Positions 1 through 64,000 of a DNA stretch of 64,000 nucleotides are shown here, in pieces. Both the position numbers and the translations under genes were made by a program. Each line of letters starts with the position of its first letter. The first letter of the stretch is position 1. Under the pieces are notes generated by a model. The model was not told the DNA's origin and searched no databases. It saw only the letters and a program-made list of their open reading frames with translations. This stretch comes from Liolophura sinensis (lineage: Eukaryota; Mollusca; Polyplacophora; Chitonida; Chitonidae): the NCBI RefSeq assembly GCF_032854445.1, contig NC_088297.1, positions 7,675,375-7,739,374 on the forward strand, given 5' to 3'.

Positions 1-14
1 ATTGTAAATACAGT

Positions 15-270
15 TGGGCTTCTCGAGAACGCCTTAGGTCTACTACATACGAGCATGGCTGCGTGAGTGAGAGACGTACAGATAGCTCAGGTCATACTGA
101 GTTATTTTGAAGTCGTATTTTGCCTGGTGTTCAAACCGACCAAGTGCTCCGTACAGAAGGACATCATCCTAGTGACAGACTGAGACAGATCACGAGATTG
201 GCCTGGAGATCAAATTGGCCTTCGATCGATTAGATAACTCATGTAATTTCACGAAAATGGAGCCGTTGTA
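15..270 (+). pseudogene. Broken copy of SDR16C first exon with 5'UTR and intron flank
   Basis: The sequence around the ATG at 57 matches the first coding exon of the dehydrogenase at 8937-9149, which lies on the other strand. Translation recovers the same order of residues (ILSYFEVVF, then LVFKP, then DIILVT) but with a stop at codon 4, a stop at the position of the glycine-rich nucleotide-binding loop, and frameshifting indels afterwards. Similarity continues upstream into the 5'UTR (CGAGCATGGC context) and downstream past the splice donor (AACTCATGTAAT), so this is a genomic duplicate rather than a retrocopy. The donor GT is lost. Nothing resembling exons 2-6 follows on this strand. Confidence 0.85.
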
Positions 271-377
271 CAGTACAGTGTGTGCTAGACCCCTGGATAT
301 GGTCATATACGTTACATAAAGCCATTAATTCTCGGCACTATTTATGCAGCACACTGGACTTGCCACAGGAAGAGGCA

Positions 378-379
<2 letters not shown>

Positions 380-412
<33 letters not shown>
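380..412. repeat. (TA)n microsatellite
   Basis: About 16 uninterrupted TA units. A short open frame runs through it, but only because of the repeat. Confidence 0.95.
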
Positions 413-414
<2 letters not shown>

Positions 415-454
415 CCCAAAGGTTCCCCGTCATTATATGACTGAAAAATCGTTA

Positions 455-566
455 TTTGTTTATTTAAAACAGAGACCAGGTAAACCCATGACCATGGGGA
501 GGTTGCTAGCAGACCTTCCCACTGGACTTGAACTCAATGCGACCGCACTGGTGAGAGGCTCGATGG
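455..566 (-). repeat. SINE-A fragment
   Basis: Internally deleted piece of the SINE-A family described at 17761-18035, in reverse orientation: tail, then the GACCATGGGGAGGTTGCTAG-like core, then part of the tRNA-like head. Confidence 0.7.
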
Positions 567-1446
567 CTTTACACAATTCAATAACATTTACAATCACAGA
601 GTTGCAGAAATTGCTTTGTATTCTCTATTTTCTGCTCCAAAAAGGACCCGTAGGACATGATATGTTACTTTGTAAATGTGACACATTGCGCAATGTCATC
701 TTTGAGCAGAAATATAAGCAACAGAATGTGTAAATAAAACAATGCTGAGAACCAGTTCCTACGTCATAAAGCTTTTAAAAAAAACCTTCTCATAAATTAA
801 TTAATAATTAAATTATTACGTCACCACTTGAGCTATTCCGTTTCCCAAACAAAGGTTATCAGAACACGACTATAAAGTCTTGTGAAATATATAAAATAAA
901 CGCAGCCTTTTTGGAGTCGAGCCACTGTCCCACTTTCATAAAATTTTGAATATAACAATTTTCTGTAAATTTTCTAGCAGATCTAATCAATTCTTGCCTA
1001 TCAACTTGGACAAAGTCAAAAAAAAAAGGAATTTTCTAATATGTGCTCAAGTGGCCCAAGCTGTCAACTAAAAGCGGGCTAAATTTACAACCCAAATTCC
1101 TCATTTACCAGAGATCAGTCTTACAAATATGTCGCATCTCTACGTAAAATAATTATCCCTTGCTATGCATATTTTAGAAGAATTTCTGATTTTCAAGAAA
1201 GGCAAAGCTATGGAAATTCATGTACATAATAATAGTGTAGCTAACAATGATAACTTTCCACAGGCAGGGAAAAATTACCCTCTCACCCATACAACTATAC
1301 ATCTCTCAGTGATAAAAACAAATGAAATCACGACATTCATTCGACGAGACCCCACTGAATAGTATTGAGAGTTTGTGCAATCACGTGCCACGTTGTTCTA
1401 GAAAGGATGTTTTGTGGATGACTGTTGTAACATGATGTCAGCTTCA

Positions 1447-1543
1447 TCACTCTACCTTTTTGCTGCCCGTGGGTCGGTATTGTGGGTCTATCCCTATATC
1501 CATGAAGGCATACAATAGGTGCTGAGCCTTTCGTGTTAGAAAT
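1447..1543 (-). CDS. SDR16C-like gene, coding exon 6 (stop)
   Basis: Acceptor TGTTTTTGCAG/A. Encodes FLTRKAQHLLYAFMDIGID and a short polar tail ending VE, with TGA at 1449-1447. Phase matches exon 5 exactly. Confidence 0.88.
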
Positions 1544-4500
1544 CTGCAAAAACAAAATAGCCACAATCTATACTGGTTAGGTATGCATATGATTTATTTA
1601 TTTAATTGATTAATGTTTTACGCCCTACTCAAGAATATTTCACTTATACGACAGCGGCCAACATTATGGTGGGAGGAAACCGTGCAGAACTTGGGGGAAA
1701 CTCACGACCATCTGCAGGTTGCTAGCAGACCTTCCCACGCACGGCCGGAGAGGAAGCCAGCATGAGCTGGACTTGAACTCACAGCGACCGCATTGGTTAG
1801 AGGAACCGACTGAGAGTATGCATTTGAGATGCGCGCGCATAGGTATTAATAAACAAGCTAAGAAGTAGATTGTATGAACGTCACATTTATATGTTTATTT
1901 CACTGGTGTATTCAAGAATATTTCACATATACGACGGCGGCCAGCATTATCAGAAATCGGGCAGAGCCCGGCTAAACCCACGACCACTGGGAGGCTGCTG
2001 AAGACCTTCCCATGTACGGCCACAGAGGGTGCCAACATGAGCACAGCGACCGCATTGGCGGGAGACGCCTGGGTGATCGCGCCGTGCTGGAGTGCTCAAC
2101 CTATCGGCCACGGCGATCCTCGTCACATTTGAAGACGAAGCTCTAAACCGAGCTGAGCCGTGTATTCCGTATCACTGTAAACCAGAACTCGTTGTCAAAT
2201 AATTCCGCAAGCATGGTACAATAAGTAGAACATAAAATTTTGTGACATAAATAGGTAATATTATGAACGATGAATATTTCACCTGTATCAAAGCGGTCAG
2301 ATATATGGGTCGAGGATATCACAGAGATACACATATGTATCCAGGAGGAAACCTAACAGAACCAGGAGGAAACCTTACAGAACCAGGAGGAAACGCCCCC
2401 GATGTACACCTGACTGATAGGGTTATCGGCAGTGAGAACGTGTCGAGCCATGGCAGCGCCGAATGTAAACCACCTCATCCACCTCTATCTGAATGAAAGG
2501 CCTCCCCGAACCAGCTGGCGTGGAAGATTGAAACAAGCGACTTAACTGCTCTATGGCTCTAGGTGTTTGGTGGACAGAGTCTATTATGAAACAATTAATA
2601 TTCACCAAGAGGAAAGGACATGGGCAAATCGTGGGGACAAGACAATGTTTTACCCTGATTTCGACAGATCCATTAGTTTTTCAACCACTGAACAAAATAA
2701 AAATCATTTGTTTGGAAATATCTGTTTGGACAGATGTATAATTTTATTTCGAATATATAGATATATGTATATATATAGCCAAATGTATTCACAGCCTTGA
2801 AGACCTTCAATGTAATGTCTTGAAGGACCATTACGTTATGGCGCCTGAAGGCGGGACCAAACAATTTTTATTTGTAAATCTGGTTAGAATGAGGGTTTGT
2901 TTGACATCGATGAATGACTTCCTCCTGTCGTTTCCTTACACAGTTCGGTCTTGAATAATAGAGGCACGTTCGAAGGTATTAGGACAAAATGGCCGATTTG
3001 AAATCTATACTTACTTATCCAGGATGACAAGGAGCGTTTTAGAGCTCGGCACGTATATAACCTCATCCTGGCGCAGGACTCCTTCCACAACAGCTGACGC
3101 AGTCTCCTCGGGGGTCAAGAACCGTTCAAATTTCCTATTTGAAAAAAAAAAAACAGTAGGATAAAAGTTATTTCACCATTACTCGTACTTATATACTGCA
3201 TTTAATAGCTGAAAGAATTGTTCACTACACCGATACGTGTGACAAAATTGTTAGCCACAGTTTAGCAAATAAATGTTATACTTAAACCCATGCCTAAAGT
3301 GTCGAAATGTTCTGGCAATGATGGTGCTGAACGCGCAGCCTCGTCGGACGCCAAAGGATTTTGGAAGAGCTTGACTTTGTCCGCAATACTCTAGTTTGGC
3401 TTTGTTTTTAAACCTGCTCTGTTAAAAAGAATGCGTGGTATCCAGCACCTGAGTGACATGCTTCAAGCAGGATATCTTCATGGGAAACGAGAAGAGAAGG
3501 TCATTTCTTGAAAATACAGCTAGGTCGTCCCTGGTGATATGAACAACAACTTGTGCAAGAATGCTATGCATGGTTGGAACTGATTTTCTCCGAGAGTATC
3601 AAATGGTTTCTTCCGCCCATTGAGGAAAATAGCGCTATGAATGCACGAGTCCAGCGGCCAAAATGGATATCCATTACAGGCAGTAATGGTATACAAAAGA
3701 AATGGAATTCTCTCCGTTATTGCTATGAGTATGATATGTGGCTTTTTGTCAAAACCGTTGGACATTCCCCCATAACCATATTGCCACGAACAGCGAATTG
3801 GCATGTATTTCTACAAACGATTCTTGCACTAAATCTGAAAACTTGTGATGTTGGTAATGGAAACGAAATATGGGCGTTGTTCGGCAGACAAAGGAACAGG
3901 ACTTACGAAAGCTTTGGGAATTTCGTCATGCCTGTATCTACGAAGTGTGGGCACACAATAGACGTCTTTATCCCTGGTCGCTCCATTCGGCGCACTTCGT
4001 CCCGAAGTGACTCAGTGAAACCATACACTGCCCACTTGGAACTCCTGTACCAAAGAAAACAACCTAAATCAACACAGATGATATGATTGAATGTAACTGA
4101 TTATAATATTAACGACTGACTGATGGGCCTAAATTGATTGATACGAATGTCCAAATAATTGATTTAACTTCACACAATGTTTATTTTTGATTCATGTCAT
4201 TGGTGTTTAGAAACCTATTTTCCGGAATTTGTTAATGTTGAGCGGTATTGCTAAACAAAGACTAGATCAAGGACGATCCCTCACCTTCTCCCCCTGCAAA
4301 ACACAAAAAGGCTGGCAAAATCTTTACGGTAGTAAAGTAAAACAATCTAGATAATTTATTTCAGATTGATTTAGGGTTAGGGATAAGAGCAAGTAGGGTG
4401 TAAAGAATTGCAGCACGTGGCAGTGTTGACGAGACACAATCTCTGTTAGGATAGAACAAAGCCATTTCTAGTGTATTTGTGTTCTTCCTTAATTTTCACC

Positions 4501-7500
4501 ACGATGTGACTGTAATATTGCCAATGTGGTATTATAATAATTCACTCTTCCTAAATGGTTCATGTTGTTCAAAATTCGATGCGTTGTAATCACCAAACCA
4601 GCCATCTCTCTCAGGTAAGTCCATTTGGCAGTTTTGTTACCCTACTCCCTCAAGCTCATTTCCGCAAAACGAATGATAAAGTGGAACATTGGAAAAGATC
4701 TACTCTTAAGTTACATCAGGATGACGATGGCATTGTAGGCGTTGCTGGATTTATATCCGATATAGCACGACGAAAATCATCCAATGCCCCCTGTTTTATA
4801 CATGTTCTTTACCACGATGTGTCTGGAATATTGCCGACGTGGCATTAAGCCATCATGATTCATTCATTCATTCATGTATTCAGATATAACACTAAAAGTC
4901 TGCGTTGACTAATGTTAGATTTATGATATTTTCAAGATTTCATTATAACAGGAACAATTGTGTAATACTTCGACGTCTCTCAGATTAACGAGTACAGCCT
5001 GAACTTCTCTACATATACTTACGAATAATCCGTCAAGTAGGCTACACCCATCTTAGCCGCCATGGAGGCAATCGTTACCACGTGACCGTAGTTATTTTCC
5101 ACCATTGCGGGTAAAAACTCTCTCACGGTCTGTTTGCAGAGATGGGTATGACAAAAAACAAAAATATAAATCAAAATGAGACTGAATGCATAGAATTCTT
5201 TCTATTTTCTTTACATTCAATTTCACGCAGGCCAAATGGATGTGCGGATCAACACACTTGAACATGTACTCGGTCACAGTTTTAAGTCTAAATGTGTTGG
5301 CCGCCATCGTATAAGTGAAATATTCTCGAGTAGGGCGTAAAACACCAATCAAATACATAAATAAGAATAAATGTTATGAATTAGATTTTTTGACGGCACA
5401 ACTCATCCCTACACCACAATAGTGTAACACTGCTGTAAATTGTGAATCAGAAAGACGTATCCTGAATCTATCAGCTACCCTACAGTAAATATAAATTATC
5501 ATAAAACTTCCATTTTGTCCTTTCATCTTTCTCTTTTTTTTTTACATAAAAATGATCCACTTTTACCTGGGCAGGCAAGTTCAAAATGAAGAAAGAGAAA
5601 ATGTTCCGGATAAAGCAAGTCAGAAGGCAAGTGGTCTTGAGCGAAAATAAGGCTGTGTAAACAGCCAAGCAAGCACGCTAGGCAGCTTAATGTCATCTAG
5701 ACATAAAGTCTTACGTATTTGTATGATACAAGCAATACAAGCAAGGAAAATGACACTATGGTAACCATGGCAACTGTGGAAATGGACAAACGGGGAGTGC
5801 CAAAATTCATCACCCTAGTATGTAAGCATCCGTAAAGGGTTAAAATTGCCCAGGAGAAATAATTGGTGCTGTAGCCCGGACCCGCAGTTCACACCTGGCT
5901 ATAAAGCAGATATCAGGAAAACGACAATCTAGTTACCATACTAATCTAGTTACCATGTGAACCGCGGAAACGGACAAATGCCAATCACGGCACATGGTCA
6001 TATTGGTATCTAAGTATCCATCAAGAATTTAAATTGAATATGTAGCCTGGACACGAAATTAATCATGAGGAACTATACAGTAGATTGGGGGTTAGAACGC
6101 CAGCGTGGCGCAAAGACCCCGGAACCTCATCAATGCGGTCGCTGCGAGTTCAAGTCCAGCTCAAATAAATCAAATAAATATATAAATTACAGCAGATATC
6201 GGGGAAATAACAATGGCAACCGCAGAAATGGACAACTGTGAGCCGCGAAACATTCATCATATCAGTATCTGTGTATCCTACAAAAATTAAAAGTGCGCAT
6301 GGGAAACCGTTGGAGATATGGCCAGGACACGAATACGGACGGACAGCAGGACAAAAATCGCTAAAATATAATACGGTCTGCCTAAAGATGACGGGCGCAT
6401 AAAGCTGTCAAAGCTTCACTGTCTAGTGGAGGCAGTGATGTAAAGCCAGTTCAGCTGAACTGCGTTTGGATGTGCCCGTCACTGTGGCCGTCAGTTACCA
6501 GCGTCGAATATTACCTACCACAATCGACATTTAACTGAACTCACTGCTTCCAATACACCTTGTGGCTTTGGCCGCTTTATACGCCCGTCGTTATTAGGGG
6601 AAAGATTTTGTCCATCTGGTCGTGTGTCCCTTCGTATTCGTGTCCGGGCTATGGAAGCTCTTTGCGTTTATATCGACGAGGCCGTCAAATAACAGACTGT
6701 CAAATGCCGCCACAATCGACAATTAATTGAATTGGATTAACTGTACAGTGAGTTTAGAGCGTTTCATTCGCTGTAAAAAGTATGCGTAAGCAGATTGTTA
6801 GAACGCATCTCAAGTTTTGCAAAAAATGGTCAAAAAATGTGAACCACGTCTTTATTGACACCCACCCAGAAATGCGCTAAAGTGTTGACAGCAAACGTCT
6901 TTTTAATCTGGCTGTCTTCCAAATCCAACAGCGCTCCGCCATGAAGGATGCCGGCATTGTTCACCAAAATAGTGACGTCACCCACGTCTTTCCTCACGAG
7001 CTCTCCCACTCGTCGAACTGCTTCCGGGTCAGTGACGTCACACTCATAAGCCGTGGCTTCGCCCCCAGTGTTGAATATCTGGTCTGCCGTTGCCTGGTTG
7101 GCCTCCTGGCGAAACAAGAACAAGATAATAAAAGGACTACAGCCTACAGAGTAAAACCAGAATGTTAAGATTATTGTTATTAATGTGTCGCGTTTCTAAA
7201 GGTCAGTCTGAAACTCATGACACTTAGATGTGCTTCTGGGAAGAGCTTAAAGTTGTACCCTGTCATACTCCTTCAAGCGTATGCGTCGCTCTGTACGTTT
7301 CGTTTTACATCATTGCCACCAAGCATTGACCTTTGGAGCATGTGGGACGCACGTGGGATTGTTTAAATTAGCGTCATCACCTGGGTCCTCCCGAGAAACT
7401 ATTTAATCAACATTTATCAATAAAATTGTTTTATGTGTAAGTTAGAATCATGTTGCACATTCTTCAGATAAAGAGAATGCATGTGTATAAAGTATTATTT

Positions 7501-9149
7501 GAGACGAATGTTGAGACGTATTGTTTGTGTTTTCTGGCACCCCTTCCTGTCTCATCACCGTGACCCCAGTCACCTCGGCATTGTTCAAGACTTCTGCACA
7601 AAATTTGCTATTGATGGCAATGACGTAAAGCGAAAGGTAGAGAGTGACGCATGTACTGTAAGGAGTATAGTGCCCTGTTACTTTTTGGGCTGATTCTCCC
7701 GTGACTTGGGGCCATATTGGATATTATTGAAAACCTTTTTCAAAGATATTTCTCCAAAGCAAATGAATCTCCTGACATCAAAATACTGCAGGTCTTTGAA
7801 AATTTGTAATTTTTCGATTTTTATTATTGGTTGGCCAATTAAAACACCATAAATGAAAATGTGGTACACCTGACTTAAGGGTTCAAAGCCGCTCCCCCCC
7901 CCCCACCCCAAGGCATTATACTATCATATTAACCCACGAGCCGGGTTAATCTCTTGTTGCACTTCCACTTCATGCTGAACGCCAACAGAGGAAGCTACAA
8001 CTTCCTCTTTTAAGGTCTTAGGTGTGAACCAACCCAAGATCGACCTTGGATCTACCGCTCCTGACCACTGAGCCATGAGTTTAATGAAAACCCTCTACAC
8101 AGATACCTCTTCAACGCGGGTGAATCGACCTAGTGCAGGTCTTTGATCAGTAGCTGACCAACGAAAATAGGACAAAAGACGGCAATGAATACAATTAGTA
8201 ACAAGACAATTTAATGCTGTTCTGAAGTTTTTTCATCTGCTTAACATGATGTATTCATGCAAGACTGCATGAAACTATAGTCACTACAGTTTATAACGCG
8301 TATACGGTATCTGACTTGCAACAATGTATTCTGTCAATGATTATATCGGCAATAGATGAAAGGTACAATGATAACAATGTAATATTTCTTTGCACTGACT
8401 TCAACTGTTTGAATTATTTTTGTGTATGTGATAGAGTTTAATCATGCAGCCGTCCTATTTCTCTTCTCAATTCGGCTGTCACACGAACACAGAGGAATCA
8501 GAAAGCGTCTGAGTCCAACCGTAATTGATACGGTATTATGGGTAACCTTTTATTACACTTTTGAACGGTTGTATCTAAAGACGCTGTGGTCGTGTTTTTT
8601 CATAAAGAATCCTAGTAACAATGAAGTAACACTTGTTGACGGCATGGCGACTAAATTGATGCAACCAGCAACTTCCAACTTCCGTATGCTTTTACCAAGC
8701 AGCTGCAGGCCACATATAGACACAGTTACGTACACAAAAAATGTAATTAATTTAATTTAAGTTGACGTTTACTTGATAGATAAATAAATAAACATGATAA
8801 ATACATAAATAGTATGTAAAACGAATGGGCGTATGTAACCTGCATGCATGACCTACATCCAGATCATGCCGACAAAGAGACTTTAGACCCTTGTGTTACC
8901 TACAGTTTTCATGATGCCATTACATGAGTTACCTACCTTGTTTATATCCCACACCACGATCTTGGCCCCGAGTCGACCGAAAGCCAAGGCGATCTCCCGG
9001 CCAATCCCGTGGCCTGCCCCAGTCACTAGGATGATGTCCCTCTCTACGGATCGCTTGGCCGGTTTGAACACCAGGCGAAATACGACTTCAAAATAACTCA
9101 GTATGATCTGAGCTATTAGAGTCAGTACGTCTTTCACTGACGCGGCCAT
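1447..9149 (-). CDS. Short-chain dehydrogenase/reductase, SDR16C-like (six coding exons)
   Basis: A complete gene assembled by eye: exons 9149-8937, 7105-6866, 5129-5023, 4044-3907, 3134-3015 and 1543-1447. All introns are GT-AG, phases run 0, 0, 2, 2, 2, and the total is 915 nt, or 304 aa plus stop, the usual length for the family. An N-terminal hydrophobic stretch (about residues 8-28) would anchor or target the enzyme to ER or lipid-droplet membrane. Then come the cofactor loop TGAGHGIG (43-50), Asp68 ending the second beta strand (suggests NAD(H)), CDVTD (93-97), NNAG (120-123), and the catalytic set Asn145, Ser173, Tyr186 and Lys190 (YSSSK). The C-terminal CPHFVDTGM segment is typical of SDR16C members (17-beta-HSD11/13, RDH10, SDR16C5), which oxidise or reduce retinoids, steroids or other lipids. 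The exact substrate cannot be read from sequence. No broken residue is seen, so the gene looks functional. Confidence 0.93.
1592..1812 (-). repeat. SINE-A copy
   Basis: Nearly full-length copy in reverse orientation: AT-rich tail first, then TTACGCCCTACTCAAGAATA, and the tRNA-like head near the right end. It lies just upstream of SDR exon 6, in the last intron. Confidence 0.85.
1893..2122 (-). repeat. SINE-A copy, diverged
   Basis: Second reverse-orientation SINE-A, older than its neighbour, with small deletions in the middle and head. Confidence 0.8.
2339..2394. repeat. Short tandem repeat, about 18-21 bp x 3
   Basis: Three adjacent units beginning CCAGGAGGAAACC, inside the last SDR intron. 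Confidence 0.8.
3015..3134 (-). CDS. SDR16C-like gene, coding exon 5
   Basis: Encodes the C-terminal KFERFLTPEETASAVVEG region and SKTLLVILDK, with the pattern of SDR16C C-termini. The acceptor follows a long T tract (CAAATAG/G); donor AA/GTAAGT. Confidence 0.9.
3907..4044 (-). CDS. SDR16C-like gene, coding exon 4
   Basis: Begins with the rest of the YSSSK motif (Lys190), then WAVYGFTESLRDE and IVCPHFVDTGM. Acceptor TTTGGTACAG/G, donor TC/GTAAGT. A 177-codon frame covering it on the plus strand is a shadow. Confidence 0.92.
4495..4865 (+). repeat. Paired SINE-like tail fragments
   Basis: Two copies, about 310 bp apart, of a block reading CCACGATGTG, then AATATTGCC and GTGGNATTA; the second ends in (ATTC)n. 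This looks like the 3' end of another SINE family. The stretch between them shows nothing I recognise. Confidence 0.45.
5023..5129 (-). CDS. SDR16C-like gene, coding exon 3
   Basis: Residues 152-187 (last codon split): acceptor TTTGCAAACAG/ACC, donor TC/GTAAGT. Carries the catalytic Ser173 in TIASMAAK and Tyr186 in TDYS, at the classical 13-residue spacing. Confidence 0.92.
5297..5372 (+). repeat. SINE-A 3' tail fragment
   Basis: Only the terminal GTATAAGTGAAATATTCTCG to AAATACATAAATAA part is present. Confidence 0.75.
5750..6300. repeat. Three degenerate copies of a roughly 200-bp repeat, with a SINE-A head fragment
   Basis: Units near 5755, 5937 and 6205 share GGAAATGGACAAA- or GGAAACGGACAAA-like starts, a TATC(A/T)AAGTATCC-like middle and a GCC(C/A/T)GGACACGAA-like end. 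A 5' piece of SINE-A (about 6098-6180) interrupts them. The last unit runs into the fold-back at 6310. It lies in SDR intron 2. Confidence 0.6.
6310..6665. mobile_element. Fold-back (long inverted repeat) element
   Basis: The left arm (GGACACGAATACGGACGGAC to GACGGGCGCATAAAGC to AGTTCAG) is matched in reverse complement by the right arm (CTGAACTCACTGCTTCC to GCTTTATACGCCCGTC to TTCGTATTCGTGTCC). Arms are about 150 bp, imperfect, with a short central spacer. No coding capacity is seen. This is probably a non-autonomous DNA transposon or fold-back element. Confidence 0.65.
6866..7105 (-). CDS. SDR16C-like gene, coding exon 2
   Basis: Residues 72-151: acceptor TTTCGCCAG/GAG, 80 whole codons, donor TGG/GTGGGT. 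Holds CDVTD, VNNAG and the VNTLAHFW helix with the catalytic Asn145. Confidence 0.92.
7940..8078 (-). repeat. SINE-B fragment
   Basis: Partial copy of the SINE-B family described at 63596-63950, in reverse orientation, holding the GAACGCCAA to AACTTCCTCTTTTAAGGTCT block and a decayed tRNA-like head. Confidence 0.75.
8937..9149 (-). CDS. SDR16C-like gene, coding exon 1
   Basis: Residues 1-71: start ATG at 9149, membrane-anchor segment, Rossmann-fold beta1 and the TGAGHGIG loop, ending at DINK. Donor AAG/GTAGGT, phase 0. No in-frame ATG or acceptor was evident just upstream that would favour another start, and the degenerate copy at 57 begins at the same ATG. Confidence 0.92.
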
Positions 9150-11280
9150 GCTCGTGTACTACCCTAGGGGTTCTTCAGTAACTAACAAAACTGAATCGTA
9201 TTTAACAAACATATATGTAAGTGCAGGTCTAAGAAATCCGCTAAAGACCTGGACGGGTTTGAAAGGCCTGGCTTTGCGCACCCACGTGCGTCGAACGAGA
9301 TTATATGCCAATACTGTGCAGTTGTAACAAAAGCATATGCAGCACTCTGCAGCGGTCCCTATTAAAAGCGGGCTCACGGATAAGGCGTATGGCCTAGAAA
9401 ATGACCTATAAAACTTACCACTCGGTTCAAAGCACCCTGACATGAACATCGTTGCACCGTACTTCAGAACAATCCGCGCAAATGTCCTGACCTCGCTATA
9501 GGTCTAATTTTATAGTTGTTAGTCTAGCAGGGAGGTTGTAGCGTATGTATAGAGCTCGCGCAGCTGATAATTCATCTATGGTTTCAATATGACCTCAAGT
9601 GTGTCTAATGGGGCCGGAGGCAAGATAATTTGAAACTCAGACTGCATTAAGAGAAGGAAATCCAAATAATTTAAGTAAACATCAGATGACAGATCGATGG
9701 AACCTGTATCTGGAAACAATTTTTTCAAACATTTAAATGCTTGAGTTAATGACATGTACATATGTATGTATGACATTAACAGAATATAAAGCCCACCTAA
9801 GAATTCAATTATTTGACTGCGTAAATGTATTTCAAATAAAAGTGCTATTAGATACAGTTTTTACTCGTGTGTCAGCCATTTTTATTTTATTATTATTATT
9901 CTTTTTTTTTGGTCACCTTTATAAGGATACGCAAAAAGGTACAAGTATTCAATAACGATTGCGATATTAATTTTAGGGAAACGAAGAGCTATGCAAAAAA
10001 AAAAACTTTTGCCGAATTATGCCGAGGTACTTTCCGGAATGACGCAGTAATAACTTCGCGGTGTCACTCAGACAGCTGTAAACACTCTACTCAGTTTCCA
10101 GACTGCCCTCTGGTGGTACTATAGGAAAGGTGTAATTTCGAACCAATATTGGTCCTTGGCAATAACACAAGCTGAAAAAAAAACAACAAAAAAAAAAAAA
10201 AAACATTTTCCTACCACCCTATTAGGGCCCCCATCTCGATATGTTTGTCTTAGTCATGTGATCGATGTGGCCAATCAATCGAGCATCTGAGTGTTTAGGC
10301 CAAAAACGGCCATGACCTCAATGTCACTCTTGTTAAGGCTACACGACCGCATTGATTTTCCTTACTATTTATGTAATAAATTTGTCAAATTCAGCCTCAA
10401 AAATATATTCCCTAGCTTTCGCGTGGTATGGTGCCATACCTCACGCAGCTTGCACTTTTCTTTGCAACATATCAAAATATCAACCGAGCAAGGCCACCAT
10501 TGCTTTGAGCTGTGGTTGCTGCAAGTGATCATTTTGTTACTACCTCCGGGGCAGTGGGTAATATCACTGAGCAAAAAGTTTTCTATTCTATCCAAAACAA
10601 ACTAAACTAGATGCAAAATAGTTATGTATAAATTTACAGTGTATCAACAACCTAAATTGTTTGTGTACCAGTGTTACCAAATCAATGCTCTTTCACACTT
10701 CAGTTCAGGGGTCCGAATTGCGCATGTGTAGCATTAAGGCAACATGGACAAAGCTAGGCCTACTAACCGCTATGGTATCGGCCCGGGATTATACCATATG
10801 TGACAATTTTAAGCACTTCTGATTGCCATGGACCCTTTTGGTTCGGTGAGTCTCACAGCGGGCCCGTTAATTATAGAGGCCACTCGGTTGACGTCCATTT
10901 TTGCTAGAGAAGTTTTCATGTGAGTGTAAATGCTCCTTACAGTCAATGTACCACGTTTGCGGCGGTTTCCCTGCGTAACTATCGTTGCTCGTTGACAGTT
11001 ACTCCAGTGCGCAACTAGTGGCAGTTGTGATCGGAGCCTCATCACTACCTGGTATCCAGGTACAATAAAACAATTATTCATTAACTGAGGTGTCACTTGT
11101 TCCCAGTTATTATCTATCTGAGGATAGTGCTACTATTTCTCATCGGTATACTGTAGGCCTGTTCTCTAAGACGGGTCGCAAGGTGGGAATCACGTGACCA
11201 CCCTTTCGCGTCTAAAACAAAGTGGCCACCCATATTAAAGCATTACGGAAAAGGTCACTTTTTGCCACTTCGCTAGCAAC
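9150..11280. other. Intergenic stretch, no gene recognised
   Basis: Upstream of the dehydrogenase start. It presumably holds its promoter and 5'UTR, but I see no clear TATA box or other element. A/T homopolymers occur near 9901 and 10174-10203. Small open frames here have no recognisable features. Confidence 0.5.
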
Positions 11281-11284
11281 CAGT

Positions 11285-11520
11285 AAGGCCTAGTTGTACA
11301 AAATAACGTCACCGAAGCTCTGCAGAAATACTCTTTTTGGAAAGCTGAAAATTATACAAATCTAACGGATACAAGATCGCTGACCACGATTCCCAAAAAA
11401 AAATGCATTTTCCTATGCAATCACGTAGGGAGGACCGTATTCTTCACCCCCGCCCTTTGTTACCAAGGAGATCACGTGGACTCTACCTTCCAGTCCTTCT
11501 TACAGAATGCTGATATGAAC
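11285..11520 (+). pseudogene. Degenerate relative of the 48333-48695 open frame
   Basis: A run of about 200 bp is similar to 48405-48600. Conceptual translation gives KLYKSNGYKIADHDS in one frame and, after an A-rich slip near 11395, FLCN, RTVFF and CYQGDHV in another. The same order in one frame is intact at 48 kb (KLHKSN, KIADSDS, FLCN, RTVFF, CYEGDHV). The frameshift and loss of the C-terminal part mark it as a relic. It ends where the 31-bp minisatellite begins. Confidence 0.6.
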
Positions 11521-11658
11521 GAGTGGTCATTAGCTAAACACATGATGCTCGTTCTTCTTGTTCCAGGCCCCATCCATTGACTGGCCTTAGCCATCCAAAG
11601 AGGTCATCAGCCAAGGATAATATTTCTATGCCGCGAGACCCGCTGGCCTGGGTGAGAC

Positions 11659-12030
11659 ATGTGATGAGGTCATTAGGTAAGGGCAGTGACGTGATGAGGT
11701 CATTAGGTAATAGCAATGACATGTGATGAGGTCATTAGGTAAGGGCAATGACTTATGATGAGGTCATTAGGTAAGGGCAATGAGTGGTGATGAGGTCAAT
11801 GGGTAGGGCAATGACTTGTGGTGAGGGCATTAGGTAAGGGCAATGACTGGTGATGAGATCATTAGGTAAAGGCGAGGACTAGTGATAAGGTCATTAGCGA
11901 AGGGCAATGACGTGATGAGGTCATTAGGTAAGGGCAATGATTTGTGATGAGGTCATTAGCTAAGGGCAATGACTAGCCATGAGGTCATTAGCTAAGGGCA
12001 ATTACAGTGGCTTGCCATGAGGTCATAAAC
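11659..12030. repeat. Minisatellite, unit about 31 bp, about 12 copies
   Basis: Units read GATGAGGTCATTAGGTAAGG then GCAATGACT, decaying toward the right end. Non-coding. Confidence 0.92.
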
Positions 12031-12457
12031 TAAAGCATGATGTCCGTCCCTACTTCCATGCTGCTACAGTTAGGTTCCTCCTGTGGACGGACCTTAGTGA
12101 GGTTTCTGATGTCGTCATTAAAGTTAAGAAGGCCAGTCTCTTAAAAAAAATGGCTGCTCTGCTCTGATGACTTGAAACTTCATCACGGCTATCTCCCTGT
12201 TGATATGCGCTTAGACAAGATAGTCAAAAGATTCATCTTCCCCAGGAAAATCTTTGGCACAACGGAGCAACCGTAAGCTGAACGACTGTTACTATACAGC
12301 CAGACTATAACTTAAGTTCGGGAGTTCGAATCCATCTTTTGCTAGCTGGGTTGTTGCTTTACATCAATAGATTCGTGGAATATCATCATCTCTGACTCCT
12401 GTGATACATGTACTGTCTTCGAGTGAGGTTGAGATACATATATTCCCAGGCCTATGG

Positions 12458-12712
12458 GGTCCTCCGTGGCTTAGTGGTTGACAGGCTAGCGCAGCATAAT
12501 GATCCAGAGGTATCTCACCAATGGGATCACTGTGAATTCAAGTCCACCTCATGCCAGCTGGCACTCCAATCGTACCTGGGAAAGTCTGCCAGTAACTTGT
12601 TGATGGTAGTGGGTTCCCTGCGAATCTGTCCGGTTTCCTCCCAATATAATGCTGGCCGCCGTTGTATCACGGCGTAAAAGTCAATCAGATAAATAAATAA
12701 ATAAATAAATTC
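12458..12712 (+). repeat. SINE-A copy
   Basis: Full-length but diverged copy, with head at left and a (AAAT)n tail at 12690-12712. Confidence 0.85.
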
Positions 12713-12837
12713 CTATAAGCTTGTGTTTATTTCGGTGGCCCATCTAAGTGAGATTCAGAGTGCAATATAGCTAATGGGTAAACAAATACCAGTCATACAC
12801 ATCTGTAGTACACAAATACCAATAATGCACTCCTCAC

Positions 12838-12975
12838 TGACCTGCGGACGGTCGTGGGCTTCCCTATGTGCTCTTCCCGCTTTTCTCTTACAATAATGCT
12901 GTCCGCCGTCGTGAAAGTGACATATTCTTGAGTACGGCGTAAAAAAAAAAACAAAAAGCAATCAAATAAATAAAA
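12838..12975 (+). repeat. SINE-A 3' half
   Basis: 5'-truncated copy starting at the CTGCGGACGGTCGTGGG core, with an A-rich interruption before the tail. Confidence 0.8.
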
Positions 12976-13778
12976 CACACCTCACTGTGGACGTGTTAAA
13001 TAAATTAAACACTTTGACTACTCCTCCATGCATGGTACACAAAAATTATGTGGGTGCGTTTTTTTTGCAGCAATATGGGTGTAGGCCCTACCACTCCTAA
13101 ACAGTAGGTTTTAGAGAGTAGGGATTTTAAAGTCTTTAAACATAAACTCTTTTAAACTGAACGCTACATATTTTAAAATGGGGCCCGTTTGAACATTCTG
13201 TGTATAACAGAATCGAGAATTTCACGATAATCGAAAGAAACATTTACCGTCCATCATTTCATTGCATGCATAAATGATCAAATGCAGGGTCGTGCGATTC
13301 AAATGACAAATCATTTGGTCATATACATGGGAAGTAAGATGGCCGCGTCGACCTACATGTAAATGTTAGGGCACAACCGCCTAGGGCAAGACAGCATATA
13401 GGCTCGATTCTATTTTATGTTTGTGAAGTAACTGGCAAATAGCCTCAGTTGGTTTTCATAATGTGCTGATTTGAACATGCGCACACACGCACTTCCTGTA
13501 TAGGATTAAGCTAACCACCGCGAAACAGAGCATGAAACAAGTCTGAAGAAAGAATAGAATGAGTTCACTATACATAACTGATTCTAAATAGAATCGGCCA
13601 TATACCCTGTGTGGCTATAATATATGGTCGATATAGCATGTACCCGTATGCCCGTTTGTTTAGTGGATTACACTGGCGACTGAATAACAACAAATAATAT
13701 TTACACTATCATGTAGAAGGATAAGCCTTATCCCATCAGTGACATATTATGATATGTATGAATTAAATATGAAGTTGA

Positions 13779-14047
13779 GGGCCTCCGTGGCTCAGTTGGT
13801 TAGGGCGTTAGCGCAGCGTAATGACCCAGGAGCCTCTCACCAATGCGGTCGCTGTGAGTTCAAGTTCAGCTCATGCTGGCTCCCTCTCCGGCCGTGCGTG
13901 GGAAGGTCTGCCATCAACCTGCGGATGGTCGTGTGTTTCCCCCGGGCTCTGCCCGGTTTCCTCCCACCATAATGTTGGCCCTCCGTCGTATAAGTGAAAT
14001 ATTCTTGAGTAGGGTGTAAAACACCAATCAAATAAATAAATAAAAAT
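13779..14047 (+). repeat. SINE-A, full length, with target-site duplication
   Basis: Complete copy with tRNA-like A and B boxes and (AAAT)n tail. Flanking AAATATGAAGTT on the left and AAATATGATGTT on the right form a 12-bp target-site duplication with one mismatch. Confidence 0.92.
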
Positions 14048-14199
14048 AAATATGATGTTCATTGGAAACCAGCTACCAGTTACATGTACCATCAGCCGGC
14101 TACTTTCGTAAGTAAATGGGTAAGGTAAGTGTAGACTTAGACCAAATTTAAGTCCTTATACATACATTTAACTCTCTAGAGTACATGTAGCAGGTCTTA

Positions 14200-14231
14200 C
14201 CCCCCCCCCCCCCCCACACACACACACATCC
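14200..14231. repeat. poly(C)/(CA)n tract
   Basis: About 17 C followed by CA repeats; simple sequence. Confidence 0.95.
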
Positions 14232-14349
14232 ACACCCCAATGTAAAGAAAAATAAAATAATAAAGCCTATAGCTAGTAGTTGAAGTGTACCATTGCAATA
14301 ACAATGTTGAAACGCCAATATTATAATGGTATGTATGCATGCTTAGGGT

Positions 14350-14692
14350 TTTATGTCGTTCTTAGTAATTCTTTATTCATATAACCACGAAGAGTCATTA
14401 GGTGCATGGACATTTCATGTGTCGGCAAGTGCCACCGAATTATCATGCAGAAGAGAAGACACCAGACATGACACCCCACCCAGTCACACTATACTGACAC
14501 CGGGCCAACCAGTTCAGTTTCCGTGCTCTAACCTCTCAGTGCTCTAACCTCTCAGTGCTCTAACCTCTCAGTGCTAACTGCCAAGCGAGGGAGCAGCAAG
14601 TGTAAGTTATAAAGTCTTCATTAGGCCTATGGCCCCGATCCCGAGTCTACCGGCTTCGAGGAGGACGCTTTAACCATTAGGCCACCGAAGGG
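14350..14692 (-). repeat. SINE-C copy with internal triplication
   Basis: A third SINE-like family. The right end holds a reverse tRNA-like head (GGACGCTTTAACCATTAGGCC) and the left end the terminus with ATATAACCACGAAGAGTCAT. Inside, the 16-bp unit TGCTCTAACCTCTCAG is repeated three times. Relatives lie at 29720-29905 and 47815-48030. Confidence 0.65.
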
Positions 14693-14998
14693 GTCAAATA
14701 TTATAATGGTAGAGTGTCGCCCAATTCTTTAATAAACGTACAGGCAAATATAGTTCTAACATTCACTAGAGTCTGAATGTGATTGTTTAAAACGTTTAAA
14801 TATCATGACCATTCGATGTACAGCTGGCCTATGGGCCCTATATAGCATGCTTGTTTATTAAAAACTAAGTATTCTAAAGTTATTAACGGCCGGCTATATC
14901 CTGACGAGCAGGTTTAAAAGGATTAAAGCCGCTGCGTACATGTAATTCTTTGGCAATATACCCATATTCGCTAATATCAAGTTTTCTATATTTGCCGG

Positions 14999-15236
14999 GG
15001 CCTCCGTGGCTCAGTAGCGCAGCGTAATGACCCAGGAGCCTCTCAGCAATGCGCTCGCTGTGAGTTCAAGTCCAGCTTATGCTGGTTTCCTTTCCGGCCG
15101 TACGTGGGAAGGTCTGCCAGCAACCTGCGGATGGGTAAACAGGTATCATAAATTATGGGTGCTCGGTTTCCACCCACCGTAATGTAAAATATTCTTGAGT
15201 ACGGCGTAAAACACTAATCAAACAAATAAATAAATA
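14999..15236 (+). repeat. SINE-A copy with small internal deletions
   Basis: The head lacks the TTGGTTAGCGCGC segment, and part of the core is replaced by AAACAGGTATCATAAATTAT. The (AAAT)n tail is present. Confidence 0.85.
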
Positions 15237-15666
15237 TTTTCCCAGAATACTCGTAAGCCTACCGGTAGCTCAAATTATTGATTTTCGGTAAATGTGTCAG
15301 ACTCATACCTGTACATATATCATTAACCACTGTTTTTAAAATGATACTAAAGCTTTAAAAAGTCATAATACGACCCGATTTATACATTTTAGAACGTTTA
15401 TTACCCATTGTGAACTGCAATAGATGCACTGCCGAAGCTGATAAAAACAAAAATGCGGTCAGATATGGGTTGATCATTTTCTTTGTTAAAAATCACCTGT
15501 ATAATCTCTGTAACAGTAATTAACTGAAAATCCTATTTTTCCAGATTCCTTTTTTGTATTATTATCCTTACGGTTTTGTTAATTGTAGAACAGTTACAAC
15601 AGCGTTTGTTACCACCAAGCAGCATGCAGCACTGTACATGCAGTAGGCTACACTCACACCCGAATA

Positions 15667-15791
15667 ATGACTGCTCCCATGATAATGACATTTATACTTC
15701 CGGTTGGAAGACAACAACAGAGTTCGGAAAACTTTCTGAGATGGTTGAAGTCGGATAAATCTGCAGGAGATAACAACGAGAGGCGTCTAAA
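15667..15791 (+). CDS. Possible small 5' exon (unassigned)
   Basis: A short open frame from ATG at 15667 (MTAPMIMTF to NFLRWLKSDKSAG to ERRLN) runs into a strong donor G/GTAAGT at about 15792. If spliced to the leader exon at 18236, the frame closes after a few codons, so it could only be a 5'UTR exon with an upstream open frame for the gene starting at 18260, or part of another transcript. No family recognised; weak evidence. Confidence 0.2.
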
Positions 15792-16855
15792 TGGTAAGTT
15801 TACACGATTCCAGATCAAGGATTATCCAAAGGTTACTAAATGCTGCAGAGCAGGCCGACCATAGTCTTTTTCAGGTCAATTGAGTCGAAGTTCATTTCGT
15901 TAAACTTTTTCAATGAGTTGAACGGCACGTGAAAGGTTGCGCATAAATGTGTTATATGCATCATTACAGCCAACATTGAAAATATTTTTATATAGCCTGT
16001 AAACCCGTAAGTTACAATGGAGGTGGTGAATTGAGCTCCACGAAGAATTGTTGATGTTGTACAGTGGGTTTTACTTATATACTGACTACTAACGACGTAT
16101 ATATGACTATATGCGAAGAGTGACCTCCCTTTGACCACGTTTCTCACGCCCTAGAATTTTAACATAATTCACCGGCTCATACACGTGTACATGTGCATGT
16201 ATAAAGGTAGCACAATACGATATGATAGCTTGTTCTGGCTTCTAGCTAGGTCTTTTCAAAAGTTGTCTAGATTGGTCTGCATGTTCATCACTGAATGATG
16301 ATTACTCAGTGGTCATAAATGTGTAGCGGTACATGTCAAAACTGACCAGAATGGATCAAGTACCGTTACACACATAAATCAACCTCAGACTTAACATGGC
16401 TAGCTCTTTGGCATCGAGGCAAATGAACAAATTCTAATGAATCTTTCTGTCACTGTAAGTGGAAGGTATGCACTTATTTTAGCTAATACCAAACCTCTGT
16501 TTAATTGCCCTGAGACTTTATACAAAATCTATACTCTTGATACCTTCTAACTTGGAACTCAAGATAAAGGGAAGTACTGGTCCACTTGTAACAGATTACT
16601 TATGACTGACTGGGCAGAGTGCTTAACGAAACTGTGTCTTCAGTACTACGGTGTGCATGTATATTTTTTTCACGCAGCACAATGCATATGTGCGACTATC
16701 CTTCATAAGGGAATACCATAGAACTGTTATGATCTGACTGCAAAACATTGACAGTGGCATTTAACAGCATGCAAAAATAAGCAAACATTAAGCATAATTA
16801 TTACTTTCATGTATTAGGAACTAAATATGTACGTTATGATAATGCTGTAGAATAT

Positions 16856-17010
16856 ATAAGCCACTAGTATAACAGATGAAGAGTCTATAAGCCACTAGTA
16901 TAATGGATGTAGAGTCTGTAAGCCACTAGTATAACGGATGTAGAGTCTATAAGCCACTAGTATAACAGATGAAGAGTCTATAAGCCACTAGTATAACGAA
17001 TGTAGAGTCC
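16856..17010. repeat. Minisatellite, unit about 31 bp, five copies
   Basis: Units read TATAAGCCACTAGTATAAC then a variable GGATGTAGAGTC or AGATGAAGAGTC. Confidence 0.92.
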
Positions 17011-17317
17011 GTGTAGAGGAAAATGACTGGGGGAGCAGGTTGTGGCTGATAATTTCTCATGCTTGTGTTTCAATCTTGAGGTGGCTCCAGTCGTTTAATG
17101 TTATTGTTCATTTGAAGACCGTTTATTTTGACCAATATCATGTGAAAATGTGTACGTCACACATGGGAAAGTTCAACAGTCACTTGACATAGGTTGGTTG
17201 TTTACTGTGGGTTACCTTCACTTATAAAACAGATTGCAGTCATTATTCTTTAGTACAGCATTAAAAGAAATAACAATAAATAAGTTATTCATGAAGTGGG
17301 ATGGAAACAGACCTAAA

Positions 17318-17494
17318 AGGCCACAATTCCTCTCAGGCCGCAAATGGGAAGGTCTGTCAGCAACCTGCAAATGATCCTGGGTTTCTCTGCGCAATTTCCT
17401 CCCACCATAATGCTGGCTGTCGTTGCATAACTGAAATATTCTTGGGTACGGCGTGAAACACAAATCAAATAATTAGATAAATAAATACATAAAT
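17318..17494 (+). repeat. SINE-A 3' half
   Basis: 5'-truncated, diverged copy ending in AAATAAATACATAAA. Confidence 0.8.
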
Positions 17495-17760
17495 GGCCAC
17501 AACCATTTTGTGTCCTGCGTTCTTGGTGACTCAATAAATCAGTTTTTAATCTGGAATTCTTCAGAGGCTGTGGGATGCGCCATGTCAAAGCAACAGAAAA
17601 CACGATTTCACATCATCGTATCATGTGCACATTTGGTTGAAGGGCAATCTAGGCTTCAGGTGATTTAAGCGGAAACAGCTCTGCATTCTCCAGTTATAGT
17701 GATTAAATGTGATACCATAGCGAAGCATTCTAAGTATGTTACTTGGCTTACTCTCACTAG

Positions 17761-18035
17761 GGGCCTCCGTGGCTCACTTGGTTAGCGCGCTAGCACAGCG
17801 TAATGACCTAAGAGTCTCTCACCAACGCGGTCGCTGTGAGTTCAAGCCCAGCTCATGCTGGCTTCCTCTCCGGCCGTACATGGGAAGGTTTGTCAGCAAC
17901 CTGCGGGTGGTCGTGGGTTTCCCCCGGGCTGTGCCCGGTTTACTCCTACCATAATGCTGGCTGGCTGCCATAGTATAAGTGAAATATTCTTGAGTACGGC
18001 ATAAAACACCAATCAAATAAATAAATAATAAATAA
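17761..18035 (+). repeat. SINE-A, full-length reference copy with perfect target-site duplication
   Basis: SINE-A is a tRNA-derived element of about 260 bp: head GGCCTCCGTGGCTCA to TTAGCGCGCTAGC, a B-box-like GAGTTCAAGCCC, a central GGAAGGT(C/T)TG...CCTGCGG core, a conserved GTGAAATATTCTTGAGTACG block and a (AAAT)n tail. Here it is flanked by the identical 13-mer CTTACTCTCACTA (17747-17759 and 18036-18048), the hallmark of LINE-mediated retrotransposition. At least fifteen full or partial copies are in this window. Confidence 0.95.
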
Positions 18036-18235
18036 CTTACTCTCACTATTTAAGACCACAAAGACATAGTGATTCTTTCTAAACTTCATGTGGGATAAAT
18101 TTATCCATGCGAATACTTGTAGGCGTATTCATTAAACCTTCATTAACAAAACAATAAAGAACAAACAAAGTCACAGCTCTGTACTACTGTAGGATGTGAT
18201 ATTATTTCGTAAAATCAAAACATTTTGTTTGCAGA

Positions 18236-18425
18236 TCTCATGGGAACTTAGCTGAAGTAATGTACATTGTACCATGCACAATGGGCACCTCACTGGAAGC
18301 TGTTCAGGTCAAATTTGCCTCCATCATTGAAGATCTGAGCGGATGTCCCCACACACTGTCACAGTTTGTTGTCTGGGTTGATCTCTGTGTGGCAGAGTAC
18401 AAGTCGAATGGCTTCATTTATCTGA
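18236..18425 (+). CDS. Plus-strand gene, exon 1 (leader plus N-terminal module)
   Basis: Acceptor TTTGTTTGCAG just before 18236 suggests a non-coding 5' exon further upstream. I chose ATG at 18260 because it gives exactly the same coding length (166 nt) as exon 1 of the minus-strand paralog; the in-frame ATG at 18281 is an alternative. The module reads AVQVKFASIIEDLSG, then LSQFVVWVDL and AEYKSNG; the paralog has TVQYKFATIIGELCG, LSQFAVWLDL and SEYKLKG. Donor A/GTAAGT, phase 1. I recognise no named domain. Confidence 0.82.
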
Positions 18426-21400
18426 GTAAGTAATAGTTGCTGGCTATTAAAGTGAAACATTTGACATTTTGACTCGTACAAAGAGATGCAAAAAACACCT
18501 ACATATACGTGTAGAATTGCACTTGGGATTTCAATAAACATTGCAGCTGTTATTTTTGTGCCATATCATTTTTCACTACTAACCAATCAGGATTGTTTTC
18601 CTAATTTGATGTAATTCATGTGGAGCATTATATAACAGATGCCAGATTTTGTGTTCTGGACAAAGGATCAGATGGCAGTCTTAGAGCTGAGGCCTGTAGC
18701 CCATATTTACTACATCTGCTGAAAGAGCTAACACATGTGATACAGACGGCTAATTAACATAATGCATGCATAGTGACCATTGGAAAAGATTGTATCATCG
18801 CAGGCCGTAACATCTTGTTGTTGTAATTTATTGTGAATGAAGGAAGTGGTAAGGTAAATACGAGCCAAATTTTACAAAATTCTTGGACAAAGATGGGGCT
18901 GTAAGTAAGGGAGGGATTATTATTTACTTTTGGATGATTGGTGATGCCAGTTTTTGCTGAAGTAATTCTTGTTTCGTTGGACGTGCAACCAATGAAAATT
19001 TGTACTCAGAATCGATAGATTTGAATGGTTTTACAGAGAGTATATCAGACTTAAGTCAGACTTTGTGTTAACATGTGGTATAATTCCTCAACTTACATTT
19101 GAACTTAAATTCTAATTTTCATTTTTGTCTTGAAAAAAATTGAGAAATTGTGTTAAGTATTAATATAAAATTTTTTTTACTGCAAGCCACAATTTTAGGG
19201 CACTATTAAACTGTTTTGAAGCCAAGACAAAGTCTGGCATGAAGCTTAAGACACATTTGTGATCTTGGTGACTGGTGTTTCAATTAAGAGCAAATATATA
19301 CAGAAATGAAACAACAGCTTAAAGATGTTGGCTATGTTGGTCAGCTGCTCAAATCCATCTCCTTGTCATATCCTTTATGTGAAATACCTCATATATAGGG
19401 TGTGGCTTCTTCCATTTTAGGCTCTGACTTCTCCCAGTTTATGCTCTTGCTTCTCCCGATTCATGCTCTGGCTTCTCCCAATTTATGCTCTGGCTTCTCC
19501 CAGTTTATGCTCTGGCTTCTCCCAATTTATGCTCTGGCTTCTTCCAGTTTATGCTCTGGCTTCTCCCAATTTATGCTTTCATCTCCTTCATAAACATGTA
19601 CGATTAACATGTGGCTTGAGTAGTAATGGGAGTGAAAGTAAAAGTGGTGGTGTTCTTAACAAATGATGCTTCTAGCATATTGATGTCTAATTCCCACTGT
19701 TGATATCATTCCCACTTTTGACATCATTCTCACTATATGCATCTGACATCGTGCGGGATGTTGACATCATTCCCACTATTGACATCTGACATTCTCACTG
19801 CTGACATCATCCCCATTGTATACATCTGACATTCTCACTGTTGACATCACCCCCATTGTATACATCTGACATTCTCACTGTTGACATCATCCCCACTGTA
19901 TACATTTGACATTCTCACTGTTGACATCATCCCTGCTGTATACATCTGATATCGTCACTGCTGACATCATCTCCACTGTATACATCTGACATTCTCACTG
20001 TTGACATCATCCCCACTGTATACATCTGACATGCTCACTGTTGACATCATCCCTGCTGTATACATCTGATATCGTCACTGCTGACATCATCTCCACTGTA
20101 TACATCTGACATTCTCACTGTTGACATCATCCCCACTGTATACATCTGACATGCTCACTGTTGACACCATCCCCATTGTATACATCTGACATTCTTACTG
20201 TTGACATCATCCCCACTGTATACATTTGACATTCTCACTGTTGACATCATCCCTGCTGTATACATCTGATATCGTCACTGCTGACATCATCTCCACTGTA
20301 TACATCTGACATTCTCACTGTTGACATCATCCTCACTGTATACATCTGACATGCTCACTGTTGACATCACCCCCATTGTATACATCTGACATTCTCTCTG
20401 TTGACATCATTCCCACTGTACACACCTGACATTCTCACTGCTGACATCATTCTCACTGTACACATCTGACATTCTCACTGCTGACATCATTCTCACTGTA
20501 CACATCTGACATTCTCACTGCTGTCATCATTCTCTCTGTTGACATTGTTTCCACATTGCCACAGCATTGCTGACACTGTTTAGAGGACTTGATTTCCACA
20601 TCTATGGCATACACATTGTGGTCACAATATGTGAGTCACAATTGGGGAATTTCAGGAGTTACTTTGCCTAAGCTTAGTGAGTTTCCCCAACTACACAGAC
20701 TACTGGATTAAAGTTGATATATCATTATAAATAAATAAAAGCTCATAGATAAGCCTAATGTAAAGATGTCAGTTTCTCATAATGCCAAATTTTCAGGGTG
20801 TGTGATTTTCATTCATTTTACCTCTTTACAGTATATCTCTTGGTCGCAGTTTATGATATTTTCTTACGTGTGTGCCTGTAAGTTACAAAAGCTTAAATGT
20901 GATTTGGATGGAATAAATGTTTAATGTCTGTCATTTGTAAATGACATAAGGTTTCACCTAAAAATGTGCATTTTTAAAGGAAACTAAATGTAATAGCTAG
21001 AATATTACTTAGACTTGTTTAGTAGGATACATGTATCTTTGTACCTTACAAACAGACCTTTGTCAGAGGCAGTGACAATATGACATCCTAGTCATGAGTG
21101 AAATTTCAGGTATATTTACCACATTTATCATCGTTAGTTAGATTGATCATCTACCCCCTGTATGATTTCACTTTTTCAGATTGCTCTGGCAAGAAGCCAG
21201 AACCATCCTGGCTAGACGGGCTGAAAGAGGAAGTTGTGGACACCGATGAAGACACCAGTATTAATAAGCACCATTTTACAGACACCAGTATTAATAAGCA
21301 CCATTTTACAGACACCAAAGGCTCTCATAATACCAACACCAACAGAAAACACAGACACCATCACAGCATACTGACTGACAGTGTCACCAGCCTCTGTAAC

Positions 21401-23939
21401 AGCATTGTGAAGATAAAAACAAGGAAACAAGTTGTCAATGCTGATACCAACAATGACACCATATGTTGTGATCACACCAAAAGCCATAATGAGACAAACA
21501 GCATCACTGAAACCAGACTTTCTGAAACCATAACCAGTAACAGAAATAGGGCTGAAGCTCAGAAGAGAGCCATGACTGCTGTAACCTGCCGGAATGCTGG
21601 TCAGAAGGTAGCAGGTGCTTCTACATCAATCTCTGACCATATCTATGCTATGGGAGTGGATTTACAAAGGAAACAGAAAAGTACATTAGACAGGAATTCA
21701 AGGATAATACCCACAAGTGCCAAAGCTGTTGGTGGCAAGTCACATACAGAAACAATCTCTGTATCTGAAAACAGGTCTCAGGGAGTCTACCCGGTTGGCT
21801 TGATACAAGTGTCCACACTTGGTGGACGTGATGCCAATTTAGGGAGGCAAAACAGTGAAAACATCCAAGATGAGGAGGAAGAATTTTTAGAGACTGTTCC
21901 AAACCCTTTGAGTGGGGTGAGCAAAGACAAAGACTATGGTGCTGAAAACTTGATTATGGGGGAATCTTCAATGGATGTGTCCCCGCCCGTTATGGGACAA
22001 GAGGGTGGGCGGAACAGTCCTCTGTGTGGCCCTCATCTACACAGTCACTTGGTGCCCACACAGGTGTCTAGTGCTAATAGGACACCCATTATCAAAACTG
22101 AAAGTGAAAGTTCTTTGCTGGAGTCAGACTACTGCAATAATAACACTGGTGAGTTCTGTCAAACGTGGAGGGCTGTTTCAGGGTCAGAAATACCTTACAT
22201 TAGGAGATGTGTACTTGACGTCACATGTACCTGTCGTATGGAGGGAGAGGAAGTGGTTAAATGTACATGTATGATATGGCTAGCTAGGGGGAACTCACTG
22301 GGCAAGTCTCCACTAGAGTTGATCACACATTAGCTGTTTGGTCACTGACCACTGATAGCACAGGCTTGACTCCAACTTGCACTTGTTTGAATTTAAGTTT
22401 TAAAGTTTCTTAAATACAAGGAGAAGATTTAAATGTACGTGTATTGTCAACCATAGGCTGTACAGTTTTCGTCCTCAACTGTAAGTGACAGACCCAGTCC
22501 ATACATTTAAGTGAATAAGCTCAAATCATAATTTCTCTACAATAATGCGAAACTCAGGTTCTAGATGATTCAAGGCTATGTCCACTGAATAGTGTACAAC
22601 ATTGCCTCATAGCTCCCGTTCTTAATAATAGATGTCAAATGCAATGGTAAACCTGTACACTCCTATCTGTTATTTGTTAGTTCTTCTTTGCTTGACGAAT
22701 TTTTTACATATGTACTTCATCAACAATTCATCAAATTGATTTCTGGACCATACATGTACCTGGAAAGGTCTGGCAGCAACCTGGCAGTAACCTCAGGTTC
22801 TGCTTGATGTCTTCAGGCTGGGTGTCATCTTATAAGTGAAATATTCTTTAACACGGTCAAAAGCAACAATCAAACAAAGAAGTAAGAATGATCATTGTAC
22901 TATTTTGTCAAATTTGTGCATGCAGTGATCAAAAGATTGTGGGGAAGGTCTGCCAGCAACCTGCGGATGGCCGTGGGTTTCCTCCAGGCTCTGCCTGGTT
23001 TCCACCCACCATAATGCTGGCGGCCGTCGCATAAGTGAAATATTCTTGAGTACGGCGTAAAACAACAATCAAAAAAAAAAAAAGATTGTGTGAACTAAAC
23101 TGCTCAGGATGATGAATTTCCTCACAATCAAAGCTTGATTATTAAGATAAAATTGACTAGGCAGAGGGGAAGTTTACTTGTCTGAGAGACAGTAGATTGG
23201 TTGTTTGAGTGACTGAAGAGTGTCTTTAACGTAAAAATGGAATTACCTGATAACTGAGTACATGTGTACTTAAGTTATTTGAGGAGGTAAAGAGTAAACC
23301 CGACTTAAATAAGTATGATATTCAATTAGTGTGCAATATATATGTATATATAAATCTACCATACACAACCATATTCTTTCAGTAGAGGTTGTCTGCACGC
23401 CACGGTTTCAAGTTGCTTTTTGTTCAAGTCTTTCCATTCCTTCTCTGCCTGTTTCAGGAGATGACGCCTATCCCGGCTGTGTGGTATTAGAAATCAGCGA
23501 TGCCGGAGAGTTATCTACCCCTGTCAAGACTCAGCCTGCAGATGACTACTGGTCATCGTACGGCACGTGCATCCCAGGCCCAGTCAAGAAGGCCCGTACA
23601 AACGTGGGCAACATGCATCGCTGGCTTCAGCAGGACCAAAACGAACTACGTCAAATCGAAGAGATTCCGCCTGAAGAACTAGATCCGTATTTAACAGCAT
23701 TCCTCAGGCTAGTCCGGCGGAAGGACGGCAGAGACTATGATCCAAACTCCTTCAAGGACGTTCGCGGCAGTATTCAGCGGTATCTTCAGGACCATGGCTA
23801 CCCTTACTCCATTGTCAGATCACCGTTATTTTACAACAGCCAAAGAGCCTACTACAGAAAAAAGGAGCAACTGAGACATTCACTATTCCTGAAGAACAGG
23901 AAAGCCGACACAGATTTAAACTACATTAGCTTCCAGTAA
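18260..23939 (+). CDS. Nuclear-factor-like protein with Crypton-type core-binding domain (three coding exons)
   Basis: Exons 18260-18425, 21180-22148 and 23458-23939. Both introns are phase 1, GT-AG, and the total is 1617 nt (538 aa plus stop). Layout: N-terminal module (residues 1-55), DCSGKKPEPSWLDGLKEE junction, long polar Thr/Ser/Asn-rich linker with VYPVGL and a SUMO-type site (IKTE), then a C-terminal domain with RQIEEIPPEELDPYLTAFL and SIQRYLQDHGYPYSIV. That last pattern is the SAM-like core-binding domain known from Crypton tyrosine recombinases and host proteins such as KIAA1958. The catalytic domain is absent. Inference: a DNA-binding or adaptor protein in the nucleus. It is a paralog of the minus-strand gene at 31311-59870 and converges on it. 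No transcript evidence is available here. Confidence 0.85.
19401..19582. repeat. Minisatellite, unit 21 bp, about 8 copies
   Basis: Units read GCTTCTCCCAATTTATGCTCT with C/T and A/G variants. The unit length is a multiple of three, which explains the open frames through it. It lies in intron 1 of the plus-strand gene. Confidence 0.93.
19690..20545. repeat. Minisatellite, unit 40 bp, about 21 copies, with higher-order pattern
   Basis: Units read TGACATTCTCACTGTTGACA then TCATCCCCACTGTATACATC. A variant pair (CCCTGCTGTATACATCTGAT followed by ATCGTCACTGCTGACATCAT) recurs at about 19931, 20051 and 20251, spacings of 120 and 200 bp (three and five units). It fills much of intron 1. Confidence 0.93.
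21180..22148 (+). CDS. Plus-strand gene, exon 2 (linker exon)
   Basis: Acceptor CACTTTTTCAG/AT and donor ACTG/GTGAGT, both phase 1, with 322 whole codons. It starts DCSGKKPEPSWLDGLKEE, matching DCSGLKPDPDWLQGLKD in the minus-strand paralog, and shares VYPVGL. The rest is low-complexity, rich in Thr, Asn, Ser and His, with an acidic run (DEEEEFLE) and a SUMO consensus IKTE near the end, and is presumably disordered. The frame stays open past the donor to 22333, so an unspliced transcript would encode a truncated protein. Confidence 0.85.
21251..21310. repeat. In-frame 30-bp tandem duplication in exon 2
   Basis: Two identical 30-mers (GACACCAGTATTAATAAGCA...) encode DTSINKHHFT twice. Identity suggests a recent duplication or polymorphic copy number. 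Confidence 0.95.
22745..23085 (+). repeat. Two SINE-A 3' halves
   Basis: A strongly decayed copy (about 22745-22880) and a better one (22943-23085, ending in an A tract) in intron 2 of the plus-strand gene. Confidence 0.75.
23458..23939 (+). CDS. Plus-strand gene, exon 3 (core-binding domain, stop)
   Basis: Acceptor CTGCCTGTTTCAG/GA, phase 1, then 159 codons and TAA. The domain covers roughly exon residues 45-145: a helix around NVGNMHRWLQQ, RQIEEIPPEELDPYLTAFL, KDGRDYDPNSF, RGSIQRYLQDHGYPYSIV and SPLF. After it only about 30 basic residues remain. Among the minus-strand terminal exons it looks closest to A and B (shared (R/Q)SPLF or RSPAF ending). An upstream ATG at 23331 lies in the intron. 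Confidence 0.9.
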
Positions 23940-24435
23940 TGATGCGTACCCTGGCACTTCTCTTAATCAAGGCATATTTCTAAGTCACCATGTTTGTGAA
24001 CTGACGTCGTATTTTGTTATAAATTTCATATATTTATCCATAGCTTTAATGTGTTTTTTTTTACTGACAAATATATCTTGATCATTTCTGTATATGTTAT
24101 TTTTCTGTTTTGTGTACTCTGATAAAAAAAATGCACTGTTGCACATGACATATTTTTTTCATAGGTAATCAGGTATAGTTCAGGCCAGTAGACCTTTCTA
24201 AACTGCCCGTGAAGAAAACTCTCTCTTTAACATATTCATTCATTTGACTGATTGGGGCTTAACAGCATACTCAAGATATTTGGAACAGTATGGTGGGGTT
24301 TGAGGGTGGGGGTGGTAGGTACCTGAATACCCAGGGAAAGTGACCGAACTTTGACAGGCTTTAGAGGACTATAGATGCTATACAAATATTCACACCATGA
24401 GACAAGTGTGTTGGCAAACCTTACCAACACTAATG

Positions 24436-24646
24436 CTCCAGTAGGACCATGGGTATGTGATCTAAGGGGTTCTCCAGTAGGACCATGGGTATGTGATCTA
24501 ATGGGTTCTCCAGTAGGACCATGGGTGTGTGATCTAATGGGTTCTCCAGTAGGACCATGGGTGTGTGATCTTATGGGTTCTCCAGTAGGACCATGGGTGT
24601 GTGATCTAATGGGTTCTCCAGTAGGATCATGCGTGTGTGATCTGTG
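24436..24646. repeat. Minisatellite, unit 36 bp, about 6 copies
   Basis: Units read CCAGTAGGACCATGGGTATG then TGATCTAATGGGTTCT. The 36-bp period keeps a frame open (repeated VGPWVCDLMG); not a gene. Confidence 0.93.
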
Positions 24647-24676
24647 TAATGGGCTCTGCCATACAACCTAATCCTA

Positions 24677-25315
24677 CTGGAGTTCCGGCTTTAAGTAGTA
24701 AGATATGATGGTACCCGCAGAGTCCTGCAAACACCCATAGTTCCAGCTGTAAGTGGTAAGATGTGATGGTTCCCGTCGGGTTTACTAACACCCTCAGTTC
24801 CGGCTGTATGTGGTAAGATGTGACGGTTCCCGCCGGGTTCTGCTAACACCCATAGTTCCAGCTGTACGTGGTAAAATGTGATGGTTCGCGTCGGGTTTAC
24901 TAACACCCTCAGTTCCGGCTGTACGTGGTAAAATGTGATGGCTCCCGCCGGGTTTACTAACACCCTCAGTTCCGGCTGTACGTGGTAAGATGTGACGGTT
25001 CCCGCCGGCTTCTGCTAACACCCATAGTTCCAGCTGTACGTGGTAAAATGTGATGGTTCCCGCCGGGTTCTGCTAACACCCTCAGTTCCGCCTGTACATG
25101 GTAAGATGTGATGGTTCCCACCGGGTTCTGCTAACACCCTCATTTCCGGCTGTACGTGGTAAGTTGTGATGGTTTCCGCCGGGTTCTGCTAACACCCTCA
25201 GTTCCGGCTGTACGTGGTAAGATGTGATGGTTCCCGCCGGGTTTACTAACACCCTCAGTTCCGGCTGTACGTGGTAAGTTGTGACGGTTCCCGCCGGTTT
25301 CTGCAAGTTCTGCCA
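24677..25315. repeat. Minisatellite, unit 57-58 bp, about 11 copies
   Basis: Units contain CTCAGTTCCGGCTGTACGTG, GTAAGATGTGATGGTTCCCG and CCGGGTTTACTAACACC, with starts at 24793, 24851, 24908, 24965, 25023 and 25081. Variant units with CATAGTTCCAG alternate irregularly. Confidence 0.93.
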
Positions 25316-25344
25316 TTAATCTGGGTTGTTTTATGAGTACAATA

Positions 25345-25710
25345 GTACTTAAAGGAAAAGGCCTCTAAAAATCGAAGTAGACATTGCTACGTAGACCACT
25401 TGAAAGTATGCGTAAAGATATTTCATTTATTACATCCCATAATAGCACAGTTTATGAACTCTGTCGTCACCGCTATTTAATTCAAATCACGACACTGATT
25501 GTTGGAATAACTGTTTACCCATGAGTGAAAGATTACTGAAATAATGTTCCCCAAAATTCCTCCCTTCTGGTGAACATGATGAAAACAGGTGATGTGATGT
25601 AAGAGTTCCTAGATACCGTCATTATGGCCCCTGAAACCCACCAAAGTTTTCAAATATTTGAATGCCTTTCAACAATCTCACAAAAATCTGAAAAAATAAA
25701 TGAAAGAATT
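25345..25710 (+). repeat. Dispersed repeat, copy 1
   Basis: Similar in reverse complement to 52925-53310. Shared blocks include GTAGACCACTTGAAAGTATG (one mismatch class), GAGTGAAAGATTACTGAAAT and TTCTGGTGAACATGA. Non-coding; class unknown. Confidence 0.7.
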
Positions 25711-26511
25711 TGTACGCATAATTTTCAGTTTTCTTTATGATACACTTTATTTCATTTTTGTAGCTTTCTTTTACTTTAAAACATCAACTAATGGAAAGGA
25801 CTTTCATGACAAATTCGATACAGTGTACGTTTCGTTTCACCAAAAGAAACTGCTGAACCGTCGGTCCCGTGTGATACACGTGCATAGCCGTTTGCATATG
25901 TCTTAGTACCTTTGGTTTTGTAAAGTAATTTTGGCCGCGAAGAGCAGGTGTATGAAAGGATAGGGTTGTACAGTGTTGTTATTGTCCTTTATTAGGAACA
26001 GTTTTCTTCTTGCACTTATAATTATTGATTCCAAACTTCTTAATTAATTAACTATCGTGTTTTGAGACTCGCCGAACCAAAACGGAACGATTGCAACACA
26101 CCAGTTCATGACAAATAACCTTACTTTCATATACGCTATGCCATTGCACTTGGTGACCTCGCAGCCATCAAGCTGATCCAACGAGGCTGACCTTGAGGTC
26201 ATGACGTTTTGTCTTCTGCCTAATGTAAATGCACGCAGATATATGACGACAAAATTATCTGAGTAAGCGGGACGAAAATGTCGCTTGTACCTCACAACTC
26301 TGTATATTTCAAAGTTATTGTGTATAGTAATATAGTCAGCTGAATTGTATATAGCTTATTGTAGTGTTGTTCTTTTGTAGCATGCATGATCTGTTGTTCT
26401 AATAGGTTAGCCAAATCTTGTAGTTCGGCTAACTTTTGGCATGGACAAAGGCATGCAGTGCTGCCAGTCATCTGTGTCGTCATGCAAGAATGTTATTTAT
26501 GATGGGGGCCC

Positions 26512-26775
26512 TCCGTGGCTCAGTCGGTTATCCCGCTAGCGCAGCGTAATGACCCAGGAGTCTCTTACCAATGCGGTCGCCGTGAGTTCAAGTCCAGCCC
26601 ATGCTGGCTTCCTCTCTTTCCATACGTAGGAAGATCTGCTAGCAAACTGCGGATGGTCGTGGGTTTCCTCCCGGGCTCTGCCTGGTTTCCTCCGACCATA
26701 ATGCTGGCCGCCGTCGCATAAGTGAAATATTCTGGAGTACGTCGTAAAACACCAATCAAATAAATAAATAAATAT
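26512..26775 (+). repeat. SINE-A, full length, with target-site duplication
   Basis: Flanked by TATTTATGATG on both sides (11 bp). Contains complete head, core and (AAAT)n tail. Confidence 0.92.
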
Positions 26776-26844
26776 TTATGATGTTGAAGAAAGTGTAGCA
26801 CCTTTGGAAATTCAGATAGCCTTACTTAAAGAGGCATGCATTAA

Positions 26845-27295
26845 AGGTGGAGAAAACTCAAAAATTAAATAAAGTTCAGATGAAAGAGGGCTAAAAGTTA
26901 GTTGTATTTGTGGCCTTCAATATTTTTGTCGATTCTCCTTTCAGGAGTACAAGACACTTGAAAATATTTTTGTATGGTGGGTATTTGGGACAACTTCTTG
27001 GTATATATTGTTATGTCATAAAAATACTATAAATGAGTGTGTAACACATGTTTAATAAATATATTTGCGCTAGATTTTGATCTTTTCAGCTTACAAATGT
27101 GTTCAATCTGGATTTTGATAAAATTTACAGTTTTAATATGTTCATAATATTATCATATCTCGGATTAAATGCATATGTTTGGACATAAACAACAAATTTA
27201 CCATCAAATAAATTTATTAGGCATGCATCACATCCTTATTTAGAAGATTGTTACGCAAAGACGATACATACAAGTAGCAAGAGGTGGTCCCAAAC
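26845..27295 (+). mobile_element. Non-autonomous element, copy 1 (right end truncated)
   Basis: About 440 bp collinear with 37940-38395, sharing TTTGTATGGTGGGTATTTGG and AAACAACAAATTTACCATCA-like blocks. It ends in GGTGGTCCCAAACACCCC, the start of an inverted right arm. Confidence 0.7.
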
Positions 27296-27299
27296 ACCC

Positions 27300-29715
27300 C
27301 AAATAACTGACCGATGGGGAACAAGACTCTACGGCCACACTGGTAAGTTATCTGCCCTTGACTGTGTTTTGAATTATGTTCTGTTTACATGGTAAGTGGA
27401 CAATGATTCAGTCAGTGGAAGTGACAACTGCCCTGTGGTTAATATTACCACATTATTATGATGTAGGTTATCAGCTTAGGCGGAAAATACAAAGAGCTGA
27501 CTTGGATATCTATATCTGTGACAACATTGCATGCGCTAAAAATTCTGCAGCCAGTATTTCCACGCCAAAGCCTTCAGTGGCGGTCCGGTCGGTCGAAGCA
27601 CCCAGTTCTAGCGTGAACGACAGAGTGTACTTATGTCATACTGTGTGTCAGCGTAAAGGATGTTAGAAAAGAGCGTCTCAATGGTTTGTGCAACGATACC
27701 GTTTTTGTATCGTATATGAAAGGTTATTGCACAGCGTACAATCAAACAAACCCAAAAGGCTACTGGCGAAAGTACTGCTCTAGCCATACTAGTTCACCGT
27801 CTTTAAAGAGGATATGGACCCAGGAAAAGCAATGCTTGGTGCTAAGAATTATTTGTTTAGTGTGTAAATTTAATTGGTGTTTTACGCTGTACCCGGTTTA
27901 GTCTATCATCCGTGGGAACAAGCTGGTCTGGTCTACCATCTATGGGACCATCAGGCTGTTTAGGACCATCCACTGCTAGAGCATCAGGACCATCGTAACG
28001 CTTGTCAGGATGATCATCAGTCGGTTACCTTAACAATGGACTGGTCACGTGTGTCATCAACACGAACAGCAGGATTACTTCTTCTATCATCATAGTTAAC
28101 TTGCTGGTGTGATCTTTCACCCGTGTGAACACAAAACAAATACATATGGAAACGTTCAGTTATTTGCAGCCCATGTACAAATTAAACTAGAACGACACTT
28201 AACTGCCACTGGTAACATATATAATCATCTATTAAACACTTTACATTTTATTTAATTATTAGGTATTTGATACATGTAAATTTTGATACTAACGAGTTTT
28301 TCAATTAGATTTTAGTGCCCCCTAGCAACATGACTGTTTTAATTTATTAGATAAGGTTCTAGACAGCCTCCTTTGACTCGAGTCACGCATGGAACAGAAA
28401 TGTAAAATTTCACACTTTCAACCATATAAAATTTTGCCTATGTAAATCATGTAACTTACATCCGTTTGTGGATACACGTTTAAGTAATCACCCTTGGTAA
28501 TATTAATTCATTCGGATCTCAACATTTTGAAACAAAGAATAACAATGCAAAGTAAATTCTTCTAGGCTAAAGCTGTATTTCATTTCTATGTATTAAAATC
28601 CAGCAAGTTAACCATTTCAAACTTCGTTTGTTGGGTTCGCACTTTCCTTCAGACAGCGTGTTGGTCGTAGCCGGGTGCTTATACAACCAGACCACTCGAA
28701 TTGTTGCGAAAGAATAAGTTTTTTGGCGTGCTTAAGACAGATGAACATGGTATGTTGCTAAATGCACATGTGCGTGTTTCACGTACTTTTGTCATGTGGG
28801 GAATATATCTGAATAGAGTCTCTTCCACGATTGGCCAGCCTCATCCGGGGAACCACCAATGAATTCACGCAAGTACTGACATAGAAACTTACGCGTGAAA
28901 AAGGCAACCAAGTCTTTGTTATATCTCACACAGCTTTCGTGTATACGTTAGTATATTTGTTCTGGATTGCTTCGTCAGGACTTTCTTGGATTGTGCACCG
29001 TGCCGGAATCTAACCACGGTTCACACGGACCGTTACTAAGTAACCTGAAAGTCATGAACTAATAAAAAGTGCGTTATGTTACAGATGTGAATAATTCTGT
29101 GTAGATACTGTCTTTATGTCTATTCATAATGTTTAGCAATTTTGTGTAGTTTATGTCAATCACCGAAGTCATTTGGTAAAAAGTCATACTCGATATCATT
29201 GCAAAAATGCGGTTTAAACGGAACTTATTGTCGAGTCACGAGAAATAAAGTGGCGCAAACTGCATTGCTCTCCGACCAGTACCTTAAGATGTAGCAAGGG
29301 CTTAAATTCTTAGATGGCGTCATCATGAAGTAACAACGTTCCGCAACTCCTTTCAGCATGTGCAGATTGGATGCGTTGCTCTGCATCGTTTGATACCTTA
29401 CTTATGTAGTTCAGTGTTAAATTAATTCTTTTAGAACAGACGGTATCAGATGCTTTACGTTTGCTGCGCACCAAATGCTGTGGCAATGGTAATACGTACA
29501 TTTAGGCACTTGTTTGCCTTCGACTTGGAAGTCACACAATTGGTCGGTCATTCAAATGGACTTGGCCCAATGATCTGAGATGTTCTGAGTACTGAACGGC
29601 ATATAATTTATCGAGAAAGGTTTTAGCGTAGAAACAACCAGTTGCGTTCTCACATGTTACATCTAAAGTCTTTACACCACGTTGTAGCTTGTGTCAGTCA
29701 CCCAGATTGTATGTA
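27300..29715. other. Intergenic stretch between the convergent genes
   Basis: No exon, domain or repeat that I recognise. A 96-codon frame at 27376 lacks any recognisable motif. A degenerate TGG(G)ACCATCAGG-like repeat occurs near 27905-28020. Confidence 0.5.
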
Positions 29716-29719
29716 TGTA

Positions 29720-29905
29720 TGCTTGGGGTAGCATTTCCTACTTAATTTGGCAGTCATATGACGACGGAGAATACACCAGACATATATAAAACACTCTACT
29801 CAGTCACATTATACTGACCCCAGCCACCTCTTACCATATTTAAAGTCTTTGGTATGACCCGATTTCGCGGTAGACGCTCTAATCATTAGGCCACCGAAGC
29901 GGTTC
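29720..29905 (-). repeat. SINE-C copy
   Basis: Shares the CAGTCATATGACGACG terminus, the CAGTCACATTATACTGACCC core and the reverse tRNA-like head GACGCTCTAATCATTAGGCC with 14350-14692. Confidence 0.7.
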
Positions 29906-30062
29906 ATCTAGGTTGTACCAGGGAGCTTATAGCACAAACATCACAGGGGTCATTGTTCATTAGACTTGATTTTCTCAAAGTTATGTGCAACAAGTGTAAG
30001 ATTGCAGTGTAGTTATTTGGATTCCTCCACGAACTTGTTCTGAACGCACCGTACTCAGAAAA

Positions 30063-30417
30063 GAGTGAGTAAGTGCTTGCGGTTTAACGTCCTACTTAAC
30101 AATTTTTCAGTCATATGATGACGAAGGTATCCTTAGAGTGCATGTAATGTGCCTCGTTGTTGCAGGACGGATTTCCACCGCTCTTTTATCTAGTGCTGCT
30201 TCACTAAGTCGGCTTACCGAAGACAATTAAGCCGCCGCGCGCGAGCCATCATACTGATACAGGTCAACCAGTCGTTGCACTATCCCCTTCATGCTGAACG
30301 CCAAGCGAGGCAGTTACTTCCTCTTTTAAGGTCTTAGATGTGTAACTCGACCCAGGATTCATCCTGGAACTAGCGCTCCCGAAGCGGACGCTCTGCCAAC
30401 TGTGCTATCGGGACTGG
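30063..30417 (-). repeat. SINE-B, full length, with perfect target-site duplication
   Basis: Reverse orientation, tRNA-like head at the right (AGCGGACGCTCTGCCAACTG). Flanked by identical GTACTCAGAAAAGA (30051-30064 and 30418-30431). Confidence 0.93.
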
Positions 30418-30753
30418 TACTCAGAAAAGAAATCTAATGGGGGGTTTTTTTTTTCTTCAAAAAAAAAAAAAAAACAACAAAAAAAAACAAAAACATAAAT
30501 GACATGTAGCCAAAGATAACGGGAATTAGCATTGGTGAATGTTGAAAAATCAGCGTTTTAATTCAAACTTTTAAAGTTGACTTTCTCTGTTTAAAAAGTA
30601 CACTGTAAAGAGTGAGAGTAAGTTTATGAGACGTATTGTAAATTGGTGAAACATGAAATACAATGCTTTCATGGAAAAGGTATCATCAATTTCACTGTTC
30701 ACTTTCTAGCATTAGTTTATTAATGGTTCAGATTAAACTATCCAGATTTCCTG

Positions 30754-30759
30754 TTTATT
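30754..30759 (-). terminator. Candidate poly(A) signal for terminal exon G
   Basis: AATAAA on the minus strand about 550 nt past the exon G stop; another at 30716-30721. Either fits, but neither is proven. Confidence 0.3.
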
Positions 30760-31310
30760 CCTGAACAAGTAGCACCACCAAGCTTCAGGCAAAGTACACC
30801 CAGTTCACCAGTATCTGGATTATAACCAACTGCTGAGAACCCCAAAGCGGAAGTAGATCCAGACATCAGATTTTAACTTATTACGTGTGACCTGACTGTA
30901 TATTACAATCGCGTTGCAATCTTTAAATGTTACGTGTTCAACATGAACATGCTTTTCGTAGGTTAAACATTTCAATGTTTACATCCAGGCACTACACGTT
31001 GCGAGTTCTATCCTCTGAAATAAACATTCCGAAGTATTCAGGATATGAACACTTATAGTGTGGTTAGTTTGTTTACAGAGGTATCATACTGCTGTATAAA
31101 CATGTCCAAGTATGTTGCAAATAAACATTAAGCACAGTTATTATCAAAGACATGTTTATGAGGCATTTAAATGTTAAACATCTGGGTTTTTCAGTGTAGT
31201 TCGTCAGGCACCATGCCAGCGAGACTAGTTCATCAAGGTCTTTATCAACGAGACACTTCTTCAGGTTCTTCGTCAAAAATATTAGTTCTTCAAGATCTCC
31301 GCCAACGACA

Positions 31311-31738
31311 CTAGTTCGTCGGTGGCTGCAGGGACTCGTTGATGAATTCTGTGACTTGGCGTTGCTTGTACAGAGACGCCTTCCTCGCCTTGTACGACTG
31401 TTGGCTTTTCTTGAAGACCGACGAAGAAATGATGGAATAGCCGTAGTCCTTCTGCTGCAGATATCGCTCTATGGCAGACCTCAGCGAGTTGAACGACGAC
31501 GGGTGATACTCCCCGCCGTCTCGGGTTTTTATATCGGAAAAGAATTCAGCAAGGTACTCGTCTAGCTCTGCTGGGGGCATGTCCTCTATGCGGCGATGGT
31601 CCTCAGCAAACCGGGTCCTAAGCCAAGATTGCAAACCTCTCACTGCAGATACGGTCTTCCGAATGGTGTCCACGGCCGTAAATCGGACGCCGGACTTTTG
31701 CAACAACAGCCCAGCCTCCGTGAAACACCTGTTGTCAT
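31311..31738 (-). CDS. Alternative terminal exon G
   Basis: Acceptor TTTTCTTCTCCTAG/AT, phase 1, 141 codons and stop. Domain: IRKTVSAVRGLQSWLR, RRIEDMPPAELDEYLAEFF, RDGGEYHPSSF, SAIERYLQQKDYGYSII, SSSVF. Last exon of the array in transcription order, about 25.5 kb from exon 3. Downstream exons outside the array were not seen between 23.9 and 31.3 kb. Confidence 0.89.
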
Positions 31739-34700
31739 CTAGGAGAAGAAAAGGAAGAAAACTAATTAGTTTCGTTTTTTGTGAAACCTTATAATTCACT
31801 AGTTCACGCAAAGGAAAAATAGAAGCATATGCACGGATACTCGCACCATACTCAGAAAAGAGTGAGTGAGCACTTGGGGTTTAACGTCGTACTTAACAAT
31901 TTTTCAGTCATATGACGACGAAGGAATCGTCAGAGTGCATAAACGAGGAAGTTTCAACTTCCTCGTTTATGCTCGCGTTAAGCATGAAGGGGATAGTGCA
32001 ACGACTGGTTGACCCGTATCAGCATAATGACTCGGGCGGCGCAGCTTACTTGCCTTCGGTAAGCCGTCTCAGTGAAGCAGCACAAGATAAAAGAGCAGTA
32101 GAAATCCGTCCTGCAACAAGGAGGCACACTGCATGCACTCTAGGGATTCTTCGTCGTCATACGTCGACTGAAAAATTGTTAAGTACGACATTAAACCCCA
32201 AGCCCTCACTCAGTCATTCTATTATTGGACGTCGACGCCGACGCTCATGGTACGATATAAGCTACGCCTGTACTTTATATAGACGAGCTAAAAATACCAC
32301 TCAAATTCCTAATGCATTAAAATGAAAAAAAAAATCATCTTTAATCAAAATCTCCATTGCAACTCCATCGTGCCTGGGTTTTCCATGTTTTGCAATCTGG
32401 TTTGGACTCTGTGGCTCAACTGCTGATAGCGGAACAGCTCTTTAATACTATATACATATACATGATCTGGCCTTCAGGTGGCACCAGGAATCATCTACTC
32501 ATTTCAGCGATGCCTGACTGTCCACCAGAACCCTTCATTTCGTGAATCGGTATCATGCGAACCTAATACCGCATTTATAATACAACTACAAAGATTCAAG
32601 GTGTAATGTTCTTACATGTATATTATAAAGCTTTCAAGAGTTTCTTCCGTTATTTAGTTTTTCCAACGTCCAGATCGATTGACACTTCTACTTAACTTAA
32701 GGGGGATCTGCCAATGACTTTGTTCAAATATTGCACACCAAATGCAGTCAAGCTGAAACAGTTCATGTGTAAATTGAAAACGTATTTTTTTACTGATGAC
32801 AAAAGCTATGAGCTGCTGGTTATACTGTTTACTTCATTCATGACTTAGTTGCCGTGGGATTTATTCATTTCGTTAGTGTTTTACGCTCTACTCATGTTGT
32901 CGTGGGATTTATTCATTTGATTAGTGTTTTATGCCCTAAACATGTTGCCGTGGGTTTTATTCATTTGATTAGTGTTTTACGCCCTACTCGTGTTGCCGTG
33001 GGATTTATTCATTTGATTAGTATTTTACGCCCCACTCGTGTTGCCGTGGATTTTATTCATTTGATTAGTGTTTTACACCCTACACATGTTGCCGTGAGAT
33101 TTATTGATTTGATAAGTATTTTACGCCGTACTCGTTTTGCCATGGGATGTATTCATTTGATTAGTGTTTTACACCCTACACATGTTGCCGTGGGATTTAT
33201 TCATTTGATAAGTATTTTACGCCGTACTCGTGTTGCCATGGGATTTATTCATTTGATTAGTGTTTTACGCCCTACTCATGTTGCCATGAGATGCTTAATG
33301 AAATCTCATCAAGTGCACGTGGTACGGGAATTTGAGAATTAAATACTGTAGTCATGGCAAACGAAAACATTCCGGTGAAAACATAGTAAACACTTGCCAT
33401 GGAGTAAATGAATTGTCCATTGTGACCTATCCAATGTATATTTACTCTGAAATACATGGATTGCTCTTTTATACTCTAATTCATTACATTTAATATATTC
33501 CAAAGGTGATCAACAAAAATGAGGACTAGTACATTTTCCAATAACTTGTCAATTAATCTCTAATGCAACATGTTCGTTGGCATTTAAGAAACGGAACGAC
33601 CTGACCTAATGAGTACTTAGGGATATGTACCCACAAAAGAATTCTGGCAAGAATACAGAAACATGACAAAAGATATATGGTACCGACATATGCTTAGAGG
33701 CAATTTTTGTTGGAATAATTCTTGTTATTAAACAAAGCTGAACAAGTAATAATATTTAGCAATTATTTATTGTCATTCTGCATGTTAATTAGCAAACAAT
33801 TAAAGACGAGGGATTCTCATAATCAAATATTTAAAGAGACAAAGAACACAAATTCTAAACATAAAGTGGCGCAAAAGTATACAAACGTGATATGAAGGCA
33901 AAGAGGTAGGAAGCGTTTTGTAAAACACTAAAGTGCAATGTCAGGTGTATTCTAAACGCATTCTGAGTACAGTATTGTCCAGCGGTTTCAAAGAACTAAC
34001 CGTAAACCGTAGTTGTATATACACATATAAATGTCGTTGAAACATTCTACTTGAGCATAGTCTGGCGTTGTGAACAACCACTTTCTGTCCAGCATATGTT
34101 GGCAAAACAAATCAGTACTTAACTAAGACTTGACGTTAAAACAAACGCTACCTGACCAGCAGATGATATTATATATGAACACTACATAACAAACATTTGA
34201 CGTTAAAATCTGTCTGACGAACACGAGCCGTTAAAAATGAAAACTGCCTGACGAACATGAGACATTCAAAACGACGACTGCCTGACCAACATGTGACGTC
34301 AAAAAAGTCGATTGCCTGGTCAACATGTGACGTCAAAAAAAAAACGACAACTGCCTGGCCAACACGTGACGTTAAAAACAACGACTACCTGGCCAACATG
34401 TGACGTTAAAAGCGACGACTGCCTCACCAACATGTGCTTTTAAAAAGTAGCAATTCACTAACCAACAGTTGATGTAATAAACATCATTAGCTGACCAACA
34501 AGTGAGGTCATAAACATCATTAGCTGACCAACAAGTGAGGTCATAAACATCATTACCTGACCAACAAAAGATGTTATAAACACCATAAGCTGACCAACAG
34601 GTGCTGCTGTAAACATCGTTAGCTGGCCAGCAGGAGGCGTCATAAACACTATCAGCTGAACAACAGGTGACGTTATAAACACCATTAGCTGACCAACAAG

Positions 34701-37700
34701 TGAGGCCATAAACATCATTCGCTGACCAACAGGTGAGGTTATAAACACCATAAGTTGAACAACAGGTGAAGTTATAACCACCATAAGCTGACCAATAGGT
34801 GAGGTTATAAACACGATCAGCTGACCAACAAGTGAGGTTATAAACACCATAAGCTGACCAACAGGTGAGGTTATAAACACCATAAGCTGACCAACAGGTG
34901 AGGTTTATATACACCATCAGCTGAACAACAGGTGACGTTATAAACACCATAAGGTGACCAACAGGTGAGGTCATAAACACCACAAGCTGACCAACAGGTG
35001 AGGTTATAAACACCATAAGCTGACCAACAGGTGAGGTTATAAACACCATAAGGTGAACAACAGGTGAGGTTATAAACACCATAAACTGAACAACAGGTGA
35101 GGTTATAGACACCACAAGCTGAACAACAGGTGAGGTTATAAACACCATAAGCTGACCAACAGGTGAGGTTATAAACACCATAAGCTAACAGGTGATGTTA
35201 TAAACACCATTAGCTGGCCAACAGGTGATGTCATAAACATCATTAGCTGACCCAACTGATTATATTAAAACAATTATATCTGACCAAAAATGATGTTTAA
35301 ATAACACATAATAACAAGCTCACATCCCCTCAAAATGCATACATGTGCAAATCTAGAGATCAGCCACACCAGATGGCCTATGTGTTTTGTGACATAAAAT
35401 CTACATAGCCTTAACACTATTGTTACGTGGAGACATGATCATGTGAACAAGGTAAGGGCTGCTACATAACTACAATATGCCCGCTAGGCTGTCACACACG
35501 AAAAAAAAACAATGGATTAAGGAAAAAGGCAAAATCAAGACCCCAGCTAACCAATGTTGATTCACAAAAATAGAGTGAGAAGGCCAGTGTTGCTGCAGAG
35601 TTAATTGGGCCTTGGAGATCATATGCTATAACACGCAACACAATCAGAAGCATGGATCCACATTGTCACACGGTAGGTGGATAATCATGTACAGTAGTGT
35701 GAATTCCAGTCAGGCTGTTGTTCTTATTTTAAGAATGTGTTCCTTCAAAACTCAACAACTAAAGTACACAAAACACATCCGACCTTTGAACTGATGACCC
35801 GAATATGTACTGGTACTACGATGTCTTTAAGGTGTTTTTGACAAGTGAATGTCCTTAGTTCTTTTGAACTAGTCACCCGATTATGTACTGGCCTCAGAAT
35901 GTCTTTCAGGTATTTTGACGAGTGCATTCTTACTTCATGCTCTGTTGTTAGAAACAGGTACACACAACCATGTCCAACTTTTGAACTTTTGTCAGCCGAT
36001 CGTATACTCTGGCAATAAGATGTTTTGAGGACTGTCTACTCTGGTTTTTTCTTGCTCTGTTGTTGCTTTTCTAGGTCTATTAGCCTGGTTTTGTAGGCCA
36101 TCTGACTAGAGAGGAAAATGTCGGATTTCACAATGGAGCACGGGTAGAGAAGCTGTTGAAGATATCGTTCTATGAAAGAGCGAAGCGCCCTGAACGAGGA
36201 TGGATGATAGTCCGCATTCGCCTTGTTCCGCGCCGTGGAGAAGAAATGGGCAAGGTACGCGTCTAACTCCGTTGGCGGGATATCTTCAATGCGACGCATC
36301 TCTTGACAATTTGACGATAACCAGTTATTCAGTACCTTCACTGCCGATAACATGTTCTTTGCCGTGACTTGTTTTCCGTGCCACAAAAGCGGTACAGGTT
36401 CCCCAGTTTCAGCATTGAGTCCATGTGCTGGAAGTAGAAATAACTTTGGGTTGATAGTGTGATCACTGCGACATGTATGTGGTATTGCTGTAAGAGGTGT
36501 GCAGCAAAAACCCCTTGTTCAAGTAAATGAAACAGCGAACGTTTTGCTGTCGCAAAATAGAACAACTGGGGAGAGATCTGCAAGGTACGGCAATGTACTG
36601 TCAGCGTCATATTTATGCATAATTTAAAAAGATATCTAATATTTGGGACATGGTTTATAACTGACTCAGAACTCAGCATCATTGAGCGTATGTAAGCATA
36701 CTTAACATAATTACATAACACTTTCACACCCCCGAGATGACATTGCCTCTAAAATACCATTCAACCTAAATCACAACAGTATCCCTACGACACAGCATAA
36801 CCCCACACTATCCAACACGTCAAACATTTCTAAGTGACGTCAAACATTTCTAAGTGACGTCAAACATTTGCATATTGCAGGGCATAAGGTCACGCAGAAG
36901 AAATGAACTGATCATACTACTATCGATTGAATACAGCTACACCGAATTACTTCCCTTTATGTGTGTTGTTATTTTTATTACACTCCGTTGCTACAATATG
37001 GCTGAATTTGTCGCAACATGACACATGTACAGGTCCCACTCCTCCCACTTAATTTCATCATCGCTTTTGTTTTGCAGATTCTTTCTTTATGAAATCCGCT
37101 ATTCATTAGTGTTATTTCCTAAACCCTTTACACTACATCTCATATTTCTGGCTTGTCACGGGATATTTACGTTTATCCTTCTTCAATAATACGTTTATCC
37201 CTCTTGAATAATGCTTATATCACAGGTCGTAGTAAGCAACTGAACAACAAATAACAATTACTTATTCATTTAAAGGTCTGGTTTCCATTTTCTCCTGAAA
37301 AAGACTATTTGACGTCAGTGAAATTTATTTATTTATTTATTTATTCACTTATTTGACTGGTGTTTTACGCCGTACTCAAGAATATTTCACTTATACGACG
37401 GCGGCCAGCATTATGGTGGGAGGAAACCGGGCAGAGCCGGGGGAAAACCCACCACCATCCGCAGGTTCCAGGCAGAGCTTCCCACGTACGGCCGGAGAGG
37501 AAACCAGCACGAGCTGGACTTGAACTCACAGCGACCGCATTGGTGAGAGGCTCCTGGGTCATTACGCTGTGCTACCGTGCTAATCAACTGAGCCACATTG
37601 GCCCCGACGTCCCTGAAAATAATCCTGTCAAGTCATACAAACTGCCTCCGGTAATTCCACCTAGACACCAAAAGGGACACGTCTGGCCCAGAGGAAAGAT

Positions 37701-40700
37701 GTATTCTGCACAGCGTGTCAAATATCCTTCAAAGTAGACGGTCTCGAGCCCTAGGTCCGTATTTATGAAGCAACAAGATTTCAGTCATAAATTGCAAGTG
37801 GTTAAAAAGCCAAATTCACAACAGAACAGAACTCAAATTGTGACTGGCACATCGTTCTGCAGTGAATAATCAGTGGTGGAATTTTAAACCTCCTAGAGCA
37901 AAACATTTAAACTGTAGCTGAGATTGAATTTCTTGACTTATAGGTGGAGAAAATATAAAAATCACAAAGTTGACATGAAAGATTGCGAAAAGTTATTCCT
38001 AAATGTGGTCTTCAATATTTTTCCGAATTTTTCTTAAGAAGAAAAAGACACTGAAAATACTTTTTGTATGGTGGGTAATTGGGGCCACCTTTTGGTATTT
38101 ATAGTCTTTGTTTAATAATGTCACAAATGAGGATGTAACACAGTTCTAATAAATATTTTTGCACTACAAGTTGTTCTTTTCAGCTAACAAATGGATTAAA
38201 CCTCTATTTGGATTGTATTCATATTTTTAATATGTTCATAAATATTATCATAATTTAGGTTAAATGTTAAATGTTTAAACAACAAATTTACATTAAAATA
38301 AATTTGTTAGACAAGCATCACATCCTTATTTAGACGATTATTATGCAACAACGATAAATACCAAAAGTTGGTCCCAAATACTCACCATACAAAAATATTT
38401 CCAAATACCCTTTTGAAAAATAAATCCCCAAAAATATTAAAGATCATATTTGCAAATAAGTTTTGACGCTCTTTCATCTGATTTTGGCATCATTTTTATG
38501 TTTCCTTCTCCTTTAAGTCTTAAAACGTTTAATACATACGGGTCCAGGCGTATAATTAACAGAGGGTATAATTAATAGAGGGTTACGTTACATGCTTCAT
38601 GCACAGAAATTCACATGGGCATACAGGACATGTGTCATGTATATATGATAAAGACAGAAGGGGAAAAAAGCGAATATTTCCACCCCGTAAATCACTAGAC
38701 TTTACAAATCAGCTGCTGTCATAAAAAATTAACTAAACCATGATTGACCTTGTTCATTAATAAGCAAGCCATATGCTGATAGCAAATACATGGTACATTA
38801 AACTGCATTTCCCGTACGCTTATTTGATTGGTGTATTACGCCCCACTTATTTGACGGCGGCCAGCATTATGGTGGGTGGAAACTGGGCAGAGCCCGAGGC
38901 AAACCCACGACCATCCGCAGGTTGTTGGCAGAGCTTCCCACGTACGGCCGGAGAGGAAGCCAGCATGAGCTGTATTCACAGCGACCGATTTGGCGAGACT
39001 TCTGGTTTATTAGGCTGCGCTAGCGCGCTAACCAACTGGGCCACGGAGGCCACGAAAATAGACACACGAAATCATGTTGATATCATATGTGATAATGTAG
39101 TAAATTTCGTCTGAATATCGAAAACTGTCTTGAATTTTAATGTGCTTTTTACACTTTGTTTATTTTTTAAATCCCTGATACTTCACAAATAGACCGCAAT
39201 GAAGGGCAATGATGCTGTGCATTTCTTACAATGACTTCAACGTATGCTTTCAAAACTTGAGAAGAGATGGGTAACACTGTGTAGTCTGCAGGGAGTTATT
39301 TTGAAGGCGACAATTTCGATTTGGAATTAACGTTTTTATGGGCTATACACCGCGTACTTTTTTTTATCGAACCTCGTATGTCAAATTCGTAAGGCTCTTC
39401 TCCTTGATATGTATTTTTCACTGAATAGATATGGAAGGCAGGGATATTTGATAAGAAAAACAACAGAGAAGACAAGATCGCCATAATGACATCATCTGTG
39501 ACGCTGACCTTCACATATAGGCCAATTTCTTAGGTTTCTTGGTAGGTACGAGTCCTCACGTAACCCTCGGGTGTGTAGGCCTAAGTATTTGGGTCAGAAC
39601 CGTCTTTGCTCCTGTAACACTGCAGCTCTACGACAGGGGGTTTTCTGGTAAAAGACGAAGGTTCTCCCGAGCTATATCCGCTATCACCAATCATAACGCT
39701 GAGCACCCCCATTTGTATCCAGTGAGAGAGTGAATCAGTGCTTGGGGTTGAACGTTGTACTTAACAATTTTTCAGTCATATGACGACGAAGGAATCCTGA
39801 GAGTGCACATAATGTGCCTCCTCGTTGCAGGACGGATTTCCACCGCTCTTTTATTTAGTGCTGCTTCACTGAGACGACTTATCAAAGGCAAGTAAGCCGC
39901 ATTATACTGATATACATTATACTGATACGGCTATACAGTTGTTGCACTATCCCCTTCATGCTGAACGCCAAGCGAGGAAGTTCCAACTCTCTCTTTTAAA
40001 GTCTTAGGTGTGACTCGACCCAGGATTGACCCTTGATTTACCGCTCCCGAAGCGGGCGCTCTACCAGCTATGCTATCGCAGCCGGTCATTTGTATCTATG
40101 AACAATTATTAAACACCAACCATCAATATTATTTATATGACATATTCAGTTATTCTGAAAATATGACAAAATACAAATCGATACACTGTGTTGCCACATA
40201 CACATGTTTGTAGCGTCCTGCTTCTCTTCGTTAAGATTTAAGACTGAAGTATAAGTGCTCATAACACAATGGCCAGAAACGGTAAACATTGTAACTTCAA
40301 TAGCACACAAATACCCGACATTAATAAAGATATCAACATGTATTGCCTCTGGTAATTTTTCTAATAATCCTACTGGGAATGTAACCCGTGTCTCCCGGAT
40401 ATGACACAGGCTCTAGACTATATACTACACATACGTCTCCTACGGCATATAACAATGTAAATGGTGAAGACCATTTTCAAACTATAATAATAATGCATAA
40501 TACTGGTATGCGAGTGTATAAAACATAATAATTTTAACACATAATCTCTGGACTGCTGGATGGACTGCCTGGTTCAGTCATATTGATAAAACACACGTGC
40601 ACAATGATCCCCGTCATACCTGGATCCATTACAGTAATGGACTATTTCTAAGCAAGGGTAGCGCAGCGTAATGACCCAGAAGCCTCTCATCAATGTGGTC

Positions 40701-43700
40701 GCTGTGAGTTCATGTCCAGCTCATGATGGCTTTCTCTCCGGCTGTACGTGGGAAGGTCTTCCAGCAACCTGCGGATGGCCGTGGGTTTCACCCGGGCTCA
40801 GACCGGTTTCTTCCCACCATAATGCTGGCCGCCGTCGTAGAAGTGAAATATTCTTGAGTACGGCGTAAAACACCAATCAAACAAATAAATAAATAAATAA
40901 ATAAATAAGCAAGGGTAGATGCATTATCGATGTCTAGTGTATATTTTGTTCAGTGTAAATGAAATGAACAACTGAATTTCTGGGACGTTTTAGGAAAACA
41001 TCTGTGCTTACGGTATCAAAACAACACAAATACTGAGGGAAGCTACACACACGTCTAAAAATTACTGTCCCTGTCTCTAGAATGAGAAAGTATTCACCTG
41101 ACAGCGCCAACTATTTCTACCTATTTCTATTTCTATCACAGACTCCAGCATAAAAAATTGCCATCTAGCGTAAACTCTCGACTGCATGATCGACTGCTTG
41201 GTTCAGTCATATTGATAAAACGCATGTGTAGAAAGATCCCCGTCATACCTGGATCCATTATAGTAGTGGAGTATTGCTACGCGAGAGTACATGCATTATA
41301 GACGGAAAGCAGGGATAATATGTCTAGTGTAAATTTTAGTCCAGTGTAAATGAAATGAGCAACTGAATTTCAGGGAAGTTCTAGGAAAACATCTGTGCTT
41401 ACGGCATCAAAACAGCACGAAGCACAGAGCAAAAGCTACACATACAGGAAACGTCTAAAAATTACTGTCCCTGGGCATGAGAGAATTCACCTGACAGCAC
41501 CAAACATTTCTACCTCCCACAGACTCCAGCACAGATGATTGCCACCTGGCGTTCAACAAATGAACTATAATCTGGTCTTCTATAGTATGAATCTGATAGT
41601 GTTACTGGTAGGGTATACAAGACCGCATGAATGCGTCACTGCTGTGGGTTGGTGAGTCCGTGCGTGGGGAGGGATTTACGGATGATTCCGTTTTCAGTTT
41701 GGTGCAGCTCGGGCTGAGGACCCCTGGTGACGGCGGCTGGTGTTGCCTACCAGCTTGCTGTGAACGCGAGATAGCCTGAAGCTGATTCATTCTGAGCTTG
41801 AAAGCGCCTCGACTGTTCAGAAAAGCAGCTGACTTGACGATGGAACAGGGATAGCCGCGATAATGCAGGTACCGCTCAAGACAAGACCTCAGACTGTTGA
41901 AGGACAAAGGGTGGTAGTCACCACCCTGGCGGTTCTTCACCACCGCGAAGAACTGAGTGAGGTAACGATCGAGGTCCTCCGGGGGGATTTGCTCGACAGG
42001 GGTGGATACTTTAAATTGTTCACAGGCCAGCCATGTTTGGAGCACCTTGACAGCAGAGTACGTGTTCTTGATCGTGTCCTGGCAGGCTTGACCGGAACGT
42101 CGTGTAAGGCCCACTAGTGGGATCTGGGAGTGTCCCGCGCTTCCCGGGGACTTGGGAGCACCTTTGTCGTACCTAACGTAGGAAGCCAGCGGATCGACAA
42201 CTGGAATTAGAAACGACTGTATATAAGTGGCAGGTACATGCTTCCAGGAGCTTCTTGTCTTGTTTAAGAAAAACGACAGAATGTTGAGATGTAGCCAAAC
42301 TAAAGTAACATCCCACAACATGAAGCTGCCGCCTAATCACAAAGCATGCATTTACAGGAACACGTGGAGATATACACTATAACACAGGTTTGTCGGGCAT
42401 GACGGTGTTTACAGGTACTGAAAAACTCTCAATGTACGAATTTTGATCTGAAAAGGTCAACGGTCACAGATGAGGACTTCAGGTAACAATCCAAGGTGAT
42501 CTTGAGTACTCTCTTGCGGGACCTATAAAAAAACATTAAGTGTATGGTTTTCAGCAAACTGAAGAAAGATATGCCAAACTAATCAGTTTTGAAGCATATT
42601 TTATATTTCCTATCATCACCTCTACTTTATGCATATTTTATGTTAATTTTCGGGAATATTCGGACGAACATACTGAGATCCTAACGCACTCACTTCGCGC
42701 TCTGGCCCGAACAAAGTTGTTTTGACAGCTATCACCGATGACGTCACCATACAGCAGACCACTTAATTTCCCGAAAGGAGCTTGCGGAAAATTCTGGTTT
42801 AAAGCAGTTTTTAACGCCCCTGGAAGAAAACTTGGAAGCTGTTTTGTACTTTATATATTAGGCCACATCTTACACTCCATATTTCTAAACAAAAACTGAT
42901 GCACCCATATACCTATTAATGTATGTTCTTAGACATAATAATGTTGGGAAGGGTCAAACCTGAGAAATGAGGAGTTACATGTAGGTTAAAGTCTTGCCGA
43001 ATGCAATCTAATGCCATCTAGATGTTCTACCTATACGTGCGTGTATGTCGACCGTCAAGGGCTTGTCTGAGTGTTGGAAACATAGCCATGTCAGCCAATA
43101 TGAACGATGAGTGGAGAATTCATTTTCACAATATATCAGTAAAGAACGAACCTGTCTACGAAAAAATAAACCCGTCTCTTTCACCCAAAAAACAGTAAAG
43201 ATGGGTTGAAGAGTGAGGTACACGATTAACGATGGAAAAAGTGTGGCGAAACTCTATCCTACAACTACACCACACACTGAGTGCCAGGTAGGGTTAGCAA
43301 TCACAATATGTTTGCTCAAACATACCACACTCACGTAACAGGAACACAGTACATGTAAACAAAATCATTGTAGGCCTACTTGAAAATCTAATATTGCACG
43401 AAATACCTGAACGGGAGTAATTGTGAAAATAAATACCCGATTTTAATTAAACTTATGCATGCACAAATTCAATTCTACAGACAGACAAACGGACAGACGT
43501 AGAAGACAGACATACATGGTGAATCCAGTATACCCCTCCCCAACAGTTCCCAAAGAAATACAATGGAAATAATAAAAACAATTAGCAAATAAAGCTGGTA
43601 GAAAGTGAGATAGGCTGGTAGCATGTGAGATAGGCTGGTAGCATGTGAGATAGAAGCTTTCAAGAGTTTTCAATGATACAGGGAACACAGTCGATTTTCT

Positions 43701-46700
43701 AAGCACGAAATCGAATTCAAAATTCAAAATAATTACCAGGTCAAACACAAATACAGATATCTCATTTGCGTTTTAATTGCAACAGTCCATAAAAGCCTCA
43801 TGTTTATTAATATAGAGGTTTATTAAACAACACGTTTATTGTTTCCTTAACAGCCTCACAAGCTGCACCCCATTGCCACTGCGACAAAATCTACGTCACT
43901 TGGACATTTTAAGCATTTACTGGCGGTTGACAAATATGTCAACATGCCACACGATGTCAACATAATATTGAGTCTGTATGTGTCAATGTTTACGGTAAGC
44001 AAACTTTTACCAATAGCACCAGGCGCTCAGCGAAGTTTGTCCTTCACCGTATGTCCCACTAGTTAGTTCTAACACACACAGTGTGCACATAGAACCAGCT
44101 TTAATAGCAACTGTCAAATTCCACGGAACATATAAATTGATACTTTGAAATATTAGCAACTGTGTTAGTAAATTCGAGCAAAAATATACATTTACAATGT
44201 TTGACAAAAAAGAAAACTCCGACAAAACGGAGGAGTCCAAAACCGAAAAGTATTCAGATTTGCGTGAAATGTGTAGGTTAAGCTTACTGCACTGTTCCAT
44301 TAAGAGCCACATTGGTAATTAAAACGAAATCATTTCTATACGTGTCATTTAAGTATCTGTCCCTAGAAAGAAGTAGTCGCCGGAATGAAAGAATTCCTCC
44401 TTGGCACCAAGCTATACCCTTTCCGCGGTAACTTGACTCAAGTCTAGACGTCACAAGAAGAAGAATGTTAAGACAGCGACTGCTCTGCCACGCTTGAACC
44501 TTGGATTACCTCCTCGTGTCAAATAAAGATCTTTACATAATCTGTGTCTTGAGATACAACGCACCCCCAGCTTGTGACGTACACCTTAGCACCGATATGG
44601 AATTCATTGCGAATTTGACAACATGGAGTGGAATGTACGATTGGACTACATAATAAACGCGACTGAAAATATCCAAGAATCAGCCTGGTGACAGGGCATG
44701 TGATTATTGGGTCGTTGTACTGTTCAAGTCTTTTTCTCACACAGCGCTTAAGCTGTCCAACCAGATAACGTCTAACCCATACAGTAGATACCTTCACTTT
44801 CCTATCTATATTTTCTATCTTTTGGTCACGCTTACTATTCGAGCCTTGATCATAAACCCGGTTACGTCCTCTGAGCTAAACCAAGTTTAGATCTCCTCTC
44901 AAGGAAAGCTTTGACACTTTCCTTGAAAACGCTGTGGTCTCTAATAGAAACGCCATAGCCATGACAGTTCAGATAACGATCAATACTGTAGCGCAGACCG
45001 GTCAAGGCGCTGGGCTTGTACTCCCGACCGTCAGGCATCATCACTGTGGAGAAGAATTGCGCCAGAATGGGATCAAGTTCCTCTGGGGAAATGTTCTGTA
45101 TAGGTCTGTAGGCTCCGGAATTATATTGCCAAAACCAACCCTCAAACACCTTAGCTCCACTGCGATACCTCCTAGGTAGACGTTCGGCTGCTGTAGTACC
45201 AGAGAGACCACCTACAACCGGTAAAACGTACACAGTTGAACGGGAGGAGTCATCGAGAAGTTGTGTGTAGCGGGTCATTAGAAGAAACTAATAGCAACCT
45301 ACTAGAGACTCGAACGTACCAGAATGTTTGAAAACCATTATATTTTGAGAAAAAGGAACTAGTTCTCGTTCATACTGATGACAGTCTACTGCAAGTGACG
45401 AGAGTAACGTCTTGATAAGGTATAATATAATTACAGTATATGTATATCCAAGTCGTAACAACTCCAGAAAGAATTCCCTATATACTGAAAACAGTTTAAA
45501 GTTGCTGTGTATGAACAGTACAACAGCTCATCCTACAACTGACAGTAGGGGCCTCCGTGGCTCAGTTGGTTAGCGCGCTAGCATAGCATAATGACCCAGG
45601 AGTCTCTCACCAATGCGGTAGCTGTGAGTTCAAGTCCACCTCATGCTGGCTTCCTCTCCGGCCGTATGTGGGAAGGTCTGTCAGCAACCTGTGGATAGTC
45701 GTGGGTTTCCCCCGGGCTGTGCCTGGTTTCCACCCACAATAATGCTGGCCGCCGTCGTATAAGTGAAATATTCTTGAGTACGGCGTAAAACACCAATCAA
45801 ATAAATAAAATAATTACAACTGACCGTACACTCTCATTCCCCGGTCAGTCCCAGAAATCTCAATTATTGTTATTCATATTCAGCTGTAAGGCAAATGTTC
45901 ATGCAAAACATAGAAAATTTAAAATCCGCTTTGACGAACAGAAGCTCCTTCGATGCTATATTTTTTAAAAGTCGATATCGTGTAGCGCAAACAACCAATA
46001 CCGACAACTGCGAGTCTGGTAGAAACCTGCGGATGGCCGTGGGTTCCCCCCAGGTTAATTGCTGGAAGAAAGCAGGATACTTGAGATAAGACAGCAATAT
46101 GTCACACACAACTGACAGCCTGCATGCCATGTATGAATTGAATGCCACATATTACTTAAAGACAAACGGTCTTGAACCACTGAAAGAATGGTTAAAGGCA
46201 AACGGCCATACGAGAGACGTGAGCCGGAAATTGCCAACATGCCTTAAACCATTGAAAGAATGTGCAAACGGCCATACGAGAGACGTCGGCCACAAATTGC
46301 CAACAAAGCCCACAAACAAGTAAAGCTAGGTCATAAATTCAAAAGCTGTAATCAGGAACTGAACTCATACATTAGGACTTCAGGTAGACCCATGAAACTA
46401 GACAATATAGCTGTAATTAGAACTGTAGGTAGAAAACGGAAAGAAGACAATATGTTTAATGCTGACGGATTTCATTAGACAGCCTTTATTACAGAGCAGT
46501 GAATTTGAAAAATAATGCCACCGCTCATCAACTGATCGCATAATGATCATTCGTTTACACTGGTTGGTTAGTTGGTTGTAATTGTAGATGTAAAGGTTGT
46601 TCACATGTTGGTGCAAATATTATGATATATGGGGGAAACACAACACAAGCTTTAATGTCATACAAAACAAAATTATAAATGAGATTTATTTTACAGGAAA

Positions 46701-49700
46701 AAAATCCTACACTTAAACGAGGTGACAATGCGTACCTTTAGCACTAGTGCCTATACCATATGCCTCTTAATCTCAACTGAGCAACCGGTGGGATAAACAA
46801 TTCAAGAAATCTCGGCCATCCACTACGAACCTTTTGATGATATGTGCTGTCTTACCCTTCCCAAATAACTATGTACAGCACCGTTTAAAACATTTACGAA
46901 TTGCCAGTGGAATCCAGCATGGACCTTCTCGAGAAGTAAGCTGCGTAACTCTTCCGAAAGAACTTTGGATCTCGGATAGAACAGGCATAACCTTTGGATT
47001 CCAGATAGCGGTCTATGCCATATCGTATCGATTTTAGTGTGCCAGATTTGTATTGACGACCATCAGGTAACATGATGGTAGAGAAGAAATGTTCCAGCAA
47101 CAGGTCAAGCTCTTTTGGGGGTATGGAATGTATAGGTCTCAGGTCTGGCGGGTTGAAACCCCGCAGCCAGCCTTGGAGAATGTTGGCTCCACTCCGATAC
47201 CGTCTTGGCAAGAGACCTGGAGTTCTCGTCACACCGCTATCGCGACCTGCAATGGCCAAAAGGGCACAATCAATCGAAGAGCATTAAGTCTGAATCGGTT
47301 GAAGCTGGTCCGGAGCTAGAAAGGACGAGGAAATGTACGAAATACCTTAGCTGTCCGCAAAACAGGTGATTTGCATTTTCTACTGCCTATTAAATGGAAC
47401 TCAGCCAACTAGGCAAAACAGATTAATTGTTCTATGAAACCAGGGGAAGTTGATGAACAAAATAGTACAGTGTTACAACTTTGCAGCTCTCTGATTTACA
47501 CCACACCCTAAACACAACAAAATGCAGTCAACACAAATACTGTACACACCTATACCCTAGACTCCACAAAAAACTTTAACGGCATCTAGATTTTCCCGTC
47601 ATATCACAATACCTCGCCTTAAACCTAAGCAAGTGCTTTGTGCTCTTATAACAGTCGTGAAGTGTTTAAGGAAGGCTGGCCGTCTTCTTTTGGTTTAGTT
47701 GAAGATGACGAAGTAAACTCGTCAACTGTTAAAAAGGGTCAGTCACAAGTCAACATTATACGAAAATTGTTTGAACATTTTGCATAATTAAGTATGGCAC
47801 ATGATGGAGTATATTTATTCATGCATGTGTTCTGTGATTTAACGTCCTGCTTAACAATTTTTCACTCATATGACGACAAAGAGTCATTAAGTGTGTGTAC
47901 ATATACTTTGATATGTTTTCTTGTGTCAGGGCAACTGGATGACACCAAAATGCTGCCGCCACTGAAGTATCATGCCAAAGACACCAGACATGACACACCA
48001 TACACAGTGCTACAGATATTTTTTTTTGTAGAGGGAATACGGTTCTCCCGACTTGGAAAGACTTCCGACTTTCCTAATACACTGTAGGCAGAACACATTT
48101 CTTTTACTCAAGTACTCAACACTTCACTATTTTAGGTCACCAGTAATACACCTGGAAAGTGTGAAGATGATCGAGTGAAAGGGGGTGGAGAAAAAACATA
48201 CATACATGTCTACATAAACTGACAAAGTACAGAGATTCTTGCCTTTGTACTTATACACGACTGTACAAGTAGATGTACATGTAAATTGCCCAAAATTCAA
48301 AATAAAATTCTAGAATAAAGTAATTATTTCAGCTCTTCCGCAGCTTTCTCATCAACCTGTGTGGGGTTTATTTCAACGACTCACTCACTGCTGACAATTT
48401 TATAACCTGGAAATTACACAAATCCAACGCATGCAAGATCGCGGACAGCGATTCAAAAATAAGCATTTTCCTATGCAATAGCGTTGAGAGGACCGTTTTC
48501 TTCCCCAACGCCGTCTGCTACGAAGGAGATCATGTGGTCTCAAGCTTCCGATCTGTCTTACGGAATGAAAGTGTCTTATTCCGATCAGACGTACAGGCTG
48601 TTCCACATAATCACCATGACCACGACAATGGTATCCACGTGTACTTCCAAGATCCACTGTATAATATTGACCTTCCCGTGGACTATCTACTTTGAGAAAC
48701 TAGATGACTAACCATGTTTTAATATTTATGTCGATCCTACTGTATATAAAGATAAGCCCTACAACGGCAACATTTCGGTTGTGCACACTGATTTAAAACA
48801 TGAACAAGATTTCATGGACATTATTCCATTATACAACTTCGTTATTGACCTCACAATTTATTTAATGGGAAACTCGTAAAACTCCTTTCCGCCTTTATGA
48901 AGATGGTCTAATGCTGTGAAAACATTTATTTGTAATCAAAAACATATATGAAGTACACACGCACTGCAACGTCACAGAAGAAAACGATGCATTCTATTGT
49001 CATTTGGACCCTCTGTGTAGCTCATCCTCTGGTCTCCTATTGTTGAACTATTTGTTTCCCTCAAATACAAATACTGAGCTTGGCTCATAAGGCCACTAAC
49101 AACTTTCAGTCTCGTTAACCATATACAGGTATCTTATTTATTCGTATGCCACGGATTCATACAGCCTTTGTTTTGCTGTGTTGCTGAATGAGGAAAATCC
49201 ACGAGGATACCAGAAAGATGGACACTCTTTTCAATTGATAAGCTGTCTTTACATATGGACATGTACTATTGTGCTATTCAAATTTGAAATAATTTCAAGC
49301 ATGGGAATGCTTTAAATCAGTGTAGGACATAACGGCAATTCTCCAAGCTATTAACATTATTCTGCTAAGATACAATTTGATACAGGACATTGTCCTTGTT
49401 TTACTTTTTATTTCCACGTTGAAATTCAATCATTCCCTCAACACGACACAGTGCTCTAATATGGTTGAAATGTGGTGTAAAACCCACAATGGGTGTCTTT
49501 CAAATGACTGCATCCATCCCTTCACTTCCAAATTCCAGGTTTTAACCAATTACGTCAATGAACAAGAGTGAACCAAAATCTCTCACGCATCCATCTTGAA
49601 ATGGGTTTACAATGCATACGTTTAACAGGAGTAAACATAAGCTATTTTTTCGGCAAACAGCCCCATCTGTAGGTAAACTTAGTTCTGCTTGTACTGATCC

Positions 49701-52114
49701 GTACATATACAATTTATTCTCATTATTACAAAGTTGTGCTGTCTATTTTCTAAATGTATGTTCAAATATAGATTTCATAAAATGAAAGCCTTGACTTTCG
49801 TCGGAGTTACACTCTATAGGTCGACTCAAATGATCAAATGCCATAAAAAGCAAGGTGCGCTTCAGAAATGTTTCCCATGTTCTGGGTAAACCAGCCTTGG
49901 TTAACAATACCTTGTACCCACCCGTATGGAATGGCCATTTCGCTTGGTTCCAGCATAGGCCTAAGTTTCGCTGAACAATTGGCAGGATTCAAATATCTTC
50001 TGTGTTCTGTGGCGTGCATATGACACGCAGTACATGTACATCATGCTACTCCTCGATAACTGACATCCATAAACCTCCATGCACTGTGGATCCAAAAATG
50101 GAAGGAATCGAAGTATCATCTCAAGACAAATTTTATCCGAAAGACGAATTTTGCATCGTGTTATGGGCAGCAGTGTGCGATGGGGATGTAGTGGGCATGC
50201 TCGAACTACAAAGTTCCTGACAGCGAAGTTTTATCGCCTCTGCACTATTCGCAAAAGCTGGAGAGCGTATAATGGAACACTGGTAGCCAGCTTCACGCAA
50301 GTAAAACTGTAGTCCGGCTCGAATTCTCCTTAAGCTGCTCGCGTCGTAATCCTGGCCGTTGCGTTTTTTGGCCTTGAAGAAAAATTCAGCCAGATACTTG
50401 TCCAGAACAGCCGGTGGAATCTCCTCAATGCGTCGGTGATCGTTATGCTCACTAGACCACAACCAGCGCTGAAACAGTCCCTTGGAAGCACTTGCGTTTC
50501 GAACGGTAGAATTGATGACTTTAGGCCTGCCGATTTCCAAAGTTTCTGGAACTGGTCCAAAATAACCGTCTGGGTGTCCAGATATTCCTGTGAATCCACT
50601 TCTGTAACCCCTGGGACCCTCCCACAACGATTCCGCCATCCCGCCCCGAACACGCCAAGGTCTGGCAACATATCATGTTAAATGTTCTCAGTAACCTCGT
50701 TATTACAGTCAGACAAACGTGACAAGATAACTTTAACTTCAACAAACAGCAGAATCAAACGAAAATATGAATCACATCTAAATCTGCATGACGAGCATCA
50801 GTAGATGTATAACTGCTTTACAGTGCCTTTAGTATACACGTGTACATGTTTTTTGCTAGCTCGAAAATGTAGCCTTCAAAGCAGTGTTTTATAGATAGGA
50901 ACTACCGTGCTGATCAACAGACAGGTACAGGTTTGCATAAAAATACATGTATAGAGTGACCCTTGGTTTTAAATCTACATGTAATAGCATCCCACAGTGT
51001 ACATGTCTGGCTGTAGGCGGCGCACCTGTTGAATATTAGAGGCAAAACATGTGCTTCCGGGAAATCTAAGAGCATAGAAGAAAGTAGATTACAGGTAGCA
51101 TTGGCTTAAGACGTACAGAGATCTAAAAAAGCGAGGTAGGATACAAGGTAAAACACGAAGATCACTAAAAACAGTGTTCCTGAATGCAATCATCAGAGCG
51201 TATGATGTCCGGAGTCATCCGGATTCAAACTGCGAAAGACGAAACTGATTCCATAAGGAACACACCTCTGTCCGTATATGTAAGCAGAGATGCAAGATAC
51301 AATGTGTTGATAAGGTGATAGAGGTATAAAGGCCCAACGCACTTGAACAAACAAAATTAGTATCTATGGAAACACAGCTCTCCTTGGCTATGAGCATACG
51401 ATAGTCTACACCGATTACTTAGGCAAAGCCATCCATATCAAAAGCGACACTGTCGTTTTCCACATATCCCTTTGCCACTGTAAGAACAGGATACTTGACA
51501 CCAAACCTTAATATGGCATCAAGAATTTATCAATTTAAACCAGTAAAATGGCTTTCATTTATATTTCATCAACTGATAAATTACTGCAAGAAAGCTTTCA
51601 TCGCATGACTAACCGAATGATTGAACCGAATACAACTAAAACTGGTCAACCTCGCAGACAGAACAAAATGTAGCGCTTGAAACCTTCATGTACATGCGAG
51701 TTATGGGTGTCCTGATGTAACATTTGTCGGGAAAATGTATAAAATTTATATTCAGATCAATGTTTGACCCTATTTCACACAGCACAACAGCCAACCCCAT
51801 TCTCAGGTGTCCCAACACCTCCATAGTTCTCACGACCATGGTTCAAACAATAAGCAGGAAGTTTAATGGCGATTTCTTGCTTTTCACCAACATGGTCCAT
51901 AGCCTGCATATTGACCTTGTCATATCAGTGAGTATCTGTGCGTCAAATACAAGGAAGTTAGTCAGTTACTTGCCAAGGGATGGTGGTTTCCTACAGAATT
52001 TATGATTTTCTTCATGTCTTTTACCCACAAAACTGTCAACACTGTTGTATAAGTGAAATATTCACAAGTACGGTATTAACCTCTAAACAAATATATGTAA
52101 AATAAATAAATATA

Positions 52115-52157
<43 letters not shown>

Positions 52158-55100
52158 ATAGAACCATATGGCCATCTACCATATTTATCAAGGGAATAGA
52201 ATACACAAACAGAAATATGCTTCTGAATGAGCCGTCATCCCAGGGATTTGGATCTCAGTTTTAGCGCCCACTGACTTCTCCGAAAAAGTGGGGATTGAGC
52301 TATGCATTCACTATAGTTATTGTCACGTAGGTAACGACTTAAATGTGTTCTTATGGAGATGAGGGAGCGAGCATTGTAATCATCACCATTCGGTTTCTTT
52401 GCAGCTTGAAAGAACTGGGCTAGATATCCATCCAGTTCTTGGGGAGGTATTTCGAAAAGTTGCCGATCCGTTGGAAGCTCAATTTGCCTTGACCAACGCC
52501 AGAAACTTGCCACAGCCCCAGCAATATTCTGCTGAGTTTTGTACGAAAGAGCCTTAGGAAGTTCAGCATCTTGAATAACCAGACTGTCCCCCAGGACACT
52601 ATCCTTATGCACTACGTGCGTAACTGGGTTTGCACCTGATATTTTGTCCATCATAGGCGCAGGATGGTAGGACCGGGATTCGCTCCGATAATGACTGCTC
52701 CCCGCATCTGATAATGTCTTGTTCCCTACCGACAAGAAATGAATGAAGGAGTTCAACTTCAAAGTAAATGTTCTTGCAAAAGGGCACAACAATTAAGATA
52801 TTATTTCTCTAAGTTTTAGTAACTGAAGTAAAAGAAAGCTAAAATATGTAAGAAGGTTCATCATACAGACAAGTGAAAACTATGCGTAAAAATACCTTCA
52901 TTTATTTTTTTCCACATTTTTTAAGAGTGTTGAAAGGCATGCAAATATGTGAAAACCATGGTGGGCTTTGTGAGCCATACAGACAGTAGCTAGAAACTCT
53001 GAACTCACATCACATTTTTCTGGTCATGTTCACCAGAAGGAAGGAATTTTTCGCAACATTATTTCAGTAATCTTTCACTCCTGGGTAAAAAGAGTTATTG
53101 TAACATTCAGTGTTGTTAGGTTGAAAAAATTTCCTATGACGTCAGCGTTCTTCACGTCTGACAGTATGGTCCATAAAGCCCACCTTAGAATTCAAATCTT
53201 TTCACAAAATTTCACACAAAAAAAAAATAAATGAAAGATTTTTATGTATAGTTTTAAGTGGTCTATTTAGCGATGCCTACTTCAATTTTTACCTTTAAAG
53301 CAAATGAAAATTATTTATTTATTTGAATGGTGTTTTACGCCATACTCAAGAATATTTCACTTTTATGACAATGGTCAGCATGATGGGAGGCAACGGGAAT
53401 AAAGATCATCAGTTCAGAGCTTCACATGTATATGAATAAAAGACCATCACTGAGTTGATCTAGACTTTATGTTTGTCTATAAGACAGGTTCAGTCACTGC
53501 CGACCGGTAAATGTCCATACATGCAACTGAATTCAATGTTCATACATGTACTGTAACTGAATTCAATGTTCATACATGTACTGTAACTGAATTCAATGTT
53601 CATACATGTACTGTAACTGAATTCAATGTTCATACATCACTCAGCAGTCAGGTCAATGGTTGTTTTCCTCAGTCCCATGGAACAGTGTGCTTACCAAGCC
53701 CTGTCAGCATTACTGGTTCACATTAAATTTCTGTCTTTGTCTTGCACTTGGGTATTTTTAACATCAACTTAAAAATAACCCCCCAAAATACATGCAGCAT
53801 CACAATGATACATGCAACCATCTGTTTATTTCATTTCCGTGATTGTTGAGAATTCCAATCAACCCCACACAAGTACATGTGTACTAACATACCACACTGA
53901 GAAAGATCTGAGAACTACAAGCATGTGATGTCCTGAACGCCTACTGTGTCTGCCAGGTGTATTCAATCAGCATAAATAAACATCTTATTTAATATGTTCA
54001 CACATGCATCAAAATACATTGTATGTTTTAAATATTCCTGTTTTTATACCCACTTGACATCTTATACACATATACGGACTGTTTTTTTTTTTTTTTCACA
54101 CTTTATACATGTCAAACAGCTTTTACGTCTTTAACTCAGACAACACCATGCTTCTGAATATGGGTCAACTGACAAATGCTTCTGTCAAGTTTTGACCGCC
54201 AACGGACAGAAAATTTCTTGCTATACTTGGTATTACACAAACCTAAAATTTCATTCATGACAAAACTGTTTAATCTGCCTGGTTCTGAGGGTTATACTGA
54301 CAAGACTGATCTGAGAAAGCTGTTTTGAGTGAGTGAGTGAGTGCCTGAGGTTGAAAGCCGTATTTAACACTTTCTCAGTCATATGACCACGAAGGCATCC
54401 TTAGAATGCATGTAATGTGCCTCCTTGTTGCAGGACGGATTTCCACCGCTCTTTTATCTAGTGCTGCTTCACTGGGAAGCCTTACTGCGGGCAAGTAAGC
54501 CGCCCCGCCCGCGCCATTACACTGATACGGGTCAACCAGTCGTTGCACTATCCCCTTCATACTCAAGCGAGGAAGTTAAAACTTCCTCTTTCAAGGTCTT
54601 AGGTGTGACTCGACCAAGGATTGATCCTGGATCTACTTCTCCCGTCGCAGACACTCTACCAACTGTGCTATTGGGGCTGGTCAGAAAGCTGTTTTGAGAC
54701 ATGTTGGCAATGTAGGATGCATCAAATGTGCATAGTATATTATGACACTTACATGTATGTGCTGCTGAAAATGAGCTTTTTTTACTAATATTTTAGATAA
54801 GTTACTGTGTAATCACCAGCATTTACAAGACACCTGTACACAAACTGCTATAGTGAGGGACGGTAAAAATAACACTACACAAACACTGTTGAATAAATGT
54901 GTACATTATTCGGATGTTCTGATTGATTTAGTCATAACTGTAATCTTATAAACATCAGACTTTCCCAGTTATTCCCCATGGTATGCTATGGTATGCCGTG
55001 TGTACACAAGTACAGACTATATATAAAAAAACACAGAGCCACATATAATGCAACATAGGATCAAAACGACGCATTGTCTCTTCCATGAGTAAAACTATTT

Positions 55101-58100
55101 TAATCATACGCACGTAAATATGTTGGCAAGTACATATACTTGTGCATATAATCTACCTGTGTGGCTGGGATTGGTACACATATCTGTACAAGAAAATCAC
55201 ATCTTTATTTTCTATTTACTCCATCAGATAAATTCTTCGGAGCATACAAAATTTTACATTACAGTGCCATGGAAAATTCGCTGAGGAAATTGAGCAGATT
55301 TCCAAGGAAACCACTAAACCCCACTCAGCAACCCGCTGACAAATGTCTTGACAAAAAGCTACATGTACACAACGATAAACAGCTGATCTGCCAGCCATGG
55401 CATGAGCTGTTTTACGTTATAAAGCCACACCTACACAATATAACGATATAATAGTAGTACAGGTACAGTAGTCGAAAGGTGTCCCTCACAGACTTCACCA
55501 TTGGTGTGGGGCTTACAAGAAATGAGGCCAAGCGAGGTCACGTGACACGTCACAATTAAGGGAACCCTAAAGAAAATCCTCTTATATTTAAAAGCAGGTT
55601 GGTCAGGGAAATCTTATTTATTTTTCAAACCTTTGTTTCTTAAAGATCAGTAGAAATCATGAAATGAGGTCTCCCATCTAAATGGAATAAAATAGAGAGG
55701 CTTTCGTAACTTTATCCTAATAAAAAACATAGAAGAACTGAAGTAGCATTATTTTAATGTGTATGTCAGTTTACACTCAACAGGCAGATTTTTAAGGATG
55801 GCATCAGCATGTGAGTACAAATCAATATGAGTTGACACAAAAAGTTTGGTACCAGGACAATGTAGGACATTCGAAGAGGGACGACGTAAGATGTGTGATT
55901 GTCCACACATGGCTCACCCACTTGGCAGGACCTGACCTGTTGTCTGTGAGATTAAATAATATCAAAACTGGGTTATATATGTATGTGCTACTTTCTGAAA
56001 ACCTATAAAAACACCCATGCAATTATACATCAATTTGTATATAAACTGATGAAGATGAATACACTGAGAACTTTGAAACACTGCACATGTCAAATAATAA
56101 GCTCTCTAGCTAAGATTCTATCAGCCTGAGGTCATCTTGAAGACAACAGACTGCTGTGTATGTCTGTTGACATGTGACAGTCTACATGTGTGTGAGGCCC
56201 CCTCAGAAAATAGCCTACCCCTTTCCAAGAAAATAGGCTACACGTATGTGAGGAGGGAATTTTTTTGCCAAAAATCAATATGTGGAATAAAATAAAAGAA
56301 AGTATTTTAAAGAAATTCTCATGGAGAGTACCGCAGTTTTTGGGAGGGTGAACTGAGTTAACCCCAACAAAAACAAAGACAAAGTTGGAATACACTGTTT
56401 GACATGAGTGCATGAAATTATCTTTTTCTCAGATTGCTTTCTAATCTACATATATACATGTATATAGTCAAATATTAATATGATTGAACAGAGATATAGA
56501 TGGCCTCCTTAACAGCACTCTTTAAACAGGCACAGCCAAAAAATTTTCACTTTGACACCACCACTTGATGGATTGACTAACTGGAGTTTGCTCAAATGTT
56601 AATACTGTAATTCTTCAACCTTTTTGCATTTTGGGAAGGTGTTTATTCAAGCATATTCTCAAGGTATTATTCATATTGACTGATAAGATTATATCTTTTT
56701 TAAAGCTCGCAAATTGGCCGATACAAACAATGTAGGTTTATCCCAAAATCAAATTATAAATATGCAGAAATTGTAGCTGAAGTTTCTCTTTCATGTGCGA
56801 AAAGGTTGAGGAATTAGGGTAGAGCTCTTGTACACTGAATTTCTTATTTCATCAAACTGAATACCATAAACAGTTTTAAATGTGGAAACCTGCATTGTGA
56901 CTGCCATTTCACAAATTCAGTTGATTTGATTTAGAACTGATTCGTACTACAGTTTGTGAAAAACTGACGTGATTATGTGATTATAATTAGATTTCAGTTC
57001 AATTCCTCTTTTTCCTTTTCACAAACTTTTATGTATCGGTACAGTTTTCTCTGAAATCTAAAAATCTCATCCAAGCAGATTTGAAATTGACTCATTCTGT
57101 GTCCCATGCTGAGAAAAGAGTACAGGTCTACTAAACATGTCATGCAGTAGCCTTTAAACTTATCTATACTGTGTTAGAGTATTAACATCCAACAACAGCT
57201 CTGTTTTTCTTGAAGATGACCCCAGGATTTTATAACTACTGGATGAATAAGAAGTACAAACCTGCATCTGAAGAACTCGCTGCTCCCCTAGTTTCTTCTA
57301 TTGTTGTTGACTTAAGATCTGTCGAATGAGCAGACTCTGAACTGTCCTGTAAAACACTGGCTGAAAAAAAACTCAGCAGAGTTATTCCCCCCTTGGTCTG
57401 CATAAGCTGTAGAGTTGTGTCCCCTTGGATAAGTACTGCTGTTGTCTTGTATAAACTGTTCTAATTCACTATCAACACTGGTTTCTGTGATACGGGAAAG
57501 GGACTGGTCATGGGATGAGAGAGAGAGTTCCTGGGAAAAACTGGCATGTGATGCCTGGGGTAATGGGGATGAAAAACGCTGATATTTTGCTGGAGACAAA
57601 TCATTAGTGTCAGAAAAGCGCTTGCGCTCCACTCGACCCACTGCTGCTGAACTTGTTGAAGTGTTGTTTTCGTGTAAACCTACGGGATAAACTTCCTGGT
57701 CGTTAGAGTCATTTTGTTCTTCTTTGATGACAACGATATCTGGGGACTCCGCATTATCTGCGCCACAACTGGTGGTACGCTCACTCTGCTGTGCCTCTCG
57801 GCTGAGTCTAGAGTGACCATGTTGTCCCCCCGTGGGTCTGTCAGTGGGGTGATGTGTCCGTGGAGGGGCCGTGTCCTTCAGACCCTGCAGCCAGTCAGGA
57901 TCAGGCTTTAAACCAGAGCAGTCTGAAACAAAGAGATTAAACACCTCAGTATGTACATGTATGCGTTCATCAACTGATAAACTAAAAATACACATTAAAC
58001 ACGCAGTTTATAAACCATATCATTTATTTGCCTGGTGTTTAGTGGTGTGGATTTATGATTTTTTGACCATATGACGATGACCAATCTCATGGATTAAGAA

Positions 58101-59870
58101 TAATCACACTCACAACAGAAAAACAATAGAAAAAAAGGTCCTGTTAGGTGCCTGACAAAGCTGGTTTACAGAAACAGCCAGAAATAGGCTGATTATAAAC
58201 ACAGTTGCAGGGGAAAGAACATTCCATTAAAAAGTAAGCCATACAGGTACATGCATATTAAAATTTATGATTTAAATTTACTACGCTTTATGAGTTTGAA
58301 ACTGCTCTTTTGTATACAGTGCCAGGCTCTGATCCCAAGTTGTAACGCTGACACTGTGACCGTGCTGTGCATAAAGAAATTGTACAAAAATGTAACTCAA
58401 AATGATGTTTTTTGAGTCTGATATACACACAGAATCAATGGTCACTGGCTGGCAGCTTCCTGGGTTAAACCCTTGAACTTTTGGCCACATCTCTAATAAA
58501 TCTGGCATACCCAAAATTCAGCTTAGACTAAGCAAAGTCCGGACTTGCCTATCTTTCAATGCAGCCATATCAGAAACAACTCAGATTAGATTTTAATGAT
58601 ACACCCTCATTCCTCAACCTTTTTACATACATGTATTAGTCTATGAAGAATATTGCTAGAATAAATACTTTGCAAACAAGTGAAATGGTTGAAGACTTAC
58701 AGTAAACCATTGTATTTTTATTCAATAATTGTTAGTTTTAATACAGGGCACCCAACAATTTTGGGCGCCCAAAGGTTTTCCTGAACTAAATGTAAATATT
58801 TATTTATTTATTTATTTGATTGGTGTTTTACGCCGTACTCAACAATATTTCACTTATACGATGGTGACCAGCATTATGGTGGGAGGAAACTGGGCAGAGC
58901 CCAGGGGAAACCCACGACCATCCGCAGGTTGCTGTTAGACCTTCCCACATACGGCCGGAGAGGAAGCCAGCATAAGCTTGACTTGAACTCACGGCGACCC
59001 CATTGGTGAGAGACTTCTGGGTCATTGCGCTGCGCTAGCGCACTAACCGACTGAGAAATCTAAATATGGCCCTGGTACACATGTACATCATGTACATGGG
59101 TCTATATGTAGATACATGTAAAACTTTGTAAACATGTAAACTTTGTAATAACGTTAACTTGTTTAACTACAAAAATACACATACAAGCACTACGTTAATT
59201 CTTCAAGCTTTTCAGATTTTCAGTACAATTTACTGAAAACTTCAGTGCCAACTTCAGTGCCAACTTCAGGGCTCTGCAAGAACTATAATTTTATCAGTCT
59301 ATAAAGTCTTCACAGAATAATGCCTTCAGGATATGCTTGAATAAACACCTTACAAGCTTGCGAAAAGATTGAAGAATTACAGAAGGCACTCTAGCACACA
59401 TAAACATTTTTTCCCTAAAACATGTTTCATGAAAACCTGTGACTGTGCAAATTTAGAGTAGGTCAGAAGGAATTTCTCTACCATTTTCAAGCAATTTAGC
59501 ATTTAAAGGCATATTGCAACAGAAAGGAAAAGTAAAATGATTTTCTTGTGAAATGCTAAACAACAACATTTGAGTAGGGCTTTTTGCAGTAGGTAGATAT
59601 GGTTATGCAAAACAAACCTACATGTATGTTTACATGACAAGACAGTCATATGAAAAACTTTAAAAGCAAATGCCGAATGACAGATTGTAACTTTGTACCA
59701 TTACCTAATGATATAGATCCTTTTAACTTGTATTCAGACAATCTCAGGTCTAACCAGACTGCAAACTGTGAGAGAACAGATGGCTTCCCACATAGCTCCC
59801 CGATGATGGTAGCAAACTTGTATTGAACTGTCTCCAGGGTGAAGTCAACGCCCACTGATGTCTGGCTCAT
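31311..59870 (-). CDS. Gene with seven alternative last exons, each encoding a Crypton-type core-binding domain
   Basis: Shared exons: 1 (59870-59705), 2 (57922 to about 57437) and 3 (57360-57262). Then, in order of transcription, come terminal exons A (52725-52235), B (50587-50133), C (47246-46894), D (45211-44862), E (42200-41602), F (36427-36036) and G (31738-31311). Every terminal exon begins at an AG acceptor in phase 1, is in frame with the phase-1 donor of exon 3, and ends in its own stop, so only one can be used per protein; predicted products run from 366 to 449 aa. No separate promoter-proximal exon resembling exon 1 is seen between them. Products share the N-terminal module and linker (SUMO motif IKEE, VYPVGL) and differ only in the C-terminal domain. 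The alternative reading, several genes whose 5' exons I failed to find, is less economical. Confidence 0.78.
31857..32216. repeat. Fold-back SINE-B derivative
   Basis: The left about 80 bp (GTGAGTGAGC to GGAATCGTCAGAGTGCA) reappear inverted at the right end. The middle is a plus-orientation SINE-B body lacking its tRNA-like head. Inside, 31939-31972 is a perfect hairpin (16-bp arms, ACGAGGAAGTT core). The left flank shares ACTCAGAAAAGAGTGAG with the SINE-B at 30063. Confidence 0.8.
32849..33291. repeat. Minisatellite, unit 48 bp, about 9 copies, derived from a SINE-A tail
   Basis: Units read GTTGCCGTGGGATTTATTCA, TTTGATTAGTGTTTTACGCC, CTACTCAT. The middle is the reverse complement of the SINE-A 3' end. 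A 162-codon frame exists only because 48 is divisible by three. Confidence 0.92.
34190..34455. repeat. Diverged tandem repeat, unit about 40 bp
   Basis: Units contain TGCCTGACCAACATGTGACG and TCAAAA- or TTAAAA-type spacers. Distantly like the 33-bp array beside it (GACCAACA(T/G)GTGA). Confidence 0.8.
34459..35265. repeat. Minisatellite, unit 33 bp, about 24 copies
   Basis: Units read AAACACCATAAGCTGACCAA then CAGGTGAGGTTAT. Period divisible by three, hence a 269-codon minus-strand frame, which is an artefact. It lies between terminal exons F and G. Confidence 0.94.
35270..36030. other. Exon F downstream region
   Basis: Probably the 3'UTR and flank of terminal exon F. A block with CCGA(T/A)TATGTACTGG and AAGGTGTTTTGAC-like words occurs about three times between 35790 and 36030. 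No AATAAA on the minus strand was noticed. Confidence 0.4.
36036..36427 (-). CDS. Alternative terminal exon F
   Basis: Acceptor ATTTCTACTTCCAG/CA, phase 1, 129 codons and stop. The exon has no ATG near its start, so automated start-to-stop frames miss its first part (HGLNAETGEPVPLLWHGKQ). Domain: NMLSAVKVLNNWLS, RRIEDIPPTELDAYLAHFF, ADYHPSSF, SFIERYLQQLLYPCSIV, KSDIF. Short lysine-rich end (QQQSKKKPE). Confidence 0.89.
37322..37606 (-). repeat. SINE-A, full length
   Basis: Reverse orientation, low divergence, complete head and tail. Confidence 0.93.
37935..38520. mobile_element. Non-autonomous DNA element with about 150-bp terminal inverted repeats
   Basis: The left end (GGTGGAGAAAATATAAAAAT to TTTGTATGGTGGGTAATTGG) is matched by the reverse complement of the right end (CAAATACTCACCATACAAAA to TTTATGTTTCCTTCTCCTTT). 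About 290 bp of AT-rich unique sequence lies between. No transposase frame. A second copy lacking most of the right arm is at 26845-27295. Confidence 0.72.
38818..39053 (-). repeat. SINE-A copy
   Basis: Reverse orientation, with a small deletion between tail and core. Confidence 0.88.
39726..40088 (-). repeat. SINE-B copy
   Basis: Reverse orientation, from GAGAGTGAATCAGTGCTTGG to the tRNA-like head ending CTATGCTATCGCAGCCGG. A short internal ATACTGATA duplication is present. Confidence 0.88.
40541..41560. repeat. Tandem segmental duplication of about 375 bp, one copy carrying a SINE
   Basis: 40541-41169 and 41170-about 41550 are homologous (shared TGGTTCAGTCATATTGATAA, CCCCGTCATACCTGGATCCA, GTCTAAAAATTACTGTCCCT). 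The first holds a SINE-A insertion at 40661-40906; the second has the empty site. It lies just downstream of terminal exon E. Confidence 0.88.
40661..40906 (+). repeat. SINE-A, 5'-truncated, with target-site duplication
   Basis: Starts inside the head at GCGCAGCGTAATGACC. Flanked by AAGCAAGGGTA (40650-40660) and AAGCAAGGGTAG (40907-40918). Confidence 0.92.
41602..42200 (-). CDS. Alternative terminal exon E
   Basis: Acceptor GTTTCTAATTCCAG/TT, phase 1, 198 codons and stop, the longest of the set. Domain: IKNTYSAVKVLQTWLA, TPVEQIPPEDLDRYLTQFF, RQGGDYHPLSF, SCLERYLHYRGYPCSIV, KSAAF. It alone carries a long C-terminal tail (about 75 residues), rich in Ser, Pro and Gln, with a SUMO consensus LKTE. 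Closest to F and G. Confidence 0.89.
42210..44855. other. Intron between terminal exons D and E
   Basis: No further exon of the array recognised. A 20-bp unit (GATAGGCTGGTAGCATGTGA) repeats three times at 43594-43655. AATAAA-type signals on the minus strand near 43803-43850 could serve exon D. Confidence 0.45.
44862..45211 (-). CDS. Alternative terminal exon D
   Basis: Acceptor TTTTACCGGTTGTAG/GT, phase 1, 115 codons and stop. LPRRYRSGAKVFEGWF, RPIQNISPEELDPILAQFF, MPDGREYKPSAL, YSIDRYLNCHGYGVSI. One of the two PP positions is Ser-Pro here. Tail of about 15 residues. A 92-codon minus-strand frame just downstream (44519-44797) has no splice or motif support and is taken as 3'UTR. Confidence 0.88.
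45549..45812 (+). repeat. SINE-A, full length, with target-site duplication
   Basis: Flanked by TACAACTGAC on both sides. Confidence 0.92.
46178..46312. repeat. Direct duplication of about 65 bp
   Basis: Two units sharing AACGGCCATACGAGAGACGT and AAATTGCCAACA. A 74-codon plus-strand frame spans it but has no other support. Confidence 0.85.
46685..46690 (-). terminator. Candidate poly(A) signal for terminal exon C
   Basis: AATAAA on the minus strand about 205 nt past the exon C stop, a normal distance for a compact 3'UTR. Confidence 0.35.
46894..47246 (-). CDS. Alternative terminal exon C
   Basis: Acceptor TTTTGGCCATTGCAG/GT, phase 1, 116 codons and stop. LPRRYRSGANILQGWL, RPIHSIPPKELDLLLEHFF, LPDGRQYKSGTL, YGIDRYLESKGYACSI, RDPKFF. 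Clearly the sister of exon D (shared LPRRYRSGA, FFST, LPDG or MPDG, IDRYL). The domain starts almost at the splice site, with little linker. Confidence 0.88.
47815..48030 (-). repeat. SINE-C fragment
   Basis: Contains the TTTAACGTCCTGCTTAACAA and CATATGACGACAAAGAGTCA terminus, and the GACACCAGACATGACAC block also seen at 14460. Confidence 0.65.
48333..48695 (+). CDS. Unrecognised 120-codon open frame behind a splice acceptor
   Basis: The frame opens right after an in-frame TAA and an AATTATTTCAG acceptor, then runs 120 codons to TGA with no internal ATG needed at its start. It reads LFRSFLINLCGVYFNDSLT, TWKLHKSN, KIADSDSKISIFLCN, ERTVFFPNAVCYEGDHVV, then a His/Asp-rich patch (PHNHHDHDNG) and VYFQDPLYNIDLPVDYLL. 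I do not recognise the family. A decayed relative at 11.3 kb keeps the same motif order, which suggests protein-level constraint in the past or a mobile origin. It lies in antisense orientation in the intron between terminal exons B and C, and no upstream partner exon was found. Confidence 0.45.
   Translation, partial: LFRSFLINLCGVYFNDSLTADNFITWKLHKSNACKIADSDSKISIFLCNSVERTVFFPNAVCYEGDHVVSSFRSVLRNESVLFRSDVQAVPHNHHDHDNGIHVYFQDPLYNIDLPVDYLL
48700..50130. other. Intron/3' region of exon B, no further feature
   Basis: Apart from the AATAAA at 49713 I see no exon or repeat. Short frames look random. Confidence 0.4.
49713..49718 (-). terminator. Candidate poly(A) signal for terminal exon B
   Basis: AATAAA on the minus strand about 415 nt past the exon B stop. 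Confidence 0.3.
50133..50587 (-). CDS. Alternative terminal exon B
   Basis: Phase-1 acceptor GATTCACAG/GA, with a poor pyrimidine tract. An alternative AG at TCCCAG 22 nt upstream would force another frame that does not lead into the domain. Domain: TVRNASASKGLFQRWLW, RRIEEIPPAVLDKYLAEFF, RNGQDYDASSL, GLQFYLREAGYQCSII and RSPAF. Valine replaces the usual glutamate in PPxELD. A Ser/Thr/His-rich tail of about 25 residues follows. Confidence 0.84.
52035..52160 (+). repeat. SINE-A tail with expanded (AAAT)n
   Basis: A diverged GTATAAGTGAAATATTCACA block followed by about 15 AAAT units. Confidence 0.85.
52235..52725 (-). CDS. Alternative terminal exon A
   Basis: Acceptor TTCTTGTCGGTAG/GG, phase 1, 162 codons and stop. 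About 80 polar residues precede the domain, which begins at QNIAGAVASFWRW and shows RQLFEIPPQELDGYLAQFF, PNGDDYNARSL and HLSRYLRDNNYSECI. Only about 15 residues follow the last helix, ending in the basic LKLRSKSLG. First terminal exon after the shared exons, about 4.5 kb downstream of exon 3. Confidence 0.87.
52925..53310 (-). repeat. Dispersed repeat, copy 2
   Basis: Reverse-complement partner of 25345-25710. Confidence 0.7.
53308..53400 (-). repeat. SINE-A tail fragment
   Basis: Only the tail and the GTGTTTTACGCCATACTCAA block remain. Confidence 0.8.
53514..53638. repeat. Tandem repeat, unit 30 bp, four copies
   Basis: Units read TGTAACTGAATTCAATGTTC then ATACATGTAC. The multiple-of-three period gives a spurious frame. 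Confidence 0.95.
54330..54682 (-). repeat. SINE-B, full length, with target-site duplication
   Basis: Reverse orientation. Identical AGAAAGCTGTTTTGAG on both sides (16 bp; left copy about 54314-54329, right copy 54683-54698). Confidence 0.93.
54700..57255. other. Intron between shared exon 3 and terminal exon A, upstream half
   Basis: No exon or mobile element recognised. It would be the place to look for a small first alternative exon or splice-control element, but I see none. Confidence 0.4.
57262..57360 (-). CDS. Minus-strand gene, shared exon 3
   Basis: A 99-nt phase 1-1 segment after TTTTTTTTCAG/CC, encoding an acidic Ser/Thr-rich stretch (SVLQDSSESAHS to IEETRGAASSSDA), donor GCAG/GTTTGT. 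It may be a true exon behind a 76-nt intron, or the continuation of exon 2 if the run of eight T is really seven. Confidence 0.65.
57437..57922 (-). CDS. Minus-strand gene, shared exon 2 (linker)
   Basis: Acceptor TTTGTTTCAG/AC, phase 1. Starts DCSGLKPDPDWLQGLKD, then a polar Ser/Thr/Gln/Asp-rich linker with IVVIKEEQ (SUMO consensus), VYPVGL, a basic RVERKRF stretch (possible nuclear signal) and a SPAKYQRFSSPLP segment. The proposed donor AGCA/GTACTT leaves phase 1 but is weak. Without splicing the frame continues to a stop at 57312, giving a short form with no C-terminal domain. Confidence 0.78.
58798..59056 (-). repeat. SINE-A, full length, with target-site duplication
   Basis: Flanks AAATGTAAATAT and AAATCTAAATAT (one mismatch). 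It sits in intron 1 of the minus-strand gene. Confidence 0.92.
59705..59870 (-). CDS. Minus-strand gene, shared exon 1 (N-terminal module)
   Basis: ATG at 59870, 55 codons plus one base, donor TTAG/GTAATG, phase 1. Encodes LETVQYKFATIIGELCG, LSQFAVWLDLRLSEYKLKG. An acceptor (TGATTTTCAG) lies about 25 nt before the ATG, so the leader is probably spliced, as in the plus-strand paralog. The module looks alpha-helical with no motif I can name; it could be a dimerisation or partner-binding domain common to all isoforms, by analogy with BTB domains in lola-type genes (inference). Confidence 0.85.
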
Positions 59871-59899
59871 CTTTGGTGGAAATTGTTACTGATATCTGA

Positions 59900-60880
59900 A
59901 AATCAACATCTCACAAATAACATGCGATCAAATATTGATCTCAAAATTACAATACTGCAGGAAATATTCTGCAGGATCTGGGCATGTTCAGGAAAAATAA
60001 AGTTATTTTCAGTTTAAATTTCTCGTTTTATGTCTCTACAGGTTGCTGTATCACATAATATAAAAGCAATCTGATTCAGTCAGTAAATGACTAGGCTGAC
60101 TGAATCTGTTAACTAACGTGTTTGTTTACTTATATTGTATTCGCAAAAATGTACATCTACTTAAGTGGTGCAGACAATATGGTCACAATGCTTAACATGC
60201 TTAACGGGCTGTGATGTACTGTAGTCCCTGAACAAGGACCTTTTGCATCCAATTTCTTCACATAAAGTTTGAAAACTTTACCATGATTGCCCACAGCTGT
60301 AACTTACTCATAGCTGTACATTGTATTTGAGTACTTACCCAGTACCACTTTTAAAAAATCCCACCAACACATTATCTTCCTTTATTATGCCCCTTTCTTG
60401 TTCGCCACTGCACAAGAGTTAAGCTTGCTTCATACCCCGCCTTCTATGCAGAGCAATGTATTTGTCCACAGGCACTATCAAAATGTCTTCTGCCCACGGA
60501 CACGGGAGAAAAATTTCTCTGAGAGTGTACATTTGTGTCAACGGCAGAAAAAGATAACTAATTTTGGTGGGATTCTTCTAAGTTTCTGGTACTAGTACTT
60601 AAATACAGAGTTCACCTACCAAAGACAGTTGTGGATGAGGGCGTCACTTTTGTTTGAAGAAATTGCCCGCAAATATCCGTCTTCAAAGACCATAAGACAC
60701 TGCATCTTGTTTCACATTGTAACTTATGTGGCTGTGCATCTCAAATCGGTTACATGTTTGCAACCATAGATAGGAAACTAAATATATTCTAGTCTGAGAT
60801 TGCTCTTATGTCAGGTATGGCAAGATTCTGCTTGGCCATGGATGGCCCCATATCACATTTTCATGCAGACTAAATACACA
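59900..60880. other. Upstream region of the minus-strand gene
   Basis: Should contain the leader exon and promoter of the alternative-exon gene, but no clear element was found. Confidence 0.35.
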
Positions 60881-60884
60881 GATG

Positions 60885-61045
60885 GTTTACAATGACAGCC
60901 ATCTTTGAGATAAGTTTGTGTATATTGCCCACTGAAAGCCCTAACCAGCCTAGGGCCTCTGGCCAGCTTATGACACCTCTAACAATAGGCACTCAGTGGA
61001 CAATACTCAATCTTACATCAAACATGGCTGTCATTGCAATGTCAG
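60885..61045. mobile_element. Small fold-back element
   Basis: The left arm ACAATGACAGCCATCTTTGA to ATTGCCCACTGA is matched inverted by TCAGTGGACAATACTCAATC to AACATGGCTGTCATTGCA. Arms about 52 bp, loop about 50 bp. Confidence 0.7.
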
Positions 61046-62223
61046 CCTTCTCCAATGGTCAATTGCCTTTATTTTGCAAATTCTGATATCAATGTAAATA
61101 TCTTTTGGCTTGTTTATTGCATTGATGAGTTGCCACGAAGACGTTGATGTTAAATATCGACACAATCGACAGAAACTTTAATTTAATTGAACTAAGCAGG
61201 CTAATGATGCCTGATTCTGATAGTACTGGAAAATAATTTGTTAACCACATTCTTCTATCGAAGACTGTAGTTTTTACTACCTTCTGAGAGGCCGTGGATT
61301 GTGGTCTATGGCATCAATATCACACTAACTTAACTATGAACACTGTGTGATCATGGTTTAGCTATGATTTAGCATTGTAATTGGAAGACCGGCCATCATG
61401 CTGGCCACTTGCTTCAGTCATTGAGACAGTTCCCAATCAGCAGTTCAGAGTTCCAGCGTAGGCTGTCTTTTTCCCAGTGCATTCGTTATCCGAAAACCCT
61501 TTAAAACGCCATCGATACCTTTGTATTATACTTACTGTTTGTAGCGTAGGCGATGGGCACGAAATTCAAGCGGGAAAAGACTATAACTCGACTAAACTCT
61601 TCATACAAAGATTTTTGTATTTAGGGAGAGGCTGCTGAATATGGGTCAAATTCATCTTAGTCTTTTCACCTCCAAGCGTTGAAGAGCTCCATCAGTACTA
61701 CAGTTCTTCCAACTTCCATTATTAACCTGTGTGTTATTCCCATCGGATTTTTAGTCTAGTTACGCCTAATAATTCTGTATGTCAAAAATGTGGAAGATAC
61801 TCCATAAAAAAAACGTGCTAACATAGTGTATAATCAATATGGGGGGATCTGAATACCGACCGCTCCCTCATTGGAACTCTTCAATGTATTCATTGTCTCA
61901 TCAGTAATACGGTACGGGGTAGGAATGCGATGATTTGGCAAGAAAAAAGCACATGGGTAATTATTAAATTAAGAAGATTATGTTGTGCATCCCTGTGCCA
62001 CAATGATACCCTGAATTTCCGAGGTTGTGAACTAATGTAGTTTTAAGCCACCGAATCGAATCATTATGCCATTATTAAAGTGATGCGCCTTGAACATAGT
62101 TTAGTCACAATGCAATTTAATTGAACTATGTCAGAGTAGGCAAATACTACGTAGGCCTAGACAGAATTAGGAAATGTGACAGTGACTGCTTTCGCCGTAC
62201 AGTGTACTATATACAAAATGTAT

Positions 62224-62595
62224 CCAGTCATATCGTCTAACATCCAACTCACCCAAGTCAAAGCGTCTAATACCTTAGGTCGAATCGTCTACAAGTTAAG
62301 ATCGCCTAACAATATATGTGGTGGATATTTTGGATTACTGGTTCCATTTTATCTGCATTTGTTTGCATTGAGAGGTTGTTCTTCATTTTTGATGTCAATA
62401 TTTCAGGAAAATTCCATTTTTACTGCTCATAGTTCTGAACAAGTTCTCAATACAAACAAATGCAGATAAAATGAACCAGTAATCCAAAATATCCACTACA
62501 AAGCTCATATGGTTAGGCGACCAGACAGTAGACAATTGGACCAAAGGTATTTGACGATTTGACTTAAACCTGTTGGCTGTTAGACGATATGACCT
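62224..62595. mobile_element. Long fold-back element with about 150-bp arms
   Basis: Left arm GTCATATCGTCTAACATCCA through GATTACTGGTTCCATTTTAT pairs with right arm ATAAAATGAACCAGTAATCC through GGCTGTTAGACGATATGACC; loop about 80 bp. The arms contain a recurring (A/G)TCG(T/C)CTAA word. No coding capacity. Confidence 0.78.
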
Positions 62596-62599
62596 GTAT

Positions 62600-63590
62600 T
62601 TATACAGAACTGCTGTTTATTGTTGATATTTGCATCAAGCTGGTTTTCACATACCGGCTATTAAAATAGAATTTATGCCAACATTTGATTATTAATCTCC
62701 ACTGTTGATATGAAATATAGTACCGGTAACATTTATTTAATTTATACATTTAAGTACCCCACATTTATAATAATAATAATTGTGTTGAAATGCCGTTTTA
62801 TCTCTGGCTTACAGTGTACATAATTTAGATGTATATCTTTGAATGGCTCAGGTTTTTGCTGGATGTTTGATTTTTAATTTATTTATTTATTTATTTTTTC
62901 ATTATCCATTTTCTACAGATATATGGATGGCTGACTTTCAAGCAAGAAGAAAATAAAAAAAAAAATAAAAAAAACATCATTCCACTGGATCAGGTATGTT
63001 TGGATTGTCATTCCCTCATTGTTCTTAATAATATTAAATACCCCGGCCTAGCTGTATTTGTAACATACATGTAGGCCCTGCTAGAATAACAATTATATGT
63101 ATGTAGGCATAACGTGTACGTATTTTACATGTATTGTTTTTGTGGGTGTCTCACATTTTTTTCAAGAATTTCTCAGTTGCACCCTAAACATTAACCCCCC
63201 ATAAATGCATTTTTTGGAGGAAATATCTCGCTTTCATACAGGCGAACCATTTTTCCAGTAAGATATTCGCCTTCCATTTGTCAAAACACCTTTCTATAGT
63301 TAATAAAATTGTCAGTCAAGTAAATATGTGGCTAGTCACAGCAAAATTTCCAGTGAGTTATGGTACAGTAGAAGTCAGGTTTATATAAATATGCATAGAA
63401 CAAACTAAAGTGGCCAGAGTAGATGTGATATGTTTGTGCCATGCATGGACACTTGGCCTAGTACCATGATTACAGTGCTTACCTGAAAAACCACCTGATG
63501 TTACACGCCTTAGGAAAATTAACCATCCATAAACAAATGAGGTCTATCACAATGGTTACACTAGTTTGGCTGTGGCCTTACTTTGTGTCA
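62600..63590. other. Intergenic, AT-rich, nothing recognised
   Basis: Simple repeats only (TAATAATAAT near 62768, TTTATTTA near 62880, A-rich tract near 62957). Confidence 0.5.
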
Positions 63591-63595
63591 AGGAC

Positions 63596-63950
63596 CGGCC
63601 CGGATAGCACAGTTGGTAGAGCCTCCGCTTTGGGAGCGGTAGATCCAAGATCAATCCTGGGTCGAGTCACACCTAACACTTTAAAAGAGGAAGTTGCGAC
63701 TTCCTCGCTTGGCGTTCAGCATGAAGGAGATAGTGCAATGACTGGTTGACCTGTATCAGTATAATGGGTCGGGTGGGGCGATTTACTTGCCTTCGGTAAG
63801 GCGTCTCAGTGAAGCAGCACTAGATGAAAGAGTGGTGGAAATCTGTCCTGCAACAAGGAGGCACATTACATACACCCTAAGGATTCCTTCATCGTCATAT
63901 GACTGAAAAATTATTGAGTATGATGTTAAACCCCAAGCTCTCTCTCTCTA
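63596..63950 (+). repeat. SINE-B, plus-strand reference copy
   Basis: Starts with a tRNA-like head: A box in TAGCACAGTTGGTAGAGC, anticodon arm region CCGCTTTGGGAGCGG, B-box-like GGGTCGAGTC. Then come the hairpin GAGGAAGTTGCGACTTCCTC, a body with GTCTCAGTGAAGCAGCACTA, and the terminus CATATGACTGAAAAATTATT to CTCTCTCTC. The (CT)n here is the GAGTGAGTGAG terminus of other copies read on this strand. Confidence 0.92.
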
Positions 63951-64000
63951 CTTTGTGTCAAGAGGCTAGTTATCTGGCAACTACATGTTGTGCAGAAACT

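Follow-up and report, generated by a model that had tools for sequence, protein, structure and literature searches.

We report here a family of about 37 genes in the chiton Liolophura sinensis that probably share a single design, in which a constant head is followed by alternative, recombinase-derived last exons and the tail would aim a shared regulator at its targets. The arrangement of the genes argues strongly for alternative last-exon splicing in cis; the function of the products as nuclear regulators and the target specificity of their tails are more speculative. A constant head with alternative terminal exons had already been put forward in a preliminary description of one gene in the window, that is, the whole 64-kb stretch of DNA analyzed here. 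Across the 37 genes, the ratio of heads to tails and the strand, order, phase, and spacing of the exons appear to fit nothing else as well. That description spoke of one gene with seven last exons. The seven exons are real, but a sibling gene on the plus strand (18281-23939) and the genome-wide family had been missed.

The window gene and its sibling

The window gene occupies positions 59870-31311 of the minus strand and starts with two shared exons. Exon 1, or the N exon (59705-59870), has 55 codons from the ATG, encodes a predicted two-helix module, and ends in phase 1. Exon 2 (57262-57922) has a phase-1 acceptor, begins with DCSGLKPDPDW, is Ser-rich, and contains the SUMO-type motif SPDIVVIKEE. 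The statement that the shared exons end in phase 1 is correct for exon 1. As assembled, however, exon 2 loses one base of frame at a run of eight T (57364-57371) when it is read as one exon like that of its paralogues, which places the donor at 57262 in phase 2 and a stop of the frame at 57312. A candidate intron of 109 bases (57361-57469), which ends just after the T run and has a weak donor (score -0.2), would restore phase 1. The related statement that every combination of exons yields whole codons consequently stands if this intron is used or if the T run is erroneous, but not for the assembled sequence with exon 2 as one exon. Because the open frame of a paralogue (C3:7823018) aligns with the stretch around the T run, a one-base assembly error or an allele appears to be favored over the intron.

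The exon-1 peptides of the window gene and of the gene at C3:7822084 are identical over their 55 residues, and their DNA differs at 10 of 165 bases; the introns flanking exon 1 hardly align between the window gene and the gene at C3:7821964-7823968. Either strong constraint or gene conversion limited to the exon could account for the identical peptides. By this comparison of sequences, the conserved part of these genes is the head.

Seven terminal exons (D1 to D7) follow on the minus strand. An AG precedes each of the acceptors named in the preliminary description (52725, 50587, 47246, 45211, 42200, 36427, and 31738), and each exon has, as described there, a phase-1-compatible acceptor and its own stop: all seven lengths are 2 mod 3, which continues a phase-1 donor, and all frames are open to the stop. 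D1 (52235-52725), D2 (50133-50587), and D3 (46894-47246) each encode a core-binding domain. D4 (44862-45211) is closest to D3, with 53% identity, and may start at the phase-1 acceptor 45211 or 45190; likewise, D6 (36036-36427) may start at 36427 or 36487, the alternative phase-1 AGs at 45190 and 36487 having the higher scores. In D5 (41602-42200), a phase-2 AG at 42172 outscores the phase-1 AG at 42200. The D2 acceptor at 50587 is weak, having no pyrimidine tract and a score of -4.7, and the better-scoring AGs nearby, at 50545 (phase 1) and 50661 (phase 2), are both weak as well. D7 (31311-31738) has a strong phase-1 acceptor (score 9.1). The assignment of all seven exons to one domain family is borne out by an alignment of these exons and an eighth copy from the plus strand, in which about 100 residues can be aligned and 15 columns are invariant. 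D1 to D7 end soon after the core-binding domain.

The eighth copy comes from the plus-strand gene, which on the evidence of its exons is a one-tail member of the same family. Its exon 1 (18281-18425) is a diverged N exon with 56% identity, its exon 2 (21180-22148) is long and contains an IKTE motif, with a phase-1 donor after 22148, and its single terminal exon (23458-23939) encodes the core-binding domain.

Several other features were noted in and around the window. An interspersed repeat with GAGTACGGCGTAAAACACCAATC (up to three mismatches) is present in 18 copies in the 64 kb versus 0 in shuffles, for example, at 58818-58840, 45776-45798, and 40856-40878; the copies that were read continue into AAATAA units. 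Long minisatellites lie at 34461-35252, 19707-20530, 24681-25304, 11656-12006, and 32848-33292, with periods of 33, 40, 58, 32, and 48, respectively, and some of them contain long open reading frames that probably do not represent genes. An exon of a short-chain dehydrogenase at 6830-7195 of the minus strand (PF00106, E 9.4e-16) belongs to an unrelated neighbor gene. Beyond the right edge, the window gene is head to head with the next family gene (C3:7739545, plus strand), their first exons lying about 4.3 kb apart. Head-to-head pairs of N exons recur in several clusters and may share a promoter region.

Tail domain and head

Based on a structural model, the tail resembles the core-binding half of a tyrosine recombinase of the Crypton/QRICH1 type. 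An AlphaFold2 model of D7, made from the eight window copies, consists of four helices with a mean pLDDT of 86. Structural alignment ranked QRICH1 in Zincore first (9hjt_H, Z 11.2 over 107 residues, which is below the Z of about 13 under which helical bundles may have only a common arrangement), followed by 15 Cre entries (Z 9.1-10.4) and integrase-type N-terminal domains (Z 5.1-5.5); unrelated chains scored Z 5.0 or lower. With QRICH1 and Cre ranking first, the fold comparison supports the Crypton-type core-binding domain proposed earlier. Foldseek alone gave a weak match of the same model to QRICH1 (E 0.38). Weak matches to Pfam QRICH1 (PF25561; E 1.4e-5 to 0.041) in all seven window exons lend support to the core-binding reading, their scores of 14.4-25.5 bits being below the curated cut-off of 30.8, which is exceeded by three other array exons (C3:19659427, C3:7789473, and C3:7786140, the last with neighbors in frame). 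Sequence searches of D7 gave no PDB match up to E 10, or up to E 1 with a profile of eight rows, and tblastn of D7 against phages gave none up to E 0.1.

The other, catalytic-like half of Crypton-derived proteins is DUF3504, which derives from Crypton recombinases (Kojima and Jurka, PMC3212892). No window exon matches DUF3504 (PF12012) at E up to 1. In the genome, PF12012 was found at no fewer than 59 places (150 of 167 candidates scored), of which only C7:55529465 is in an array; one further array exon aligned over the DUF3504 half in our fourth domain query. Two neighboring exons, C7:55526859 and C7:55529714, of the gene at C7:55540339 (C7:55526300-55530678) have a DUF3504-like half in one frame with the domain and are probable intermediates between full-length Crypton-type and truncated tails. 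An orphan at C1:41738664 has a core-binding domain followed by a DUF3504 match, and a separate multi-exon gene at C1:57.888-57.895 Mb contains QRICH1 and DUF3504 pieces in order. The window exons do not have the form of an active Crypton transposon: they are arrayed and end soon after the core-binding domain, and present neither a complete recombinase nor dispersed single copies.

By its title, PDB entry 9hjt shows Zincore, here with QRICH1, in complex with the DNA-bound zinc-finger protein ZFP91 (Zincore is cited in PMC13383152). By analogy with QRICH1, the related domain of the tails, for which the preliminary description proposed seven DNA specificities, may contact protein as much as DNA.

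The AlphaFold2 model of exon 1, made from an alignment of two rows, is a two-helix hairpin (helices 12-26 and 30-50, pLDDT 82, pTM 0.52). A Foldseek search with the N-exon model returned two matches only, both at E 8.8, for a hairpin of 55 residues that is too small to trust. Pfam gave nothing up to E 10 for either N exon in the window, nor for peptides joining an N exon to the head of exon 2; it gave none up to E 1 for the exon-2 frame of the window gene, and no BTB domain in exon 2 of the sibling. Exon 2, which could be parsed in 37 of 42 head regions, has a Ser content of 16.5%. The motif [VIL]Kx[DE] was present in 32 of the 37 parsed exons, compared to 6.7 in shuffles, often within a stretch resembling SPDIVVIKEEP. 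We take it to be a SUMO-acceptor motif, adjoining a hydrophobic run like those that bind SUMO. It is this combination of motif and hydrophobic run in exon 2 that points to nuclear regulators.

A recombinase-like domain, a large family, and a SUMO-type motif in the head would also suit a role in genome defense, with captured domains aiming a SUMO-linked silencer head at Crypton-type or other transposons. KRAB zinc-finger proteins provide a parallel for silencers aimed at transposons. We regard this role as unlikely because the arrays are old and stable and dN/dS has a median of 0.15 in 12 pairs, unlike what would be expected of an arms race.

Layout, phase, and age of the arrays

A search of the animal's own genome (609 Mb) with the exon-1 peptide identified 45 N-exon places, and all 26 matches of an exon-2 search lie beside an N exon. 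Three domain queries together identified at least 210 distinct places, to which a fourth query added five inside arrays and eight outside; these are lower bounds, as 150 of 273-293 candidates were scored per domain search. Along the chromosomes, each unit starts with a single exon 1, continues with a single exon 2 if one was detected, and ends in a series of domain exons that all lie on the strand of exon 1. There are at least 214 arrayed domain exons in 37 genes, with 1 to 30 in each gene and more than one in 31 of the 37; the largest arrays have 30 (N exon C3:7816029) and 24 (C3:19670675). Domain exons thus outnumber heads by about five to one (214 arrayed vs 45 N exons), no N exon was detected within the array of any of the 37 genes, and eight of the 45 N exons had no domain exon assigned to them.

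In the main set, the nearest N exon on the 5' side, within 150 kb, is on the same strand for 214 of 215 domain places. In 1,000 trials each, the mean was 132 (maximum 165) when N and domain labels were shuffled within contigs and 108 (maximum 171) when the strands of N exons were randomized. The five array exons from the later, different query all conform to this rule. When the eight places outside arrays are included (C9:23788100, C5:19433284, C13:14257671, C9:5187304, C13:11478754, C1:22475939, C2:17161151, and C3:6970771), the nearest N exon lies upstream on the same strand for 214 of 223 domain places, with maxima of 167 for shuffled labels and 180 for random N strands. The nine exceptions are these eight and the orphan at C1:41738664; all are away from arrays. 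Since seven of the nine (six of the eight outside places, plus the orphan) adjoin a DUF3504 match, we read them as transposon relatives. Left out of the domain counts was C3:19666236, a longer, diverged recombinase-like open frame within an intron of the C3:19670675 array (C3:19665800-19667300), which is probably a transposon copy.

Neighboring domain exons are spaced by a median of 2.8 kb from start to start (177 spacings). Five of the 177 neighboring pairs are on opposite strands, and we interpret these pairs as places where two arrays meet tail to tail. The most distant arrayed exon lies 94 kb from its head, and the next longest reach is 70 kb. In the 94-kb case, this last exon is 99% identical to a twin that lies 59 kb nearer the head. 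These two terminal exons (C3:2175773-2176773 and C3:2234768-2235768), which are 99% identical in their domains and far younger than the other pairs, are either a recent segmental copy or an assembly duplicate.

Such distances from the head might be taken to suggest that domain exons are transcribed separately and joined to the head in trans, as in part of mod(mdg4), of whose more than 30 isoforms at least 18 are apparently trans-spliced according to PMC4528330. In mod(mdg4), however, there are exons on the opposite strand, whereas here every arrayed exon shares the strand of its nearest 5' N exon, and a strict same-strand order is what splicing in cis would preserve. Crude k-mer counts upstream of the acceptors yielded no common or clear element, only repeats of the ACATGTA type and weak words. 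We therefore judge trans-splicing very unlikely.

Intron phase is consistent with splicing in cis from one head to any tail of its array. The highest-scoring AG acceptor is in phase 1 in 169 of 183 domain frames, in phase 0 in seven, and in phase 2 in seven, compared to about one third expected by chance for phase 1. The base composition of the acceptors is partly built in by the scoring, but the phase count is not. The frames comprise eight from the window and 175 from 140 fetched regions, including the orphan C1:41738664 and one fragment of 31 residues; of the 167 domain regions that lie outside the window, the splice tests covered 140, to the exclusion of those at C3 8.93-9.23 Mb and the final seven on C7. 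On the side of the heads, there are 43 N regions outside the window, of which 40 entered the analysis of donor phase with the two window genes and three were read separately. In these 42 head regions, phase 1 was found for the N-exon donor in 40 of 41 cases and for the highest-scoring exon-2 donor in 36 of 40, a count in which the window gene is represented by its weak donor at 57470. Because the introns of the family are almost uniformly in phase 1, each head can be joined in frame to any tail of its own gene.

The gaps between a stop and the best acceptor of the next exon are as small as 210, 320, 334, and 389 bp, so that a promoter and another head would hardly fit. In 41 of 182 places, no in-frame ATG lies between the domain core and the stop upstream of it. 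In the same 182 places, which include the orphan C1:41738664, the domain is complete in a single frame in 181, and the remaining one begins at model position 13. After the domain, the tail continues for a median of 12 residues (183 frames, of which six are cut by the fetched region), and AATAAA or ATTAAA is not enriched after the stops of domain exons.

Among 43 pairs with more than 60% identity, synonymous sites are saturated in 29 of these closest pairs, and in the 12 pairs with dS below 2 the maximum dN/dS is 0.30, with the low median given above. Saturation, low dN/dS, and intact domains suggest that the arrays are mostly old and are maintained by purifying selection. For 118 of 181 exons (12 expected), the nearest relative is in the same array, and for 72 it is the immediate neighbor among the sampled exons, indicating growth of the arrays by local duplication. 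In the first three domain searches of the genome, stops were present in 1 of 150, 3 of 150, and 0 of 150 rows. The longer fourth query, which runs past the stop of the exon itself, had stops in 12 of 141 array rows and in five of nine matches outside arrays.

These data bear on whether only one or a few exons of each array are used, the rest being Crypton remnants or unused duplicates. Crypton-like copies with DUF3504 do occur elsewhere in the genome, some acceptors are weak, and a few copies contain stops. Unused copies of this age should nonetheless have decayed, yet 181 of 182 domains are intact despite saturation in 29 of 43 pairs, and the stops in array rows mostly result from running past the domain, in contrast to the higher proportion outside arrays; we consider general disuse highly improbable. 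Least probable of all is that the clusters are ordinary tandem duplications of separate small genes, each domain exon with its own promoter and a nonhomologous 5' exon, because, even though the exons have clearly multiplied by tandem duplication and a median spacing of 2.8 kb would let many gaps hold a short exon, there is a single N exon at the 5' end of each run (45 for 214 arrayed domain exons), and the smallest gaps (210-389 bp), the phase-1 acceptors (169 of 183), and the lack of an ATG before the core (41 of 182) all speak against it.

Known systems, proposed mechanism, and significance

Alternative last exons joined to a constant head have counterparts in Drosophila. For lola and mod(mdg4), at least 20 (PMC1947980) and more than 30 (PMC4528330) isoforms, respectively, have been reported. 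Like the family described here, in which splicing is read from the genes, they combine constant N-terminal exons with alternative C-terminal exons that mostly encode targeting domains. The same layout of a constant 5' part followed by several phase-compatible terminal exons with their own stops is found here, subject in the window gene to the frame of exon 2. By contrast, lola and mod(mdg4) have a BTB head and mostly zinc-finger tails, whereas in our case the window N exons have no Pfam match, the tails are recombinase-type core-binding domains, and there are about 37 paralogous loci. Dscam1 and the clustered protocadherins and UGT1 also have tandem variable exons and a constant part, but are described as varying internal or first exons, whereas here the last exon varies.

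With respect to the domain, the nearest precedent is vertebrate KIAA1958, in which two isoforms carry different Crypton-derived DUF3504 domains in different exons, with splicing unconfirmed according to its authors (PMC3212892). KIAA1958 has two exons with a DUF3504 region; the family here has at least 214, mostly with the core-binding half only. The Crypton-derived coregulators QRICH1, ZMYM2-4, and WOC (Zincore) have the same predicted core-binding fold as our tails, but are given as single genes with a DUF3504 domain in PMC3212892. Crypton transposons themselves share the domain family of the tails; the difference is that DUF3504 was detected in only two array exons here and that the array exons are arranged and phased as host exons. 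We know of no arrays of alternative ends in QRICH1, ZMYM2-4, or WOC. A literature search by title and start of abstract, with most subscription journals outside its range, found no description of such arrays. The logic, then, is that of lola and mod(mdg4). What differs is the domain, its origin in a recombinase, and the scale across a gene family, a combination that is apparently undescribed. To our knowledge, this would be the largest known set of alternative last exons, spread across a gene family rather than a single locus. The annotation of such loci is probably fragmented, and relatives may be hidden in other genomes.

We propose that the constant effector half of the protein would be formed by exon 1, which encodes the predicted two-helix module, together with exon 2, which encodes a linker rich in Ser and the SUMO-acceptor-type motif. 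One pre-mRNA per locus would run through the array of terminal exons, and the exon-2 donor would be joined to one of them. Because each terminal exon has a phase-1 acceptor and its own stop, one tail would be translated per transcript. Each tail would be a different Crypton-type core-binding domain, nearly always without a detectable catalytic half, and by analogy with Zincore it would likely aim a SUMO-linked regulator of chromatin or transcription at DNA or at DNA-bound zinc-finger proteins. Since the variable exons are the last ones, the choice of promoter cannot pick the tail, which would probably be selected by competition between acceptors together with 3' end formation. It is conceivable, although we think it unlikely, that a choice at the RNA level restricts every cell or stage to one or a few tails of each locus, giving a genome-wide code of nuclear regulators from about 37 loci and at least 214 tails.

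In conclusion, if the proposed design is true, it would let single genes give rise to families of nuclear regulators on a large scale, by means of a domesticated transposon recombinase domain. Two questions would become testable in a single animal: how one terminal exon among as many as 30 is chosen by a cell without the help of promoter choice, and what the Crypton/QRICH1-type core-binding domain recognizes, be it DNA, zinc-finger proteins bound to DNA, or both. The 214 or more natural variants on conserved heads provide a ready-made specificity series. If, in addition, the tails were used as a code, this would amount to a combinatorial nuclear identity, a counterpart for transcription and chromatin targeting of the Dscam and protocadherin choice at the cell surface.
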